Shown here in pieces: positions 1 to 64,000 of a stretch of 64,000 nucleotides of DNA. The notes beneath the pieces are model-generated. The model saw only the letters and a list, made by a program, of their open reading frames with translations, searched no databases and had not been told where the DNA came from. Numbering within the stretch: the stretch's first letter is position 1; each line of letters opens with the position of its first letter. Position numbers and translations under genes: made by a program. Origin of the DNA: Pseudooceanicola lipolyticus (lineage in GTDB: Bacteria; Pseudomonadota; Alphaproteobacteria; Rhodobacterales; Rhodobacteraceae); contig NZ_PGTB01000005.1 of assembly GCF_002786325.1 (NCBI RefSeq), forward strand, positions 38,369 to 102,368. The letters are read 5' to 3'.

Positions 1-351
1 ATCACCACCCAGGACCCCGAGAAACAGGCTGCGGTCTGGGAATACCTGAAGTTCCTCACCGGCCCGAAAGGCCAGGAACTGACCGCCAAGAACACCGGCT
101 ATCTGCCGACCAACGTGATGTCGCTGGAAGAGGAATATCTCGGCGCCTATTACAAGGCCGAGCCTTATTTTGCGACGCCGTCGAGCCAATATGACCGGGC
201 CGGCGCCTGGTACGGCTATCCGGGCACCCAGTCCGAGAAGATCTGGCGCGACCAGCGTTCGGTGATCCGTGCCGTCATGCTGGGCGAGACGGCGCCGGAG
301 GCCGGCGCTGCCGAGCTGAAGGCCATCGCAGAGAAGCTGATGCAGCGCTGA
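1..351 (+). CDS. ABC sugar-type substrate-binding protein, C-terminal part
   Basis: The open frame runs in from the left edge and ends with TGA at 349-351, so only the last 116 residues are visible. The segment EYLKFLTGPKGQ followed by GYLPTN is typical of the C-terminal lobe of family 1 periplasmic binding proteins (glycerol-3-phosphate/maltose/sugar type). Three genes for an ATPase and two permeases follow on the same strand, so this should be the periplasmic receptor of that importer. The substrate cannot be read from the sequence. A perfect 10-bp hairpin lies directly after the stop. The start and signal peptide lie outside the window. Confidence 0.8.
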   Translation: MTTQDPEKQAAVWEYLKFLTGPKGQELTAKNTGYLPTNVMSLEEEYLGAYYKAEPYFATPSSQYDRAGAWYGYPGTQSEKIWRDQRSVIRAVMLGETAPEAGAAELKAIAEKLMQR

Positions 352-370
352 TTGCGCAACCATCCAACCG

Positions 371-395
371 GGCGGGGGCCTTCCGGGCCCCCGCC
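371..395 (+). terminator. GC hairpin after the binding-protein gene
   Basis: GGCGGGGGCC (371-380) and GGCCCCCGCC (386-395) pair perfectly around the 5-nt loop TTCCG, followed by TGCATTTT. Its position between the binding protein and the ATPase suggests a partial terminator or 3'-end stabiliser that keeps binding-protein mRNA in excess. Confidence 0.65.
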
Positions 396-417
396 TGCAT
401 TTTGACAGGTTCAGGAC

Positions 418-1593
418 ATGGCACGTCTCACCCTTACCGACATCAAGAAATCCTTTGGCGAAACCCGGGTCCTGAAGGGGATCAGCCTCGAGGTTCAGGA
501 CGGCGAGTTCCTGTCGCTGGTGGGCGCCTCGGGCTGCGGAAAATCGACCCTGCTGCGGATCATTTCCGGGTTGGAGACCGCCGATAGCGGCCGGATCGAG
601 ATTGATGGCAAAGCGGTGGACCAGGCCACCCCCAAGGCGCGCAACGTGGCCTTGGTGTTTCAGGACTATGCGCTGTACCCGCATATGAGCGTGGCGCAGA
701 ACATGGCGATGCCGCTGGTGATGGGCCGCCTGCCGATGCGGGCACGGCTGCCGGGGGCCAAGTTCCTCACGCCCCGCCATGCCGAAACCCGGCGCGAGAT
801 CGCCGCCAAGGTGCAGCAGGTGGCCGAGCAGTTGCGCATCGCGCATCTGCTGGACCGGCGACCCGCCTCGCTTTCGGGGGGTCAGCGACAGCGGGTGGCG
901 CTGGGGCGGGCACTGGTGCGCGATCCGAGCCTGTTCCTGATGGACGAGCCGCTGTCGAATCTCGACGCTAAGCTGCGGGTCGAGGTGCGGCGCGAGATCG
1001 TCGAACTGCACCGGAATTCGGGGCTGACGTTTGTCTATGTCACTCATGACCAGGTCGAGGCGATGACCATGTCGGACCGGGTGGCGCTGCTGCAGGAAGG
1101 ACACCTGTTGCAGGTTGGTCCTCCGGCAGCGCTGTATGGCGATCCGGCCTCGGCGGACGTGGCGCGGTTTATCGGCTCGCCAGAGGTGAACCTTCTGCCG
1201 GTGCGCGCCGCCGCGGGTGCGCTGCAGCTGGCCGGTCAGGCGCTGCCGGTGGCCAGCGGGCAGGCAGAAGGCACCGACCTCATGCTGGGTATCCGGCCCG
1301 AGGCGATCCGGCTGGCGGATGCCGGCACGGCCGGGGGATGCTTTGGCTTGCAGGTGGTGCGCCGCGCGGTCGAGGATCTGGGCGGCGAATTGGTGGTGCA
1401 TGGCAGCCTGGCCCATGCGCCGGATATTCCCCTGCGGCTGCGACTGCAGAAAGCCCCCGATGGTTCGGCACCGATCCCGGTTCCCGACACTTTCGCGGCC
1501 GAGGTGCCATTGGGTGCGGTGTTGCTGTTCGCAGCGGACGGGCAGCGGGTTGCCGGGCCGGCGGTGATGGCGCGCGCGGAGATACCGGCATGA
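418..1593 (+). CDS. ABC transporter ATP-binding protein, MalK/UgpC type
   Basis: This 391-residue cytoplasmic ATPase should power the sugar-type importer encoded around it. Walker A is GASGCGKST (about residues 37-45), the signature is LSGGQRQRV and Walker B is LFLMDEP, followed by the D-loop SNLDAKLR and the switch histidine in YVTHDQ. The C-terminal third (from about residue 235) resembles the regulatory OB-fold (TOBE) extension of MalK/UgpC ATPases, including LGIRPEAI. The length is normal for that class. The ATG at 418 follows a gap of about 65 bp after the binding-protein gene. The stop overlaps the next start as ATGA. The substrate is not determined. Confidence 0.93.
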   Translation: MARLTLTDIKKSFGETRVLKGISLEVQDGEFLSLVGASGCGKSTLLRIISGLETADSGRIEIDGKAVDQATPKARNVALVFQDYALYPHMSVAQNMAMPLVMGRLPMRARLPGAKFLTPRHAETRREIAAKVQQVAEQLRIAHLLDRRPASLSGGQRQRVALGRALVRDPSLFLMDEPLSNLDAKLRVEVRREIVELHRNSGLTFVYVTHDQVEAMTMSDRVALLQEGHLLQVGPPAALYGDPASADVARFIGSPEVNLLPVRAAAGALQLAGQALPVASGQAEGTDLMLGIRPEAIRLADAGTAGGCFGLQVVRRAVEDLGGELVVHGSLAHAPDIPLRLRLQKAPDGSAPIPVPDTFAAEVPLGAVLLFAADGQRVAGPAVMARAEIPA

Positions 1594-2477
1594 GGGCGGA
1601 AAATCTTTTGCGGCGGCGGCAGGCGCGGCTGGCCTATGCGATGGTGGCCCCTGCAAGCCTTCTGATTGCGCTGATCTACGTGGTGCCGATGATCGCCGTC
1701 GTGTTGGCCTCGCTGACCGATTACACGCTGATCAGCGATTATTGGGAATGGGTCGGGCTGGATAATTACAAGCGGATGTTCGGCGATGCGCAATTCGGCA
1801 ATGCCCTGCGCAATACGGCGATCTACGCGGCCATCTTCCTGCCCTGCGCCTTTGTGATCCCGCTGCTGCTGGCGATCTCGATCCAGAAGCGCAAACAGTT
1901 CCGATCCTTCTTCGAGATCGTCTATTTCATGCCGGTGACCTCGACGCTGACCGCGATGGCGTTGGTCTGGTCCGCATTGATGGACAGCCGGCAGGGCATC
2001 CTGAACGAATGGCTGGGCAGCCTCGGGCTGGGGCCGGTGAATTTTCTCGGGTCGCCCGAAGTGGTGCTGGTGTCATTGGCGGGAATTTCCCTGTGGGCGA
2101 TCATCGGGTTCAACATGGTGCTGTTCATCGCCGGGCTCACTGCGATCCCGCGCAGCCTGTATGACGCGGCCAAGATCGACGGCGCGGATCACCCGGTGGA
2201 CGAGTTCCTGCGCGTCACCTGGCCGGCGCTGGCGCCAACCTCGGTCTTTGTGGCGGTGACCTCTTCGATCACGGCATTCAAGCTGTTCGATACGGTGGCG
2301 CTGTTGACCCAGGGCCAGCCGGACCACGCCTCGGAGGTGTTCCTTTACCTGACCTTCCTTGAAGGGTTCGAATATTTCAACATGGGCTATGCGGCGGCGT
2401 TGTCGGTCTTCTTCCTCGGGGTGATCTTTGTTTTTGCGCTGATCCAGACCCTGCTGGCCGACCGCACCGCGCGATAA
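1590..2477 (+). CDS. ABC sugar-type permease, first subunit (UgpA/MalF-like)
   Basis: A 295-residue inner-membrane permease with about six hydrophobic segments. The ATG at 1590 overlaps the ATPase stop by 4 nt (ATGA), which argues for translational coupling and against the longer reading frame that opens upstream inside the ATPase gene. The cytoplasmic EAA loop that contacts the ATPase is visible as DAAKIDGADHPVDEFLRVTWPAL, the standard form in carbohydrate uptake (CUT1) permeases. It should pair with the permease encoded next. The specificity is unknown. Confidence 0.92.
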   Translation: MRAENLLRRRQARLAYAMVAPASLLIALIYVVPMIAVVLASLTDYTLISDYWEWVGLDNYKRMFGDAQFGNALRNTAIYAAIFLPCAFVIPLLLAISIQKRKQFRSFFEIVYFMPVTSTLTAMALVWSALMDSRQGILNEWLGSLGLGPVNFLGSPEVVLVSLAGISLWAIIGFNMVLFIAGLTAIPRSLYDAAKIDGADHPVDEFLRVTWPALAPTSVFVAVTSSITAFKLFDTVALLTQGQPDHASEVFLYLTFLEGFEYFNMGYAAALSVFFLGVIFVFALIQTLLADRTAR

Positions 2478-2488
2478 GGGAAAATGAC

Positions 2489-3373
2489 ATGAGCGATCTG
2501 AGCGCACCTCGCCCCGTCGCGGTCCCGGGCCGCATCAGCGCCGCGCTGTCGCGGGTCACGCCGGGGCGTATCCTGGTCACGTTGGTGCTGTTGCTGGGGG
2601 CCTGGCTGATGGTGTTTCCCTTCCTCTGGATGCTGTCGTCAAGCCTCAAGCCGACTTCGGAAGTGTTCGATGCCGATTTCAGCCTTTGGCCGCAGACCTT
2701 CGCGGGCGGGCAGAACTATTACGACGTGCTCGTGGCACAGCCTTACCTGCGCTATCTCGGAAACAGCCTGATCGTCTGCATCGGCATCCTGGTGGTGCAG
2801 TTGGCAACCGCGGTCCCGGCGGCCTATGCCCTGGCAAAGTTGAAATTCACCGGATCGACCATTCTTTTGGGGACGGTCATCGCCTGCCTGACCGTGCCGA
2901 TCAACGTCACCTCGATCCCGATCTATCTTGGCCTGGTGAAAGCCGGGTTGCTGGATACCTATTTCTCGATGATGTTCCCGTTCTTCGTTTCGGTTTTCGC
3001 GATCTTCCTGTTCCGCCAGTTCTTCCGGAGCTATCCGGATTCAATCATCCAGGCGGCGCGGGTCGATGGTTTCAGCGAGATCGAGATCGTGCTGCGCCTG
3101 ATCCTGCCCGCGGCGGTGCCAGCAGCGGCGGCGTTTTCGGTTTTCTCCTTCGTGGCGCATTGGAACGATCTCTACTGGCCGCTGATTGTCGTGCAGAGCC
3201 AGGAGAAGATGACGGCGACCCTGTCGATGATGCAATACCGCTCGACCTTTGACATCAATTACGGGCGCACCTTCGCGGCAGCGACGGTTGTCACGGTCCC
3301 GATGCTGCTGGTTTTTGTCTTCGCGCGGCGGGCCTTTGTGCGGGGGATCACGATGTCGGGGGTCAAGGGTTAG
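2489..3373 (+). CDS. ABC sugar-type permease, second subunit (UgpE/MalG-like)
   Basis: A 294-residue permease with about six membrane segments; the N-terminal one is LVLLLGAWLMVFPFLWML. The EAA loop reads QAARVDGFSEIEIVLRLILP. AAGGG (2475-2479) precedes the ATG with suitable spacing. It is the last gene of the four-gene importer operon. About 500 bp without a convincing gene follow. Confidence 0.92.
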   Translation: MSDLSAPRPVAVPGRISAALSRVTPGRILVTLVLLLGAWLMVFPFLWMLSSSLKPTSEVFDADFSLWPQTFAGGQNYYDVLVAQPYLRYLGNSLIVCIGILVVQLATAVPAAYALAKLKFTGSTILLGTVIACLTVPINVTSIPIYLGLVKAGLLDTYFSMMFPFFVSVFAIFLFRQFFRSYPDSIIQAARVDGFSEIEIVLRLILPAAVPAAAAFSVFSFVAHWNDLYWPLIVVQSQEKMTATLSMMQYRSTFDINYGRTFAAATVVTVPMLLVFVFARRAFVRGITMSGVKG

Positions 3374-3883
3374 CCACCGGGACCCGAAACAGCCGCCAAA
3401 GTGGCCCCGCGGATTTCGGTACGCGGGATCATCGGCCCCTATATAAGCAGACCGCGCCGGCCCCCTTGCTGCGGCGCGGTCGACGCTGCCGGGATGGTAG
3501 CCGCCTTTGACAGGTTTGGCACTCCGGCACTGGTCCAAAAGTTGCCCGGCCGTGGCACGGGTGCCGGATTTTTACCGGTTGCCAGCGGTCCGCGCCGATC
3601 CGCCCATCATGCGCCCACAGGCCGTGTCGATCGCGATCCGACAATGGCCATTGCGGCCCTCGACTGATCGCGCATGGTTAACCATCCGAAAGTGTCCCCT
3701 GGGCGTCCGGCCATCTGGGGCCCGTCGATCCGGCGCATGTTTGGCGCGGCGATCGACAGGCGGAATAGCCTCGTCTTTCCATAACTTTTTTGCCGCCTCT
3801 GGGCGCAAACTTTCATTTTTCATTACCAACGCGTTCGCGTTTAGTACATGCAGAGTGCATCGAGAACTTAGGGAGGAGTCGGT
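3374..3883 (+). other. 510-bp region without a convincing gene
   Basis: It separates the ABC operon from the catabolic island. The open frames here lack ribosome binding sites and recognisable sequence. An imperfect terminator candidate is the 9-bp stem GACCGCGCC (3450-3458)/GGCGCGGTC (3473-3481), without a T tract. The last 110 bp become AT-rich and hold a promoter-like block (3781-3829) shared with three other TRAP genes, plus the site GGGAGGAG (3871-3878). Confidence 0.55.
3781..3829 (+). promoter_or_regulatory. Shared TRAP promoter motif, copy A
   Basis: ATAACTTTT starts at 3781 and TTCATTTTTCATTACCAA occupies 3812-3829, 31 bp downstream start to start. The same two blocks with the same spacing precede the TRAP binding-protein genes at 13319 and 25082, and with a 1-bp shift the one at 20250. 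Here the block lies 63 bp before the ATG at 3884 and upstream of the TRAP large permease. Confidence 0.55.
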
Positions 3884-4006
3884 ATGCAGTCCCTCAAATC
3901 ACCTGTTTCGAGGTGCAAAATAGCGCAGCAAGCAAGATTTCTGCGCGGAATTTCGTTTGGCCTGCGGGTGCGGCGCATCGGTTTGAGGATGGAGCACCCT
4001 AAATGA
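3884..4006 (+). CDS. 40-residue ORF coupled to the TRAP large permease
   Basis: The ATG at 3884 sits 5 nt after a strong Shine-Dalgarno (GGGAGGAG, 3871-3878). The frame encodes MQSLKSPVSRCKIAQQ and ends in a basic tail, with TGA at 4004-4006 overlapping the permease ATG at 4003 (ATGA). It has no membrane segment and no signal peptide. It occupies the place where a TRAP binding protein or small permease would normally stand. It may be a leader peptide that couples translation to the permease, or the scar left when dctP/dctQ were lost while their promoter and ribosome site stayed. I do not recognise the peptide. Confidence 0.4.
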   Translation: MQSLKSPVSRCKIAQQARFLRGISFGLRVRRIGLRMEHPK

Positions 4007-5310
4007 CGGACATTCAGATCGGCTTTGCCGGTATAGCCATTCTTCTGACGCTGATCGCCCTGCGGGTCCCGATCGGGGTCAGCCTGATCGGGGTTTCCTT
4101 TGCCGGAATCTGGGTTCTGGTTGGCGAAAGGGCGGCCTTTGGTTCGCTCGGCATCATCCCCTACAACATGGCGGCGACCTGGCAGCTGAGCTCGGTGCCG
4201 ATGTTTCTGCTGATGGGGTTCTTCAGCTTTCATGCCGGGCTGACCAAGGGCCTGTTCGACGCGGCCAGGGTGTGGCTGTCGGGTTTGCCGGGTGGCCTGG
4301 CCATCGCCTCGGTTTTCGGCGCAGCCGGTTTTGCCGCCGTGACCGGGTCATCGGTGGCCTGTGCGGCCGCGATGGGCCGGATCGCGGTGCCCGAGATGAT
4401 GCGCCGCGAATATGACACCAGCCTGGCAACCGGCACGGTTGCCGCCGCTGGTACCATCGGTGCCCTGATCCCGCCCAGCATTCTGATGATCATGTACGGC
4501 ATCATTGCCGAGGTTCCGATCAACCAGCTTTTCCTTGGCGGGGTCGGCGCCGGCATCATGACGGCCGTGGGCTATGTGGCGGTGATCATGACGCGGGCAA
4601 CGCTCAAGCCCGAACTGGCGCCCCGCATGACCGAGGTGGTGCCGCTTTCCGAGCGTATCGCCGCGCTGAAGGAAATCTGGCCCGTCCTGTTGCTGGTCGT
4701 CTGCGTGTTTGGCGGCCTGTTTGGCGGGGTCTTCACCCCCACCGAGGCAGGTGCGGTCGGTGCCTTCGTGTCGGTTGTCATTGCTGGCGTCAAAGGGCTG
4801 CTGACGCTCAAAAAGTTCCGCGACGCCCTGCTGGAAACCCTGCTGACCTCCGGCGCGCTGTTCATCATCGCAATCGGCGCCAGCATGCTGACGCGCTTTC
4901 TCGCCTTCAGCGGCGCTGGCGACTATCTGAGCGAAATGATCGTTGGGATCGGTGCAAACGAGATCCTGCTCCTGATCGCGATTTCGCTGATCTACCTCGT
5001 CCTGGGCATGTTCCTTGAACCGCTGGGGGCGATGCTTCTGACGCTGCCGATCCTGTTGCCGATCATCGAGAGCACGAATTTCTCATTGGTCTGGTTCGGC
5101 ATCGTGCTGACGAAATTCCTGGAGATCGGGATGATTACGCCGCCGATCGGGCTGAACGTCTTCGTCATCAAGGGCGTGGTTGGAAACTTGGCCTCCACAT
5201 CGACGATCTTTCGCGGTGTTCTTTGGTTCCTATTCGCCGACCTGATCGTGGTCGTGCTGCTGATCATGTTTCCCGAGATCACCCTGTACCTGCCGCGAGT
5301 CCTCGGCTGA
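4003..5310 (+). CDS. dctM: TRAP transporter large permease, DctM type
   Basis: A 435-residue inner-membrane protein with about 12 hydrophobic segments. It shows the usual DctM landmarks: an early PIGVSLIG segment, GAAGFAAVTGSSVACAAAMG and GTIGALIPPSILMIMYG in the first half, and GGVFTPTEAGAVGAF and MITPPIGLNVFVIKG in the second. It carries solute with sodium-ion symport. No binding protein or small permease directly precedes it. The nearest matching pair (dctP 13319, dctQ 14627) lies 10 kb downstream and lacks its own dctM, so the three probably form one transporter. A gap of about 70 bp separates it from the first monooxygenase gene. Confidence 0.92.
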   Translation: MTDIQIGFAGIAILLTLIALRVPIGVSLIGVSFAGIWVLVGERAAFGSLGIIPYNMAATWQLSSVPMFLLMGFFSFHAGLTKGLFDAARVWLSGLPGGLAIASVFGAAGFAAVTGSSVACAAAMGRIAVPEMMRREYDTSLATGTVAAAGTIGALIPPSILMIMYGIIAEVPINQLFLGGVGAGIMTAVGYVAVIMTRATLKPELAPRMTEVVPLSERIAALKEIWPVLLLVVCVFGGLFGGVFTPTEAGAVGAFVSVVIAGVKGLLTLKKFRDALLETLLTSGALFIIAIGASMLTRFLAFSGAGDYLSEMIVGIGANEILLLIAISLIYLVLGMFLEPLGAMLLTLPILLPIIESTNFSLVWFGIVLTKFLEIGMITPPIGLNVFVIKGVVGNLASTSTIFRGVLWFLFADLIVVVLLIMFPEITLYLPRVLG

Positions 5311-5380
5311 GGCCAGCGGCGCGCCATCCGGGCGCAACCGAATTCGGGCCGACCGGCCCGACAGATACGAGAGGAGAGAA

Positions 5381-6973
5381 ATGGTGCAAGACGAATACGA
5401 TGCGGTCGTGGTGGGCGCGGGGTTTGCCGGGATGTATCTGCTGCACCGGCTGCGGCAGATGGGCCTGCGGGCAAAAGCCTTCGAGACCGGCTCGGACGTG
5501 GGCGGCACCTGGTACTGGAACCGTTATCCGGGCGCGCGGGTGGACGTGGAAAGCATGCAATATTCCTATCAATTCGACGAGGAGTTGCAGCAGGACTGGG
5601 AATGGAGCGAGCGCTATTCGCCGCAGCCCGAGATCCTGCGCTATGCGCGGCATGTCGCCGACCGTTTCGACCTGCGCCGCGATATCCAGTTCGAAACCCG
5701 CGTGACAGCGGCCCGGTTCCAGGACGACAGCAAGGATTGGCTGATCACAACCGAGGACGGCACCCAGGTCCGGGCCCGGTATTTCCTGACCGCGGTTGGC
5801 TGCCTGTCGTCCTTCAACAAGCCGGCGATCCCCGGGATCGATGATTTCAAGGGCAACAGCTATTTCACCGCGCAGTGGCCGCATGAACCGGTGGACTTCA
5901 CCGGACAGCGGGTCGCCATGATCGGCACTGGCTCGACAGCGATGCAATCCAGTCCGGAGATTGCCAAGCAGGCGAAGAGCCTGACCCTGTTTCAGCGCAC
6001 GCCCAACTATTCGATCCCATCGCACAACGGCCCCCAGGACCCCGAATACGTGGCCTATGTGAAGGCCAACTATCCCGAGCTGCGCGCCCGTGCGAAACAG
6101 ATCTATGGCGGGGTGCTTGATGATTGGGGCGAAACCGAGGGCAAGCATACGCCCAAGGACGTCATGGAAAAGGAGCTCGAGCGCCGCTGGCGGCGAGGGG
6201 GGCTGACCTTTCTTGGCGGCTATACAGACTCGATGTACGACAAGGACACCAACGAATTTGCGGCCGAGTTCGTGCGCCGGAAGATCCGCGAGATCGTGAA
6301 GGATCCCGAGACCGCCGAACTGTTGTGTCCGACCAACGAGATCGGCGTGAAGCGGATCTGCGTGGATACCGGCTATTTCCAGATTTTCAATCGGCCGAAC
6401 GTCAGCATCATGGAGGTGCGCAACACGCCGATCGAGCGCATTTCCGAAAAGGGGATCGTGCGCGGCGGCGTCGAGCACGAGTTTGACAGCATTGTCTATG
6501 CCACCGGCTTTGATGCGTTCACCGGCAGCTATAACCGCATCGACATCCGTGGCCGCGGCGGTGTGAGGCTGAAAGACCACTGGGAGGCCGGGCCGCGCAA
6601 TTTCCTTGGCATGGCGGTCGCCGGGTTTCCCAACATGTTTACCGTCACCGGGCCGCTCAGCCCGAGCGTCTTCACCAACATGCTCCCGACGATCGAACAG
6701 TCCGTCGAATGGATCACCGACGCGATCGAATACGTTCGGGAACAGGACAAATCCGTCATCGAAGCCACCGAGACCGCAGAAGACTATTGGGTGCGTCACT
6801 GTGACGAGGTGGCGCGGCCAAGCCTGAGATACCATGCCGACTGTTGGTATCTCGGCTCGAACATTCCCGGAAAGCCAAGGGTCTTCATGCCCTATAACGC
6901 CGGACTGCCCGCGTACATCGAGAAGTGCGAACAGGTGGTGGCCAACGATTACGAAGGATTTGCGGTGGCCTGA
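5381..6973 (+). CDS. Baeyer-Villiger-type flavin monooxygenase 1 (atypical fingerprint)
   Basis: A 530-residue FAD/NADPH enzyme expected to insert oxygen next to a ketone carbonyl to give an ester or lactone. The FAD dinucleotide motif is GAGFAG (residues 12-17). GGTWYWNRYPGARVD is the second BVMO signature, and the NADPH Rossmann motif is GTGSTAMQ. The BVMO fingerprint FxGxxxHxxxWP reads FKGNSYFTAQWP at residues 156-167, so the usual His is Phe162. The arginine of the later KRICVD segment is present. A GAGAGGAG-like ribosome site precedes the ATG. A close paralogue of the same length is encoded at 15918. The substrate is unknown; the FAD monooxygenase fold is secure, while Baeyer-Villiger activity is likely but not proven. 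Confidence 0.87.
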   Translation: MVQDEYDAVVVGAGFAGMYLLHRLRQMGLRAKAFETGSDVGGTWYWNRYPGARVDVESMQYSYQFDEELQQDWEWSERYSPQPEILRYARHVADRFDLRRDIQFETRVTAARFQDDSKDWLITTEDGTQVRARYFLTAVGCLSSFNKPAIPGIDDFKGNSYFTAQWPHEPVDFTGQRVAMIGTGSTAMQSSPEIAKQAKSLTLFQRTPNYSIPSHNGPQDPEYVAYVKANYPELRARAKQIYGGVLDDWGETEGKHTPKDVMEKELERRWRRGGLTFLGGYTDSMYDKDTNEFAAEFVRRKIREIVKDPETAELLCPTNEIGVKRICVDTGYFQIFNRPNVSIMEVRNTPIERISEKGIVRGGVEHEFDSIVYATGFDAFTGSYNRIDIRGRGGVRLKDHWEAGPRNFLGMAVAGFPNMFTVTGPLSPSVFTNMLPTIEQSVEWITDAIEYVREQDKSVIEATETAEDYWVRHCDEVARPSLRYHADCWYLGSNIPGKPRVFMPYNAGLPAYIEKCEQVVANDYEGFAVA

Positions 6974-7081
6974 CGGGCGTCGCGACGAATGCAGACACAG
7001 ATGCGCGGGCGGTTTGGGCCGTTCGCGCAAAGGCTGAACTCGGCCTGACGACAGAAACCTCCCAGTGCCTGGAGATTGAAT

Positions 7082-8770
7082 ATGAGCTACGACAGCAAGG
7101 ACAAGGCCGCCCGACGCGCCGCTGAACACACCGAGTATGATGCGATCATCATCGGCGCCGGGATGTCCGGCATGTACCAGCTGTACCGCCTGCGCGAGCT
7201 TGGCTTGAACACGCTTGCGCTGGAGGCCGGCACCGGCGTGGGCGGCACCTGGTATTGGAACAAATACCCCGGCGCGCGCTTCGATTCCGAAAGCTGGTCC
7301 TACGGGTATTCCTTCAACGAAGAGATCCTGAAGGAATGGAGCTGGAGCGAGCATTTTGCCGGCCAGCCGGAGATCCAGCGCTATTGCAACCTGGTGGCCG
7401 ACAAGCTGGACCTGAAAAAGGATATCCGCTTCAACTCGCGGGTCGCTTCTGCGCGATATCTCGAGGAGAGCAACCGATGGCGGGTGACGCTGACGGATGG
7501 TACCGAATTCGTCACCCGCTATCTGATCACCGCCATCGGCCTGCTATCGATACCGACCATGCCCCGGTTCGAAGGGGTGAACGACTTCAAGGGCGTGTGG
7601 TGCCATACCGGCCTGTGGCCGAAAGAGGGCATCGATTACGATGGTAAGCGTGTCGCGGTCATCGGCACCGGCGCCAGCGGCATCCAGGCGATCCAGGAGA
7701 TTGCCAAGACGGCCAAGTCCCTCACCGTTTTCCAGCGGCGCCCCAACTGGTGCACGCCGCTGCATAACGCGCCGATCTCCACCGAGGAAATGGAGGATAT
7801 CCGCGCGCGCTATCCGGAGATTTTCAAACACTGCCAGACCACGGCGGCCTGCTTTATCCATACCCATGATCCGCGAAGCGCCCTGGATGTTTCGCAGGAA
7901 GAGCGGATCGCTTTCTGGGAAAAGCTGTACGCCACACCCGGTTTCGGGATCTGGCAAGGAAACTTCCACGACATTCACACCAATCGCGAGGTGAACCGGC
8001 AATTGTCGGAATTCGTCGCCGACAAGATCCGCGAACGTGTGAAAGCACCGAAAGTCGCCGAGATGCTGATCCCGAAGGATCACGGTTTCGGGACGCGACG
8101 CGTGCCGCAGGAGACAAAATATTACGAGGTCTTCAACCAGGACAATGTTGAACTGATTGCCGTTCTGGAAACGCCGATCGAGCGGATCACCCCAACTGGC
8201 ATTCGCACCAGCGAACGGGAGTTCGAATTCGACGTCATCATCTATGCCACCGGCTTTGACGGGATCACCGGAGCCTTCAACCAGATCGAGTTCGAGGGGC
8301 GCAATGGCCGTACTCTGCGCGAAGAGTGGCAGCACGGTCCGACCACCTTCGTCGGCATGATGGTAAAAGATTTTCCCAACATGTTCATGGTGATGGGGCC
8401 CCACGGTGCATTGGGCAACCAGCCACGGTCCATCGAGCACAATGTCGATTGGATCAGCCGGGTGATCGGCCACATGGAGCAGCAGGGCATCGAACTCGCC
8501 GCGCCGAAACCGGAGGCCGTGGAGGAGTGGCACGACTTTGTCGCGGAAAAGGCCAAGGGCCTGTTGGCGAACGAGGTCGACAGCTGGATGACCGGCGTGA
8601 ACATGAACGTCCAGGGCAAGGAGAAACGGGGGCTGGTGCGCTATAGCGGCACGGCGCCGGAATACCGAGCCCGCTGCGAGGCGGTGATCAGCGGCGGTTA
8701 CGAAGAGCTCGATTTTGACAGGTTCGTCCCCGGTGACGCGGTTTCTGCCGATGCCAAACAGGCCGTGTGA
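7082..8770 (+). CDS. Baeyer-Villiger-type flavin monooxygenase 2 (canonical fingerprint)
   Basis: A 562-residue FAD/NADPH monooxygenase. It has GAGMSG for FAD, GGTWYWNKYPGARFD, the intact fingerprint FKGVWCHTGLWP (residues 169-180, His175) and GTGASGIQ for NADPH. The catalytic-region arginines fall in FGTRRVP. I chose the ATG at 7082 because GGAG (7071-7074) is well spaced; a TTG two codons earlier is less likely. It lies between monooxygenase 1 and an SDR gene on the same strand. Its sequence differs clearly from its neighbour, so the two probably act on different ketones or on successive intermediates. Confidence 0.9.
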   Translation: MSYDSKDKAARRAAEHTEYDAIIIGAGMSGMYQLYRLRELGLNTLALEAGTGVGGTWYWNKYPGARFDSESWSYGYSFNEEILKEWSWSEHFAGQPEIQRYCNLVADKLDLKKDIRFNSRVASARYLEESNRWRVTLTDGTEFVTRYLITAIGLLSIPTMPRFEGVNDFKGVWCHTGLWPKEGIDYDGKRVAVIGTGASGIQAIQEIAKTAKSLTVFQRRPNWCTPLHNAPISTEEMEDIRARYPEIFKHCQTTAACFIHTHDPRSALDVSQEERIAFWEKLYATPGFGIWQGNFHDIHTNREVNRQLSEFVADKIRERVKAPKVAEMLIPKDHGFGTRRVPQETKYYEVFNQDNVELIAVLETPIERITPTGIRTSEREFEFDVIIYATGFDGITGAFNQIEFEGRNGRTLREEWQHGPTTFVGMMVKDFPNMFMVMGPHGALGNQPRSIEHNVDWISRVIGHMEQQGIELAAPKPEAVEEWHDFVAEKAKGLLANEVDSWMTGVNMNVQGKEKRGLVRYSGTAPEYRARCEAVISGGYEELDFDRFVPGDAVSADAKQAV

Positions 8771-8781
8771 GGAGCGCCGCG

Positions 8782-9582
8782 ATGAGACTTGAAAACAAGA
8801 TCGCGATCGTCATCGGCGCCGGCCAGTCGCCGGGGGAAACCATTGGCAACGGCCGCGCCACCTGTCTGGTCTTCGCCCGCGAGGGTGCCAAGGTGCTGTG
8901 CGTCGACCGGGACATCGACAGCGCCGAGCAGACCGCCGAGGCGATCCGGGCCGAGGGCGGAACCGCACAGGCCTTTCGGGCCGATGTGACCATCGAGGCC
9001 GAGCTGGCCGCGATGGCAGCGCATTGCGTGGCCGAATGGGGCCGGATCGACGTATTGCATTACAATGTCGGCATCGGGACCGTCGGGGGCGACGCCAAGC
9101 TGCCCGGCATTACCGAAGAGGCCTTTGACCGGGTCATGGCGGTGAACCTGCGCGGCAATATCATGGCCTGCAAGCACGTGGTGCCGATCATGATCGAGCA
9201 GGGCGGCGGATCGATCATCAACATCTCGTCGCTGGCGGCGATCGAGAAGAATCCGATGGTGACCTACAAGACCAGCAAGGCGGCGATGGTTGCCTTTACC
9301 GAGCAGTTGGCGATCACCAACGCGGCCCATGGCGTGCGCGCCAATGCCATTCTGCCGGGGCTGATGGACACGCCGATGGCCATCGACATGCGGGCGCCCC
9401 TGCTGGGCCAGACCCGTGCCGAGATGGAAGAGGCCCGCAACAAACGGGTGCCGCTGCGCAACCGCATGGGCACCGCCTGGGATGTGGCGCATGCGGCGCT
9501 GTACCTGGCCTCGGATGAATCCGGGTTTGTCAGTGGCATTTCCCTGCGGGTGGACGGCGCCGCCGGCGTGAATGTCGGCTAG
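8782..9582 (+). CDS. Short-chain dehydrogenase/reductase, GNGRA variant, copy 1
   Basis: A 266-residue Rossmann oxidoreductase. The nucleotide-binding loop is unusual: GAGQSPGETIGNGRA replaces the standard TGxxxGIG spacing. The acidic residue after beta-2 (LCVDRD) favours NAD(H). The catalytic set is visible as NISS and YKTSK (YxxxK), and the C-terminus is VDGAAGVNVG. GGAG at 8771-8774 supports the ATG at 8782 over an upstream GTG. It follows monooxygenase 2 by 11 bp. Parts of the gene are almost identical at DNA level to 17558-18358. The likely job is oxidation of an alcohol to the ketone used by the monooxygenases, or of the alcohol freed from the ester. Confidence 0.88.
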   Translation: MRLENKIAIVIGAGQSPGETIGNGRATCLVFAREGAKVLCVDRDIDSAEQTAEAIRAEGGTAQAFRADVTIEAELAAMAAHCVAEWGRIDVLHYNVGIGTVGGDAKLPGITEEAFDRVMAVNLRGNIMACKHVVPIMIEQGGGSIINISSLAAIEKNPMVTYKTSKAAMVAFTEQLAITNAAHGVRANAILPGLMDTPMAIDMRAPLLGQTRAEMEEARNKRVPLRNRMGTAWDVAHAALYLASDESGFVSGISLRVDGAAGVNVG

Positions 9583-9603
9583 GCGCAGCAGAGGCGAAAC
9601 AGG

Positions 9604-10377
9604 ATGAGCAAACGGCAAGGATTGGGCCTGGGCGGGAAGGTGGCTCTGGTCACCGGCGGTGCGACCGGCATCGGTGCGGCCATCGCGCGCAGATTTCACG
9701 CCGAGGGCGCTGTGACCTCCGTCACCGATGTGAATGAGGCAGCGGCGGAGGCCTTGGTCACCGGGCTGAACGAAGAAGCGACCGGCCCTGTCTCCGCCAG
9801 TTCGATGCGGCTTGACGTGACCCGCTCGGCCGACTGGGCGGCGGTTCTCGACCAACTGCGCGCGGTTCATGGCGGGGTCGACATCCTGGTGAACAATGCC
9901 GGCATTCTCGACATGTCCCCGCTGGAAGACATCACCGACGCGTCATGGGACCAGACAATGGCGATAAATGCAAAGGGCCCATTTCTGGGAACGCGGGCGG
10001 TGATGGCAGTGATGCGCGCGCGCGGCGGTGGGGCCATCGTGAACGTGTCCTCGATGGCCGGGATCAGCGGCGGGCGGGCGGCGCATTACGTTTCGTCCAA
10101 GGGGGCGGTGCGGCTTTTGACGAAATCCGCGGCTTTGATCGGGGCGCCCGACAACATCCGGTGCAACTCGGTCCATCCGGGAATGGTCGAAACCGAGATG
10201 GCACGTGCCGCGGTGGCCAGGCCCGGCGCGCGCGAAGAGCGCCTGGCGCGCCTGCCTCTGGGGCGGTTTGCCGATCCTTCCGAAATTGCCAGCGTGGTCG
10301 CTTTTCTCGCCTCTGACGAGGCCTCGTTCATGACCGGCGCCGAGATCTGCGTCGACGGCGGCGCGGTGCTGACATGA
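9604..10377 (+). CDS. Short-chain dehydrogenase/reductase (classical), copy 1
   Basis: A 257-residue classical SDR. The cofactor motif is TGGATGIG, NNAGI follows, and the catalytic Ser/Tyr/Lys lie in NVSSMAG and YVSSKGA. The C-terminus GAEICVDGGAVL is typical. It lies 21 bp after the preceding SDR in the same direction. A paralogue follows the second monooxygenase-SDR pair (18390-19136), so the SDR-SDR order is repeated in both cassettes. The substrate is unknown. Confidence 0.9.
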   Translation: MSKRQGLGLGGKVALVTGGATGIGAAIARRFHAEGAVTSVTDVNEAAAEALVTGLNEEATGPVSASSMRLDVTRSADWAAVLDQLRAVHGGVDILVNNAGILDMSPLEDITDASWDQTMAINAKGPFLGTRAVMAVMRARGGGAIVNVSSMAGISGGRAAHYVSSKGAVRLLTKSAALIGAPDNIRCNSVHPGMVETEMARAAVARPGAREERLARLPLGRFADPSEIASVVAFLASDEASFMTGAEICVDGGAVLT

Positions 10378-10432
10378 CCCCTCAGTCGCCCTCGCAGCAT
10401 TTGATCCCAGATATCAGACAGGAATTGCTTTG

Positions 10433-12034
10433 ATGGATTACGATTACATTATCGCAGGCGCCGGATCGGCCGGGTGTGTTCTTGCCAATCGCTTGTCCGC
10501 AGAGCCGAATACCAAGGTTCTGTTGCTGGAGGCCGGGCCGGAAGACCGAAATTTCTGGCTGAGCATTCCGCTCGGGTTCGGGAAGGTGCTGACCAACCCC
10601 AAGATCAACTGGTGTTTCGAAAGCGAACCCGAGCCCTATGCGAACAACAAGCGCGATTATCTGCCGCGCGGCAAGGTGCTAGGCGGGTCCAGTTCGATCA
10701 ATGGCATGATCTACATGCGGGGTCAGCCGGCCGATTATGACACCTGGGCGCAGATGGGCTGTCGCGGCTGGTCCTACGACGATGTGCTGCCGTATTTTCG
10801 CAAGGCCGAGAACAACCAGCGCGGCGAATGTGAATTTCACGGAGTCGGCGGGCCGCTTCAGGTGACCGACCAGACCGAGGTGACGCCGATCAGCCGGGCG
10901 CTGATCGAGGCGGGTGCCGAGGTCGGCCTGGCGCACAATCCCGATTTCAATGGTGCCGTTCAAGAGGGTATCGGCCTGGCCCAGGTGACGATGCAACGGG
11001 GACGCCGCTCCAGCACTGCCCAGGCCTACCTCAAACCGGTTCGGTCACGGCCCAACCTCCATGTGCATACCGGTGCCCACGTGCTGCGGGTGCTGTTGGA
11101 GGGCAAGAGGGCTTCGGGCGTGCGCTATAGCCGTGGCGGACGGGTGACAGAGGCCCGCGCCGGCCGGGCGGTGATCCTAAGCGGTGGCGTATACGGGTCG
11201 CCCCATATGCTGGAGCTTTCCGGCATCGGCGACGCCAACCGCCTGCGGGCGATCGGAATCGAGGTGGCCCACCACCTGCCCGGTGTGGGTGAGGGTATGC
11301 AGGATCACCAAGTCTATCGCCTGCGCTGGCGTCTGAAGAACGCGCCCGGCACCTTCAACGAACGCACGCGCGGAATTCGGGGACTGACCGAGGGGTTGCG
11401 ATACTACATGAACGGCACCGGCGTGCTGGCCAGCCCGACCAACCCGGTCAATGCCTTCTTTCGCACCCGTCCTGAGCTTGCCACGCCCGACACGCATTTG
11501 CAGGTCTTTCCCGGCAGCTATAACTCGATGCAGGACCGCCGCCTGCACCGTCATCCGGGTATCACCCTCGGGCCGACGCTGCTGCGTCCGGAAAGCCGGG
11601 GTTCGGTGCATGCCAAATCGTCTGACCCGTTTGAAGCCCCGTCGATCGTGACCAACATATTGGGAACCGAGTCGGATCGGCAGACGGCACTTCTGGCAAT
11701 GAAGTTTGCGCGGCGCCTGATGGAGACCCGCCCGATACAGCCATTTTATGAATGTGAATTGACGCCGGGCAAGGATGTACAGACCGATGACGAGTTTCTG
11801 GCCTATGCGCGGGAAACCGGTGGGTCGAATTTTCATGCCACCAGTTCCTGCCGGATGGGCCATGACGACGACCAGATGGCCGTGGTCGACACCCGGTTGC
11901 GGGTGTGCGGGATCGAAGGGCTTAGGGTTGTTGATGCTTCGGTCATGCCCAAGGTGGTTTCGGGCAATACCAATGCGCCCACCATCATGATTGCCGAGAA
12001 GGCGGCGGACATGCTGCTTGAGGATGCCGTCTGA
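10433..12034 (+). CDS. GMC-family FAD alcohol/choline dehydrogenase-like oxidoreductase
   Basis: A 533-residue flavoprotein. The N-terminus DYIIAGAGSAGCVLANRL is the FAD-binding motif. PRGKVLGGSSSINGMIYMRG is GMC signature 1, and signature 2 lies in the region reading LSGGVYGSPHMLELSGIG. The C-terminal part has SSCRMG and a closing NTNAPTIMIAEKAADML. I prefer the ATG at 10433 to the TTG one codon earlier. GMC enzymes oxidise primary or secondary alcohols. Here it probably oxidises an alcohol in the same pathway as the monooxygenases. The electron acceptor and substrate cannot be deduced. Confidence 0.92.
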   Translation: MDYDYIIAGAGSAGCVLANRLSAEPNTKVLLLEAGPEDRNFWLSIPLGFGKVLTNPKINWCFESEPEPYANNKRDYLPRGKVLGGSSSINGMIYMRGQPADYDTWAQMGCRGWSYDDVLPYFRKAENNQRGECEFHGVGGPLQVTDQTEVTPISRALIEAGAEVGLAHNPDFNGAVQEGIGLAQVTMQRGRRSSTAQAYLKPVRSRPNLHVHTGAHVLRVLLEGKRASGVRYSRGGRVTEARAGRAVILSGGVYGSPHMLELSGIGDANRLRAIGIEVAHHLPGVGEGMQDHQVYRLRWRLKNAPGTFNERTRGIRGLTEGLRYYMNGTGVLASPTNPVNAFFRTRPELATPDTHLQVFPGSYNSMQDRRLHRHPGITLGPTLLRPESRGSVHAKSSDPFEAPSIVTNILGTESDRQTALLAMKFARRLMETRPIQPFYECELTPGKDVQTDDEFLAYARETGGSNFHATSSCRMGHDDDQMAVVDTRLRVCGIEGLRVVDASVMPKVVSGNTNAPTIMIAEKAADMLLEDAV

Positions 12035-12154
12035 CACCAATCGCCAAGGCGGCGTAGCCGGATCGGCGGCACCTGTGATATTGGCCTTGCCCGGCATCGT
12101 GAAGCCGTATTTCTGTCGGTCGGGGCGATCGGAACACCAACAAAGGGGGCGACC

Positions 12155-13126
12155 ATGCCGGATGATGTCCACCCACAGATTCAGGACATTCTTGACCGAA
12201 CCGCCGCAGCGGGGCTGAAGCCGGTGGAAGAGCTGGGGCTGACCGCTGGGCGGGCCCAGGCTGAACAGCTTGCCGCGGCGCGAAAAGAGGCCAGCCCGCC
12301 GCCGCAGTTGCTGGAGGTTCAGGACACCCGTACAGGGATCGGGTTTGGTAACGTTCCGGTGCGTATCTACCGGGCCAGCAACGAGGCCGCGGCGCCGGTG
12401 GTGGTGTTTTTTCATGGCGGCGGGCATGTGATTTGCAGCCTCGATACCCATGACGACATCGCCCGCCACCTGGCCCATCAGGCCGGCTGTACGGTGATCT
12501 CCGTGGATTATCGCATGGCGCCCGAGCATCCCTTTCCGGCGGCGGTGGAGGACAGCTTTGCCGCCACCAGATGGGTTGCCGAAAATGCCGAGGCCCTGCG
12601 GGTGGACCCGGCGCGCCTGGCCCTATGCGGCGACAGTGCCGGGGCCAATCTTGCCACCGTGGTCGCGATCATGGCACGGCGCAGCGGCGGCCCGGCCATC
12701 GCGGCGCAGGTGCTTGTCTACCCGGTGATCGATTATCGGGGCGGCACCGCCTCGGCGGCGCGCTATGGCACCGGCTATGGCAATTTCGGCACGGCGACCC
12801 TGCGCTGGTTCATGGACCACTATCTGCCAGATCCCGCCAGCCGGGACGACTGGCGGGCCTGCCCGGCCAATGCCGACCTTGCCGGGGATCTGCCGCCCGC
12901 GCTGGTTATCACCGCGCAATGCGATCCGCTGCATGACGAGGCTGTCGCCTATGCCGAACAGTTGCGCACGGCGGGCGTTGCGGTGGATCACCTGGGGTTC
13001 GAGGGGATGATTCACGGCTTTTTCGGATTTCTCGGCCTTGTCGATGCCGCCGAAGAGGCCCATGCAGCCGTGGCGGCCTTTCTCAGCAAGACCTGGAACC
13101 GGCCCAACCGCACCATTGGGTCCTAG
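12155..13126 (+). CDS. Alpha/beta-hydrolase of the hormone-sensitive-lipase family
   Basis: A 323-residue carboxylester hydrolase. The oxyanion-hole motif HGGG sits in FFHGGGHVICS, the nucleophile elbow is GDSAGAN, the acid is in QCDPLHDE and the histidine in GMIHGFF. These are the marks of family IV (HSL-type) esterases. It lies downstream of the monooxygenases on the same strand and is a natural partner for them: a Baeyer-Villiger product is an ester or lactone that such an enzyme would open. A run of G residues (AAAGGGGGCG) precedes the ATG. The role is inferred from context. Confidence 0.9.
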   Translation: MPDDVHPQIQDILDRTAAAGLKPVEELGLTAGRAQAEQLAAARKEASPPPQLLEVQDTRTGIGFGNVPVRIYRASNEAAAPVVVFFHGGGHVICSLDTHDDIARHLAHQAGCTVISVDYRMAPEHPFPAAVEDSFAATRWVAENAEALRVDPARLALCGDSAGANLATVVAIMARRSGGPAIAAQVLVYPVIDYRGGTASAARYGTGYGNFGTATLRWFMDHYLPDPASRDDWRACPANADLAGDLPPALVITAQCDPLHDEAVAYAEQLRTAGVAVDHLGFEGMIHGFFGFLGLVDAAEEAHAAVAAFLSKTWNRPNRTIGS

Positions 13127-13169
13127 CCCCGCATAGGGTTCGCCCGCAGACCAACCAACCCAGTTCAAA

Positions 13170-13190
13170 CCGCGCCGGATCTTGGCGCGG
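13170..13190 (+). terminator. Hairpin after the hydrolase gene
   Basis: CCGCGCC (13170-13176) pairs with GGCGCGG (13184-13190) across a 7-nt loop. No T tract follows. It lies between the hydrolase and the TRAP binding-protein promoter, where transcription of the upstream operon could end. Confidence 0.4.
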
Positions 13191-13218
13191 CATGGAGGGC
13201 TGTTCCCGCATTAAAAGT

Positions 13219-13267
13219 ATTACTTTTTGAACAGGAAATTCTACATCATTTCATTATGCATAACGAA
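13219..13267 (+). promoter_or_regulatory. Shared TRAP promoter motif, copy B
   Basis: ATTACTTTT starts at 13219 and the 18-mer TTCATTATGCATAACGAA fills 13250-13267, 31 bp downstream start to start. The 18-mer is an almost perfect dyad around TTATGCATAA. It ends about 50 bp before the binding-protein ATG at 13319. The geometry fits a LysR-type recognition site plus activation site. Confidence 0.6.
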
Positions 13268-13318
13268 ACAACTAGTGGAACATGAGGCGACATCGACGTT
13301 TTGATTGGGAGGAATCAA

Positions 13319-14470
13319 ATGGCACGGTCGACTTTTCTCAAAACTGCATGGGTTCCGCTTGCCTTGGCGGCCTCGCTTGCATCCAGCGCCGCGGTTGCCG
13401 AACCACTGAAAGCCGCGGTTGGCCTTCCGCCGAAAAATTCTACCGTCGTCAGCTATGAGGCTTTCGCGGACTACGTGGCCGAGCGGTCCGACCTGGAGAT
13501 CAAGGTCTATTCGCTGTCTCTGCTCAGCATGAAGGAAACCTCGCCGGGGATCCGCGACGGGCTCGCCGATCTTGGCTTTGTTCTTCCTGTTTACTACCCG
13601 GCCGAATTTGCCGAGAGCAACCTTGTCGCCAACCTGTCGATGCTGTCGACCGCGGGCACGCAGGTGGCCAGCCCGGGCGCCGCGATGACGGGGGCGATGA
13701 CCGAGTACATCTTCTTCAACTGCCCGGAATGCCTGGCCGAGTACAAGGCACAGGGCCAGGTGTTTCTTGGCAGCATGTCAAGTGCCTCTTACGTGCTGCT
13801 GTGCAACCAACCTGTTGCCACCATCGAGGACCTGAAAGGCAAGAAGCTGAGATCCGGTTCGCCGAATTTCTCTCGCTGGGCCGAGAAATTCGGTGCCGTC
13901 GCGGTGTCGATGTCGGGCAATGATCAATACGAGGCGCTTGGCCAGGGCGTGATCGACTGCACCATGGCGGCGGTCAGCGAATTGACCAACAATTCACTCG
14001 CCGATGTCACCAAATACGTCACCCTCAGGGTGCCCGGCGGGGTTTTTGCCGGCGCGGCAACGGCCAATTTCGGCATTCCCAGCTGGCAGGGCCTTACTGA
14101 TGAACAGCGTGCCGTCATCCTGGAGGCGATGTCGCTGATGCAGGCCGACATGACCCTCGGCTATCACAATCTTTCGGTGGCTGACATGGAAGCGGCGCCA
14201 GGCAAGGGTGTGGAGCTTCTTGAACCCTCTCCGGATCTCGTGGCTGAAACCGATGCCTTCGTGATGGATGACGTCAAGATCATCGAACAGCAATTCGCCA
14301 CCGATTACGGCGTTGCCGACACCGGCAGGAAGGTCGCCGAGATCATGGCGCTGGTGGAAAAGTGGAAAGGCCTCACCGCCGATGCGGCCGGTGACAAGCA
14401 GGTCCTCGCCCAGGTCTACTGGGACAACATCTATTCCAAGCTCGACCCGAAGACCTTCGGGATGGAGTGA
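13319..14470 (+). CDS. dctP: TRAP substrate-binding protein 1, DctP type
   Basis: A 383-residue periplasmic receptor with a signal peptide of about 27 residues ending ASSAAVA before EPLKAA. The core GKKLRSGSPNFSRWAEKFGA corresponds to the carboxylate-binding helix region of DctP proteins. Four cysteines (FNCPEC, LLCNQ, IDCTM) are shared with the two paralogues at 20250 and 25082. GGGAGGA at 13308-13314 supports the ATG at 13319 rather than the in-frame TTG at 13301. It is followed by a 13-bp hairpin and then by dctQ, so it should be the receptor of the DctQM permease. The ligand is unknown; a carboxylate fits the family and the surrounding catabolic genes. Confidence 0.92.
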   Translation: MARSTFLKTAWVPLALAASLASSAAVAEPLKAAVGLPPKNSTVVSYEAFADYVAERSDLEIKVYSLSLLSMKETSPGIRDGLADLGFVLPVYYPAEFAESNLVANLSMLSTAGTQVASPGAAMTGAMTEYIFFNCPECLAEYKAQGQVFLGSMSSASYVLLCNQPVATIEDLKGKKLRSGSPNFSRWAEKFGAVAVSMSGNDQYEALGQGVIDCTMAAVSELTNNSLADVTKYVTLRVPGGVFAGAATANFGIPSWQGLTDEQRAVILEAMSLMQADMTLGYHNLSVADMEAAPGKGVELLEPSPDLVAETDAFVMDDVKIIEQQFATDYGVADTGRKVAEIMALVEKWKGLTADAAGDKQVLAQVYWDNIYSKLDPKTFGME

Positions 14471-14552
14471 GGCGGGGACTGGTCGGTGTCTGCAAGTCGA
14501 GCAGTTGTTTCCGAGGCCTGTGGGACAAAGCATTGACCTTGCCCTCGTCACG

Positions 14553-14590
14553 GCCACGCAAGGGCTGGCCTCCCCGGGCCCTTGCGTGGC
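14553..14590 (+). terminator. 13-bp hairpin between dctP and dctQ
   Basis: GCCACGCAAGGGC (14553-14565) pairs perfectly with GCCCTTGCGTGGC (14578-14590) around a 12-nt loop. With no T tract and dctQ starting 37 bp later, it most likely stabilises dctP mRNA or partly stops transcription. Confidence 0.65.
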
Positions 14591-14626
14591 AACCTTGAAC
14601 CCAAATTTCTAGGGTGGAGAACGAAT

Positions 14627-15145
14627 ATGCAAATGATTGGTCGGGTAATGGCGGGCATGATCCGGGTGTTGACCTGGGTGGGTATGCTGGCGGTCATCCT
14701 GATGATGCTTCAGATCACCATCGACGTTGCCGGAAAATATCTGTTCAACGCCCCGATCCCGGCAACGATTTCGATGGTTTCGAATTATTACATGGTGGTG
14801 GTGGCCTTCATTCCGATTGCCTATGTCGAAACCCGGAACGAGCACATCACCGTGGAGGTCGTGACCGAATTCCTGCCGATCAGAACACGCTATCACCTTT
14901 ATTCCTGGACCTATCTGCTTTCCGCCGTTGTCTATGGTCTGCTGACCTACAAGACCTGGATGGAGGCCAACAAATCGTTCCAGGCAGGCTCGTTCATCGT
15001 AGAGCAGGGCTACAAGGTGGTGATCTGGCCGTCCTATTACCTGCTGCCGATCGGCACCGGGCTGATGACGGCGGTGCTGATCTATCGCTGGATCATCTAC
15101 ATCACCGGCGCGAAAAGCGGCCTGGGCGAGGTGAAAACCGTGTAG
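14627..15145 (+). CDS. dctQ: TRAP transporter small permease, DctQ type
   Basis: A 172-residue membrane protein with four hydrophobic segments (around residues 14-34, 46-66, 86-106 and 131-151), the normal DctQ topology. GKYLFNAPIPATISMV and ITVEVVTEFLP match usual DctQ positions. GGAG at 14616-14619 supports the ATG at 14627 over the upstream in-frame alternative. No large permease follows; a CMD-family gene does. The matching dctM is probably the one at 4003. Confidence 0.88.
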   Translation: MQMIGRVMAGMIRVLTWVGMLAVILMMLQITIDVAGKYLFNAPIPATISMVSNYYMVVVAFIPIAYVETRNEHITVEVVTEFLPIRTRYHLYSWTYLLSAVVYGLLTYKTWMEANKSFQAGSFIVEQGYKVVIWPSYYLLPIGTGLMTAVLIYRWIIYITGAKSGLGEVKTV

Positions 15146-15200
15146 CCGGTTCCCCCTCGCCGCACCCCTTCTGCAAGATCAACCTGCCGGGAAACCTGCC

Positions 15201-15752
15201 ATGTCACCGCGTCTGAGCGCACATGATCTGAACAAGCTGTCCCCCCGCCAGCGGGAGATCCACGACGACATTCTGTCCCGTCGTGGGCGGGTGGGTGGAC
15301 CTTTTCCGGTCTGGCTGCGCAATCCCGAACTGGCGGAATGCGCGCAGAAGCTGGGAGCCTATTGCCGCTATGACACCTGTCTGCCACCGATCCTGTCCGA
15401 ACTCGCGATCCTCGTCGTGGCCGGGTATTGGGATGCCCCGGTCGAATGGGGGATCCATGCCCCGATTGCGCGCAGGGCCGGGCTGCCCGAACAAGTGATC
15501 CTCGATATCGAGGAGGGCAGGCCGCCGCACCTGGAGGATTCGAAGGCCCGGGCGGTTTATGACTACACGAAGGAACTGCTGGCGTCCGGCCGCGTAGGTG
15601 ACGCGATGCACGCGCGCGCGGTGTCCGAGCTGAGCGAAAGCGGGGTGATCGATCTGGTCGCATTGATTGGCTATTACAGCTTGGTCGCCTTCACCTTAAA
15701 TGCGTTCGAGATGCCGATGCCGGAGGAGAAACTGGGCAGTGTGAGCGGCTGA
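15201..15752 (+). CDS. Carboxymuconolactone decarboxylase (CMD) family protein
   Basis: A 183-residue, mostly helical protein. The segment SELAILVVAGYWDAPVEWGIHAPIA fits the CMD core in which Glu, Trp and His line the pocket. The redox CxxC of AhpD-type members is absent, so a peroxidase role is unlikely and a decarboxylase or lactone-handling role is more plausible. It follows dctQ by 55 bp and precedes the second monooxygenase cassette. Similar proteins are often encoded in aromatic and alicyclic acid catabolic clusters. The exact reaction is unknown. Confidence 0.8.
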   Translation: MSPRLSAHDLNKLSPRQREIHDDILSRRGRVGGPFPVWLRNPELAECAQKLGAYCRYDTCLPPILSELAILVVAGYWDAPVEWGIHAPIARRAGLPEQVILDIEEGRPPHLEDSKARAVYDYTKELLASGRVGDAMHARAVSELSESGVIDLVALIGYYSLVAFTLNAFEMPMPEEKLGSVSG

Positions 15753-15859
15753 AGCGCCTGGTTTGACGCGATTATTTTCCCACGGAAAATGCGCCGGGTT
15801 TTCCGCGCGACGGGAAGAAGTGAATGAAACAAGCGGCCGTGAAACGCCGCTGCACGATG

Positions 15860-15898
15860 CCGGTCGGCCTGTACGGGGGCCGAACCGGCAGGAAACGA
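15860..15898 (+). repeat. Structured leader element, copy 1
   Basis: The stretch around CGGCCTGTACG (15864-15874) closely matches 21561-21599. Here CCGGTCGGCC (15860-15869) can pair with GGCCGAACCGG (15878-15888) with one bulged base. It lies 20 bp before the start of monooxygenase 3, so it could be a transcribed leader structure or a copied promoter piece. Confidence 0.45.
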
Positions 15899-15917
15899 AG
15901 AGGAGGAGGAGCGAGAA

Positions 15918-17510
<1,593 letters not shown>

Positions 17511-17557
17511 GCCCGGCCAACCATTCGCGACAGCGCAGCATTCAGGGAGCATGAGAG

Positions 17558-18358
17558 ATGCGGCTAAAAAACAAGATCGCCATCGTGATCGGCGCGGGCC
17601 AGTCCCCCGGTGAGACGGTCGGAAACGGGCGGGCGACCTGCCTACTGTTCGCACGCGAAGGGGCGCAGGTTCTCTGCGTGGATCAGCACCTGGAACGGGC
17701 GCAGGAGACCGCCGACAAGGTCACGGCCGAGGGCGGCAGCGCCATTGCGATGCGAGCCGATGTCACGTCGGAACGCGACCTCGTCCAGATGGTCGAACGC
17801 TGCATGGAAGAGTTCGGCCGCATCGATATTCTCGACTATAATGTCGGCATCAGCCTGGCCGGTGGCGACGGCAAACTGCCCGAGGTGACCGAAGAGGCCT
17901 TTGACCGGGTGATGGCGGTGAACCTGCGGGGCAATATCATGGCCTGCAAGCACGTGGTGCCGATCATGATCGAGCAGGGCGGCGGATCGATCATCAACAT
18001 TTCGTCGCTGGCGGCGATCGAGAAGAATCCGATGGTGACCTACAAGGCCAGCAAGGCGGCGATGGTTGCCTTTACCGAGCAGTTGGCCATCACCAACGCT
18101 GCCCACGGCGTGCGCGCCAATGCAATTCTGCCCGGTCTGATGGACACGCCGATGGCCGTCGATACCCGTGCCCGCATGTGGGGGCAGAGCCGCGCCGAGG
18201 TCGAGGCGGCCCGGAACAAACGGGTGCCGCTGCGCAACCGCATGGGCACCGGCTGGGATGTGGCCTATGCCGCGCTGTACCTGGCCTCGGATGAATCCGG
18301 GTTTGTCAGCGGAATTTCCCTGCGGGTTGATGGTGCCGCGGGGGTAAATGTCGGCTAG
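17558..18358 (+). CDS. Short-chain dehydrogenase/reductase, GNGRA variant, copy 2
   Basis: A 266-residue SDR, the same length as the copy at 8782. The cofactor loop is again GAGQSPGETVGNGRA, with LCVDQH after beta-2, YKASK as YxxxK, and VDGAAGVNVG at the end. The segment 17888-18160 is almost identical in DNA to 9112-9384. The first 250 bp differ at many synonymous positions, which suggests a conversion tract. AGGAGCATGAGAG precedes the start. It should do the same reaction as its paralogue on the substrate handled by monooxygenase 3. Confidence 0.88.
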   Translation: MRLKNKIAIVIGAGQSPGETVGNGRATCLLFAREGAQVLCVDQHLERAQETADKVTAEGGSAIAMRADVTSERDLVQMVERCMEEFGRIDILDYNVGISLAGGDGKLPEVTEEAFDRVMAVNLRGNIMACKHVVPIMIEQGGGSIINISSLAAIEKNPMVTYKASKAAMVAFTEQLAITNAAHGVRANAILPGLMDTPMAVDTRARMWGQSRAEVEAARNKRVPLRNRMGTGWDVAYAALYLASDESGFVSGISLRVDGAAGVNVG

Positions 18359-18389
18359 AACGCGCCGCGGAACGATGAAAGAGGGCGAA

Positions 18390-19136
18390 ATGAAATTGGC
18401 AGGCAAGGTGGTGTTGGTCACCGGCGGCGGCCGGGGCATTGGCGCGGCCATTGTGCGCCGATTTGCCGCCGAAGGCGCAACGGTGGCCATAGCCGATATT
18501 GACACCCGACCAGCCGAGGCCCTGGCGGCGGACCTGGCGGGGTCTGCGACTGGAGCGGTGTTCGCCGTCTCTCTCGATGTCACCCGTTCGGACAATTGGG
18601 AGCGTGTCATCGCGGATATTGCTGCTGCCCATGGCGGTGTCGACGTGCTGATCAACAATGCCGGGATCTACGAGAACCTGCCCCTGGAGGAGGTCAGCGA
18701 CGACGCCTGGGACCGGATGATGGAGGTCAACGCGAAGGGTCCGTTTCTGGGCGCGCGGGCGGTCATGCCCGTCATGCGCAAGCGCGGGGGCGGGGCCATC
18801 GTCAACGTTTCCTCGATGGCTGGCATCACCGGCAGCCGGGCCTCGCATTACAGTTCTTCCAAGGGTGCGGTGCGATTGCTTACCAAATCCGTCGCGCTTC
18901 TTGGCGCGCCCCTGATCCGCTGCAACTCGGTGCATCCGGGCATGGTGGAGACCGAGATGGCAAAGGCGGCGGTGGCGGCGCCGGGCGCGCGTGAACAACG
19001 CGTTGCGGCCATTCCGCTGGGTCGATTTGCGGACCCCAGCGAAATTGCCAGCGTCGTGGTGTTCCTGGCTTCTGACGAGGCGTCCTTCATCACCGGGGCC
19101 GAAATCCCGGTGGATGGGGGAGGGGCGTTGGCATAG
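18390..19136 (+). CDS. Short-chain dehydrogenase/reductase (classical), copy 2
   Basis: A 248-residue classical SDR with TGGGRGIG, NNAGI, NVSSMAG, YSSSKGA and a closing GAEIPVDGGGALA. I prefer the ATG at 18390 after GAGGG to earlier in-frame starts because the Rossmann strand KVVLVTGG then begins at residue 6, as in the family. It is the paralogue of 9604-10377 and closes the second cassette. The next gene is a LysR regulator on the opposite strand whose stop lies about 30 bp away. Confidence 0.88.
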   Translation: MKLAGKVVLVTGGGRGIGAAIVRRFAAEGATVAIADIDTRPAEALAADLAGSATGAVFAVSLDVTRSDNWERVIADIAAAHGGVDVLINNAGIYENLPLEEVSDDAWDRMMEVNAKGPFLGARAVMPVMRKRGGGAIVNVSSMAGITGSRASHYSSSKGAVRLLTKSVALLGAPLIRCNSVHPGMVETEMAKAAVAAPGAREQRVAAIPLGRFADPSEIASVVVFLASDEASFITGAEIPVDGGGALA

Positions 19137-19166
19137 GCGCCGCCCATTTTGCGGGCTGACGCAGGC

Positions 19167-20147
19167 CTATAGCGCGACACCTTCCAGAAGGATTGGCGTG
19201 TCCTTGGGCGGCGCCCAGCGATCGGGCGCGAGCCTGTTGCGGGCCGCCGTCTGGATCGCACGGACCATCACTTCGATTGCCGGTTTGTATTCGGCGTCGT
19301 CCTTGCGGATGATCCCCACCGGGCTGACGCTGTGCGAGGTGTCGATGGCAAGCTCTTTCAACTCGCCCGAAGCGATTTCGCGTGCAAAGACGCCTGCGGG
19401 AACCACGCTGATTGCATTGGTTTCCAGCAGGAAGGCCCGGATGAAGGCCGGCGCCATCGAGACGACCCGGTCGGGGATGTCATCGACCAGCCCGATGGAG
19501 GCGATCAGCCGGGCCACATGGGCATTGTCGCTCGGGCTGTTTTCCGGCAGCACCATGTCGTAATTCTTGAGCAGCGAGATGTCGCAGGGATGCGCGTCGG
19601 CCAGCGGATGTCCGGATCGGACGACGAAAATGAACGGCTCCACATAAAGATGTTCGAAGCTCATGCCGACCATCTCGTCGAGGGCGGGCATGTGGCCGAC
19701 GACAAGGTCGATGGTGTCTTCCTGCAGCTTCTCGACCAGATACCGCAACGGCCCGGTCGAGATCTTGACGATGGCGGTCTGGACTTCACGTTGCACCAGG
19801 TTGACCGCGGCCGGCAAGAGACCGGTCTCGCTGGAGGGCATGGCCCCGACATGGACATGCCATTCAAGCCGGGAATGGGCCGCCATCACCGTATCGACCG
19901 CGCGGTCGAGCTCCATCAGGCAGGCGGCCGCGCGCGGCATGAAAACCTCGCCCTGAATCGTCAGCTTGGCGCCGCCCCGGCCCCGTTCGATCAGGCGGGT
20001 TCCAAGAATACTTTCCAGTTCTTTCAAGGTCTTGGTGACGGCTGGCTGGCTCAGGGACAGCACTTCGGAGGCGGCGCTGATGCCACCGGAGCGGAACACC
20101 GCCATGAAACACCTGAGGTGCCGAAGTTTAAGGCGATTGGCAGCCAT
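19167..20147 (-). CDS. LysR-type transcriptional regulator (PcaQ/GbpR-like)
   Basis: A 326-residue regulator. The winged helix-turn-helix is at residues 5-65 (LKLRHLRCFMAVFRSGG, then AASEVLSLSQPAVTKTLKELE), and an effector-binding domain follows. The HTH wording is close to the PcaQ/GbpR branch, which senses catabolic intermediates. It is divergent from a TRAP binding-protein gene, and the shared 102-bp intergenic region holds the palindrome ATTACC-N9-GGTAAT just before its own start. Four promoters of the island carry related sequences, so this is the best candidate for the island's activator. The effector is unknown. Confidence 0.92.
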   Translation of the reverse strand: MAANRLKLRHLRCFMAVFRSGGISAASEVLSLSQPAVTKTLKELESILGTRLIERGRGGAKLTIQGEVFMPRAAACLMELDRAVDTVMAAHSRLEWHVHVGAMPSSETGLLPAAVNLVQREVQTAIVKISTGPLRYLVEKLQEDTIDLVVGHMPALDEMVGMSFEHLYVEPFIFVVRSGHPLADAHPCDISLLKNYDMVLPENSPSDNAHVARLIASIGLVDDIPDRVVSMAPAFIRAFLLETNAISVVPAGVFAREIASGELKELAIDTSHSVSPVGIIRKDDAEYKPAIEVMVRAIQTAARNRLAPDRWAPPKDTPILLEGVAL

Positions 20148-20150
20148 TAT

Positions 20151-20171
20151 ATTACCTTTTATATAGGTAAT
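20151..20171 (-). promoter_or_regulatory. Palindrome over the LysR gene's ribosome-binding region
   Basis: ATTACC (20151-20156) and GGTAAT (20166-20171) form a dyad with a 9-bp centre. It begins 3 bp upstream of the regulator's ATG (20147 on the minus strand), so occupancy could block its own expression. The same sequence supplies the upstream block of copy D for the divergent TRAP gene. Confidence 0.55.
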
Positions 20172-20200
20172 TCCTAAATATTTTCATGTTACATAAAAAA
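20151..20200 (+). promoter_or_regulatory. Shared TRAP promoter motif, copy D
   Basis: ATTACCTTT starts at 20151 and TTCATGTTACATAAAAAA fills 20183-20200, 32 bp downstream start to start, one more than in the other copies. The match in the right half (CATAAAAA against CATAACGA) is weaker. It lies about 50 bp before the ATG at 20250. Confidence 0.5.
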
Positions 20201-20249
20201 ATCACTAATCTATTGTTGTGTCAAGCAGCACAACATTGGGAGGAGAACA

Positions 20250-21389
20250 ATGGCACTGCGATCACTACTCACGGCTATTTCCATTGCGGCGGTAGGTCTG
20301 CCCGCAACGGTCGTTGTGGCCAAGGATCTGACACTGGCGGTGGGGGTCGGGCCGAAAAACTCGATCACCCACACGATGCAGGGCTTTGCCGATTACATGG
20401 CCGAGCACACCGACATCAATATCAAGGTCTATCCGCTATCCCTGTTGAACCTGAAGGAGACCCCTCCGGGCCTGCGCGACGGTCTGGCTGATATCGGTTT
20501 CGTTCTCACACCCTACTATCCGGCCGAGTTTTCCGAAACCAACCTGGCCGCCAATCTCGGCATGCTTTCCACCGCTGGCGTGCAGGTGGACAGCCCCGGC
20601 GCCGCGATCGCCGGGGCGCTTTCGGAATATGTGTTCAACTGCGAGGAATGCCTCGCCGAATTCAAGGACGAGAACCAAGTCTATCTCGGCAGCGGCATCG
20701 GGTCGACCTACATGATGCTGTGCACCTCGCCGGTGCAGACGATGGAGGACATCAAGGGCAAGAAGTTCCGCTCTGGAGCCGACAACTTTTCGCGTTGGGC
20801 AGAGCATTTCGGCGGGATTGCCGTGTCGCTGCCGGGCAACGATCAGTACGAGGCCATGTCGCAAGGCGTCATCGACTGCACGATGGCATCGGCGACCGAA
20901 CTGACCAACTATTCGCTCTTCGACGTGACCAAGTCGGTCACTGTGGGCATTCCCGGCGGCAACTTTGCCGGGGTGGCGACCAATAACTTCAACAGCGATG
21001 TCTGGAAAAGCCTGACCGACGACGAGCGCAAGGCCGCCTTGATGGCGTCTGCCCGTTCGGCGGCGGACCTGACCTGGCGGTATTACATGGACTCGCAGCG
21101 CGACCTCGAGGCCGCCCCCGGCAAGGGCATCCAGGTGATCGAACCCGCCGCGGATGTTAAGGCCGAGTCCGATGCCTTCGTCATGGCCGATCTCAAGGTG
21201 ATCGAGGATCAGTTTACCACGGGCTACGGCCTCAGCGACGTGGGGCCGAAGATCGCCGAATTCAGCCGGCTTGTCGACAAGTGGAAGACGCTGACCGCCG
21301 AGATCGGCGGCGACCAGGAAGCGCTTGCAAAAGTATACTGGGACGAGGTGTTTTCGAAAGTCGATCCGTCAACTTACGGCATGAACTGA
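20250..21389 (+). CDS. TRAP substrate-binding protein 2, DctP type, orphan
   Basis: A 379-residue periplasmic receptor with a signal peptide ending ATVVVA before KDLTLA. It aligns along its length with the proteins encoded at 13319 and 25082, including GKKFRSGADNFSRWAEHFGG and the four cysteines (FNCEEC, MLCTS, IDCTM). GGGAGGAG precedes the ATG. A strong intrinsic terminator follows and no permease genes are adjacent, so the protein must use permease subunits encoded elsewhere, perhaps the DctQM pair of this island. A different ligand range from its paralogues is a reasonable guess. Confidence 0.92.
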   Translation: MALRSLLTAISIAAVGLPATVVVAKDLTLAVGVGPKNSITHTMQGFADYMAEHTDINIKVYPLSLLNLKETPPGLRDGLADIGFVLTPYYPAEFSETNLAANLGMLSTAGVQVDSPGAAIAGALSEYVFNCEECLAEFKDENQVYLGSGIGSTYMMLCTSPVQTMEDIKGKKFRSGADNFSRWAEHFGGIAVSLPGNDQYEAMSQGVIDCTMASATELTNYSLFDVTKSVTVGIPGGNFAGVATNNFNSDVWKSLTDDERKAALMASARSAADLTWRYYMDSQRDLEAAPGKGIQVIEPAADVKAESDAFVMADLKVIEDQFTTGYGLSDVGPKIAEFSRLVDKWKTLTAEIGGDQEALAKVYWDEVFSKVDPSTYGMN

Positions 21390-21426
21390 TCGGAACGGCG
21401 ACAGAGCTCCGGACAAGGATCCGGCA

Positions 21427-21460
21427 GGCCGACCGCAGCGTGCTGCGGTCGGCCTTTTTT
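21427..21460 (+). terminator. Rho-independent terminator after TRAP receptor 2
   Basis: GGCCGACCGCAG (21427-21438) pairs perfectly with CTGCGGTCGGCC (21443-21454) around a 4-nt loop, followed by six T (21455-21460). It is the clearest terminator in the window and isolates this receptor gene as a single transcription unit. Confidence 0.92.
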
Positions 21461-21560
21461 GTTTCGTGGCCAGCAGGGGTGCCGAGAGCAACGGGCGGCA
21501 GCCGAGTTCCGCCGCACGGGAAAGTCGACTGACGGCGGGTTGAGATCTTTCCCCGAACCG

Positions 21561-21599
21561 GTTGCCGGCCTGTACGAGGCCCGAATGGCAGGGAATACG
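21561..21599 (+). repeat. Structured leader element, copy 2
   Basis: This stretch matches 15860-15898, including CGGCCTGTACG and the following CCGAA and GGCAGG blocks. Pairing of TGCC/GGCA and GGCC/GGCC is possible with a 5-nt bulge. It lies upstream of the aldehyde dehydrogenase gene. Confidence 0.45.
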
Positions 21600-21621
21600 T
21601 GACCGCGAATTGTCAGATTTA

Positions 21622-21638
21622 CATAACGGGTCGTTATG
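21622..21638 (+). promoter_or_regulatory. CATAACG-GGT-CGTTATG palindrome
   Basis: The two 7-bp arms are perfect inverted repeats and contain a T-N11-A core, the general LysR-site form. The half-site CATAACG is the one found in shared motif copies B and C. It lies about 85 bp before the aldehyde dehydrogenase start, so that gene may belong to the same regulon. Confidence 0.55.
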
Positions 21639-21720
21639 CGGCTTCTACGTTAAATCAATTGATGAAAGCATGCCTAAGTTGCTATTTTTTAAGCGATTTC
21701 CACAAGAAAATGGCAAGCAT

Positions 21721-23157
21721 ATGTTGGACTACCCGGACCTCAAACTGCTGATCAACGGGGAGTGGCGGACAACCTCCGAAACCAACCCTGTGGTAAACCC
21801 CGTGGACGAGTCGGTGATCGGCAGCACACCCGTCGCGAGCAAGTCGGACATGGATGATGCCCTGGCCGCCGCCGAAGCCGGTTTCAAAGTTTGGAGCCGC
21901 ACCCCGGCCGGCGCGCGCGCCGACGTGCTGATGCGTGCGGCAGATATCATCCGCGAACGTGTGGACGAGATCGCTCTCAGCAACACCTTGGATATGGGAA
22001 AACCGCTGGGCGACAGCCGCGCCGAGGTGCTGCGCTGTGGCAAGATCCTGGAATGGGATGCCGCGGAATCGCTGCGATTGTACGGGCGTGTGATCGAAGG
22101 GCCGGAGGGGTATCGCAACACCGTCTTGCGTCGGCCGATCGGGCCGGTGGTGGCGTTTTCGACCTGGAATTTCCCGGTCAGCACCGCGATGCGCAAGATC
22201 GCCTCGGCGCTGGCCGCCGGCTGTTCGCTGATCCTGAAGGCACCGGAAGACACGCCTTCGGGGGCATTCCAGGTGGCGCGCGTGTTCCAGGAGGCCGGGC
22301 TTCCCGACGGCGTGCTCAACCTGCTCTACGGGGTGCCCGAGGACGTTTCGGCCTACCTGATCCCGCAGGACAGCGTTCGTCTTGTTACCTTCACCGGATC
22401 CACCGCTGTGGGCCATCTGCTCAACAAGATGGCTGCCGACCACATGAAGCCGGTGCTGATGGAACTCGGCGGCCATGCGCCAGTGCTCGTCTGCGACGAT
22501 GTCGACCCGGTACGGGTGGCCGAGCTCGGCGCCGCGCGCAAATATCGCAATTCAGGCCAGGTCTGTACCTCGCCGACCCGCTTCTACGTCGCGGAAGGCC
22601 ATATCGACAGCTTCACCGAAAGCTTTTTGGCCAAGGCCAGATCGGTCAGGGTGGGCAGCGGGCTGGATACGGGTACCGAGATGGGCCCCCTGGTGCATGC
22701 GCGCCGGGTCGAGGCGATGACCGATCTTGTTACCGATGCACTGGATCATGGCGCCGAGCTGAAGTTGGGCGGTAAGCGCATGGGCAACAAGGGGTTCTTT
22801 TTCGAGCCTACGGTCCTTGCCAATGTCCCCGACAGCGCCCGGATCATGCGGGAAGAGCCCTTCGGGCCGATCGCCATCCTCAACACCATGGCATCGCTTG
22901 ACGACGGGATCGCCAAAGCCAACCAGCTTCCTTTCGGTCTTGCGGCCTATGGGTTCACCAATTCGGCGGCCAATATAGACCGTATGGTCGCCGAGGTGGA
23001 AGCCGGACAGCTTTCGCTCAACACTTTCGACACGTCGCTGCCCGAAACGCCGTTTGGCGGTGTCAAATCCAGCGGCTTTGGCCGCGAGGGCGGGGCGGAA
23101 GGCCTGACCCACTATACCGTGGTGAAGAATGTCGGCCACAAGTCGGTGATTGGCTGA
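21721..23157 (+). CDS. NAD(P)-dependent aldehyde dehydrogenase, succinate-semialdehyde type
   Basis: A 478-residue aldehyde dehydrogenase that should oxidise an aldehyde to a carboxylate. PVVAFSTWNFPVSTAMRKIA and the TGSTAVG segment are cofactor-binding motifs. The general base Glu is in LMELGGHAP, the nucleophile Cys in NSGQVCTSPTRFYV, and the C-terminal part has KSSGFGREGG. I chose the ATG at 21721 because MLDYPDLKLLINGEW begins in register with the family; longer in-frame extensions lack homologous features. The ribosome site is weak. It stands alone between two transcription ends. The natural substrate may be the aldehyde released in the monooxygenase pathway. Confidence 0.88.
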   Translation: MLDYPDLKLLINGEWRTTSETNPVVNPVDESVIGSTPVASKSDMDDALAAAEAGFKVWSRTPAGARADVLMRAADIIRERVDEIALSNTLDMGKPLGDSRAEVLRCGKILEWDAAESLRLYGRVIEGPEGYRNTVLRRPIGPVVAFSTWNFPVSTAMRKIASALAAGCSLILKAPEDTPSGAFQVARVFQEAGLPDGVLNLLYGVPEDVSAYLIPQDSVRLVTFTGSTAVGHLLNKMAADHMKPVLMELGGHAPVLVCDDVDPVRVAELGAARKYRNSGQVCTSPTRFYVAEGHIDSFTESFLAKARSVRVGSGLDTGTEMGPLVHARRVEAMTDLVTDALDHGAELKLGGKRMGNKGFFFEPTVLANVPDSARIMREEPFGPIAILNTMASLDDGIAKANQLPFGLAAYGFTNSAANIDRMVAEVEAGQLSLNTFDTSLPETPFGGVKSSGFGREGGAEGLTHYTVVKNVGHKSVIG

Positions 23158-23166
23158 AACGGCTTA

Positions 23167-23195
23167 CTGCCGCGGGCCATGTGGCGCCGCGGCAG
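23167..23195. terminator. Hairpin between convergent genes
   Basis: CTGCCGCGG (23167-23175) pairs perfectly with CCGCGGCAG (23187-23195). It lies directly after the aldehyde dehydrogenase stop and about 100 bp after the end of the convergent CoA-transferase operon. There is no T tract. Confidence 0.5.
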
Positions 23196-23293
23196 TTCGC
23201 GATCCAGGGCCGGGCGGGATTTGGATCGCGCTGCGAAACCAATCGGGATGTCACCGCTCCGAACACCGCGGCCCGGACGGCGGCACCGCCGGT

Positions 23294-23974
23294 TCAGGGG
23301 GCCGCGAGTTCGCCGACCGATCCATCAATATGCAACTCGGCGCCGGTGACGGCCTGCAGGTCATCGAAAGACAGGGCGCTCAATTTCTCGCGCAGAACGA
23401 AATGCCCGTCTTCGATGTCGATGACGGCGAGCGAGGTGTAGACCCGAGTGACACAGGCCACGCCGGTCAGCGGCATCGAGCAGTGCCGGACAAGTTTCGG
23501 ATCGCCTTTCTTGGTGACGTGATCGGTAACCACCGCCACGCGCTTGGCGCTTTGAACCAGGTCCATCGCCCCACCCACCGCCGGGACCGCGCCCTTGCCG
23601 GTGGACCAGTTGGCTAGGTCGCCATTTTCGGCCACCTGGAACGCACCCAGCACCGCAAGGTCCAGGTGACCGCCGCGCACCATGGCAAAGCTGTTGGCAT
23701 GATCGAAGAAGGCGGCACCGGGGTTCAAAGTGATTGCCTTTTTGCCGGCGTTGATGAGATCCCAGTCCTCTTCACCTGCCGCCGGCGCCCCGCCGAAGCC
23801 CAGCACGCCGTTTTCGGTGTGAAACACGATTTCGCGTCCCGGCACCTGGAATTGCGCAATCTTCTCCGGAAACCCGATACCGAGGTTCACATAGGCACCG
23901 TCTTCGATATCCTGCGCCGCGCGCCAGGCGATCTGGTCGGTCGTCAGTTTGATCTCTTCCAATGCGGTGTTCAT
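23294..23974 (-). CDS. 3-oxoacid CoA-transferase, beta subunit
   Basis: A 226-residue subunit of a family I CoA-transferase, expected to move CoA from succinyl-CoA to a 3-oxo acid such as acetoacetate or 3-oxoadipate. The active-site glutamate lies in HTENGVLGFGGAP, the usual (S/T)ENG motif. Other family features are LVRHCSMPLTG and VTRVYTSLAVIDI. The start at 23974 overlaps the alpha-subunit stop by 4 nt, which rules out the longer frame upstream. The substrate cannot be fixed between Sco- and Pca-type enzymes. Confidence 0.9.
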   Translation of the reverse strand: MNTALEEIKLTTDQIAWRAAQDIEDGAYVNLGIGFPEKIAQFQVPGREIVFHTENGVLGFGGAPAAGEEDWDLINAGKKAITLNPGAAFFDHANSFAMVRGGHLDLAVLGAFQVAENGDLANWSTGKGAVPAVGGAMDLVQSAKRVAVVTDHVTKKGDPKLVRHCSMPLTGVACVTRVYTSLAVIDIEDGHFVLREKLSALSFDDLQAVTGAELHIDGSVGELAAP

Positions 23975-24690
23975 GCCGTGACCTCCGGATAATGTGCCCC
24001 TCGGCGGATCAGAACTTCCTCCTGCTGGGGGTTGGACACTTCGACCACGCCATCGACGAATATGCCCGGAGTGACCACATGTTCGGGGTCGATCCCGCCC
24101 ACCGGTACGATCCGGGTCACCTGCGCGATAGTCCGCTTGGCCGCCATTGCCATCAGCGGGCCGAAATTGCGGGCGGTCATCCGATAGGTCAGGTTGCCCA
24201 TCGGATCGGCGGTTTCGGCCTTGATCAGTGCGAAATCGGCCTTCAGCCAACGCTCTTGCACATAGGTGCGGCCCTCGAATTCCGCCGTTGGCTTGCCTTC
24301 GGCCAATTCGGTGCCATAGGCGGTCGGCGTGTAGAATGCCGGGATGCCGGCGCCCCCCGCGCGGATGCGTTCGGCCAGGGTGCCCTGTGGCACCAGTTCC
24401 AGCTCGATCTTTCCGGCGAGGTAGAGGTCGTGAAACACTTTCGGGTCCGACGAGCGCGGAAAGGTGCAGATCATCTTGGCAACGATGCCATGCTCGATCA
24501 GTGCGGCAATCCCCACATGTCCGGTCCCGGCGTTGTTGTTCACAACCGTCAGGTTGCGCGGTCGGTGGTCGATCAGAGCGTGAATCAGTTCCACCGGCGA
24601 GCCGGCGCCGCCGAAACCGCCAATCATGACGGTGGCGCCATCTGGAATGTCCGCAACAGCTGTTGTGATATCCGGTATCGTCTTGTCCAC
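23971..24690 (-). CDS. 3-oxoacid CoA-transferase, alpha subunit
   Basis: A 239-residue partner of the beta subunit. The N-terminal GATVMIGGFGGAGSPVELI is the coenzyme-binding glycine motif of this family, followed by TVVNNNAGTGHVGI and ELVPQGTLAERIRAGGAGIPAFYTPTAYGT. I chose the GTG at 24690 because GGGAGG lies 8 nt upstream on the minus strand, while the longer frame to 24789 adds residues unlike the family. It is the first gene of the two-gene operon and is divergent from the third TRAP receptor gene. Confidence 0.9.
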   Translation of the reverse strand: MDKTIPDITTAVADIPDGATVMIGGFGGAGSPVELIHALIDHRPRNLTVVNNNAGTGHVGIAALIEHGIVAKMICTFPRSSDPKVFHDLYLAGKIELELVPQGTLAERIRAGGAGIPAFYTPTAYGTELAEGKPTAEFEGRTYVQERWLKADFALIKAETADPMGNLTYRMTARNFGPLMAMAAKRTIAQVTRIVPVGGIDPEHVVTPGIFVDGVVEVSNPQQEEVLIRRGAHYPEVTA

Positions 24691-25081
24691 GTCTCGCGCC
24701 TCCCTCGTGGTTTCCGCTTTGCTTCGGTCAGCCGTGGCGGCAAGGCAAGAAAATTGTTTGGATATTGATATTTGTTCAAATAGTGACATTCACGACGCGC
24801 ATGTTGAACAAGACCGGCCCCGGCGACTCTTGCGGCAGGGGACAGGGTTTCACCGCTGTTGCCGGGCAGTCTGTTTGCCTGCCAAGCTATTGTCTGGGCC
24901 CACAATGCCGCGCCGCCGTCCTGCGTGTCCCGGCTTGTCTGACCGGTTTCCGGGGGCGGACGACGCACCGGACCTGGCTATTACTTTTGGTATAAGTTTT
25001 AAGCCGCGAATTCATTTTTCATAACGAGGCCGGCAAGCAATCATCTCCGACAGGTTCACGCTCGATTTAGGAGGAGATCGA
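24691..25081. other. 391-bp divergent intergenic region
   Basis: It lies between the CoA-transferase operon (minus) and TRAP receptor 3 (plus). The only convincing elements are shared promoter motif copy C (24980-25028) and the ribosome site GGAGGAG before 25082. Short open frames here show no family resemblance. Confidence 0.6.
24980..25028 (+). promoter_or_regulatory. Shared TRAP promoter motif, copy C
   Basis: ATTACTTTT starts at 24980 and TTCATTTTTCATAACGAG fills 25011-25028, exactly 31 bp downstream start to start as in copies A and B. It lies about 55 bp before the ATG at 25082. The surrounding sequence is unrelated between copies, which points to selection on the motif. Confidence 0.6.
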
Positions 25082-26230
25082 ATGAAGCTGGCGCCTTTGC
25101 TGAAGGTTTCGACAACTTTATTGGCCGTTTTTGCCGCTGCCTGGGGCAGTACGGCACAGGCCAAAACCCTAACGGCGGCGATCGGAATGGGGCCGAAGAA
25201 CTCGTCCGTCGTCGCCTATGAGTCCTTTGCCGACTATGTCGCGGCGCATACGGATCTAAAGATCAAGGTCTATCCGATGTCGCTGCTCAGCATGAAGGAA
25301 ACCCCGCAGGGCATCCGCGACGGTCTTGCCGATCTCGGTTTCGTGGTGCCGGTGTATTTTCCGGCCGAGTACAAAGAGAGCAATCTGGTTGCCAATCTCT
25401 CGATGCTTTCCACTTCGGGCACCAAGGTGAAAAGCCCGGGCGCTGCGCTGGCCGGGGCGATGACCGAGTATATTTTCAACTGCGCAGAATGCATGGAGGA
25501 GTATCGCAGTCAGGGCCAGGTTTATCTAGGCAGCGTGTCCAGCAATGGGTATGACGTGCTTTGCACCAAGCCGATCAGCACGATTGACGATCTCAAGGGA
25601 TCCAAGATGCGTTCGCCCGGCGGAAACTATTCGCGTTGGGCCGAAAGCCTGGGTGCCATCGGTGTTTCGATGCCGGCCGGCGACACCTACGAAGCGCTGA
25701 GCCAGGGGGTGATCGACTGCCATATGGGATCGGTGAGTGACCTGACCAACAATTCGCTTGTCGACGTCACCAAATATGTGACCTTCGGGGTGCCAGGTGG
25801 TGCATTTGCCGGGGTGGCCACCAGCAATTTCAATGTCGGAGTCTGGCAGGATCTGACCGAACAAGAGCGAGCGGTGATCCTGCGCGGCGCCGCACGGATG
25901 CAGGCGGAAATGACGCTCGGCTATTATGATCTTGCGATGAAGGATGCGGCGGATGCACCGGCTGCGGGTATCGAGATTGTCGAAGCGTCGGCCGAACTTG
26001 TGGACGCAACAGACGCCTTTGTGAAAGCCGACCTCGCGGTGATCGCCTCCCATTTTGCCGAGGACTACGGTGTTGACAACGTCGACGCAAAGATCGCCGA
26101 GATGGTCCGCCTCGTCGAAAAATGGAAAGGTCTGACGGCAGATCTGTCCGGCGACCGAGAGGGCCTGGAACAGGTCTACTGGGATGAAATCTTCTCCCGG
26201 CTCGACCCGGCCACCTTTGGCGTGGAGTAG
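25082..26230 (+). CDS. TRAP substrate-binding protein 3, DctP type, orphan
   Basis: A 382-residue periplasmic receptor with a signal peptide ending STAQA before KTLTAA. It is a close paralogue of the proteins encoded at 13319 and 20250: GSKMRSPGGNYSRWAESLGA, four shared cysteines (FNCAEC, VLCTK, IDCHM), and a C-terminus reading FSRLDPATFGVE. GGAGGAG precedes the ATG. A hairpin (26250-26287) follows and no permease gene is adjacent. With one scattered DctQM set nearby, it probably shares that permease. Confidence 0.92.
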   Translation: MKLAPLLKVSTTLLAVFAAAWGSTAQAKTLTAAIGMGPKNSSVVAYESFADYVAAHTDLKIKVYPMSLLSMKETPQGIRDGLADLGFVVPVYFPAEYKESNLVANLSMLSTSGTKVKSPGAALAGAMTEYIFNCAECMEEYRSQGQVYLGSVSSNGYDVLCTKPISTIDDLKGSKMRSPGGNYSRWAESLGAIGVSMPAGDTYEALSQGVIDCHMGSVSDLTNNSLVDVTKYVTFGVPGGAFAGVATSNFNVGVWQDLTEQERAVILRGAARMQAEMTLGYYDLAMKDAADAPAAGIEIVEASAELVDATDAFVKADLAVIASHFAEDYGVDNVDAKIAEMVRLVEKWKGLTADLSGDREGLEQVYWDEIFSRLDPATFGVE

Positions 26231-26249
26231 GATTCCTGCAATGACCTTC

Positions 26250-26287
26250 TGCACCACCGGCGCCGCCACACAGGCACTGGTGGTGCA
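26250..26287 (+). terminator. Hairpin after TRAP receptor 3
   Basis: TGCACCACC (26250-26258) pairs perfectly with GGTGGTGCA (26279-26287) across a 20-nt loop that can fold further. No T tract follows. The position 20 bp after the stop suggests termination or mRNA stabilisation. Confidence 0.5.
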
Positions 26288-26489
26288 AACGCCTTCGCAG
26301 CACCCTGTCGCGCATCATCTGCACGCGCCCAGCCGCTCCCATGGTGATCGAAAGGAGCCTGCGCCGCTGTCCCAGTCGGGATGGTGGCGACGGTATTTTA
26401 CACTGATCTGGAGTTTGGCCGGGCCTGGGTGGCCGGCGTTTCAATCTGGAATATCATTGGCGCGCCCTTAGGGCGGAAAAAGTGATGGA

Positions 26490-27002
26490 TTAGAGATAGG
26501 TTGTCGGAATGGCGGTTGTGAATTTCAACTCTTCCATCGAGATCATCGAGTTGACCTGGCTGAATTCAAGTTTCTGAATCATCTGTTTGTAAACGGCGTC
26601 ATAGGTGGCCATGTCCGGCACCACGACCTTCAAGATGTAATCCACCGTCCCGGTCAGGCGGTAGGCCTCGACCACTTCGGGGATTTCATCGATCAGTTCG
26701 CGAAACCGGTTCAGCCAGTCGATCACATGGTGCGAGGTGCTGACGCCGATGAAGACGGTCAGAGGCACATTGGCACGTGTCTGGTCGACGAGGGCGACCC
26801 GTTTCTTGATCACCCCCGCCTCTTCCATCCGTTTGATCCGCCGCCAGCACGGGTTGGTTGACAGGCCCACAGCTTCGGAAATCGCCTGAATCGGCGTGTC
26901 GCTGTCATCTTGCAGCATCTGCAGAATCTGCCGATCTGTCTCGTCGAAAGTAATGCTTTCAATCGGTTTCGTGCCGGTTTTGCGGGGACGTGGCTCGGTC
27001 AT
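26490..27002 (-). CDS. Lrp/AsnC-family transcriptional regulator
   Basis: A 170-residue regulator with an N-terminal helix-turn-helix (ILQMLQDDSDTPIQAISEAVGLSTNPCWRRIKRMEEAGVI) and a RAM/AsnC ligand domain in the C-terminal half (AYRLTGTVDYILKVVVPDMATYD). The start at 27002 overlaps the VOC stop by 4 nt (ATGA); the longer upstream frame is not needed. It is the last gene of an SDR-VOC-Lrp operon, divergent from the peptide-type ABC operon, and is the obvious candidate regulator of both. Lrp proteins usually sense amino acids, which fits the amino-acid-like enzymes of that operon. Confidence 0.9.
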   Translation of the reverse strand: MTEPRPRKTGTKPIESITFDETDRQILQMLQDDSDTPIQAISEAVGLSTNPCWRRIKRMEEAGVIKKRVALVDQTRANVPLTVFIGVSTSHHVIDWLNRFRELIDEIPEVVEAYRLTGTVDYILKVVVPDMATYDAVYKQMIQKLEFSQVNSMISMEELKFTTAIPTTYL

Positions 27003-27859
27003 TCGTGAACAAACTCCACAAGCACGCCGGCTGCAAATTCCGGCCCGACGGCAAGGCCCGAGGCGGATTCGCTGGCGTCTATTCCCGCGCTGGAAAGGCA
27101 TTTTTTCACAGCCTCCAGATCGCGCACCTTGACGCGCAAGGCCGTAAAGGCGCCCTTCGTGGTCGCCGAAAGGTCAAGACCGGGATAGAGCGTCGCCATC
27201 CGTGCCGGCGTGGCGAGGATAAGCGGGGCAGAGTTCGGCCCGGTTGCGATCGTGGTCAGCCCGTCTTCGGTGCTGACCGATCCTTCGGCCCACAGACGCT
27301 GAAAGCGCAGGGCATCCGCTTCCGGGGTTTCCGAAATCGCAAGGACCGCACCAAGGCCGCAGGCAGTGTTTGCATGGTCCAGAAGTTCTGGGATCCAGAC
27401 GGTGTCGCGGGTCTTGTGCTGGCACATGAAGACCATGCCAAGCGGGGTGTCATCCGGGGTGAAACTGACGGTGGAGAAGGCCGCGGTGCCTTCGGATCCA
27501 TCAGGCAGCGGAACCGGGCGGGAAAAGCTGCCCAGCCCCTGCGTGGCGATGCCAAGCTCGGCAAGCGCCTCGGCGGCAGCTTCGGCATTGTCGATCCGGC
27601 AGGCGATGGCATGCAGCCCCTGTCCCATCGTCGCCAGGGTGGACCGGCGCGAGGCATTCAATTCGGTCGGCTTCAAAATCCCCAACAGCTCGAAATAGTC
27701 CTGCGGGAACATGATGGTATAATTGGCGGTGCCTTTCGTGGCCGAATGCAAGCCGCGGGGTGACAGGGTAAAGCCAAGCGCCGCGTATTGTGCAGCGGCG
27801 GCGTCGAGGTCGTTCACGAGGGCAAAGCAATGGTCAATGCCTTTGACAGGGTGGCTCAC
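26999..27859 (-). CDS. VOC (glyoxalase-like) family protein
   Basis: A 286-residue protein with two betaalphabetabetabeta halves. It begins GIDHCFALVNDLDAAAAQYAALGFTLSPRG, the typical start of a vicinal-oxygen-chelate module, and the segment GLHAIACRIDNAEAAAEAL opens the next. His10 and a later Glu (YFELLG) could be metal ligands. It overlaps the Lrp gene by 4 nt and follows the SDR gene by 36 bp. The length and layout resemble proteins annotated as glyoxalase-like domain proteins. The reaction is not predictable. Confidence 0.85.
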   Translation of the reverse strand: MSHPVKGIDHCFALVNDLDAAAAQYAALGFTLSPRGLHSATKGTANYTIMFPQDYFELLGILKPTELNASRRSTLATMGQGLHAIACRIDNAEAAAEALAELGIATQGLGSFSRPVPLPDGSEGTAAFSTVSFTPDDTPLGMVFMCQHKTRDTVWIPELLDHANTACGLGAVLAISETPEADALRFQRLWAEGSVSTEDGLTTIATGPNSAPLILATPARMATLYPGLDLSATTKGAFTALRVKVRDLEAVKKCLSSAGIDASESASGLAVGPEFAAGVLVEFVHE

Positions 27860-27895
27860 GTTCTTGTCTCCAATGAAATTGTGCGATTTGTGCGT

Positions 27896-28606
27896 TTATG
27901 TTCGGACCGGGCTGAGAACGATCTCGGGCAGGCAGACGCCCGCTTGCATCTCGGCCACGAAAACTGCGGTTTTTGCCATGTCTTCGGGCTGGATCATGGC
28001 GGCCATCGTGTCGGTGTCAAATCCCGGCCGCCGCGCCAGGAGCGGCGTGGCAACCTCGGCAGGACACAGCGCGGTGGAGCGGATGCCGTTCTTGCCCTCT
28101 TCGTCGTTGAGGCTGAGCGACAAGTCGGACAAGGCATGTTTCGAGGCGCCGTAGACCACGCCGCCCGTGGCGGAATGAAAGCGCCCCGCCCAGCTTGAGG
28201 TGTGGATCATTACCCCGTCCTTCTGCGCTCGCATGATCGGCAGGCAGGCGGCAATGACATTGAGCGCGCCGGTGACGTTCACGTCGATCACCTGATCCCA
28301 GCTTGCCCAGTCCAGTTCAGCCCAGGTGCGTTTCGGGATATTCAGTCCAGCATTGTTGCACAGCACCGTCAGGTTCCCGCCCCACTCGGCAATCTCCTGT
28401 GCAGCGTCGGCCATGCCAGTGCGATTCGTGACATCGCCGCTCTTGATATACACGTCCTCCTGTGCCGGCAGGCTGGCTGCGACGGTTTCAAGAGCTTCGG
28501 TGTTGCGGGCGGTCAAAGCCACGCGATAGCCTGCGGCGGCGAAGGCCCTTGCCATGGCCGCGCCGATTCCCGATCCCGCGCCAGTGATCCAGGCAGTCTT
28601 TTTCAT
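27896..28606 (-). CDS. Short-chain dehydrogenase/reductase
   Basis: A 236-residue classical SDR with TGAGSGIG, NNAGLN, a serine in HTSSWAG and YGASKHA as YxxxK. The start at 28606 is preceded by GGGAAAG on the minus strand. A much longer frame upstream (to 28843) has no SDR-like sequence and was not used. It is the first gene of the SDR-VOC-Lrp operon and shares a 196-bp divergent promoter region with the ABC operon. The substrate is unknown. Confidence 0.88.
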   Translation of the reverse strand: MKKTAWITGAGSGIGAAMARAFAAAGYRVALTARNTEALETVAASLPAQEDVYIKSGDVTNRTGMADAAQEIAEWGGNLTVLCNNAGLNIPKRTWAELDWASWDQVIDVNVTGALNVIAACLPIMRAQKDGVMIHTSSWAGRFHSATGGVVYGASKHALSDLSLSLNDEEGKNGIRSTALCPAEVATPLLARRPGFDTDTMAAMIQPEDMAKTAVFVAEMQAGVCLPEIVLSPVRT

Positions 28607-28675
28607 GTGCTTTCCCGCGTTTTCTTCGATATGAAGATCGTAGCACCAAATTTTAGCCAGTGTGTAGAAGGAATT

Positions 28676-28699
28676 TCCAATTTTTTTGTAAAAGTTGGA
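28676..28699. promoter_or_regulatory. TCCAA-N14-TTGGA dyad in the divergent promoter region
   Basis: TCCAA (28676-28680) and TTGGA (28695-28699) flank an AT-rich centre between the SDR-VOC-Lrp operon and the ABC operon. A second dyad, CATCAT-GTG-ATGATG, lies at 28729-28743. Either could bind the Lrp protein encoded nearby; this is only suggested by position. Confidence 0.35.
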
Positions 28700-28802
28700 T
28701 TTTGGTGTTGACCGTGATAAGAGCCTCTCATCATGTGATGATGCACGAACACCGCATGAGGCCGAAACCAGGCCACACAACCGACATGGAGTATTCGAAA
28801 CG

Positions 28803-30398
28803 ATGAACTTGAAGATGAAAAAGGTGGGGCTTGCACTCGCCACGGCCGGGGCGCTCAGCTCGGTGGCCTTTGCGGCCGCCGCGCAGGACGACGTCCAAAA
28901 AGGCGGTACCGCCGTGATTCAGATGATTTCGGAACAGCGGATCCTGAATCCCGGCCTGCGCGCATCCACCGGGGTTTACAACATCACCGGCAAGATCATG
29001 GAGCCGCTGATTGACAAAAGCTATGACGGCTTCGAGCCGGTGCTGGCCACCGAATGGTCCGGTTCGGAAGATGGGAAGACCATCACGCTGAAGCTGCGTG
29101 AAGGGGTGAACTGGCACGATGGCGAACCGTTCACCTGCGACGATGTGGCATTTTCGGCGATGGAGCTTTGGAAGGAATTTCTGAACTACTCCTCCGCCCT
29201 CCAGGCCAACCTGGAAAGCGTCGACTGCCCCGATCCGCATACGGCCGTGTTCAACTATTCGAAACCGATGCCGATTGAACTGTTCGTGGCGGCCATGCCC
29301 GATCTGGGCCACCCGGTCCCGAAACATCTGTTTGAGGGCACCGACATTCTGAAGAACGAATACAACACCGCGCCCGTCGGCACCGGCCCGTTCAAGTTTG
29401 TCGAATACGAGCGTGGGCAATATGTGCTGGCGGAAAAGAACGAAGATTACTGGCGCGAGGGATACCCCTATCTCGACCGCATCGTCTGGCGCTTCATCAA
29501 GGACAAATCCGCTGCGGCCGCTGCGCTGGAAGCGGGCGAGGTGCATGAATCTGGGTTCATCGGCGTCTCGATGGCCGATGTGGACCGGTTCAGCAAGGAC
29601 GATCGTTTCGATGTCGGCACCGACGGCTATGAAAACAACGTCGCCCACTCCACGGTCGAGTTCAATCACCGCAACCCGATCCTGGCCGATCTGAAAGTGC
29701 GCCAGGCCATCTATCACGGTCTCGATATCGACTATGCGATCCAGACCATCATGCATGGTTTCGCCAAGCCTGGCCGTGGCCCGGTCCCCAGCGCGGGTGG
29801 TGTCAATTACACCGATGACGTGCCGACCTACGACTATGATCCCGAGCTGGCCAAGCAGATGCTCGACGAGGCGGGTTACCCGGTTCAGGACGACGGTTTC
29901 CGGTTCCACCTGCGCCACCGTCCGGCACCCTGGGGCGAATATACCGAACTTTGGGCCGAGTATTTCGCGCAGGCGATGAAAGAGATCGATATCAATGTCG
30001 AACTCCTGACCAACGACGCGCCGGGCTTCCTCAACGGTGTCTATCGCGACTACGATTTTGACACGGCAAATGGCTGGCACCAGTTCCGCTCGGACCCGGC
30101 GGTTTCGACCATGGTGTGGCTGCGTTCGGGTCAGCCGGAAGGCACCCCGTGGACCAACCAGTTCGGCTGGAAGAGCGATGAACTGGACGCGATGATCGAC
30201 GCGGCGGCTTCCGAGTTGGATGTCGACAAGCGTGCGGCGATGTATCACGAGATCCAGTCGCGCGCGATGGCCGAGCTTCCGGTGATCTTCGCAATCGAGC
30301 ACCCGTTCATCTCGGTCACCTCGAAAAAACTCCGCAACCACCACAACACGCCGCGGTGGAACTCGTCGAGCTGGTACGACCTCTGGCTTGAAGACTGA
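28803..30398 (+). CDS. ABC peptide-type substrate-binding protein (SBP family 5)
   Basis: A 531-residue periplasmic receptor. The signal peptide covers roughly residues 1-28 and ends FAAAAQ. Family features are LATEWSGSEDGKTITLKLREGVNWHDGEPFTCDDVAFS and GTGPFKFVEYERGQYVLAEKNEDYWR, the classic DppA/OppA pattern. I chose the ATG at 28803 because it starts directly before a positively charged signal sequence; a GGAG lies about 12 nt upstream. It heads an eight-gene operon that also encodes two permeases, a fused ATPase and four enzymes. The substrate is probably the amino-acid derivative processed by those enzymes. Confidence 0.92.
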   Translation: MNLKMKKVGLALATAGALSSVAFAAAAQDDVQKGGTAVIQMISEQRILNPGLRASTGVYNITGKIMEPLIDKSYDGFEPVLATEWSGSEDGKTITLKLREGVNWHDGEPFTCDDVAFSAMELWKEFLNYSSALQANLESVDCPDPHTAVFNYSKPMPIELFVAAMPDLGHPVPKHLFEGTDILKNEYNTAPVGTGPFKFVEYERGQYVLAEKNEDYWREGYPYLDRIVWRFIKDKSAAAAALEAGEVHESGFIGVSMADVDRFSKDDRFDVGTDGYENNVAHSTVEFNHRNPILADLKVRQAIYHGLDIDYAIQTIMHGFAKPGRGPVPSAGGVNYTDDVPTYDYDPELAKQMLDEAGYPVQDDGFRFHLRHRPAPWGEYTELWAEYFAQAMKEIDINVELLTNDAPGFLNGVYRDYDFDTANGWHQFRSDPAVSTMVWLRSGQPEGTPWTNQFGWKSDELDAMIDAAASELDVDKRAAMYHEIQSRAMAELPVIFAIEHPFISVTSKKLRNHHNTPRWNSSSWYDLWLED

Positions 30399-30416
30399 CG
30401 CAGTTGATCGATTGGC

Positions 30417-30437
30417 GGGCGCGTCGTGAACGCGCCC
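30417..30437 (+). terminator. Hairpin between the ABC receptor and permease genes
   Basis: GGGCGCGT (30417-30424) pairs perfectly with ACGCGCCC (30430-30437) around CGTGA. The only upstream alternative start for the permease (GTG 30426) would lie in this loop, which supports the ATG at 30483. No T tract; probably a partial terminator or stabiliser. Confidence 0.6.
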
Positions 30438-30482
30438 GTCATTTCCCTCCCTGCCTATGATCCCGAAGGATCCAAGAAAACC

Positions 30483-31472
30483 ATGAAACTCAACATGCCT
30501 CCGATCCTGATCTATGCGCTCCGGCGTCTGGTGCAGGCCGTTCCCGTGGTCATCCTGATCATGATCGGCACTTTTCTTCTGCTCAAGCTGGCGCCTGGCG
30601 ACACGGTCGACGCGCTTGTGGGTGACATGGGCGGGGCCGATGCCGCCTTTATCGCACGGCTGCGCGCCGAATACGGGCTCGATCAGCCGGTCTGGGTGCA
30701 GCTTTGGCGGTATATGGTCAAGCTGGCCTCGTTCGATTTCGGCTGGTCCTTCGTTTACGAACAGCCCGTATCAACCGTGCTTTTGGACCGTCTCGGCACC
30801 ACGCTGATGCTGATGGCCGCGTCCCTGAGCATTGCCTTCACCGCCGGGATCGCGCTGGGTGCCATTGCCGCGCGCCGCGCCTATTCTGCGACCGACAACC
30901 TGATTTCGGTGCTTGGCCTGGTGTTCTACGCGACACCGTCGTTCTTCCTCTCGCTGATGCTGATGCTGGTGTTCTCCGTCAAGCTCGGCTGGCTGCCGGT
31001 GGGCGGGATCAAGACAATCGCCGCCTTCTACACCGGCTGGGATCACGTGTGGGACGTGGTTCGTCACCTGATCATGCCCACCGCCGCGCTGTCATTGATC
31101 TATCTGGCGTTCTACCTGCGGCTGATGCGCGCCTCGGTCATGGAAGTGGCCGAACTTGATTATGTCCGCACCGCCCGCGCGAAAGGGGCAAAGGAAGGCC
31201 GCCTGATGATTCACCACATCATGCGCAACGCACTGTTGCCGGTGGTCACGCTGCTGGGATTGCAGTTCTCCACCGTCCTCGGCGGCTCGATCGTGGTTGA
31301 AACCATCTTCACCCTGCCGGGCCTGGGCCAGCTGGCCTATCAGTCCGTCGTACAGCGAGACATGAACACTCTGATGGGGATCATTTTCCTCTGCTCGATC
31401 ATCGTCGTCGTCGTCAATTTCCTCACCGACCTGCTTTACGCACGTCTTGACAGCCGGATCGAACTCGCATGA
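30483..31472 (+). CDS. ABC dipeptide-type permease, DppB-like
   Basis: A 329-residue inner-membrane permease. It starts IYALRRLVQAVPVVILIMIGTFLLLKLAPGD, the usual DppB N-terminus, and has the EAA loop YVRTARAKGAKEGRLMIHHIMRNALLPVVTLLG. I chose the ATG at 30483 (after GAAGGATCC) over the GTG at 30426, which lies in a hairpin. Its stop overlaps the next start by ATGA. It forms the channel with the DppC-like protein encoded next. Confidence 0.92.
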   Translation: MKLNMPPILIYALRRLVQAVPVVILIMIGTFLLLKLAPGDTVDALVGDMGGADAAFIARLRAEYGLDQPVWVQLWRYMVKLASFDFGWSFVYEQPVSTVLLDRLGTTLMLMAASLSIAFTAGIALGAIAARRAYSATDNLISVLGLVFYATPSFFLSLMLMLVFSVKLGWLPVGGIKTIAAFYTGWDHVWDVVRHLIMPTAALSLIYLAFYLRLMRASVMEVAELDYVRTARAKGAKEGRLMIHHIMRNALLPVVTLLGLQFSTVLGGSIVVETIFTLPGLGQLAYQSVVQRDMNTLMGIIFLCSIIVVVVNFLTDLLYARLDSRIELA

Positions 31473-32344
31473 CCTTCGCCGATACTGAAATCGCCCCGCC
31501 CGAGCCGCCGCGCTATGTGATGTTCTGGCGGCGCTACAAGCGCAACCGCGCTGCTCTGCTGGGCCTGTTCCTCTTTGTCCTTGTGGTGCTCATGGCGCTG
31601 TTGGCCGGGATCGTCGATCCGGACGACCCGCTGCGCCGCGCGGGCCCGCCGCTTACCCCGCCATTCGTGAGCTGGGACACGCCCTTGGGCACCGACCAGC
31701 TGGGGCGCGACGTCCTGTCCGGGGTGTTCTACGGCGCACGCATCTCCCTGTTGATCGGTGTCGTCGCGACGCTTGTCGCCATTGTCATCGGCGTGGTGAT
31801 CGGCGCGCTTGCCGGGTATTTCGGTGGCTGGGTCGATGACGTGCTGATGCGCATCACCGAGGCTTTCCAGACCATCCCGAACTTTGTTCTGCTGCTGACG
31901 CTGGTCGCGATCATGGGCTCGAAGATCGAATGGATCACCATCGCGATCGGCATCGTCAGCTGGACCGCGCCGGCGCGCATGGTGCGTGCCGAGTTCATGT
32001 CGCTCAGAGGGCGCGAATTCGTGGATGCGGCACGCAACCTGGGGGTGTCGAACACATCGATCATCTTCCGCGAGATCCTGCCCAATGCGATGCCGCCGAT
32101 CGTGGTCTACGCCTCTGTCATCATGGCACTCTCGATCCTGATGGAAAGCGCGCTGGCCTTTCTTGCACTCGGGGACCCGAATTATGCCAGCTGGGGCAAC
32201 ATGATCGGCCAAGGCCGCGCGGTTCTGCGCTCGGCGCCTTACTGCGCCGTCATTCCCGGCATCGCCATCATCCTCACCGTGCTGTCCTTCTCGCTGCTGG
32301 GCGAGGGACTGAACGATGCGCTGAACCCGAGGCAGAAGAAATGA
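31469..32344 (+). CDS. ABC dipeptide-type permease, DppC-like
   Basis: A 291-residue permease. It has the N-terminal cytoplasmic segment MFWRRYKRNRAALLGLFLFVLVVLMALLAG, the GTDQLGRDVLSGVFYGARISLLIG motif that is standard in DppC/OppC proteins, and the EAA loop FVDAARNLGVSNTSIIFREILPNAM. It overlaps both neighbours by ATGA and is therefore translationally coupled to them. Confidence 0.93.
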   Translation: MTFADTEIAPPEPPRYVMFWRRYKRNRAALLGLFLFVLVVLMALLAGIVDPDDPLRRAGPPLTPPFVSWDTPLGTDQLGRDVLSGVFYGARISLLIGVVATLVAIVIGVVIGALAGYFGGWVDDVLMRITEAFQTIPNFVLLLTLVAIMGSKIEWITIAIGIVSWTAPARMVRAEFMSLRGREFVDAARNLGVSNTSIIFREILPNAMPPIVVYASVIMALSILMESALAFLALGDPNYASWGNMIGQGRAVLRSAPYCAVIPGIAIILTVLSFSLLGEGLNDALNPRQKK

Positions 32345-33987
32345 CCAAGGCAACCCCTCCCGTCCTCGAACTGCGCAATCTCGAAATTTCCCTGCCGGAA
32401 GGGGCCGACCGCCCCCATGCGCTCACGCAGCTCGATCTCACCATCGCACCGGGCGAGATCACCTGTCTGGTCGGCGAAAGCGGCTCGGGTAAGTCGCTCT
32501 GCGCAGGGGCCATCATGGGCCTGCTTCCGGAACCGCATGTGCGGGTCACCGGCGGGGCGATCCGGTTCATGGGCGAAGAGCTGCGCGGCAAATCTGACGC
32601 CGAGATGCGCAAGTTGCGCGGCGCCGATATTTCGATGATCTTCCAAGAGCCGATGACCGCGCTCAACCCGCAGAAAACCGTGGGGTGGCAGATCGACGAA
32701 GTGCTGCGCTTGCATACCAGCATGAGCAAGGCCGAACGCAAAGCCCGCGCCATCGAAATGCTTGATCGCGTGCATATCCCGGACCCGGAATCGGCCTTTA
32801 ACGCCCATCCGCATCAGATCTCTGGCGGCCAGCGGCAGCGTGTCATGATCGCGATGTCCCTGGTGCTGTCGCCGAAACTGATCATCGCCGATGAGCCGAC
32901 AACGGCGCTGGATGTCACCACCCAGCTGCAAATTCTCAAGCTCATTCGCGAGCTGCAGGAGGAAGAGGGCGCCGGCGTTCTGTTCATCACCCATGATTTC
33001 GGCGTTGTGGCCGAAATCGCCGACACGGTGGCGGTGTTGTGCCGGGGCGAACTGGTGGAAAGCGGCCCCACCGATGACGTGCTCAACCGACCGCAACACC
33101 CCTATACCAAGGCGCTGATCGGCGCGGTGCCCGCGCTGACCCCGCCACCGCTCAAAGCGGCAACGGAGGCCCCTATCGTTCTGAAGGGCACCGGGTTGAA
33201 GAAGACCTTTGCCGCCCGCGGCGGTCTGCTCAGCGGGAAGCGCAAGGCGGTGACCGCGGTGAAGGATCTGAGTTTTGAACTGCGCCAAGGCGAAACCCTG
33301 GGCGTTGTCGGGGAAAGCGGCTCGGGCAAGACCACGGTGTCGCGGATCGTGACGCGCCTGTTGGAATGCGACCAAGGTTCGGTCGAGTTGAACGGCACCG
33401 ACCTGCTGGCAGCGACGCCGAAACAGCTTCGCGCCCTGCGCAAGCAAATCCAGATGGTGTTTCAGGACCCGATGGCTTCGCTCAACCCGCGAAAACGGGT
33501 GGTCGACCTGATTGCCCAGGGGCCCATCGTGCATGGCACCGATCCGGCCAAGGCCCGCGAGGACGCGAAGAAACTTCTCGAACTTGTCGAGCTTTCGCCC
33601 GCCGCCGCCTATCGGTTCCCGCATGAATTCTCCGGCGGTCAGCGTCAGCGCATCGGCATTGCGCGCGCGCTTGCGCTCGAGCCCAAGGTGATTGTTGCGG
33701 ACGAGCCGGTCTCGGCCCTTGACGTGTCGGTGCAGGCGCAGGTGCTGAAACTGCTCGCCGATCTGCGGGACCGACTGAACCTGTCGCTTCTGTTCGTCAC
33801 CCATGACCTGCGGGTCGCCGCGCAGCTTTGCGACCGGATCATCGTCATGCAGAAGGGTGAGATTGTCGAAAGCGGTCCGACCGCCGAGGTCTTTGCCACC
33901 CCGCAACACCCCTATACGCAAAACCTGCTGTCCTCGATTCCCGGCCGCGACTGGACACCCCCATCGCTGCAAACGGATGCTGCTTGA
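32341..33987 (+). CDS. Fused dipeptide-type ABC ATPase (DppD-DppF in one chain)
   Basis: A 548-residue cytoplasmic protein with two complete ABC modules. Module 1 has Walker A GESGSGKS, signature [15 protein letters not shown] and Walker [13 protein letters not shown]. Module 2 has [24 protein letters not shown] and [12 protein letters not shown]. Each ends in the C-terminal QHPYT region of oligopeptide ATPases ([17 protein letters not shown]). The ATG at 32341 overlaps the DppC-like stop. The fusion is of the GsiA/YejF type. It completes the importer; enzyme genes follow 9 bp later. Confidence 0.93.
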
Positions 33988-33996
33988 GAGTTTGAA

Positions 33997-35622
33997 ATGT
34001 CACTGGAATTTAAAGATATCCGCAACGCTCTGATCGGGGAGGGGACGGCGATATCCGGCCCCTTCGGCCCGCGGGCCCTGATCTATGCCGATTACGTTGC
34101 CTCCGGCCGCGCTCTGGACTTCATCGAAGATGCGATCCGCAGCCATGTGCTGCCTTATTATGGCAATACCCACACCGAGACCTCGTTTGTGGGCCGGCGC
34201 ACCACGCAGCTGCGCGAAATGGCGCGTGAAGCGGTGCGCGCGGCGGTGCATGCGGATCAAGACCACGCCGTAATCTTCACCGGTTCGGGCGCAACCGGCG
34301 CGGTGGACAAGCTGGTGCGCGCCTTCGCGATGAAGGGGCTTGCAAAGGGGGTCGTCTTCGTCGGCCCTTACGAACATCACTCGAACGATCTGCCCTGGCG
34401 CGAAAGCGGGGCCACGTTGGTGCGCATCCCGCTGAACGCGGCCGGCACCATCTGCCTGGAAACGCTGGAACGCAAGCTAGCGGAGCATGCCGAGGCGCCG
34501 CTGAAAATCGGGGTCTTCTCTGCGGCCTCGAATGTCACGGGCGTGCGTACCGATCTGCGGGCGATCGCCCGTCTGCTGCATGCGCATGACGCCTATTGCG
34601 TCGCCGATTTCGCCGCTGCCGCGCCCTATATGCCGGTGGAACTGGCCGAAAGTTCTGACCGGGCGGGGGATCGGATCGATGCCGCGGTGATTTCGCCGCA
34701 CAAGTTCCCCGGCGGTCCCGGCGCCTCGGGTGTGCTGATCGCCGAACGCAGCCTGTTTGACACCGCGCGCCCCACGCTTACCGGCGGTGGCACCGTCAGC
34801 TATGTCACCTCGGAGGGGCACAGCTATATCGCCGATCCGGAACATCGCGAAGAGGGCGGCACGCCGGCCATCGTCGACAACATCCGCGCCGGCATGGTGA
34901 TGCAGTTGAAGCGCGACATCGGCGAAGCCCGTATCGAGGCGCGGGAAACCACCTTGACCCGGCGGATGGAAAACGCCCTGCGCGCAATTCCGGGGATGGA
35001 ACTTTTGGGGCCCAGCAACGTGCCGCGCCTGGGGATCTTTTCGTTCAACCTGCGGGTGCGGGGCAAGCTGCTGCATCACAATTACGTCGTGGCGCTGCTC
35101 AATGACCTGTTCGGGATCCAGGCCCGAGGCGGTTGTTCCTGTGCGGGGCCCTACGGGCATGACCTGCTGGGCATTGATGTCGCGACCAGCGCCCGCCACC
35201 AGGCCGCGGTCCATCACGGTCATTCGATCTTCCGGCCGGGCTGGGCGCGGTTTGGCGTGAACTGGTTCTTCGATGACGAAGACGTGGACAAGATCGCCCG
35301 TGCCATCCGGTTTATCGCCGAGCGCGGGCTCGACATGTTGGCCCATTACCGGCTTGATGCGGTCGAGGGCATCTGGCGCGCCACCCCCGTCTTCGACGAG
35401 ACCTGCCCCGCAGACCTGTCCGCGCTGTGGCTGGAGCGCCAAGTGGCGGCGGGCGCGGCGCCCGATTTCGACACCTGCCTGAGCGAGGCCCACAAACTGG
35501 CGGATGGCGCCGGGGAGTTGAGCCGTGCGGGCGGCGCGGATTTCTCGGCTGACGAAGAGGCACTGCGCTGGTTCTGGTTGCCTCACGAGGTGACCGGCTG
35601 CGCCACCGAGGCGGCTGTCTGA
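33997..35622 (+). CDS. Class V aminotransferase-fold PLP enzyme (cysteine-desulfurase-like)
   Basis: A 541-residue PLP enzyme, longer than a typical SufS/IscS (about 400). The start LIYADYVASGRALDFIEDAI matches the NifS/class V N-terminus, FTGSGATGAVDKL binds the cofactor phosphate, and the PLP lysine is Lys236 in SPHKFPGGPG. The GGCSCAGPYGHDLLGID segment near residue 380 contains cysteines where desulfurases carry their catalytic loop. About 120 extra residues at the C-terminus are not recognised. It lies in an operon with an importer, an oxidase and two hydrolases. C-S or C-N bond cleavage of a sulfur amino-acid derivative is plausible, not shown. Confidence 0.83.
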   Translation: MSLEFKDIRNALIGEGTAISGPFGPRALIYADYVASGRALDFIEDAIRSHVLPYYGNTHTETSFVGRRTTQLREMAREAVRAAVHADQDHAVIFTGSGATGAVDKLVRAFAMKGLAKGVVFVGPYEHHSNDLPWRESGATLVRIPLNAAGTICLETLERKLAEHAEAPLKIGVFSAASNVTGVRTDLRAIARLLHAHDAYCVADFAAAAPYMPVELAESSDRAGDRIDAAVISPHKFPGGPGASGVLIAERSLFDTARPTLTGGGTVSYVTSEGHSYIADPEHREEGGTPAIVDNIRAGMVMQLKRDIGEARIEARETTLTRRMENALRAIPGMELLGPSNVPRLGIFSFNLRVRGKLLHHNYVVALLNDLFGIQARGGCSCAGPYGHDLLGIDVATSARHQAAVHHGHSIFRPGWARFGVNWFFDDEDVDKIARAIRFIAERGLDMLAHYRLDAVEGIWRATPVFDETCPADLSALWLERQVAAGAAPDFDTCLSEAHKLADGAGELSRAGGADFSADEEALRWFWLPHEVTGCATEAAV

Positions 35623-36920
35623 TGACCGTCGAATTTCCGAACTCGCTTTGGGCCGCCACCGCGCCCGAGCGCTTGCCATCCGCGCCCCTCTCGGGGGTTG
35701 AAGAGACCGACCTCGCGGTGATCGGCGCCGGTTTTACGGGACTGTCGGCCGCCATCGAGGCGCGCAAACGCGGTCATGCGGTCACCGTGCTGGAAGGCAA
35801 GGCTGCGGGCTGGGGCGCGTCCGGGCGCAACAACGGGCAGGTCATTCCCATCCTGACCGCAGCGGAACCCGACGCCTGGGTTGCGCGCTATGGCGATGCC
35901 GGCAAACGCATGGTCAAGCTGATCGGCAATTCCGGCGATGTGCTGTTCGATCTCGTGCGCGAATTCGACATGCAGGCCGAAGCCGAACAGAGCGGCTGGT
36001 TTCAGCCCGCGCACAGCCCCGGACGGGTGAAACTGTCGCAAAAACGTGTCGAGGCCTGGCAACGCCACGGTTTCCCGGCGGAACTGAAAAACGCCCGGGA
36101 AGCCGCCGATCTGCTTGGCAGCGATTTCTGGCATGGCGGCATGTACAATCCGACGGGCGGACATATCAATCCGCTGGCCCTGGCGCGCGAAATGGCGCGC
36201 GTGGCCGAAGATCTTGGCGCGGTGATCCACGAGGAATCCCCGGCGATCTCCTATGAACGGATCGGCAATGAATGGGTCATCACCACACCCGAGGGCAAAC
36301 TGAAAGCCCGCGCATTGATCCTGGCCAGCAATGCCTATACCGGCGAACTGGTGGCGCAACTCGCGCCCCGCATCGCACGTTCCGTGGTGCCGGTGCTCAG
36401 CTGGCAAATGGCGACGCAGCCCGTGGGCGACAACCTGCGCCGGAAACTCCTGCCGGGCCGTCAGGCGGTGTCGGACACGCGCGGCGATCTGCGGTTCTTT
36501 CGCTATGATGCGCGCAACCGGCTGATCACGGGCGGGGCGGTGATTGGATCGTTTGACGTTGCCAACCGGGTCCGCAGAAAAGCCGCCCGCAATCTCGAAG
36601 AGGCCTTCCCGGAACTGGGCCTGCCCGAGATGACCCATGTCTGGTCGGGCTATATCGGCATGAACTGGGACCGTTTCCCGCGTGTGCACAAGCTCGGGCC
36701 CGATGGCTGGGCCTGGATCGGCTGCAACGGGCGGGGCGTCGCGCTTGGCACCTCATTGGGCCGCGAACTTGCCCGCGCCGCAACCGGTCAACCCGAGGAC
36801 GAACTTGCCCTGCCGGTGACCGAGCCGCAGGCCTTTCCGTTGCACGGTATCGTGCGCCGGGTGGCCCCGACATACCTGGCCTGGCTGAAACGTCAGGATC
36901 ACAAGGAGATCAACCTATGA
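35622..36920 (+). CDS. FAD-dependent amino-acid/amine oxidoreductase (DAO family, PuuB-like)
   Basis: A 432-residue flavoprotein. DLAVIGAGFTGLSAAIEARKRGHAVTVLEGKAAGWGASGRNNGQVIP is the FAD Rossmann motif followed by the conserved GASGRNNG stretch of the DAO/gamma-glutamylputrescine-oxidase group. The C-terminal part has WSGYIGMNWDRFPRVHKLGPDGWAWIGCNGRGVALGTSLGRELA, also typical. Its ATG shares one base with the previous stop (TGATG). Likely reaction: oxidative deamination or ring oxidation of an amino acid or cyclic imino acid imported by the ABC system. Confidence 0.88.
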   Translation: MTVEFPNSLWAATAPERLPSAPLSGVEETDLAVIGAGFTGLSAAIEARKRGHAVTVLEGKAAGWGASGRNNGQVIPILTAAEPDAWVARYGDAGKRMVKLIGNSGDVLFDLVREFDMQAEAEQSGWFQPAHSPGRVKLSQKRVEAWQRHGFPAELKNAREAADLLGSDFWHGGMYNPTGGHINPLALAREMARVAEDLGAVIHEESPAISYERIGNEWVITTPEGKLKARALILASNAYTGELVAQLAPRIARSVVPVLSWQMATQPVGDNLRRKLLPGRQAVSDTRGDLRFFRYDARNRLITGGAVIGSFDVANRVRRKAARNLEEAFPELGLPEMTHVWSGYIGMNWDRFPRVHKLGPDGWAWIGCNGRGVALGTSLGRELARAATGQPEDELALPVTEPQAFPLHGIVRRVAPTYLAWLKRQDHKEINL

Positions 36921-37411
36921 CCGACGAAAAAACCATGGAATTGAACGATATTCCGATTCTTTTGCGGCGCAGGATCGAGGCGATGATGCTGAAACACGTG
37001 CTTGACGTGATCACCGAACGATCCGGTCGCGAAGAGGCCGAGGCGGTGATCGGTGCGGCCTGTTCCAAATCCGCGATCGAGCAGGGCAAGATGCTGGCCG
37101 ATGAACTGGGCCATGCACCCGACCTGACGGATTTCGCCGCGATTCAGCCGAATTGGACCCGTGAAGACGCGCTGCGGATCGAGACCATCGAGATGTCCGA
37201 GGAAAAGATGGATTTCAACGTGGTCAAGTGCCGCTATGCCGAGATGTACCGGGACATGGGGCTGGGGGATATCGGCCATCTGTTGTCCTGCAACCGCGAT
37301 GGCGATTTCTGTATCGGCTATAATCCGGAGATCGAAATGACCCGGACACAGACGATCATGAAAGGCGCGAGCCACTGCGATTTCCGATACAGAATGAAGA
37401 AGGAGGCCTGA
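36917..37411 (+). CDS. L-2-amino-thiazoline-4-carboxylate hydrolase-like protein
   Basis: A 164-residue protein. The segment VVKCRYAEMYRDMGLGDIGHLLSCNRDGDFCIGYNPEI, followed by RTQTIMKGASHCDFRY, agrees with my knowledge of the ATC hydrolase family, which opens 2-aminothiazoline-4-carboxylate to N-carbamoyl-cysteine. The cysteines at the CRY, SCN and HCDF positions are notable. It overlaps the upstream oxidase gene by ATGA and is followed 4 bp later by an M20 amidohydrolase. In the known ATC pathway an N-carbamoyl-cysteine hydrolase of the M20 type acts next, so the pairing is meaningful. The actual substrate here may differ. Confidence 0.72.
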   Translation: MTDEKTMELNDIPILLRRRIEAMMLKHVLDVITERSGREEAEAVIGAACSKSAIEQGKMLADELGHAPDLTDFAAIQPNWTREDALRIETIEMSEEKMDFNVVKCRYAEMYRDMGLGDIGHLLSCNRDGDFCIGYNPEIEMTRTQTIMKGASHCDFRYRMKKEA

Positions 37412-37415
37412 GGAA

Positions 37416-38585
37416 ATGGCTGTAGAAAATTGGGTCGCCAAACATATCGCGGAACTGACCGAATTCCGCCGCGATCTGCATATGAATCCCGAACTGCTGT
37501 ATGATGTGACACGCACCGCCCAGAAAGTGGCCGAGGCGTTGCGCGCTGCGGGGGTGGACGAAGTCCATGAAGGCATCGGCAGGACCGGTGTGGTTGGCGT
37601 GATCAAAGGCCAAAGCAACACGTCCGGGCGCGTGATCGGGCTGCGCGCCGATATGGATGCGCTGCCGATCGTGGAAGAAACCGGCAAACCCTACGCCTCG
37701 CAGGTGCCGGGCAAGATGCATGCCTGCGGCCATGACGGCCATACCACCATGCTGCTGGGAGCCGCCAAGCATCTGGCCGAGAACCGCGGCTTTGACGGGA
37801 CCGTGATCGTGATTTTTCAGCCCGCCGAAGAAGGCGGCGCCGGGGCCCGCGCCATGATCGAGGACGGTCTGTTCACCCGCTGGCCCTGTGACGAGGTCTA
37901 TGGCATGCACAATCGCCCGAACTTGCCGGTCGGGCAATTCACCATCAATTCCGGGCCGATCATGGGGTCGGTCGATGAGGTCAAGATCACCATCACCGGG
38001 CGCGGCGGCCATGCGGCGCGGCCGGAACAGACCATCGATCCGTTGCCTGTCGCCGCCGCCCTGTTGCAGGCGGTTCAAACCCTGACCTCGCGCAACATGG
38101 ATCCGGTGGACAGCGCGGTGATTTCGCTCTGTACCATTCAGGCGGGCAATGCGTTCAACGTTATCCCGCAGGATCTGACGATGACCGGCACCGTGCGCAC
38201 CCTGCGCGAGGAAGTGCGCGACATGATCGAACAGCGTATGACGGTGATGGTGGACAATATCGCGGCGGCCTTTGGGGCAACCGGCAAGCTCGATTATATC
38301 CGCCACTATCCGGTGACCGTGAACCACCTGCGCGAAACCGAGCTGGCGGCGAAAGCGGCACAGGAGGTGGCGGGGGTCGAAAACGTCCATCTCGACATGC
38401 CGCAGACGCTGGGGGGCGAAGATTTTTCCTTCATGCTCAACGAAGTGCCCGGCGCGATGATCAATGTCGGCAACGGGCCTTCGGCCGCGCTGCATCACCC
38501 GGAATACGATTTCAACGATGATGTGATCGCCTGGGGAAGTTCCTATTGGACCCAGTTGGTACAGCAGCGGTTGCCGCGCGGCTGA
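37416..38585 (+). CDS. M20-family amidohydrolase (hippurate/N-acyl-amino-acid hydrolase type)
   Basis: A 389-residue metal-dependent amidohydrolase of the M20D group. Metal ligands are expected in MHACGHDGHTTMLLGAAKHL and in PAEEGGAGARAMIEDG, with a further histidine in VYGMHNRPNLPVGQF and a last one in SAALHHPEYDF. The dimerisation domain sits in the middle (ITGRGGHAARPEQTIDP). AGGAGG and GAGGAA precede the ATG. As the last gene of the operon it probably frees an amino acid from an N-acyl or N-carbamoyl conjugate. A strong terminator follows. Confidence 0.92.
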   Translation: MAVENWVAKHIAELTEFRRDLHMNPELLYDVTRTAQKVAEALRAAGVDEVHEGIGRTGVVGVIKGQSNTSGRVIGLRADMDALPIVEETGKPYASQVPGKMHACGHDGHTTMLLGAAKHLAENRGFDGTVIVIFQPAEEGGAGARAMIEDGLFTRWPCDEVYGMHNRPNLPVGQFTINSGPIMGSVDEVKITITGRGGHAARPEQTIDPLPVAAALLQAVQTLTSRNMDPVDSAVISLCTIQAGNAFNVIPQDLTMTGTVRTLREEVRDMIEQRMTVMVDNIAAAFGATGKLDYIRHYPVTVNHLRETELAAKAAQEVAGVENVHLDMPQTLGGEDFSFMLNEVPGAMINVGNGPSAALHHPEYDFNDDVIAWGSSYWTQLVQQRLPRG

Positions 38586-38602
38586 ACCATCGGGCAGAAA
38601 TC

Positions 38603-38636
38603 CCGCCGCGAGAGAAGCACTCTCGCGGCGGATTTG
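38603..38636 (+). terminator. Terminator of the ABC-enzyme operon
   Basis: CCGCCGCGAGAG (38603-38614) pairs perfectly with CTCTCGCGGCGG (38620-38631) around AAGCA, followed by ATTTG; AAAT before the stem can extend it with ATTT after. It closes the 28803-38585 operon and could also serve the convergent RTX gene. Confidence 0.8.
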
Positions 38637-38715
38637 ACTGGCACATTGCCCATCATCGCGGTGATCTCTGACCCGTGGTCGATGCCAGCCTATCGACCTG
38701 TCTGCGATGGCTGCG

Positions 38716-41637
38716 TCAGATGAAGGCGATGTCGTCTTTCAGCGCAAGCAGGTCCGCCACATCGCGCAGAAGCAATTCATCCTTGCCGAAATCCAGCAGG
38801 ATATCGGTGCCGGTTTCGGTTCCGTAGGTGGTCAGCACCTGGCGTTTGTTCAGGCCGCCACCCCAGAGTGACTCGGCCAGGGCAATCGTGTCGGTGTCGT
38901 CCTCAAAGCCCTGGATCACGTCGTGTCCGAAGCCGCTGGAAAACACGAAGGTATCCTTTCCGGCTCCGCCGCGCAGCACATCATTTCCGGCGCCACCATC
39001 GAGCCAGTCCTTGCCGCGCCCGCCGACCAGCAAGTCTTGTCCTTTCGCGCCGTTCAACTGGTCGCGGCCCCTTCCGCCAAATAGCGAGTCGGCGCCACGC
39101 GCGCCCACCAGGGTGTCGTCTCCGGCGCCGCCCGACAGCCGATCCGCGCCGCCGCGGCCGTTGAGCGTGTCGGCGCCCTGACCGCCGGCGACTAGGTCTG
39201 CCCCCCTGCCGCCGTCGAGCGTGTCGTTATCCGCCCCGCCATCGATGTTGTCGCCCCCGGCGCCGCCCAGGATGGTGTCATCACCCGCGCCCCCCGAAAG
39301 CAGATCGTCGCCACCTTTGCCTTGCAGCGCGTCATGTCCGCTCAGCCCGAGGATATAATCGTCCGAGCCGCTGCCAATAAGCGCCCTGCGACCTGCATCG
39401 TTTTCGTAATTCTCGTCCTTGGCCCGCATGTATTCACCGAACACTTCGAACGCGGTACCACCGAAATCCGAAACCGCGCTGTAATCGGTTTCACCTGCGA
39501 TCAGCCGATGGCCGTTCAGCTTGTCCACCAACGGGTCGTCGGCGACCATGCTGATGATGGCCCAGTACAGCCCCTGATTGTGCTCGGCTCCGAAACCGCC
39601 CAGCTTGAAGGTTTCCGTCGGATCGGTCATCGAGACATTGGGAAGGTCGATGGCCTGCAAACCGGTTTCGAAGTTCTTGTTGTTGCTCAGGGTCGCATTG
39701 GTCACCAGTGGCAGCGATGTCGGGTTCTGGTGATCGAAGGTCACCGGATCATTGGTGAAGGAAAGCCCGATATAATTTTTCGGCGCATCCAGAACTACCG
39801 AGTCGTTGCTGAGGCTCAGATCGAGGCTCCGGACCAGATTGGTGTCATATTGGCCGGCCATGCCGTTTTTCTTGTAATCTTCGAGGAAGGCCTTGGGATG
39901 CAGCCCCGCCGAGGCCAGTGAAACAATGGTCAGATCAAGGTCGGATTGCAGCCGGTGGGCATCCACCAAGGTGAACAGATCCACCGTCGCCCCACCCAGG
40001 CTGTGCCCCGAGACCACAACCTTGTCGATGCCGTTGCCGTCGTCATTGGCATAGCCGATGGCGGCGTCGATCAGCGGGCGCATCGCCTCGTAATAGTTAT
40101 AGATGCCATTGCCGGTGTAGGCCTGGCCCAGGGCCGCATCCAGCGCATCCTTGTCATCCGTCCCGCGAAACGTCAGTGCGAGGGTTTTCTTGCCTTCCGG
40201 ATCCATGCCAACGGCCACCAGCCCCTGGGCAGCAAAGCTGGTGAATATGTTGATGTCTTCGGCATCGCCGATATACAGCCCCTGGGTCGAGAAAAACGCC
40301 TTGCCATCTTTGGCGCGGAAATAGCCGCCCAGACCGTTGCTGTCGTCCAGAACCGTCCATCCCGCGGCGTTCAGATACCCGCGGTAATCGTCCATCAGTC
40401 CGTTCTCGGCCAGCGGGCTGGTCGACCGCATGTTTTCGGGAACGTTCTCCATGCCATAGACCGTCCGTGCCATGAAAGCGCCGAGCTTCACCTCGAACGC
40501 GGAATTGGCGAGGGTTTTCTGTGTGCCGGTGTCATGGTCGTGGCCGAATTCCTCGGACCAGCTGTTGTTCGAGGTCGACAGTTCAGGGTCCGCGCCCGAG
40601 ACTTTCACCTCGACAGTGTGCGGCCCGTCCTTTTTCAACGTATAGTCGAAGCTCTCCCAATCCCCGAATAGGGGCGTGAGCCCCCAGCTCAGCTTGTCGG
40701 TGCCGACGCTGACGCCATCGACGATATATTCGACGTTGATCGGGCCTTTCAGCAAATTCCAGGATTCGGTGCCGATATTCTCGACGAAGGTGCGGATCTC
40801 GATGGTGTCGCCCTTCTCCCAGCCGCCAAGGACCCGAATATCGGTCACGGTCAGGTCGGGCCGGTCGTCGACGGCGAAGAAAAAGCTTTCGGTGCGGCTG
40901 TCGTTGCTGGTGTTCAGGTCATCGGAATCGACGATGCGCACCTCGACCGTGTTGCTCCCGATCTTGTCGAAGACATGCAGGTCGGTCTCGTAATTTACCA
41001 CGCCGCCGCCCAGGCCGAGGGGCAGAACGCTGGTGCCGATGACTTCGCCATTGACCAGGTATTCGATATCAACCTTGCCGCCGTAGAACTGGTCGCCCAG
41101 ATTTTCGATCCAGGCTTCGATCAGGACGGGCGAGCCGACCTTGCGCGTGCCCGAGATGTCGATGTCCTTGATCCGCAGATCGGGGGCCGCGTTGTACTCG
41201 ACCCAGACCTCCAGATAGTTGAGATCGAGGGTGATCCCGGTTTGGTTGTCGATCCGCAGGCCCCAGTTTCCGTTGACCGGGTTGCCGTCCAACCCGAAGA
41301 GAATGCTGGATTTCAGATCGGTGCCCCAGAAAGAAATATCGTAGTCATCCGAGGCATCGCTGTCGTTGCCGTCGTCGCCATCTGCGCCGAAGCCATCCCA
41401 ATTGTAATAAATGTTATTCTTTTCGCCGTCGGGGGAGACGATCCACATGTCGATCTTGCCCAGATCCACCTTGGTTCCGGCATTGTGATCCAGGTGCAAA
41501 CGAAAGCGCACTTCTTCAACCTCGGCGCCCAAGGGATCGCCCCCGGGATTGAAGGTGACGGTGCTGAGACCTTTTGCGATGGTCAGGTCATCATTGTATT
41601 GATCGGAATAACTATCATAAAAATAAGCGGTACCCAT
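38716..41637 (-). CDS. Secreted RTX protein with P-domain, CARDB-like domains and a lipase core
   Basis: A 973-residue acidic protein with no Sec signal. Residues 1-150 resemble a proprotein-convertase P-domain (DMWIVSPDGEKNNIYYNW, GNWGLRIDNQTGITLDLNYLEVWVEY). Residues about 152-255 and 257-375 are two CARDB-like adhesion modules, each starting DL(R/T)(I/V)xDI. Residues about 390-745 contain the lipase motif GHSLGG (Ser546) and TLALTFRGTDD. Residues about 750-900 are RTX nonapeptide repeats (GGAGDDTILGG and similar). The C-terminal 70 residues should carry the type I secretion signal. I start at 41637 because MGTAYF begins in register and GGAAG precedes it. It probably acts outside the cell on lipids or polyesters. 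No type I secretion genes are in the window. Confidence 0.85.
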   Translation of the reverse strand: MGTAYFYDSYSDQYNDDLTIAKGLSTVTFNPGGDPLGAEVEEVRFRLHLDHNAGTKVDLGKIDMWIVSPDGEKNNIYYNWDGFGADGDDGNDSDASDDYDISFWGTDLKSSILFGLDGNPVNGNWGLRIDNQTGITLDLNYLEVWVEYNAAPDLRIKDIDISGTRKVGSPVLIEAWIENLGDQFYGGKVDIEYLVNGEVIGTSVLPLGLGGGVVNYETDLHVFDKIGSNTVEVRIVDSDDLNTSNDSRTESFFFAVDDRPDLTVTDIRVLGGWEKGDTIEIRTFVENIGTESWNLLKGPINVEYIVDGVSVGTDKLSWGLTPLFGDWESFDYTLKKDGPHTVEVKVSGADPELSTSNNSWSEEFGHDHDTGTQKTLANSAFEVKLGAFMARTVYGMENVPENMRSTSPLAENGLMDDYRGYLNAAGWTVLDDSNGLGGYFRAKDGKAFFSTQGLYIGDAEDINIFTSFAAQGLVAVGMDPEGKKTLALTFRGTDDKDALDAALGQAYTGNGIYNYYEAMRPLIDAAIGYANDDGNGIDKVVVSGHSLGGATVDLFTLVDAHRLQSDLDLTIVSLASAGLHPKAFLEDYKKNGMAGQYDTNLVRSLDLSLSNDSVVLDAPKNYIGLSFTNDPVTFDHQNPTSLPLVTNATLSNNKNFETGLQAIDLPNVSMTDPTETFKLGGFGAEHNQGLYWAIISMVADDPLVDKLNGHRLIAGETDYSAVSDFGGTAFEVFGEYMRAKDENYENDAGRRALIGSGSDDYILGLSGHDALQGKGGDDLLSGGAGDDTILGGAGGDNIDGGADNDTLDGGRGADLVAGGQGADTLNGRGGADRLSGGAGDDTLVGARGADSLFGGRGRDQLNGAKGQDLLVGGRGKDWLDGGAGNDVLRGGAGKDTFVFSSGFGHDVIQGFEDDTDTIALAESLWGGGLNKRQVLTTYGTETGTDILLDFGKDELLLRDVADLLALKDDIAFI

Positions 41638-41830
41638 TGCGTGTCTTCCATAGTGAATCCTGTCAGCTTGCTTTTGTGTAACCGAGCGCCGCGATGGAGC
41701 TGAATGAGGGAAATACCTCATTCGCGGGGCGAGCGTGAAATTTCATCGGAAATTCAAGATGCTGTACGGGACAGCCTGGCTGGGGCGTGCCTGCTTGACG
41801 CTGCGCAACGCCGCGCTGTAGCGTTTAGCG

Positions 41831-43846
41831 ATGCGTAGCGTGCCGGTGCTGCTTTTCTTTCTCCTGCTTTTTGCAGTGCCTGCCTCGTCGCAAGATTTGC
41901 ACAACTGCGAGGTCGCGCATCTTTCGGATGCAGCGGAATTTTCTCTCGATCTCGGTGCCTATGCCTGCGCATTCGCCGACGAAAGCCGCGCATTGACGCT
42001 GGAGGATATGCTTGCCGCAAAGGCCGATGCTCTGTTCCAACCGGTGCCCGGCAATCTGATCGACTTCGGCTTCGGGACGGCGCGCTATTGGGTGCGGGTC
42101 AGGTTGGAAAGCACGTCGACCGATCCGGGCCAGTGGTGGGTGACGCATGACATCCCAGTCGCCAAGCTGGTGCAGGTCTATCTTGTCCCGGATGGCGCGC
42201 CCGAGGCGGTGCAGACCCTTCTGACCTATCGGGCCACCGACCCATTTGACGCCCGGCCGATCCCGCATCGCCATCTGGTCTCTGAAATTGCCCTTGCGCC
42301 ACAGGCGGCGGCAACCCTGTTGATCGCGTACAGCGCCGACCAGGCCACCGAGATGCCGCTGTTTGTTGAATCCGTGCCGGCCTTTGTCTCGCGGACCCAA
42401 TCCGAAACCCTCTGGATCGCGACCCTGACCGCGCTTGTGCTTGGGATGGGGGTGATTAACACGGTTTACCTCTACGGGCTCGATGGCCGGCCCGCGCTGG
42501 CCTATGGCAGCTATATGCTCAGCGGCGTGGGCCTTCTGGGGCATTTCGAGGGCTATACCTTTCAATATGTCTGGCCCTATGCGCCCGGTTTCAACAGCAT
42601 CGCATTGGCGGTGATCTCGTTGATGTCGGTCGCGCTTGGTGCGCTGTTCGTCGATCGCTTTACCGAAACCGCCCGCCATGCCCCGCGGCTGCACCGCGCC
42701 GCCATGGCCACGATCCTCGGGCTCGCCGCGTTGGCGGTGCTGTCGGCGGTGTTGCTGTCGTTGATCTGGTTCAAGTTCCTGCTGTTGGCCGCGGTGGTCG
42801 CGGGCACCGCCATGCAGGTGGTGCTTGCAAGTGCCGCGTTGCGCCGGGGTCAGGCGGGCGCCGGAACGCTGCTGATCGGTTTTGGCGCATTGGGAGCGTC
42901 GCTGCTGGTCGGCGTTGTCGGGTATCTGACCGAGGGCTTGTTCAAGCAGGAGCTGGCCGGCGTGGCCATTCGGCTGGGCTTTCTCGCCGAGGCAACCGCC
43001 TTTTCTGCCGCCATCGCGTTGCGGATCCGCGCGGCCCGCCGCGAACGCGACAGTTCGCTGCGCGAACAACTGCGCCTGTCCGAGGAGCGGTTGAATCTGT
43101 CCGAGGCGCTGCGGCGCGCCGAGGACGACCGCCTGGAAGCCTCGCGCGCCGCGGATCGCAGCCGCGAGGCACTAGCCAGTGCAGCGCATGATATCCGCCA
43201 ACCGCTGACATCGCTGCAGATGGCGCTGTCGGGGCAGGGCGAACAGCGTGACAGCGTCGCGACCAGTCTGAACTATCTCAAAGAAATCGTGCGGGTCGGG
43301 CTGGAGGAAAGCAAGGCGCCGCTGGGAACCGGCGATGCCGACCCGGTGCCGCACGGGTCACGGGAACGGTTCAGGGCGGAGATCATTCTCAGGAACATCG
43401 AAACGATGTTCGGCGCCGAGGCCGCCGAACAGGGGACGGCCCTGCAGGTGGTGAAATGCAGCAGAGAGCTTGTCGCCGATCCGCTCGCGCTGATGCGCAT
43501 GGTCGGCAATCTCGTTTCAAACGCCTTGCAGCACGCCGATCCCCCGCGCGTTCTGGTCGGATGCCGCAGATCCGCAACCGGGCTGAGCCTTGAGGTACAT
43601 GATACCGGTTCGGGTCTGGCCCCGGAGGAACTGGCCCGCGTGACCCGACGCGGTGAAACCGGGGCCGGTTCGGGCGGGCACGGTCTGGGGCTGTCGATCG
43701 TGACCGATCTTGCCGCGGAACACGGGCTGGGCTTCGAGATGCAGTCCTGGCCGGGGCGCGGTACGGTGGCGCGCATCTGCGTGCCGGACCATGTTCCAGA
43801 GATGCCGGCAACGCCCCTGACCCGACCGACCGGAGAGGCTCGATGA
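41831..43846 (+). CDS. Histidine kinase with 7TMR-DISM sensor region
   Basis: A 671-residue membrane sensor. A signal peptide (about residues 1-20, ending ASSQD) is followed by a periplasmic 7TMR-DISM extracellular domain (FGTARYWVRVRLEST) and seven hydrophobic segments between about residues 195 and 390. A coiled-coil linker (LRLSEERLNLSEALRRAEDDR) leads to the kinase: H-box ASAAHDIRQPLTSLQMAL with phospho-acceptor His453, N-box NLVSNALQHA, and G-boxes HDTGSGLAPEEL and GSGGHGLGLSIV. It overlaps the response-regulator gene by ATGA. The start has a weak ribosome site. The divergent RTX lipase gene is a possible target. DISM domains often bind carbohydrates or other small molecules; the signal is unknown. 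Confidence 0.92.
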   Translation: MRSVPVLLFFLLLFAVPASSQDLHNCEVAHLSDAAEFSLDLGAYACAFADESRALTLEDMLAAKADALFQPVPGNLIDFGFGTARYWVRVRLESTSTDPGQWWVTHDIPVAKLVQVYLVPDGAPEAVQTLLTYRATDPFDARPIPHRHLVSEIALAPQAAATLLIAYSADQATEMPLFVESVPAFVSRTQSETLWIATLTALVLGMGVINTVYLYGLDGRPALAYGSYMLSGVGLLGHFEGYTFQYVWPYAPGFNSIALAVISLMSVALGALFVDRFTETARHAPRLHRAAMATILGLAALAVLSAVLLSLIWFKFLLLAAVVAGTAMQVVLASAALRRGQAGAGTLLIGFGALGASLLVGVVGYLTEGLFKQELAGVAIRLGFLAEATAFSAAIALRIRAARRERDSSLREQLRLSEERLNLSEALRRAEDDRLEASRAADRSREALASAAHDIRQPLTSLQMALSGQGEQRDSVATSLNYLKEIVRVGLEESKAPLGTGDADPVPHGSRERFRAEIILRNIETMFGAEAAEQGTALQVVKCSRELVADPLALMRMVGNLVSNALQHADPPRVLVGCRRSATGLSLEVHDTGSGLAPEELARVTRRGETGAGSGGHGLGLSIVTDLAAEHGLGFEMQSWPGRGTVARICVPDHVPEMPATPLTRPTGEAR

Positions 43847-44472
43847 CAGACCAAACCGCGGTGATCGCGGACGACCATGCGCTTATCCGGCAGGGCCTTC
43901 GTCAAATCCTTACCTCTGCTGGAATCGAGGTGGTGGCAGAGGCCTCGGACGGTCTCGAAGCGATCGCGATGATCCGCAGCCATCAACCGGCCCTGCTGAC
44001 GCTGGACATCGCCATGCCCTATTCGCGCGGCATCGAGGTCTTCGGAGAAGCCCGCAGGTGGTCGCCCGAGACACGGATCATCGTGTTTTCCGGCATGACC
44101 TCGACCGGCCTTCTGAGCGCGCTGGCCAGCGCGGGCGCGGATGCGATCTTTCTCAAACGCGAAGAGCTGGAGACGTTTTCGGAGGCCATCCCGAAGGTGA
44201 TGTCGGGACAACGGATCCTTGGGCCGGGCGTTCGCGAATTGCTTGAAAGCACAAGCAACATCGACATGCTTACAGCCCGCGAGCGGCAAATCCTGAGCCT
44301 GGTTGCGCAGGGGCTGAACAATCGCGAGATCGGCGAGCGGCTTGGCGTCAGCACCAAGACCGTGGACAATCATCGCACGAACCTGATGCGAAAGGTAAAC
44401 GTGCATTCGGTGGCCGAACTGCTGGCCCTTGCGCTGCGCGAAGGCCTGCTCGACGCCAGTCGCGAAACCTGA
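43843..44472 (+). CDS. NarL/LuxR-type response regulator
   Basis: A 209-residue regulator. The receiver domain has acidic residues in VIADDHALIRQG, phospho-acceptor Asp55 in LTLDIAMPYSRG, and Lys in IFLKRE. The C-terminal HTH (from about residue 145) reads LTAREREILSLVAQGLNNREIGERLGVSTKTVDNHRTNLMRK, standard for NarL/FixJ. The first four bases overlap the kinase stop, so the two form a two-component pair. Confidence 0.95.
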   Translation: MTDQTAVIADDHALIRQGLRQILTSAGIEVVAEASDGLEAIAMIRSHQPALLTLDIAMPYSRGIEVFGEARRWSPETRIIVFSGMTSTGLLSALASAGADAIFLKREELETFSEAIPKVMSGQRILGPGVRELLESTSNIDMLTARERQILSLVAQGLNNREIGERLGVSTKTVDNHRTNLMRKVNVHSVAELLALALREGLLDASRET

Positions 44473-44519
44473 GCTTGGCGACGAGGCGATCCATCGCGCC
44501 TACGGTCGATGTTACCACT

Positions 44520-45890
44520 TCAGTTCAGCAACAGGTTGGGCAGCCACATCGCGATGCCGGGATAGGCGATGATTGCGCCGAGGGTAAATAGCTGCAGCAG
44601 CACGAAGGGGATCACGCCGCTATAGATGTCGCGCATCGACAGCAGGTCGTTGGCCGCGCCCTTGAGGTAGAACAGGGCAAAGCCGAAAGGCGGGGTCAGG
44701 AACGAGGTCTGCAGATTGACGGTGACCAGGATCGCAAACCAATAGATCATCTCGGCCGGCGGCACGTGACCGCCCAGATCCATGATCTTGATGATCGGCG
44801 CGAAGATCGGCAGCATGATCAGCGTGATCTCGATCCAGTCGAAGAAAAAGCCCATCACGAAGATCATCAGCATCATTGCGATCAGCAAGCCCCAGTCGCC
44901 GAAAGGCAGGGACTGGGCCAGATCGACGATGAAATGTTCGCCGCCGACCTTGCGGAAGATATAGGCGAACGAGGTGGCCCCGACGAAGATAAAGAACAGC
45001 ATCCCCAGCGAGCGGACGGCGCCGTTCATCGAATCCTGCAGCGTGTCCATCTGCAGGCGTCCGCGCGCAAAGCCCAGCAGCAGGGCCGCCGCGACCCCGA
45101 CGCCCGACGCTTCGGTGGGGGTGGCGATGCCGGCCAGGATCGAGCCGAGGACGGCGACGATCAGGCAGAGCGGGGCCAGGACCGAGATCAGCGCCTCGCG
45201 AAATAGGTTGCCATTGGAAGATACGACCGTTTCCTGTGGCAATTTGGGCGCCACCGAGGGTTGGAAGAACGAGCGGATCGCAATGTAAAGGATATACATC
45301 AGCGACAACAGCAAGCCGGGAACCAGCGCCGCGACAAACAGGCGGCCCAGCGACACCGACAGCAGATCCCCCATGAACACCAGCATGACCGAGGGCGGGA
45401 TCAGGATGCCCAGAGTGCCCGCCGAGGCGACGGTGCCGGCCGCCAGCCCCTTGTCGTAACCTTTTTCGACCATCGTGGGCACTGCCATCATGGTCAGCAT
45501 GACGACCGAGGCGCCGATGATGCCGGTTGCGGCGGCCAGGATGGTGCCCATCAGGATCACCGCCAGCGCCAGCCCGCCGGGCACCACGCGCAGCAGGCGT
45601 TGCAGCGTCACCAGCAGGTCTTCGGCAAGGCGGGTTTTTTCCAGCAGGATGCCCATGAAAATGAACATCGGGGCGGCGACCAGCACCGCGTTTTCGATGG
45701 TTCCGGTAAAGATGCGGCTGGGCAGCAGCGTGACATGGACCAGCCGCATCTCGCCCAGCCCGATGGCGGCCAGGCTGAAGATCAGGCTGATTCCCATCAG
45801 CATGATTGCCACCGGCACGCCGGAAAACATGCCGAATATCAGCGCCAGGAACATGCCGCCCGGCAGAAGTTCGATCAGCAGCTCGGTCAT
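44520..45890 (-). CDS. dctM: TRAP transporter large permease, DctM type (second system)
   Basis: A 456-residue membrane protein with about 12 hydrophobic segments. Landmarks are IFSGVPVAIMLMGISL, GTILAAATGIIGASVVMLTMM, AGTLGILIPPSVMLVFMG, GIATPTEASGVGVAAALL and LQTSFLTPPFGFALFYLKG. It overlaps the small-permease stop by ATGA and is the last gene of a normal dctPQM operon read leftward. The length and FLTPPFGFALFYLKG end resemble TRAP systems often annotated for mannitol/chloroaromatic or keto-acid uptake. The substrate is unknown. Confidence 0.93.
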   Translation of the reverse strand: MTELLIELLPGGMFLALIFGMFSGVPVAIMLMGISLIFSLAAIGLGEMRLVHVTLLPSRIFTGTIENAVLVAAPMFIFMGILLEKTRLAEDLLVTLQRLLRVVPGGLALAVILMGTILAAATGIIGASVVMLTMMAVPTMVEKGYDKGLAAGTVASAGTLGILIPPSVMLVFMGDLLSVSLGRLFVAALVPGLLLSLMYILYIAIRSFFQPSVAPKLPQETVVSSNGNLFREALISVLAPLCLIVAVLGSILAGIATPTEASGVGVAAALLLGFARGRLQMDTLQDSMNGAVRSLGMLFFIFVGATSFAYIFRKVGGEHFIVDLAQSLPFGDWGLLIAMMLMIFVMGFFFDWIEITLIMLPIFAPIIKIMDLGGHVPPAEMIYWFAILVTVNLQTSFLTPPFGFALFYLKGAANDLLSMRDIYSGVIPFVLLQLFTLGAIIAYPGIAMWLPNLLLN

Positions 45891-46426
45891 TTTTCGGTTT
45901 TCCAGGGCGTTGCGATCAGGTCGGGGCGGTGCAGCGCCACATAGGCGCGCAGGGCCACCGCAAGGCCGCCGAAGATGGTCAGGATGGCGCCAAGCGGGAT
46001 CGCCGATTTGATGATCCAGCGGTTGGGCAGGCCGACGCCGCCGGGGCTGCCTTCGGCGCGGATATAGGAGCGATAGGTAAAATCGACGCTGAACCAGGTC
46101 ATCGCCAGCATGAAGGGGACAAGGAACAGAAGGATGGCCAGGATCTCAATCTTCAGGCGGGCACTTTCGGTCAGGCGCTCGGCAAACAGGTCGATCCGCA
46201 CATGGGCGTTGCAGATATAGGCCCAGCCGAAACACAGGACGGCGATTGCCCCGTGCAGGTGCCATTCCAGTTCCTGCAGCTTGAACGAGCCGGTTGCAAA
46301 GAACCGCCGGCCGATCACGTCATAGAGAATGACCGCCATCAGCACCAGCAGCAGCCAGCCGCAGCCGCGTGCGACGACACGGCAGGGCACGGACAGGATC
46401 TCGGCGATGCGCAGAAGCTGTTCCAT
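45887..46426 (-). CDS. dctQ: TRAP transporter small permease, DctQ type (second system)
   Basis: A 179-residue membrane protein with four hydrophobic segments. Landmarks are VILYDVIGRRFFATGSFKLQELEWHLHGAIAVLCFGWAY and HVRIDLFAERLTE. The start at 46426 has AAGGTGG 5 nt upstream on the minus strand; the longer frame to 46441 begins with GTG inside that site. It is separated from the binding-protein gene by a hairpin and coupled to dctM by ATGA. Confidence 0.9.
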   Translation of the reverse strand: MEQLLRIAEILSVPCRVVARGCGWLLLVLMAVILYDVIGRRFFATGSFKLQELEWHLHGAIAVLCFGWAYICNAHVRIDLFAERLTESARLKIEILAILLFLVPFMLAMTWFSVDFTYRSYIRAEGSPGGVGLPNRWIIKSAIPLGAILTIFGGLAVALRAYVALHRPDLIATPWKTEK

Positions 46427-46456
46427 CGATCCACCTTGCACGAAGAGGGGAAAGGA

Positions 46457-46478
46457 GGGCAGGCGCGGACGCCTGCCC
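46457..46478 (-). terminator. Hairpin between dctP and dctQ (second system)
   Basis: GGGCAGGCG (46457-46465) and CGCCTGCCC (46470-46478) form a perfect 9-bp stem with a 4-nt loop between the TRAP receptor and the small permease. No T tract. It is placed like the hairpins after the other receptor genes. Confidence 0.65.
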
Positions 46479-46499
46479 GGGTGTCACCTATGCGGCCGA

Positions 46500-47522
46500 C
46501 TAGCGGATATAGGCGACTTCGGACCAGATTTTGAAGTTCTCGCGGAACTGGCTGAGGCTTTCCCACGAGCGGGCAAAATCCGGATCGGCGGCAACCTGTT
46601 CGGCCACCACTTCTTCCCAGGCGCCTTTGAAGGCCTCCATCATGGTGTCGTTCCAGGCGTGGAACTGGACACCCTGATCCCGCAGAGTCTGCATCGCCTC
46701 GACCTGGATCGCCTCGCCTTCGGCCAGGGTATGCGCCACATTCGCCGCGCAGGTGGTCTGGATCGCGGCGCGGCCCGAATCCGACAGCCCGTCCCAGACA
46801 TCGCGGTTGATGATGAAGGTCAGCAGCGAGGTCTGCTGGTGCCAGCCGGGGAAATAGTAGTTCTTGGCGTATTCGGACATACCCAGCACGTTGTCGATCG
46901 CCGGGAACGACATTTCGGCCGCGTCGATGGTGCCCAGGCGGAGGCCAGTCATGGTATCGGCGGGCGGCAGCGACTGCGCCTGGACCCCAAGCTTGGCCAT
47001 GACCTGCGCCCCGAGCCCGAAGATCCGCATTTTCAGGCCCTGCAGGTCCTCGACCGTTTCAATCGGTTCGGCAAACCAGCCGGAGGCTTCGGGCACGAAT
47101 ACCGCGCAAAGTTCGCTGTGGATGTTGTAGGGCGCCGAGATCTCGTTCCACAGATCCTTGCCGCCGCCATAATACCACCAGGCGGTGTATTCGCGCACAT
47201 CCGGACCGAAGGGCACCGAGGTGAACATCGCCGCCGAGGGTATGATGCTTTGCGCGAAACCGGGCGAATACCAGCCGGCATCGACCGCGCCGGTTGAAAT
47301 GGCGTCCCACATCTCGTTGCCGCCGACGATGGCGTTGGGTTCGTTGAACTCGATGGTCAGATCGCCATTGGTCAGCAGTGCGACCTGATCGGCGACCTTG
47401 GGTCCCGAATTGCCGATTACCGGCAACGATGACGGATAGACGCTTTGCATGACGATGGTGTCCGCCTGCGCCAGTCCGGCGCCGGCGGCAAGTGCTGCCA
47501 CGGCTAGGCTCAGTTTCTTCAT
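46500..47522 (-). CDS. dctP: TRAP substrate-binding protein, DctP type (second system)
   Basis: A 340-residue periplasmic receptor with a signal peptide ending AGAGLAQA before DTIVMQS. It contains EPIETVEDLQGLKMRIFGLGAQVMAKLGVQAQSLP, the carboxylate-clamping region (Arg in LKMR), and TYLTFIINRDVW-like spacing at LLTFIINRDVWDGLS. It differs strongly from the three receptors of the first island and lacks their cysteines. AGGGAGG precedes the start. The promoter region is shared with the IclR regulator and carries three palindromes. Confidence 0.92.
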   Translation of the reverse strand: MKKLSLAVAALAAGAGLAQADTIVMQSVYPSSLPVIGNSGPKVADQVALLTNGDLTIEFNEPNAIVGGNEMWDAISTGAVDAGWYSPGFAQSIIPSAAMFTSVPFGPDVREYTAWWYYGGGKDLWNEISAPYNIHSELCAVFVPEASGWFAEPIETVEDLQGLKMRIFGLGAQVMAKLGVQAQSLPPADTMTGLRLGTIDAAEMSFPAIDNVLGMSEYAKNYYFPGWHQQTSLLTFIINRDVWDGLSDSGRAAIQTTCAANVAHTLAEGEAIQVEAMQTLRDQGVQFHAWNDTMMEAFKGAWEEVVAEQVAADPDFARSWESLSQFRENFKIWSEVAYIR

Positions 47523-47570
47523 GTGATCCTCCCTGATCCAGAAAACCGCCTCTCCCTGGCGGCATCACAT

Positions 47571-47585
47571 GTCCACATTGTGGAC
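47571..47585. promoter_or_regulatory. Palindromic operator O1 (probable IclR site)
   Basis: GTCCACATTGTGGAC is a near-perfect dyad, about 50 bp upstream of the TRAP receptor start. It matches O2 and O3 to the consensus GTCCAYATTRTGGAY. Confidence 0.6.
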
Positions 47586-47603
47586 TTCGATGTCGCACAA
47601 GGT

Positions 47604-47618
47604 ATCTATGATATGGAC
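47604..47618. promoter_or_regulatory. Palindromic operator O2 (probable IclR site)
   Basis: ATCTATGATATGGAC matches O3 (with its last base read as C) at 11 of 15 positions, with the right half TATGGAC intact. Its start is 33 bp from that of O1, about three helical turns. Confidence 0.45.
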
Positions 47619-47711
47619 ATCTTGTAAACAAAAAAGTTGTCATTTTCACGAAAAATGCAAATTTACCTTGCAAATGCTGGATTATTGCGGAATCTTGAGC
47701 GTGGAGGAGGC

Positions 47712-47726
47712 GTCCATATTATGGAT
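47712..47726. promoter_or_regulatory. Palindromic operator O3 (probable IclR site)
   Basis: GTCCATATTATGGAT ends 8 bp before the IclR start codon at 47735 and would cover its ribosome-binding region, which suggests autoregulation. Confidence 0.6.
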
Positions 47727-47734
47727 ATTAAGCC

Positions 47735-48559
47735 ATGACATTAACACCACAAGAAGGCGGCGGCGCGCAAAGCGTCGACCGGGCGCTGGGATTGCTGTCG
47801 CTGGTTGCGTCCTTTGCAGGACGCGAAGTGCCGATGACGGTGCTGACACGCGAAACCGGAATGAGCCGCCCGACCGTCCGCCGGCTGATGCTGGCGCTGA
47901 TGCGTGCCGGGCTGATCGAGCAGGAGCCGGGCGGCGGCTATGTGCTGGGCGGCGAAAGCCTTGTGCTGGGGGCGATGGCGGCGCGGCGCTTTGATCTGCT
48001 GGAGGTGGCGCAGGACAGCCTGATCGCGCTTGCGGCCGAAAGCGGTGATTCCAGTTTCGTCTCGCTGCGGCGCGGGTCCTATTCGGTGTGTCTGCAGCGC
48101 GAAGAGGGTGATTTTCCAATCCGCACCCATGTGTTGCAGGCCGGGGCGCGCCACCCGTTGGGCGTTGGCGCCGGGGCGATGGCGATCCTGGCCGCGCTGA
48201 CCGAGGCCGAGGCCGAAGAGGTGTTGCGGGAAACCCGTGCCGAGATTGACGAGAAATTCCCCGATTTCACCGAAGCCTTCCTGCGGGACGAGCTGGCGCG
48301 GGCCCGCGCCCAGGGCTGGAGCCTGAATCCGGGCATGTATGTGGCGAATTCCTGGGCGATCGGGGTGCCGCTGATGGCGCCTTCGGGTGCTGTGGTGGGG
48401 TCGCTGTCGATCGCCGCAATCGACAGCCGCATGGGCGAGGCGCGCCAGCCCGAACTGGTGGCGATGCTGCGCCGCGAGGCCGACAAGGTCGAACGGCGGA
48501 TGCGGCAGCGCGCCGAAAAGGGCGCCCTCGCCGGGCCCAGAAAGGCCGCGGGCAAATGA
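47735..48559 (+). CDS. IclR-family transcriptional regulator
   Basis: A 274-residue regulator. The winged HTH lies at residues 12-75 (SVDRALGLLSLVASFAGREVPMTVLTRETGMSRPTVRRLMLAL). The C-terminal ligand domain follows (LREEGDFPIRTHVLQAGARHPLGVGAGAMAILAAL and NSWAIGVPLMAPSGAVVGSLSIAAI), both typical of IclR. It is divergent from the second TRAP operon and is followed by a thiolase-ligase-PPC-SDR run, so it probably controls both directions. The ribosome site is weak and lies under operator O3. Confidence 0.93.
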   Translation: MTLTPQEGGGAQSVDRALGLLSLVASFAGREVPMTVLTRETGMSRPTVRRLMLALMRAGLIEQEPGGGYVLGGESLVLGAMAARRFDLLEVAQDSLIALAAESGDSSFVSLRRGSYSVCLQREEGDFPIRTHVLQAGARHPLGVGAGAMAILAALTEAEAEEVLRETRAEIDEKFPDFTEAFLRDELARARAQGWSLNPGMYVANSWAIGVPLMAPSGAVVGSLSIAAIDSRMGEARQPELVAMLRREADKVERRMRQRAEKGALAGPRKAAGK

Positions 48560-48583
48560 ATCTGAACAGATCGGAGAACATCC

Positions 48584-49756
48584 ATGGCGAATAACGCGCA
48601 AATTGTCGGCTGGTCGCACAGCAAGTTCGGAAAATCCGAGGCGCCCGATCTGGAGGCCCTGATCCGCGAGGTGGTGCCCGCGGCGCTGGACCATGCCGGG
48701 GTCGAGGCGCAACAGGTCGATGGCATCTATCTGGGTGTCTATAACAACGGGTTCCTGAAACAGTCCTTCGAGGCCGGCCTGGTGGGTATGGCGGTGCCCG
48801 AGCTGAAACATGTTCCAGCCAACCGGCTGGAAAACGCCTGCGCCACCGGTTCGGCCGCGCTCTATGCGGCGCTGGATTTCATCAATGCGGGCCGGGGCAG
48901 GGTGGCTTTGGTAATCGGCGCGGAAAAGATGACGGCGATTCCGTCGCAGGACGCGGCCAACCTGATGCTGCAGGGCAGCTATTTCCCCGAGGAAGGCCAT
49001 TTCGACGCCGGGTTTGCCGGGGTGTTCGGGCATATCGCCCAGAATTACTTCCAGCGCTACGGCGACCGCTCGGAAGAGCTGGCGATGATCTCGTCGAAAA
49101 ACCACCGCAACGGGATGCTGAACCCCTATGCGCATATGCAGAAGGATTTTTCGGTCGCCTTCTGCAACACCATCAGCGACAAGAACCCCTATGTTGCGCC
49201 GCCGCTGCGCCGAACCGATTGTTCGCTGATCTCGGACGGCGCCGCGGCGATGGTGATCGCGGATGCCGACACCGCCGCCGGGCTGCAACGGGCAATCGCG
49301 ATCCGTGCCCGGACCCAGGTCAACGATTCGATGGCGCTGTCGCGCCGCGACCCCACCGAATTTGCCGGGGCGACGCAGGCCTGGGCCAAATCGCTGGCCC
49401 AGGCGGGGCTGACCCTGGACGATCTGGATTTTGTCGAAACCCATGACTGTTTCACCATCGCCGAGATGATCGAATACGAGGCGATGGGCCTGGCCGAGCG
49501 CGGCAGGGGCGGCGACATCATCCGTGACGGGGTGACCCAGCGGGACGGCAAACTGCCGGTGAACCCCTCGGGCGGTCTGAAGGCGCGCGGTCACCCGCTG
49601 GGGGCGACCGGCGTGTCGATGCATGTGATGGCGGCGATGCAACTGGCCGGCGAGGCCGGGGAGATGCAGCTGCCCAAGGCCGACCGCGCCGGCGTGTTCA
49701 ACATGGGCGGCGCCGCCGTCGCCAATTACACCTCGATCCTGGAGCGCGTGAAATGA
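48584..49756 (+). CDS. Thiolase (acetyl-CoA acetyltransferase/SCP-x type)
   Basis: A 390-residue thiolase-fold enzyme that should cleave or form a 3-oxoacyl-CoA. The nucleophile Cys is in RLENACATGSAALYAAL, histidines are in VETHDCFTIAEM and GGLKARGHPLGATG, the standard C-terminal motif. The HDCF element and the lack of a second GxGxCxG motif (end is FNMGGAAVANYTSIL) place it in the SCP-x/non-classical group rather than PhaA/FadA. It starts 24 bp after the IclR gene and overlaps the ligase gene by ATGA. Confidence 0.9.
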   Translation: MANNAQIVGWSHSKFGKSEAPDLEALIREVVPAALDHAGVEAQQVDGIYLGVYNNGFLKQSFEAGLVGMAVPELKHVPANRLENACATGSAALYAALDFINAGRGRVALVIGAEKMTAIPSQDAANLMLQGSYFPEEGHFDAGFAGVFGHIAQNYFQRYGDRSEELAMISSKNHRNGMLNPYAHMQKDFSVAFCNTISDKNPYVAPPLRRTDCSLISDGAAAMVIADADTAAGLQRAIAIRARTQVNDSMALSRRDPTEFAGATQAWAKSLAQAGLTLDDLDFVETHDCFTIAEMIEYEAMGLAERGRGGDIIRDGVTQRDGKLPVNPSGGLKARGHPLGATGVSMHVMAAMQLAGEAGEMQLPKADRAGVFNMGGAAVANYTSILERVK

Positions 49757-51369
49757 GCGACGCCGCCGCGACCTGGCCGACCAGTACCCGTGTGCCCAAC
49801 ATGGCCCATTTCCTGTCGGCCAGCGCCCGGCGGCTGCCCGACGAGATCGCCATCGTCTATGACGGGCAAAGCTGGACCTGGGCCGAGTTCGATGCCCGTG
49901 TCAACGCGCTGGCCGCGGGTCTGCAGCGGGAATTCGGGCTGCAAAAGGGCGACCGCGTCCTGGTTCAATCCGCCAATAACAACCAGATGATGGAACTGAT
50001 GATGGCGGTGTTCCGGCTGGGCGCGGTCTGGACCCCGGCCAATTTCCGCCAGAGCCCCGACGAGGTGGCCTATCTCTGCGAGAAATCCGGCGCTCGGCTG
50101 ATGGTTGTCGAGGCTGCCTTTGCCGCCCATGCGACACGTTGCCGGGGCATGGTTGATGCCATCGTCTCCATCGGCGCGCTGGAGGGTGCCCGATCTTACG
50201 AGGCGCTGGTGGCGCAGCACGCCGGACAGGTCGTGCCCAACCAGCAGGTTGACCGCGACGATCCCGCCTGGTTGTTCTTTACCTCGGGGTCCACCGGGCG
50301 GCCCAAGGCGGTGGTGCTGACCCACGGGCAGCTGACCTTCACCACGCTGAACCACCTGAACGACCTGATGCCCGGCACCGGGCCGGAAGATGCCAGCCTG
50401 GTGGTTGCGCCGCTGAGCCATGGTGCCGCGATGCACCAGATGACCCAGATCGCCGCGGGCGCCAAAAGCGTGCTGTTGCCGCAGGGCCGCTTCGACCCGG
50501 CAGTGGCCTGGGAACTGATCGAAACCTGGCGCATCACCAACATGTTCACGGTGCCGACCATCGTGAAGATGCTGGTCGAACATCCCTCCGTCCAGGATCA
50601 CGACCACAGCTCGTTGCGCTATGTCATCTATGCTGGCGCGCCGATGTATCGCGAGGATCAGAAGCGCGCGCTTGCGACCCTGGGCAAGGTGCTGGTGCAA
50701 TATTACGGGCTGGGCGAGGTGACCGGCGCCATCACCGTGCTGCGGCCGCAGGACCATCACCTGGAGGACGGGCCGCAGAACCGGATCGGCACCTGCGGGA
50801 TCGAACGCACGGGGATCGAGATTTCGATCCAGGACGAGGACGGGCGCGACGTCGCGCCCTTCGAGACCGGCGAGATCTGCGTCATCGGTCCCGCGGTCTG
50901 TGCCGGCTATTTCGAAGATGAGGGCGCCAACCGCAAATCCTTTCGCAACGGATGGTTCCGGACCGGGGATCTGGGGCATGTGGACAAGCAGGGCTATGTC
51001 TATATCACCGGGCGGGCGTCGGACATGTATATTTCCGGCGGCTCGAACGTCTATCCCCGCGAGGTCGAAGAGGTTCTGCTGACGCTCGACGGGGTGAACG
51101 AGGTGGCCATCCTGGGTGTGCCCGATCCCAAATGGGGCGAGGTCGGCCTGTGTGTCTGCGTCGCGCACCCGGGCCAATCGGTCACCGAAGATCAGATCGC
51201 CCGGCATCTTTCCGGCCGGGTGTCGAAATACAAGATGCCGCAATATTACGTATTCTTGGACGAGATGCCCAAGACCGCCTATGGCAAGATCACCAAGAAG
51301 CTGGTGCGCGAAGAGCTGGCCGCAAGGGGCCTGTTGCCCAACCCGGCCACCGAACCGGCGGAGGGCTGA
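49753..51369 (+). CDS. AMP-forming acyl-CoA synthetase/ligase
   Basis: A 538-residue adenylate-forming enzyme that activates a carboxylic acid as acyl-CoA. Motifs in order: LFFTSGSTGRPKAVVLTHGQL (P-loop), YYGLGEVTG, GWFRTGDLGHVDKQGYVYITGRASDMYISGGSNVYPREVEE, and the C-terminal lysine in PKTAYGKITKK. It overlaps the thiolase stop. With the TRAP importer across the promoter region, a pathway of uptake, CoA activation, dehydrogenation by SDRs and thiolytic cleavage is plausible. The acid is unknown. Confidence 0.93.
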   Translation: MSDAAATWPTSTRVPNMAHFLSASARRLPDEIAIVYDGQSWTWAEFDARVNALAAGLQREFGLQKGDRVLVQSANNNQMMELMMAVFRLGAVWTPANFRQSPDEVAYLCEKSGARLMVVEAAFAAHATRCRGMVDAIVSIGALEGARSYEALVAQHAGQVVPNQQVDRDDPAWLFFTSGSTGRPKAVVLTHGQLTFTTLNHLNDLMPGTGPEDASLVVAPLSHGAAMHQMTQIAAGAKSVLLPQGRFDPAVAWELIETWRITNMFTVPTIVKMLVEHPSVQDHDHSSLRYVIYAGAPMYREDQKRALATLGKVLVQYYGLGEVTGAITVLRPQDHHLEDGPQNRIGTCGIERTGIEISIQDEDGRDVAPFETGEICVIGPAVCAGYFEDEGANRKSFRNGWFRTGDLGHVDKQGYVYITGRASDMYISGGSNVYPREVEEVLLTLDGVNEVAILGVPDPKWGEVGLCVCVAHPGQSVTEDQIARHLSGRVSKYKMPQYYVFLDEMPKTAYGKITKKLVREELAARGLLPNPATEPAEG

Positions 51370-51372
51370 GCG

Positions 51373-52239
51373 ATGGATGCAAAATTTGCCGCCTCCCGCA
51401 GCCGCGAGGTGCTGCGCCATCCGGGCCGCGAACTGTCGCCGCGTTACAGCCTGGCAGGCTGCCGGGCCAAACCGGTGCGCTTCGACCTGCAGCCGGGCCA
51501 AAGCCTGCTGGACGCGATCACCGCTGAAATGGAGCGGCTGGGCGGCGACGCGGCGGTGCTGCAACTGGACGGCATCGCGCTGGAGGACATGCATTACGTG
51601 ATCCCCGCCGGGGCGCGCGATGACAGCCATGCTGCCTGGTATAGCGAGACCTATACTTGCGAGGCGGCGCAGCTGCAGCATGCAACCGCCATGGTTGGGC
51701 GCAAGGACGGCCAGTGGTTCGTGCATTGTCATGCGGTGTGGCCGGCGGGCGGGCAGGGCGTTCTGATGGGCCACCTGCTGAACGATCAGTGCCGGGTGAC
51801 GGCGCCCTTTGCGGCGCGGGGCCATGTGTTGACCGGAGCATTGCTGGAGGTCGCGCTGGATCCGGAAACCAATTTTCCGCTGTTCCATGTGCGTCGTCCG
51901 GCCGAGGTGGCCGGTGCCAACGGCGCCTTGTTGACCATCCGGCCGCACGAGGATCTGCGCGGCACGATCGAAAGGGCCTGCGCCGAACTGGGCATCGGCG
52001 ATGCCAGGCTGATCGGGCTGGGCAGCCTGATCGGCGCCGAATTCCGCGATGCCGGCCCGATGCTGTCGCCGATCTCGGAGGTGCTGTTGCTGGACGGTGC
52101 GCGCGTGCGCGCTGGCCGCTGCGCGGCGCTGCCGCTGATCTGTGTCGATCCGCAACAGGCCACGTTCCAGGGCGATCTGAACGCCGGGGCGGGGCCGGTC
52201 TGCGTGACCTTCGAGATGCTGATCCTGGCCGAGTCCTGA
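51373..52239 (+). CDS. Protein with two tandem PPC (DUF296)-like domains
   Basis: A 288-residue protein. Residues about 36-165 carry a PPC-like fold pattern: FDLQPGQSLLDAITAEMERLGGDAAVL, then FVHCHAVWPAGGQGVLMGHLLNDQCRV with the His-x-His metal-type motif. Residues about 180-288 look like a second, more diverged copy: TIRPHEDLRGTIERACAELGIGDARLIGLGSLIGAEF. It starts 3 bp after the ligase stop, so it is certainly co-transcribed with CoA-dependent enzymes. PPC proteins in bacteria are poorly understood; a role in handling the acyl-CoA or a small-molecule regulator is possible. I make no firm functional call. Confidence 0.7.
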   Translation: MDAKFAASRSREVLRHPGRELSPRYSLAGCRAKPVRFDLQPGQSLLDAITAEMERLGGDAAVLQLDGIALEDMHYVIPAGARDDSHAAWYSETYTCEAAQLQHATAMVGRKDGQWFVHCHAVWPAGGQGVLMGHLLNDQCRVTAPFAARGHVLTGALLEVALDPETNFPLFHVRRPAEVAGANGALLTIRPHEDLRGTIERACAELGIGDARLIGLGSLIGAEFRDAGPMLSPISEVLLLDGARVRAGRCAALPLICVDPQQATFQGDLNAGAGPVCVTFEMLILAES

Positions 52240-52276
52240 GGACGGCAGGGATCACGGATAATTATCGGGAGGAAAC

Positions 52277-53077
52277 ATGAGCTTTTCGCTTTTGGACCAG
52301 GTTGCACTGGTCTTCGGGGCCGGGTCTTCGGGACCGGGCTGGGGCAATGGCAAGGCGGCGGCGGTCGCCTATGCGCGGGCCGGGGCGCGGGTGGTCTGCG
52401 TGGATTTGAACCAGGCGGCCGCCGAGGAAACCGCCGGGATCATCGGCGGCGAAGGGATGCCCGCGATCGCCATTCGCGGCGACGTGTCCAGCGAGGCCGA
52501 TGTCTCCGCCGCGGTGTCCAAGACGGTTTCTCATTTCGGCAAGATCGACATCCTGCACAACAATACCGGGATCACCCTGTTTGGCAGCCCGGTCGAGCAG
52601 CCGATCGAAGAATGGGAACGGGCGATGGACGTGAACGTCAAAAGCGTGTTCCTGGCCTGTCGCCACGTGTTGCCGCATATGGTGGCGCAGGGGCATGGCG
52701 TGATCACCAATATCTCGTCCATCGCGAGCATTCGCATCGCCGGCTATGACATGGCCTCGTATTACACCAGCAAGGCCGCGGTGAACCAGCTGACCCGCGC
52801 CGTTGCCCTGCAATATGCCGACAAGGGCATCCGGTCGAACGCGATTCTGCCGGGACTGATGAACACGCCGTTGATCCAGGGCAATGAAGGGATGAAGGGG
52901 CATCACGGCGATCTGGAAAAGCAGCTTGCCGAACGCGACGCGATGAGCCCGACCGGCAAGATGGGCGATGCCTGGGACGTGGCCCATGCCGCTGTGTTCC
53001 TGGCCTCGCCCGAAGCCAAATATATCAACGGCGTGCTGCTGCCGGTGGATGGCGGCCTGTCTTGCCGCGCGCGCTAG
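52277..53077 (+). CDS. Short-chain dehydrogenase/reductase, GNGKA variant
   Basis: A 266-residue SDR with the unusual cofactor loop GAGSSGPGWGNGKA, related to the GNGRA loops encoded at 8782 and 17558. Asp in VVCVDLN favours NAD(H). NNTGITLF replaces NNAG. NISSIASI and YYTSKAAV carry the catalytic Ser, Tyr and Lys. CGGGAGGAAAC precedes the ATG. It follows the PPC gene by 37 bp. It should oxidise a hydroxyl intermediate of the acyl-CoA pathway. Confidence 0.88.
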   Translation: MSFSLLDQVALVFGAGSSGPGWGNGKAAAVAYARAGARVVCVDLNQAAAEETAGIIGGEGMPAIAIRGDVSSEADVSAAVSKTVSHFGKIDILHNNTGITLFGSPVEQPIEEWERAMDVNVKSVFLACRHVLPHMVAQGHGVITNISSIASIRIAGYDMASYYTSKAAVNQLTRAVALQYADKGIRSNAILPGLMNTPLIQGNEGMKGHHGDLEKQLAERDAMSPTGKMGDAWDVAHAAVFLASPEAKYINGVLLPVDGGLSCRAR

Positions 53078-53085
53078 GCATTGGC

Positions 53086-53256
53086 ATGGCGGAGCACGGG
53101 ATCACCGGCCTGGGCGCCCGGCAGGACGTGCCCGAAACCTAGGGCACGGTGCGGGTGATGGATTCCGGGTCGTCCCTGGACCAGCGGGACCGGGGCAGCC
53201 TTGTCGTGGCGGGAGCGCATTGTTCGGAGATGGCTGCGATCAAAGCCTTTGACTAA
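53086..53256 (+). pseudogene. Decayed ORF between two SDR genes
   Basis: One frame from the ATG at 53086 to the TAA at 53254-53256 is broken by a single TAG at 53140. Before it the reading is MAEHGITGLGARQDVPET; after it comes an acidic stretch leading to DRGSLVVAGAHCSEMAAIKAF. The in-frame continuation and the folded-protein look of the second part suggest the remnant of a real gene, but I cannot name the family with confidence. The next SDR begins 41 bp later. Confidence 0.35.
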
Positions 53257-53297
53257 CCCCGCGCCGTGCAGGCGCGGATCCTGGAAAGGACAACCTG

Positions 53298-54053
53298 ATG
53301 CTGACTTCCAAGACCATTCTGATCACCGGTGCCGCCTCTGGCATCGGACTGGCCTGTGCCCAGACTTGCGTGGCCGCCGGCGCCACCGTCCTGATGGCCG
53401 ACCGCCGGATGGAGGCACTGACCCAGGCCAGCGTCGGGTTTGGCCCGCAGGCGGTGCCGCTGGCCTTTGACATCAGCGATGAACAGGCGGTCACCGATGC
53501 GCTGTCAGCCTATGCCGGGCGGCTGCACGGGGTGGTGAACTCGGCAGGGATCGGGATGGATCGCGCCGCGCTGGACACCGATGTCGCCAGCTTTCGCAAT
53601 ATTCTGGAAATCAACCTGCTGGGATCCTTCATCGTCTCGCGCGCGGCGGCCCGGCTGATGCCCGAAGAGGGCGGCGCCATCGTCAACATCACCTCGGTCT
53701 CGGGGGTGCGTGGCAATATCGGGCGCGCCGCCTATGGTGCCTCGAAAGGCGGGCTGGAAATGCTGACCAAGATCATGGCGACCGAGCTTGGCCCGCGCAA
53801 CATCCGGGTCAATTCGGTTGCACCCGGCCCGGTCGAGACCCCGATGACCGTGGAACACCATACCCCCGCCATGCGCCGCGGCTGGACCCGAACCGTACCG
53901 ATGGAGCGCTACGCACAGCCCGAAGAGATCGCCGCGGCGGTGCGCTTTCTGCTCGATCCCGAGCAATCGGGTTATGTCAACGGCCAGACGCTGTGTGTCG
54001 ATGGCGGTTTTGCCTCGGCCGGCATCACCGCGGCAATTGCCGCGGGGCATTGA
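53298..54053 (+). CDS. Short-chain dehydrogenase/reductase (FabG-like)
   Basis: A 251-residue classical SDR with TGAASGIG, NSAGIGMD, NITSVSGV and YGASKGGLEMLTK, ending GQTLCVDGGFASAG. GGAAAGGAC precedes the ATG. It is the last gene of the IclR-led run; a hairpin (54127-54149) follows. A 3-hydroxyacyl-type substrate would fit the thiolase and ligase upstream. Confidence 0.9.
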   Translation: MLTSKTILITGAASGIGLACAQTCVAAGATVLMADRRMEALTQASVGFGPQAVPLAFDISDEQAVTDALSAYAGRLHGVVNSAGIGMDRAALDTDVASFRNILEINLLGSFIVSRAAARLMPEEGGAIVNITSVSGVRGNIGRAAYGASKGGLEMLTKIMATELGPRNIRVNSVAPGPVETPMTVEHHTPAMRRGWTRTVPMERYAQPEEIAAAVRFLLDPEQSGYVNGQTLCVDGGFASAGITAAIAAGH

Positions 54054-54126
54054 ATCTTTTCGGCTTCGTGCGGCCGCCGGTTTTTCGGTTCGCGCCGATG
54101 TCGAAGTCCGGATGGCGCCGACGTCA

Positions 54127-54149
54127 ATGCCTGGGAAAAACCCAGGCAT
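54127..54149 (+). terminator. Terminator-like hairpin after the IclR-led operon
   Basis: ATGCCTGGG (54127-54135) pairs perfectly with CCCAGGCAT (54141-54149) around AAAAA. No T tract follows, but it is the first strong structure after the last SDR stop and lies before the TonB receptor promoter. Confidence 0.6.
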
Positions 54150-54249
54150 AGAACCCGGCGGGATGCCCAAGAAATCGTCAGATTCCAATTGCTTCCTGTG
54201 CCACAAGCGGTGCAGGGAGCAGGGCAAACCTAAATTGGTCACAAATACT

Positions 54250-54269
54250 TGACTAATACAGTCAGTATT
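54250..54269. promoter_or_regulatory. Overlapping dyads with a TGA-N9-TCA core before the TonB receptor
   Basis: TGACT-AATAC-AGTCA (54250-54264) has perfect 5-bp arms and fits the TGA-N9-TCA form of iron-responsive boxes known from Rhodobacterales and rhizobia. A second dyad, AATAC-AGTCA-GTATT (54255-54269), overlaps it. The receptor ATG is about 90 bp downstream. Confidence 0.5.
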
Positions 54270-54354
54270 ATACTGCCGGCACACGAAGCCAGTCAGCACC
54301 CCTTGTACCCGGGAAGCAGAGCCAGCCAGACACTTAGAACCTGGGGACGGGACT

Positions 54355-56301
54355 ATGAAGATATCCATTCGGGCCAGACTGCTGGCAACCGCCACTATTT
54401 GCGTTGCAGCACCCATTCAAGCACAGGAGGTCATCGATCTTGACCCGATCCGTGTGGAAGCGGACGAAGCACAGGAAGCGCTTGGCAACAGCGAGATCAC
54501 CACGGAAGAGTTGACCGCACGCAACCCGCAAAGCATCAAGGATGTGTTTTCCGGCGAGTCGGAGGTCACCGTCAGCGGCGGGGCCGCGATCGCGCAGAAG
54601 GTCTTGGTCCACGGGATCGAGGAAAGCCTCCTTTCGGTAACCATCGACGGCGCCCGTCAGAACAAGTCGGCTTTCCACCACACTGGCAATGTGCTGATCG
54701 ATCCGACATTGCTGAAGCGGGTCGAGATCAGTTCCGGGCTCGCACCCGCCGATGCCGGGCCCGGTGCCCTGGCCGGCACCATCGCATACGAAACCAAGGA
54801 CGCGCGGGACCTGCTGGAGCCGGGAGACGAGTTCGGCGGGATTGCCAGCGTTGGCTATGGCAGCAATGCCAGCGACTTCCAGCGCAGCCTGACGCTGTTC
54901 GGGCGCAACGAAGGGTTTGAATGGCTCCTGAGCGGCACCCAGATATCGGGTGACGACTACGAGGACGGTTCTGGCAACGTGGTGCCAGGCACCGAGCCCG
55001 ACCTCGACGCCATCAGCGCCAAGCTCGCCTATACGACGGAGACCGGAAAGCGGTTCGAGTTCTCGGCTGAACAGGTCAAAGACGAAGGCACCCGAGCCAT
55101 GCAGGCGGGGCCCGGCGGGTTATTTTTCGCACGTCCCGATTTTGCCGGGGTCGTTGGCCGGACCAGCGTCTATCTGCCCGCGCTGTCGCGGCGGCAATCC
55201 TATACCTTCACCTATACCGACGAGGCGCCTGAAGGTGTCTGGGCGCCCACCGTGCAATTGAGCTGGAACGAACAATATGTCGAGGCAGGCGGCGCGATCG
55301 GGTCGAACCGCAGCTTAAGCGGCAAGTTCGAGAACGACTTTGATCTGGAAACCGGCATTCTGACCGCAGGTATCGACTTTTTCCACGATACCGCACGCGG
55401 TCTCGGCCAGCTGAACACGGCAGGTTCCAAGGAAACGCTGAACAATCTTGGGCTTTACGCTCAGATGCGTCAGGACGTGACCGACCGGGTCTCGCTGTCC
55501 TACGGGGCGCGGGTGGATACCCAGAAATTCACGCTTGCCGACGGGGCCGAGTACAACGAAAGCGGGTTGAGCGTGAACGCCCAGGCCGATGTGGTGCTGA
55601 CCGACAGCCTGACGTTGAACATCGGTGCCGCGTCCAGCTGGGGTGGGTTCGAGCTGAGCGAAGCGTCGTTGATCAATCTGGGCGGAGCCTGGGTCTATGG
55701 GACACCCGAACCGTCCCGCGCCAATAACGCCCGGATCGGTCTGCGCTACGACCGCGGTCCCTGGGCGGTCAGCGGTGCGCTGTTCTATACCAAGGTACAT
55801 GATGTCAACGATGTGCTGACCGCAGGCCGGACCCTGTTCGACCTGACGTCGCAAGGGTTCGACGGTTCGGTGGGGTACTATGCGTCACGGGGTTTCCTGC
55901 GGCTGAACTATACCTATGCCGATGTGCAGATGAGCGACACGACAATCAGTTCCACCGCCTATTATGCGGGCCGTCCGGTTGGTCACATCTTCGCTCTGGA
56001 AGGACGCTATGACATCAACCCGCATCTGGGGATCGGCGGCACCGCCGAGATTGCACTGGAAAACAATGACACGGCAGGGGTCGGCGGTATGTCGGCGCTG
56101 GAAGGGTATGAAGTTGTCAATCTTTATGCCAGCTATAGCCCGCCGGCCAACGAGAATGTCGAAATCCGTCTGGACCTGCGCAATCTGTTTGATGAAACCT
56201 ATGCCTCTCGCGCCAGCGATGGCATTGGTCTGCCGGCGGTGATCACCCAGCTGAACGAACCAGGTCGTAGCCTCGCCCTGAGTGCGACGCTGAAATTCTA
56301 G
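54355..56301 (+). CDS. TonB-dependent outer-membrane receptor (probably iron or haem)
   Basis: A 648-residue outer-membrane receptor. The signal peptide ends about residue 23 (APIQAQ), a TonB-box-like stretch EVIDLDPIRVEADEA follows, then the plug domain (SIKDVFSGESEVTVSGGAAIAQKVLVHGIEESLLSVTIDGARQN, with FHHTGNVLIDPTLLKRVEI), and a 22-strand-type barrel to a C-terminal phenylalanine (ALSATLKF). Histidines in the plug (AFHHTGN) recall haem receptors, and the upstream iron-type box supports an iron role, but the ligand is inferred. No TonB/ExbBD or periplasmic partner genes are adjacent; it appears to be a lone receptor gene. Confidence 0.88.
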   Translation: MKISIRARLLATATICVAAPIQAQEVIDLDPIRVEADEAQEALGNSEITTEELTARNPQSIKDVFSGESEVTVSGGAAIAQKVLVHGIEESLLSVTIDGARQNKSAFHHTGNVLIDPTLLKRVEISSGLAPADAGPGALAGTIAYETKDARDLLEPGDEFGGIASVGYGSNASDFQRSLTLFGRNEGFEWLLSGTQISGDDYEDGSGNVVPGTEPDLDAISAKLAYTTETGKRFEFSAEQVKDEGTRAMQAGPGGLFFARPDFAGVVGRTSVYLPALSRRQSYTFTYTDEAPEGVWAPTVQLSWNEQYVEAGGAIGSNRSLSGKFENDFDLETGILTAGIDFFHDTARGLGQLNTAGSKETLNNLGLYAQMRQDVTDRVSLSYGARVDTQKFTLADGAEYNESGLSVNAQADVVLTDSLTLNIGAASSWGGFELSEASLINLGGAWVYGTPEPSRANNARIGLRYDRGPWAVSGALFYTKVHDVNDVLTAGRTLFDLTSQGFDGSVGYYASRGFLRLNYTYADVQMSDTTISSTAYYAGRPVGHIFALEGRYDINPHLGIGGTAEIALENNDTAGVGGMSALEGYEVVNLYASYSPPANENVEIRLDLRNLFDETYASRASDGIGLPAVITQLNEPGRSLALSATLKF

Positions 56302-56307
56302 GAAACT

Positions 56308-56340
56308 GGTGATACCGGCGGCGCAAATGCCGGTATCACC
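56308..56340. terminator. Hairpin after the TonB receptor gene
   Basis: GGTGATACCGGC (56308-56319) pairs perfectly with GCCGGTATCACC (56329-56340) around a 9-nt loop, starting 6 bp after the stop. There is no T tract. The next gene begins 244 bp later. Confidence 0.65.
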
Positions 56341-56583
56341 GATCCGGTCGCGGCCCTGAGGCCGCACCGGGGCGGCCTTGGCCGAAACCGCGTGTTTCAA
56401 CGCCTGGGCCGCATTTCGCTTGGCCCTTCGTCAACATTATCCGCGCGCTGGCGCCGCTTTTGCGCGTGCTCCAGTTTCAGCGATCAAACTGGACTTATCG
56501 AAGTAATTTTCTGGCCCTGCACGGTCGAGCGGTCACGAACTTAAACAGGCGCGACCGACTCCTTCCCTGACCAAGGACCTGAC

Positions 56584-58074
56584 ATGCCTGAGCAATTTGC
56601 CATTTCGGCGGCACCTGACGAGATATTTGAACGCTATCGGCAAGTGAATCTGATCGATGGGGTGCGGGTTCCGGCCAAGGCCGCCCTCGACGTGATCAAC
56701 CCTGCCACCGGGTTGGTGATCGGCCAGGCCGCCGCAAGCGGGCGCGCCGAAACAGGGGCTGCGGTCGCCTCGGCAAAGGCGGCGCAGGAGTCTTGGGCCC
56801 AGTTGCCGGCGCGCGAACGGGGCAAGCGCGTCACCGCCGCCGCCTGTGCCGTGCTGGAAAAGGCCGAGGTGATCGCCCAGGTTCTGGCCTGCGAGACTGG
56901 CAAGGCGATCCGCACGGAATGCCGCGGCGAGGTGGCCGTGGCCGCCGATATCGTCGAGTTCTACGGCAACCTGGGGTCCGAGCTGAAGGGTCAGACCGTA
57001 CCCTACAATCCGCGGATGCTGACCCTGACCACCCGCGAACCGCTGGGCGTGGTGGCCGCCATCGTGCCCTGGAACGTGCCGCTGGTGCTGTTTGCGCTGA
57101 AGGTCGGCCCGGCGTTGGTGGCCGGCAACACCGTGGTGGTGAAATCCTCGGAAGAAGCGCCCTTTGCCACTTTCCTGATGGCAGAACTGATGATGCAACA
57201 CCTTCCGGCCGGTGTCCTGAACGTGATCAACGGCACGGGCAAGGATTGCGGCGCGGCGCTGACCGGCCATCCCGATATCGCCAAGATCACCTTCACGGGC
57301 TCCGAGGCGGTGGGCGAGGAGATCAACAAGGTGGCCGCCGGCCGGATCATCCCGGTTTCGCTGGAACTGGGGGGCAAATCGCCGATGATCGTCTGCGCCG
57401 ATGCCGATCTGGACAAGGCGGTGACCGGCGCCATCGCCGGTATGCGTTTTACCCGCCAAGGCCAAAGCTGTACCGCCGCCAGCAGGATCTATGTGCATGA
57501 CAGCCTGATTTCTGCCTTCCTTGAACGCCTGGGCGCACAGCTGGATCAGTTGGTTATCGGTGATCCGCTCGACGAAAAGACCGACATCGGCGCCATCATC
57601 AACGCCCGCCAGGCGGCCCGGATCAACGCCTATGTCGCCCAGGCCGAAGCAACCGAAGGCGCGACCGTCGCGCGTTATGGGACGCTGCCGGCTGACGCCG
57701 GCCTGTCCCCCGACCTGTTTGCCCAACCAACCATCGTGACCGGCCTGCCCGACGACCATCCCTGCGTGATGGAAGAGATCTTCGGCCCTGTTGCCGTGGT
57801 TAGCGGCTGGTCGGATTACGATGCGGTCATTGCGCTGGCCAATTCCACCCATTACGGCCTGGCCGCCTCGGTCTGGACGCGCAGCCTGTCGATGGCGTTG
57901 GACAGCACTGCGCGGCTGAACGCGGGATACGTTCAGGTGAACCAGAACCTGACAATTCAGCCCAACGTGTCCTATGGCGGATTCGGCCGGTCCGGACAGG
58001 GCAAGGAAGCGTCGTTGGAGGCCATGGTCGAGCATTTCACCCGCTCTAAGACCATCGTGATGAATTTCGACTAA
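56584..58074 (+). CDS. NAD(P)-dependent aldehyde dehydrogenase
   Basis: A 496-residue aldehyde dehydrogenase. Motifs in order: PLGVVAAIVPWNVPLVLFALKVGPALVAGNTVVVKSSEEAP, FTGSEAVG, general base Glu in SLELGGKSP, nucleophile Cys in RQGQSCTAASRIYV, and the C-terminal YGGFGRSGQGKEASLEAMVEH. It differs clearly from the one encoded at 21721 and is not a recent duplicate. It stands alone between the TonB receptor and a small membrane protein on the other strand. The substrate is unknown. Confidence 0.92.
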   Translation: MPEQFAISAAPDEIFERYRQVNLIDGVRVPAKAALDVINPATGLVIGQAAASGRAETGAAVASAKAAQESWAQLPARERGKRVTAAACAVLEKAEVIAQVLACETGKAIRTECRGEVAVAADIVEFYGNLGSELKGQTVPYNPRMLTLTTREPLGVVAAIVPWNVPLVLFALKVGPALVAGNTVVVKSSEEAPFATFLMAELMMQHLPAGVLNVINGTGKDCGAALTGHPDIAKITFTGSEAVGEEINKVAAGRIIPVSLELGGKSPMIVCADADLDKAVTGAIAGMRFTRQGQSCTAASRIYVHDSLISAFLERLGAQLDQLVIGDPLDEKTDIGAIINARQAARINAYVAQAEATEGATVARYGTLPADAGLSPDLFAQPTIVTGLPDDHPCVMEEIFGPVAVVSGWSDYDAVIALANSTHYGLAASVWTRSLSMALDSTARLNAGYVQVNQNLTIQPNVSYGGFGRSGQGKEASLEAMVEHFTRSKTIVMNFD

Positions 58075-58173
58075 CGCCGATGTCGGAAGCTTTCACGCTT
58101 TCCGCCGCCAGCTCGGCGGCGGTTCTGCTCGGCATGCCACGTTCGGCGTGCCAGCGGCGCGGGCTCCAGAAGG

Positions 58174-58629
58174 TCAGGCGGGCAGCGGTCTTCGGCGATT
58201 GAGTTGGTCCAGGGTTAGGGCGATCATGATCGACATTCCGACATGAGCTAGCAGGGAGGACTGCGTGTAGACACCAAACCCCATCATGAAAGACCGCCCC
58301 ATAAGCGGCGCCAGAAGTCCCTGCGCCACGAACCACAACGCTGCGCCCGCAATTGCACCTGACACGGCCAGCCGGGTCTTGGTCAGCACATGGGTGAGCC
58401 AGACCACCGCGGCAAAGCCAATCGACCCGATCAGAAAATGAACGGCAAATCCCGCCCAATACGGCAGATTCACACCAAGGAAGGTCTTGCCGAGCCCGAT
58501 GATAAGATTGGCCGGCTCCAGCTGCAGACCGAAAATCAGCGGCGAGACAAGCCAGGCATAGGCTTCAAAACTCAGCTCGCCGACCAGTCCGGCCAGCAAA
58601 AGGTTGCGATAGGGGGGGAAGTCGATCAT
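58174..58629 (-). CDS. Small hydrophobic membrane protein of unknown function
   Basis: A 151-residue protein with four likely membrane segments, including LLLAGLVGELSFEAYAWLVSPLIFGL, AGFAVHFLIGSIGFAAVVWLTHVL, AVSGAIAGAALWFVAQGLLAPL and the last about residues 122-140. It ends in a short basic tail (NRRRPLPA). An AAGGAT-like site precedes the start at 58629. It is convergent with the aldehyde dehydrogenase gene. I do not recognise the family. Confidence 0.72.
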   Translation of the reverse strand: MIDFPPYRNLLLAGLVGELSFEAYAWLVSPLIFGLQLEPANLIIGLGKTFLGVNLPYWAGFAVHFLIGSIGFAAVVWLTHVLTKTRLAVSGAIAGAALWFVAQGLLAPLMGRSFMMGFGVYTQSSLLAHVGMSIMIALTLDQLNRRRPLPA

Positions 58630-58678
58630 CGAAGATCCTTTGATGTGTTCGGTTGATGCAATCGGCCAGAGCCGCGGT

Positions 58679-59026
58679 CTATCTAACCACTGGAATCCAA
58701 ATCGGAATCGACTTGGCAGAACCGTGGTGTAGCGTGATCAATTCGTGAACGACCCGACCCGTGGTGCACATATCGCCGAAAGGGTCGGTGGAACGGAGCC
58801 CGTCGCCGGACGCGGGCCGGTGGCCGTTTACGTAATCCATCTCCCGCGGCATCTCGGCCTTTCCGAGCAGCGCGCTCGGCTGCGGGTGAAAGGCCTTTTC
58901 CAGCCCGACCGAGCCCACAGGCGAGGTGCCGGACAGATAATTGTCTATGGCCTCGGTCAGGCGGCGTTCTGGCGCGCCAAATTGATCCGGCCTGGTCCGC
59001 AGCGCCGCCAGGCGCGCGGCTAGGGG
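58679..59026 (-). pseudogene. Possible remnant of an unidentified gene
   Basis: An open stretch of 115 codons ends with TAG (58679-58681) and is closed upstream by TGA at 59027-59029. The reading LAALRTRPDQFGAPERRLTEAIDNYLSG, then PREMDYVNGHRPASGDGLRSTDPFGDMC and ELITLHHGSAKSIPIWIPVVR, looks protein-like with balanced composition, but it lacks a start with ribosome site. It could be the 3' part of a truncated gene. I cannot name the family. Confidence 0.3.
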
Positions 59027-59205
59027 TCAGGCGTTTGCCCCGCGCGCTGTCGGTTAGCCGCGAAGCGGGTTTGAATTTGTATTTTGCCGCCAACTCTTTA
59101 AGCTGAAGAGGGGCGCGTTCGACCGCTCCAAGACTTAGCAGAGAGTACAAATTTCTTGCGGCCGTTCTGGCCGCAGATCCATCTTGGATAAGAAAACAAT
59201 TGCTT

Positions 59206-59215
59206 TGTATATACA
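59206..59215. promoter_or_regulatory. GntR-type palindrome, site 1
   Basis: TGTATATACA is a perfect palindrome about 65 bp before the ThDP enzyme start. Its centre is 23 bp from that of site 2. Confidence 0.4.
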
Positions 59216-59226
59216 GTTGTGCTTCG

Positions 59227-59240
59227 ATCTGTATACAGAT
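59227..59240. promoter_or_regulatory. GntR-type palindrome, site 2
   Basis: ATCTGTATACAGAT is a perfect 14-bp palindrome with the TGTATACA core common in operators of GntR/FCD regulators. It lies 38 bp before the GTG start at 59279. Confidence 0.5.
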
Positions 59241-59278
59241 AAGAGTGCACATACGTGGAAAAGAATTTGGAGTCTTCC

Positions 59279-61000
59279 GTGACAGAAGCAATGACTGGGG
59301 CGCGCGCCATATTGAAAATGCTGGAACTGCATGGCGTGTCGCATGTGTTCGGACTCCCGGGAGAAACCACCATCGGGTGGTACAAGGAATGGCAGGAAAG
59401 TTCAGATATCGAATATGTCCTGACCCGTGACGAACGCACCGCCGCCTTTGCCGCCGAAGCCTATGCCAAGATCACCGGGCGCCCCTGCGTGCTGGAAGCG
59501 CCCAGCCCCGGCGTGACCCATTGCACCCCAGGCATTACCGAAGCCTATCTAAGCTCGGTTCCGGTGATCTTTTTCAGCTCGGACATTCCGGTCAACCAGG
59601 ACAAGAAGCACGGTCTGACCGGGGTCGATCAGACCGCGCTTTATGCCCCCATCTGCAAGGAAAGCTTTTACCTCACGAACGTCAAAGACATCCCCTTCCT
59701 GATGCGCCGGGCCTTCCGGGTGGCCACGTCGGGACGGCCGGCGCCGGTTCATATCCGGGTGCCGATCAACGTCTTTCACGAAACCGCCGAATTGTCCGAC
59801 CTCTACGCCGAGCCGGAGTATCAGCACTATCCGGCGCATCGCCCGGTGGCCGACCATGGCAAGGTCCGCGCGGCGATCAAGCTGCTGCTGGCAGCGACAA
59901 AGCCGGTGATCGTGTGCGGGCAGGGCGCGCTGATCTCGAAAGCCACCGACGCGCTGCTGACCCTGGCCGAACGGCTGCAGATCCCGGTGGCCACCACCAC
60001 GCCGGGCAAGGGAACCATCCCGGAAACCCATCCGCTGGCGCTGCGGGTGATCGGCGCACGCGGCGGCATGGACTATTCCAACAGCTATGTCCACGACGCC
60101 GACCTGGTGTTCTTCGTCGGCACCAATACCGATTCCAGCGGCACCGACCACTGGAAGCTGTATGGCGATCCGGCCAGCAAGACCTTTCTGCATCTCGACA
60201 TCGCCGAGGCCCATATCGGCAATAATTTCCCGGTCAAGGTGGGGTTGGTCGGCGATGCCCGCGCCACGCTGGACTATATGAACGAACTGATCGCCGCCGA
60301 TCCGGAGTTGGAGACGCGGCCGGACCTCGACCTGACCGAGGTCAAGCGCACGGCGCTGGACGCGGTGTTCAACTCTAACATCCCGATGCCAAAGGGTACG
60401 GTTTCGCCGGTCAAGCTGACCCAGGCGCTGGACACGATCCTGCCGGCCAATGCCATCGTCACCGCCGAACCGGGTGTCAGCGCGATCTACCCCTCGGCAT
60501 TGCTGTCGATCCGCGAGGCCGGGCGGCGCTATATCACCAATTACTCGATGGGGGCCTTGGGATATTCGGTGCCCGCCGGGATCGGCGCCGCCTATGCGGC
60601 CGATGGTCCGGTGATCTCGTTCACCGGCGACGGATCGCTGGCCTTCGTGCTGGGCGATTTCGAAACCATTCGGCGCAGCGGCAAGAACGTTACCGTGATC
60701 CTGACCCGCAACGACACCTATGGCTGGATCCGGGGCGAGGCGATCCTGCTGGACGATGTCGACGCCCCCTGGACCACCGATTTCGGTGCCGTCGACTATG
60801 TGAAGGTGGCCGAAGGGTTCGGGTTCGAGGCCGTCCGCATCACCGCGGAAGACCAGATCGAGGCGGCGCTGCGGGCCGCGATAGACAATCCGGGTGCAAA
60901 TTTCATCGAAATTTCGGTGCCGTCCCAGGACGAGATCGTGCCCTTCGTTCCGCCCTGGGTCCGGGCGGCGAAGGAAAAGAAACTGCCGTATTTCTATTAA
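59279..61000 (+). CDS. Thiamine-diphosphate-dependent enzyme (acetolactate-synthase-like)
   Basis: A 573-residue ThDP enzyme. The cofactor-activating Glu lies in TRDERTAAFAAEAYAK, the middle domain contains KPVIVCGQGALIS, and the ThDP/metal motif is GDGSLAFVLGDFETIRRSGKNVTVILTRND. I chose the GTG at 59279 because GGAG (59269-59272) is 6 nt upstream; a GTG at 59255 is less well placed. It is followed by a GntR regulator and a TSUP exporter, an arrangement known from sulfonate degradation. The sequence is not recognisable to me as Xsc, so a decarboxylase or carboligase on another 2-oxo acid is equally possible. Confidence 0.85.
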   Translation: MTEAMTGARAILKMLELHGVSHVFGLPGETTIGWYKEWQESSDIEYVLTRDERTAAFAAEAYAKITGRPCVLEAPSPGVTHCTPGITEAYLSSVPVIFFSSDIPVNQDKKHGLTGVDQTALYAPICKESFYLTNVKDIPFLMRRAFRVATSGRPAPVHIRVPINVFHETAELSDLYAEPEYQHYPAHRPVADHGKVRAAIKLLLAATKPVIVCGQGALISKATDALLTLAERLQIPVATTTPGKGTIPETHPLALRVIGARGGMDYSNSYVHDADLVFFVGTNTDSSGTDHWKLYGDPASKTFLHLDIAEAHIGNNFPVKVGLVGDARATLDYMNELIAADPELETRPDLDLTEVKRTALDAVFNSNIPMPKGTVSPVKLTQALDTILPANAIVTAEPGVSAIYPSALLSIREAGRRYITNYSMGALGYSVPAGIGAAYAADGPVISFTGDGSLAFVLGDFETIRRSGKNVTVILTRNDTYGWIRGEAILLDDVDAPWTTDFGAVDYVKVAEGFGFEAVRITAEDQIEAALRAAIDNPGANFIEISVPSQDEIVPFVPPWVRAAKEKKLPYFY

Positions 61001-61005
61001 GGCAG

Positions 61006-61029
61006 GGCCGCCCGGCGGGCCGGGCGGCC
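61006..61029 (+). terminator. Hairpin after the ThDP enzyme gene
   Basis: GGCCGCCCGG (61006-61015) pairs perfectly with CCGGGCGGCC (61020-61029) around CGGG, six bases after the stop. No T tract. It probably ends or attenuates transcription before the GntR gene. Confidence 0.6.
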
Positions 61030-61179
61030 ACCTCTTGCAAATTAAAGTCCACCGGAAAACACCGACCCTGCAACGTTTCGGCGTCAAAGGCCCTGCTGGC
61101 ATCCGCTGCTGGGCTTCTTTTTGGCAGGGCGGATAATTTCAGCCTAAATTGTCGACACGAGGCGCCTGAATCGCCCCCG

Positions 61180-61189
61180 TTGCATACAA
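61180..61189. promoter_or_regulatory. GntR-type site 3 before the regulator gene
   Basis: TTGCATACAA resembles the TGTATACA core of sites 1 and 2 with one changed base per half. It lies upstream of the GntR start and may mediate autoregulation. Confidence 0.3.
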
Positions 61190-61301
61190 GAACGTGGCGG
61201 CACATGACGTTATCATGTTAAAGGAAAGAGAAGACCCTGCACCTGAACAATTTGAGCGGGCCTGCAGGGATGAAGGCAGAATTTTAAGGACGCATACCAC
61301 G

Positions 61302-61976
61302 ATGAGCGGCGCGCGGCAGCCGGAAACCGGCAATGACACCCCCCGAACCCTGCACAGCACCAGCATCGCGCAAAAGTTGGAGGCCGAGATCGTGGCCGGG
61401 CATTACGCTGCCGGCGAAAAGCTGGATGAGCAGAGCCTGACCCGCCGCTTCGGAGTGTCGCGCACGCCGATCCGCGAAGCGCTGCACGAGCTGGTGGCGC
61501 GGTCGCTGGCCGAGCGCAAACCCTATAAGGGCGTGATCGTCGCCGATGTCTCGCGCGAACGGGTCGAGCAGATGTTCGAGGCGATGGCCGAGATCGAGGC
61601 GCTGTGCGGGCGCTTTGCCGCCGAGCGCATGACCGTGGGCGAACGGGTGGCTCTGGAACAGCTGCATGGCGCCATGGCCGAGCTGGCCCGCGAGGGGCGG
61701 CAGGATGCCTATGACGCCTCGAATTCCGAGTTTCACCAGTTGATTTTCGGGGCCACCCAGAACCTGGACCTGACCGCGCTGGCCAACACATTGCGGCTGA
61801 AACTGGCGCCGTTCCGCAAATTCCAACTGCAAAGCACGCCGCGCATGGAACGGTCGCATGCCGAGCATGAAGAGATCGTGCAGGCGCTGCTGGACCGCGA
61901 TCCCAAGCGCGCCGAGAAGGCGCTCAGACGGCACCTGATGAGCGCCGCCCGCGAAGTGTTGACGCGGATGACCTGA
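61302..61976 (+). CDS. GntR-family regulator, FCD (FadR) subgroup
   Basis: A 224-residue regulator. The winged HTH lies at residues 19-80 (SIAQKLEAEIVAGHYAAGEKLDEQSLTRRFGVSRTPIREALHELVARSL). The FCD effector domain follows, with metal-ligand-type Asp/His positions in YDASNSEFHQLIFGAT and HAEHEEIVQALLDRD. I chose the ATG at 61302 because the length is then normal for the subgroup; longer in-frame starts back to 61194 exist. It stands downstream of the ThDP enzyme whose promoter carries matching palindromes. Confidence 0.9.
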   Translation: MSGARQPETGNDTPRTLHSTSIAQKLEAEIVAGHYAAGEKLDEQSLTRRFGVSRTPIREALHELVARSLAERKPYKGVIVADVSRERVEQMFEAMAEIEALCGRFAAERMTVGERVALEQLHGAMAELAREGRQDAYDASNSEFHQLIFGATQNLDLTALANTLRLKLAPFRKFQLQSTPRMERSHAEHEEIVQALLDRDPKRAEKALRRHLMSAAREVLTRMT

Positions 61977-61980
61977 CCGG

Positions 61981-62793
61981 TCAGCCGAAGGCCGAGATCA
62001 GCATCCTGACCGCGGTGACGGCGAGGAACAGCGCAAAGGCGCGCTTGATCCAGATGCCGTCCAGGCTGTGCGCCAGCCGCGCGCCCAGCGGCGCGAACCC
62101 GACGGTAAAGGGCAGGATCAACGCCGCGGCGGGCAGGCTGACATAGCCCAGAGAATAGGGGGGGCGGCCTGGCACGCTCCAGCCCGACAGGACAAATCCG
62201 ATCGCCGCCGGGATGGCGATAAGCAGGCCAAAGGCGGCTGCGGTGCCGACCGCGCGGCGAATTTCGAACGAGCAGGCGGTCAGGATCGGCACCGACAGCG
62301 TGCCGCCACCGATGCCCATCAGCGCCGAAAACGTGCCGACGACGAAGGATATCGCGGCGTTGATCGCGGTGCTGCCCGGCAGCGCTTGCGCCAGAACCAG
62401 GGTGCGCGGGATGGCCATGTTCACCGCCACCGCCAGGGCGATAATGCCAAAGATTGCCTTGAGCCCGTCGGGTTGGATGAATTTCGCCGCCAGCCCGCCG
62501 GCCAGCGCGCCCAGCATCAGCCCCGGCCCCCAGCGTTTCAGCAGCGCCACGTCGACCGCGCCGCGCCGATGATGCGCGCGGGCCGAAGAGATCGAGGTGA
62601 AGATGATCGTCGCCAGCGAGGTCGCCACCGCCATATGCATCGACAGCGCGGCGGGGAAGTCGATCAGCGACAGCACCCAGAACAGCACCGGCACCAACAC
62701 GATGCCGCCACCGACCCCCAGCAGCCCGGCCATCAGGCCGGCAAGAATGGCAGCGGCGATAACGCCGAGGACGAACGGGAGAAGTTCCAGCAT
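61981..62793 (-). CDS. TSUP-family membrane transporter (TauE/SafE type)
   Basis: A 270-residue membrane protein with about eight hydrophobic segments. The repeated TSUP motif is visible as LAGLMAGLLGVGGGIVLVPVLF near the N-terminus and GTFSALMGIGGGTLSVPILT in the second half. TSUP proteins move sulfite, sulfoacetate or other organic anions. Its stop lies 5 bp from the convergent GntR stop, and the gamma-glutamyltransferase gene lies just upstream on the same strand (22-bp gap), so those two are probably one operon. Confidence 0.9.
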   Translation of the reverse strand: MLELLPFVLGVIAAAILAGLMAGLLGVGGGIVLVPVLFWVLSLIDFPAALSMHMAVATSLATIIFTSISSARAHHRRGAVDVALLKRWGPGLMLGALAGGLAAKFIQPDGLKAIFGIIALAVAVNMAIPRTLVLAQALPGSTAINAAISFVVGTFSALMGIGGGTLSVPILTACSFEIRRAVGTAAAFGLLIAIPAAIGFVLSGWSVPGRPPYSLGYVSLPAAALILPFTVGFAPLGARLAHSLDGIWIKRAFALFLAVTAVRMLISAFG

Positions 62794-62814
62794 GGTCTTT
62801 ATTACTTTTCTGAT

Positions 62815-64000
62815 TCAGTAGCAGGTTGCGGCGCCATCGGCGCGCGGGTCCGAGGCGGCCTCGATCAGGCCCGAGGCATGGCGCACCACGGCGCCGGCAT
62901 GGCCGACGAGATCGGAGAAGGCGGGCAGCAGTTCAACCGCGTGTCCGGCCTGGCGCAGGGCATCGACAAGCGCCGGGTCGAACCGGTCTTCCAGCTTGAG
63001 CGTGGTCGACTCCGCGCCCCAGGTCTTGCCCAGCAGCCAACGCGGCGCGGTGACCGCCGCCTGCAGGTCCATGCCATAGGTCACATGGCGGGTGAAGATC
63101 GCCGATTGCGTCTGCGGCTGGCCTTCGCCCCCCATAGTGCCATAGGCCATCACCCGGCCGTCCTTGAGATGCGCCAAAGCCGGGTTCAGCGTGTGGAAGG
63201 GGCGCCGCCCCGGCGCCAGCTGGTTCGGCCCCGGCGCCAGCGCGAAACCGGCGCCGCGGTTCTGGAAGAAGACACCGGTTTCCGGGCAGGTCAGGCCCGA
63301 GCCGAATTCCCAGAACACGCTCTGGATGAAACTGACCACCGTGCCTTCGGCATCCGCCGCGCCCATCCAGATGGTATCGCCGGCCTTGGGATCATGCGGC
63401 CAGGGCAGGGCGCGGGCCGGGTCGATCTGACGGGCCAGCCGGTCCAGCCGGTCTGAGCGCAGCCAGTCCTGCGCCGGCTCTGCCATGCTGCGCGGATCGC
63501 CCAGCCCGGCATTGCGCAGAAGGAACGCCCGTTTGGTCGCCTCGATCAGCCCGTGGATATGGTCAAACCCCTCACCCTGGGCCACGCCCAGCCGGTCGAA
63601 CAGGCCCAGGATCATCAGCGAGGCGACGCCCTGCGTCGGCGCGATCATGTTATAGAGCCTGCCCTGCGCGGTTTCGAGGCTGAGCGGGGTGACGGTTTCG
63701 GCACCATAGGCGGCAAAATCCTCCCGCCGCAGCGGGCTGCCCTGGGCGGCGAGAAACTCGGCATGGGTTCTGGCAATCGGGCCGCTGTAAAAGCTTTGCA
63801 ACCCGGTTTCGGCCAGCGTTTTCAGGGTTCTCGCCAGGGCAGGCTGGCGCAGGCGGTGGCCGGCGGCGGGTGGCGCGCCGTCGACCAAGAAGGTCTGGGC
63901 AAAGCCCGGCACGTCGCGCAGCCCGGCCAGCTTGTCGGCGGTGGTGCGCGCCTGGTTGCCGGTGACGGCGATGCCGTCCTCGGCATAGCCGATGGCGTTG
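62815..64000 (-). CDS. Gamma-glutamyltransferase family protein, C-terminal part
   Basis: The frame runs off the right edge; 394 residues are visible. It belongs to the Ntn-hydrolase gamma-glutamyltransferase family: RTLKTLAETGLQSFYSGPIA, IAPTQGVASLMIL, PGRRPFHTLNPALAHLKDGRVMAYGTMGGEGQPQTQ. The autoprocessing site, usually TTH, reads GDTIWMGAAD, so the nucleophile Thr is kept while the following residues differ; this occurs in the non-classical GGT subgroup. Such proteins may hydrolyse gamma-glutamyl or other amide bonds. The TSUP gene follows. Confidence 0.88.
   Translation of the reverse strand, partial: NAIGYAEDGIAVTGNQARTTADKLAGLRDVPGFAQTFLVDGAPPAAGHRLRQPALARTLKTLAETGLQSFYSGPIARTHAEFLAAQGSPLRREDFAAYGAETVTPLSLETAQGRLYNMIAPTQGVASLMILGLFDRLGVAQGEGFDHIHGLIEATKRAFLLRNAGLGDPRSMAEPAQDWLRSDRLDRLARQIDPARALPWPHDPKAGDTIWMGAADAEGTVVSFIQSVFWEFGSGLTCPETGVFFQNRGAGFALAPGPNQLAPGRRPFHTLNPALAHLKDGRVMAYGTMGGEGQPQTQSAIFTRHVTYGMDLQAAVTAPRWLLGKTWGAESTTLKLEDRFDPALVDALRQAGHAVELLPAFSDLVGHAGAVVRHASGLIEAASDPRADGAATCY

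What the first reader, a model, noticed from the sequence alone, without database searches (positions are those of the whole stretch)
3781..25028. Four TRAP promoters share a two-block motif with fixed phasing
AT(T/A)AC(T/C)TTT followed 31 bp later (start to start) by the 18-mer TTCATT(A/T)T(G/T)CATAACGAA-like occurs at 3781/3812, 13219/13250 and 24980/25011, and with 32 bp at 20151/20183. Each copy ends 50-55 bp before a start codon with a strong GGAGG site: the 40-residue ORF plus dctM, and three dctP genes. The DNA around the blocks is otherwise unrelated. A LysR gene divergent from one of them has the palindrome ATTACC-N9-GGTAAT at its own start. A three-turn spacing of two half-conserved blocks is what a LysR tetramer would need. 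I infer one regulon that reunites a TRAP system scattered over 21 kb.
Basis: partly seen in the sequence, partly recalled or inferred. Interest (0 to 1): 0.75.

Follow-up and report, generated by a model that had tools for sequence, protein, structure and literature searches.

The report
PcaQ-type operator repeated at four promoters
Four promoters in a bacterial catabolic gene cluster carry the same two-part DNA site, which matches the DNA found beside genes for the known regulator PcaQ in related bacteria, so the cluster's uptake system and enzymes are probably switched on together by the PcaQ-like regulator encoded in their midst.

Summary
In detail: four two-block sites at 3781, 13219, 20151 and 24980. 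A 46-base pattern with up to 3 mismatches finds these four and one weaker place in the 5.2-Mb genome. The LysR at 19167-20147 is PcaQ-like, below the PcaQ cut-off. A matrix from 32 regions upstream of PcaQ genes in other genomes of the class, made without the window's DNA, ranks the four sites 4, 2, 1 and 3 of 128,000 positions; 0 of 400 column-permuted matrices does as well. In reverse, a model of the window's sites gives 9 hits in 95 loci: all beside pcaQ genes (8 of 62 LysR/pcaQ loci), none in 33 dctP-homologue loci. So the blocks are most likely the distal and proximal parts of a PcaQ-type operator, and the regulon probably includes Baeyer-Villiger monooxygenases and dehydrogenases besides the TRAP genes. 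Against: no binding or transcript data, no close LysR orthologue, no site at dctP homologues elsewhere, and weak genome-wide recovery by the PcaQ model. New member of a known kind.

The parts
3781..3829 (+). Site 1: block 1 ATAACTTTT (3781-3789), block 2 TTCATTTTTCATTACCAA (3812-3829), before the 40-codon ORF and dctM
   Evidence: rank 4 of 128,000 by the PcaQ-operator matrix
13219..13267 (+). Site 2: block 1 ATTACTTTT (13219-13227), block 2 TTCATTATGCATAACGAA (13250-13267), before dctP1
   Evidence: rank 2
20151..20200 (+). Site 3: block 1 ATTACCTTT (20151-20159), block 2 TTCATGTTACATAAAAAA (20183-20200), between lysR and dctP2
   Evidence: rank 1; only hit of PcaQ-operator model R2 in the whole genome, E 5.9
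24980..25028 (+). Site 4: block 1 ATTACTTTT (24980-24988), block 2 TTCATTTTTCATAACGAG (25011-25028), before dctP3
   Evidence: rank 3
19167..20147 (-). LysR-type regulator, PcaQ-like; proposed regulator of the four sites
   Evidence: HTH_1 and LysR_substrate; TIGR02424 272.7 bits, cut-off 303.8
3884..4006 (+). 40-codon ORF after site 1; its stop overlaps the dctM start (ATGA)
   Evidence: no Pfam match at E 1e-5
4003..5310 (+). dctM, TRAP large permease
   Evidence: TIGR00786 302.9 bits over cut-off 268.45; PF06808
5381..13126 (+). Genes behind dctM on the same strand: two Baeyer-Villiger-type monooxygenases, two SDR dehydrogenases, GMC oxidoreductase, LipP1-type hydrolase
   Evidence: the first enzyme is closest in the PDB to phenylacetone and steroid monooxygenases; that they form one operon is inferred
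13319..14470 (+). dctP1, TRAP receptor
   Evidence: TRAP_S1 56.7 bits, over cut-off 50 (scanned from 13301)
14624..15145 (+). dctQ, TRAP small permease
   Evidence: PF04290 72.9 bits
15201..19136 (+). Unassigned 183-aa ORF, third Baeyer-Villiger-type monooxygenase, two SDR dehydrogenases
   Evidence: the 183-aa ORF has no NCBIfam or Pfam match
20250..21389 (+). dctP2, divergent from lysR
   Evidence: PF03480 62 bits; TRAP_S1 45.0 bits, under cut-off 50
21426..21455 (+). Terminator-like hairpin directly after dctP2 (13 pairs, T-rich tail)
   Evidence: 12 terminator-like sites of all strengths in the region, 10.4 in shuffles
25082..26230 (+). dctP3; a 12-pair terminator-like hairpin follows at 26362-26389
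   Evidence: TRAP_S1 54.3 bits; hairpin

Best explanation
The two blocks are the distal (block 1, recognition) and proximal (block 2, activation) halves of an operator of the PcaQ type of LysR regulator. The PcaQ-like LysR at 19167-20147 binds all four sites, probably as a dimer of dimers. It holds block 1, covers its own start region at site 3 (autorepression), and on binding an inducer also contacts block 2 next to the promoter and activates. This co-expresses one TRAP permease pair (DctQ, DctM), three receptors (DctP1-3) and the monooxygenase, dehydrogenase and hydrolase genes behind dctM and dctQ. Shown: the sites, their rarity, their match to conserved sequence upstream of PcaQ genes, and the type of the adjacent LysR. 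Inferred: binding, oligomer state, activation, inducer (unknown, perhaps a metabolite of a ketone or lactone pathway), and operon extents.
For: 1) De novo motif search on 45 regions upstream of PcaQ genes over the family cut-off finds TCATTTTACAT in 41 of 45. The window's DNA was not used; its LysR protein served only to locate the gene starts. That motif alone puts block 2 of sites 1, 3, 2 and 4 at places 1, 2, 7 and 11 in the window. 2) A matrix from 32 of these regions ranks sites 1-4 at 4, 2, 1, 3 of 128,000 positions; 0 of 400 column-permuted matrices reaches this; the best score upstream of 15 other gene starts is -3.7 against 18.8-39.6 at the sites. 3) Covariance model R2 of the same 32, filters off: sites 3, 1, 4 are hits 1-3 and site 2 is hit 5 of 7 (E 0.07 to 6.9). 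4) Reverse test: R1, from the window's four sites, in 95 loci (33 dctP loci, 661 kb; 62 LysR/pcaQ loci, 267 kb) gives 9 hits up to E = 1, all in pcaQ loci: 8 upstream of pcaQ, 1 on its other flank in L144. 5) Spacing agrees: in most of the PcaQ regions the left half-site starts 33 bp before TCAT, in the window 32, 32, 33, 32; both have a T-run behind it. Orientation agrees too, block 2 facing the target gene. 6) The adjacent LysR matches TIGR02424 at 272.7 bits. 7) Site 3 lies in the lysR-dctP2 divergent region, the usual LysR layout. 8) The PcaQ site of S. meliloti, proposed from site-directed mutagenesis, is ATAACCGGGGGATTAT, with the same ATAACC half (PMC5002191, passages).
Against: No binding, transcript or start-site data. 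The PcaQ operators used here are themselves predictions from conservation; only the S. meliloti site rests on experiments, and it was not among them. The LysR is below the curated PcaQ cut-off, at most 37.8% identical to any listed protein outside its genome and 39% inside it, and its place in the tree is unresolved; its DNA-binding part (39-56% identical to PcaQ rows) is hardly set apart from four other LysR rows (39-44%). The right arm of block 1 is not conserved among the four sites. dctP homologues elsewhere lack the site. R1 finds only 8 of 62 LysR/pcaQ loci, some of which are duplicates. Genome-wide, R2 recovers only site 3, at E 5.9. AT-richness helps: with permuted columns site 3 still has a median rank of 11. 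Two other PcaQ-like genes exist in the genome. No sigma-70-type promoter was found at the sites.
Confidence: 0.82

Rival explanations
1. The sites are PcaQ-type operators, but they are bound by one of the two other PcaQ-like proteins of this genome (contigs C22 and C33), or by these together with the local LysR.
For: Both paralogues score about the same against TIGR02424 (276.8 and 274.7 bits). They seem to be divergent from PcaD-like genes (by eye from the DNA, PcaD recalled; not searched).
Against: Their own upstream regions share a different sequence (GGTTAT..TTTTTG..TATTTTTGT, by eye), and R1 gives no hit in their loci L160, L161, L163, L164 up to E = 1. Site 3 lies at the local lysR.
Confidence: 0.1
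2. Block 2 is mainly a core promoter element (-35 or -10 region) and only block 1 is an operator. This overlaps with the best explanation, since LysR proximal sites often overlap the -35 region.
For: Block 2 sits where a promoter could be, and CATAAC resembles a -10 hexamer (by eye). At site 3, TTCATG-N17-TAATCT can be read as a weak promoter (by eye).
Against: Block 2 is the most conserved part of the PcaQ regions, in genomes of several families, and no comparable score is found before 15 other gene starts in the window (both blocks together).
Confidence: 0.2
3. The blocks are leftovers of duplication of a dctP gene with its promoter, not selected sites.
For: The three dctP genes are paralogues; dctP1 and dctP2 are 62 and 54% identical to dctP3.
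Against: Site 1 precedes dctM, not dctP. Flanks and most spacers have diverged while the blocks have not. PcaQ regions elsewhere have similar blocks.
Confidence: 0.04

Closest known systems
PcaQ regulon of Alphaproteobacteria (PcaQ with its divergent operon; S. meliloti pcaMNVWX ABC transporter)
   Same: PcaQ-like regulator; distal half-site (ATAACC in some) with T-run about 33 bp before a TCATTTTACAT-like block; divergent target at site 3; a transporter under control, as in S. meliloti (PMC5002191, passages and a cited title).
   Different: The targets are TRAP genes with three receptors and a Baeyer-Villiger gene set; four sites instead of one or two; the effector part of the protein is diverged (23-32% identity).
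TRAP transporter genes next to pca genes in Roseobacter bacteria (PMC12442348, passages only)
   Same: TRAP genes linked to a PcaQ-led catabolic cluster and induced by an aromatic substrate.
   Different: There one clustered set of TRAP genes; here P, Q and M are split over four units with three P genes, and no aromatic ring-cleavage gene was named among the proteins scanned.
Bipartite operators of LysR-type regulators in general (CatR, OccR in PMC5002191, passages; BenM recalled)
   Same: A conserved distal site plus a less conserved proximal site, activation by a dimer of dimers.
   Different: Sequence and spacing are PcaQ-like; the inverted-repeat arms are poorly kept, and here block 2 is kept at least as well as block 1.

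Membership tests
PcaQ (TIGR02424) | Score over the curated cut-off | tested here: not met
   272.7 bits against 303.8
PcaQ (TIGR02424) | Phylogenetic placement inside the PcaQ clade | tested here: inconclusive
   Polytomy with PcaQ and PcaQ-like rows; that fork is open, support 94/65
PcaQ (TIGR02424) | Divergent pca or pob target gene | tested here: not met
   The divergent gene is dctP2
PcaQ-type operator | Half-site plus T-run about 33 bp before a TCATTTTACAT-like block, facing the target | tested here: met
   weak in the genome-wide search
LysR-type regulator | HTH_1 and LysR substrate-binding domains | tested here: met
   PF00126 65.2 bits, PF03466 79.3 bits
LysR-type regulator | Binds the sites as a dimer of dimers and activates with an inducer | not testable with these tools
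   needs footprinting and expression data
TRAP transporter | Receptor (P), small (Q) and large (M) permease | tested here: met
   PF03480, PF04290, PF06808

The most novel reading that the evidence does not exclude
A PcaQ-derived regulator kept its ancestral DNA code but changed its inducer. Four otherwise unrelated promoters came to carry that code, so one TRAP permease pair with three receptors and a duplicated Baeyer-Villiger pathway answer to a single signal: a clear case of regulatory take-over of a catabolic cluster.
Probability: 0.45. Interest if true: 0.5.

Novelty: new member of a known kind. Interest (0 to 1): 0.38.

Why it matters
It ties an orphan catabolic cluster to a named regulator type and gives ready-made sites and a protein for binding tests. 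It also yields a testable consensus for PcaQ operators in this family of bacteria (half-site plus TCATTTTACAT). Of the 33 dctP-homologue loci examined, 21 have the receptor, small and large permease genes in a row (counted); here they are split over four units that share an operator. Several receptors, or receptors away from the permease genes, also occur in some of the other loci, so the split is uncommon and not unique. It suggests a transporter that takes several related substrates.

Tried and rejected
Close relatives: no same-genus genome was among those drawn. The LysR search gave at most 36% identity in 60 relatives and 36% in the class draw and 37.8% among the 20 plasmid rows listed of 319, so classical footprinting on orthologues was not possible.

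Motif before dctP homologues: upstream sequence of 8 loci read by eye, 62 loci (many overlapping) typed by tblastn with the window's genes, matrix and model scans: none found. Among the 30 rows printed, the only hit outside the window's own and LysR/pcaQ loci was one weak place in L069. The order of genes in the 33 dctP loci, counted: 21 P-Q-M, 3 Q-M-P, 9 other (tandem, distant or lone dctP).

The N9 palindrome as key element: rejected, too common and kept at two sites only. Sigma-70-type promoters: 1 and 4 consensus matches against 2.7 and 3.1 in shuffles, none at the sites. The 40-codon ORF has no Pfam match.

Literature searches: PcaQ, LysR, binding site 14 papers; TRAP transporter, Baeyer-Villiger monooxygenase, LysR 0; LysR operator terms 5; PcaQ, protocatechuate, transport, regulon 12; Baeyer-Villiger monooxygenase, TRAP transporter, gene cluster 2; PcaQ and TRAP 10; three of four LysR/TRAP terms 12. 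Opened by passages only: PMC12285266, PMC5002191, PMC12442348; all others were seen as listings. I make no claim about print beyond these searches.

Rows dropped before counts: 4 of 45 PcaQ upstream regions without the EM motif; 9 of the other 41 were left out of A3, because the four bases at the motif start were not TCAT or TCAA or the upstream stretch was too short. L148 and L149, GC-rich and doubtful, stayed in A3; leaving them out does not change the ranks. The column table used 33 rows. The identity list printed 60 of 67 rows.

Full report
Observation. The four two-block sites are real and at the stated places. Block 1 is ATWACYTTT; block 2 is TTCAT-N4-CAT followed by WA(C/A). Start-to-start distances are 31, 31, 32, 31. 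The half-site ATWAC of block 1 recurs as ATTAC or ATAA(C/A) inside block 2, 41, 41, 42 and 41 bp further on, close to four helical turns. Flanks and spacers are mostly unlike each other, except the spacers of sites 2 and 3 (13 of 22). Leave-one-out scans recover each site behind the training sites and their one-base shifts in 64 kb. In the 5.23-Mb genome the four sites stand nearly alone.

Setting. By sequence families, site 1 precedes a 40-codon ORF whose stop overlaps the dctM start, then dctM, two Baeyer-Villiger-type monooxygenases, two SDR dehydrogenases, a GMC oxidoreductase and a LipP1-type hydrolase, all on the + strand. Site 2 precedes dctP1, dctQ, an unassigned 183-aa ORF, a third monooxygenase and two SDRs. 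Site 3 lies between lysR and dctP2; a 13-pair terminator-like hairpin follows dctP2 at 21426-21455, so the aldehyde dehydrogenase behind it is probably a separate unit (inference). Site 4 precedes dctP3, also followed by a hairpin; on its other side lies a CoA-transferase pair on the minus strand. The first monooxygenase is closest in the PDB to phenylacetone and steroid monooxygenases. The cluster looks like a ketone or lactone degradation pathway (inference).

What the regulator is. The LysR has both LysR domains and its best NCBIfam match is PcaQ, 272.7 bits, below the cut-off of 303.8. No orthologue was found: identities of at most 36% in relatives and in the class and 37.8% among listed plasmid rows. 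The genome holds two further PcaQ-like genes on C22 and C33, 39 and 35% identical to it. Against the PcaQ rows the DNA-binding part keeps 39-56% and the effector part 23-32%; the four other-LysR rows that were printed give 39-44% and 15-22% (60 of 67 rows printed). The protein is thus PcaQ-like as a whole, while its DNA-binding part is only slightly set apart. The tree leaves it in an unresolved fork with PcaQ rows.

The independent test. A matrix from the four window sites, run over the loci L004 to L143 except L072-L081 (2.07 million bases counted over both strands), hit, apart from the window's own copies, mostly the regions just upstream of pcaQ-type genes. I then turned the test round. 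I took 45 upstream regions of PcaQ genes over the family cut-off; the window's LysR protein was used to find their starts, the window's DNA was not used. An EM motif search found TCATTTTACAT in 41 of 45, and this motif alone put block 2 of sites 1, 3, 2 and 4 at ranks 1, 2, 7 and 11 in the window. Aligned on it, most regions show a half-site (TTTCC- or ATAACC-like) at -33, a T-run at -27 to -24, then block 2. A matrix of 32 such regions (A3) ranks the window's sites 4, 2, 1, 3 of 128,000 positions. Of 400 matrices with permuted columns, which keep the AT-richness, none reaches this (sum of log10 ranks 1.38; best permuted 3.31). The permuted median ranks are 414, 75.5, 11 and 267, so composition alone already favours site 3. 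A covariance model of the same 32, unfiltered, gives sites 3, 1 and 4 as its first three hits and site 2 as fifth, with E-values from 0.07 to 6.9. In the whole genome it finds only site 3, at E 5.9. In reverse, R1 in 95 loci gives 9 hits up to E = 1, all in pcaQ loci and none in 33 dctP loci, although the dctP loci make up 661 of 929 kb. The 9 hits fall in 8 of the 62 LysR/pcaQ loci; 54 show none at that level. Of the 9, 8 lie upstream of pcaQ and one on its far flank in L144.

Mechanism. In this class of regulator a distal site is held first, and a weaker proximal site is taken cooperatively when the inducer is bound, which activates the promoter (PMC5002191, passages). Block 1 and block 2 fit these roles in order, spacing and orientation. 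At site 3 block 1 also overlaps the start region of lysR (AAAGGTAAT shortly before its ATG), which would give autorepression; PcaQ autorepression is reported for Agrobacterium (PMC12285266, passages). All of this mechanism is inferred by likeness; nothing here measures binding, and the PcaQ operators compared are themselves predictions from conservation.

What speaks against. The right arm of block 1 is not kept at all four sites. dctP homologues elsewhere (37-50% identity) lack the sites. In none of those loci did this LysR find a relative at E 1e-12, so they are weak counter-evidence; of the 33 loci, 21 have ordinary P-Q-M order. The regulator fails the formal PcaQ cut-off, so I call it PcaQ-like and not PcaQ.

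Verdict. It is a new member of a known kind, of moderate interest.

Noticed in passing
window 7076-10377 and 15918-19136: A monooxygenase-SDR-SDR run appears twice (the first beside a further monooxygenase at 5381); the paired SDR proteins look like close paralogues (by eye from the translations).
   Followed up: no
window 3884-4006: A 40-codon ORF with a strong ribosome site overlaps the dctM start by ATGA, as if for translational coupling; no Pfam match.
   Followed up: partly
L144 1409-1458: A second operator-like site in reverse orientation on the other flank of a pcaQ gene, suggesting a second PcaQ-controlled promoter there.
   Followed up: no
L152, L170, L173, L177, L179: A well-supported subgroup of PcaQ-family genes has a different conserved block (CATTATACAG, in L152 GATTATACAG, in place of TCATTTTACAT), perhaps a regulator group with its own code.
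   Followed up: no
L163 and L164 (contigs C22 and C33 of the window's genome): Two further PcaQ-like genes, apparently divergent from PcaD-like genes (by eye), share an upstream sequence unlike the four sites.
   Followed up: partly
L121, L122, L123 (G161 contig C19): Another genome has several dctP genes within about 55 kb with Baeyer-Villiger-type monooxygenases and a LipP-like hydrolase nearby: a similar cluster, with no hit to this LysR.
   Followed up: no
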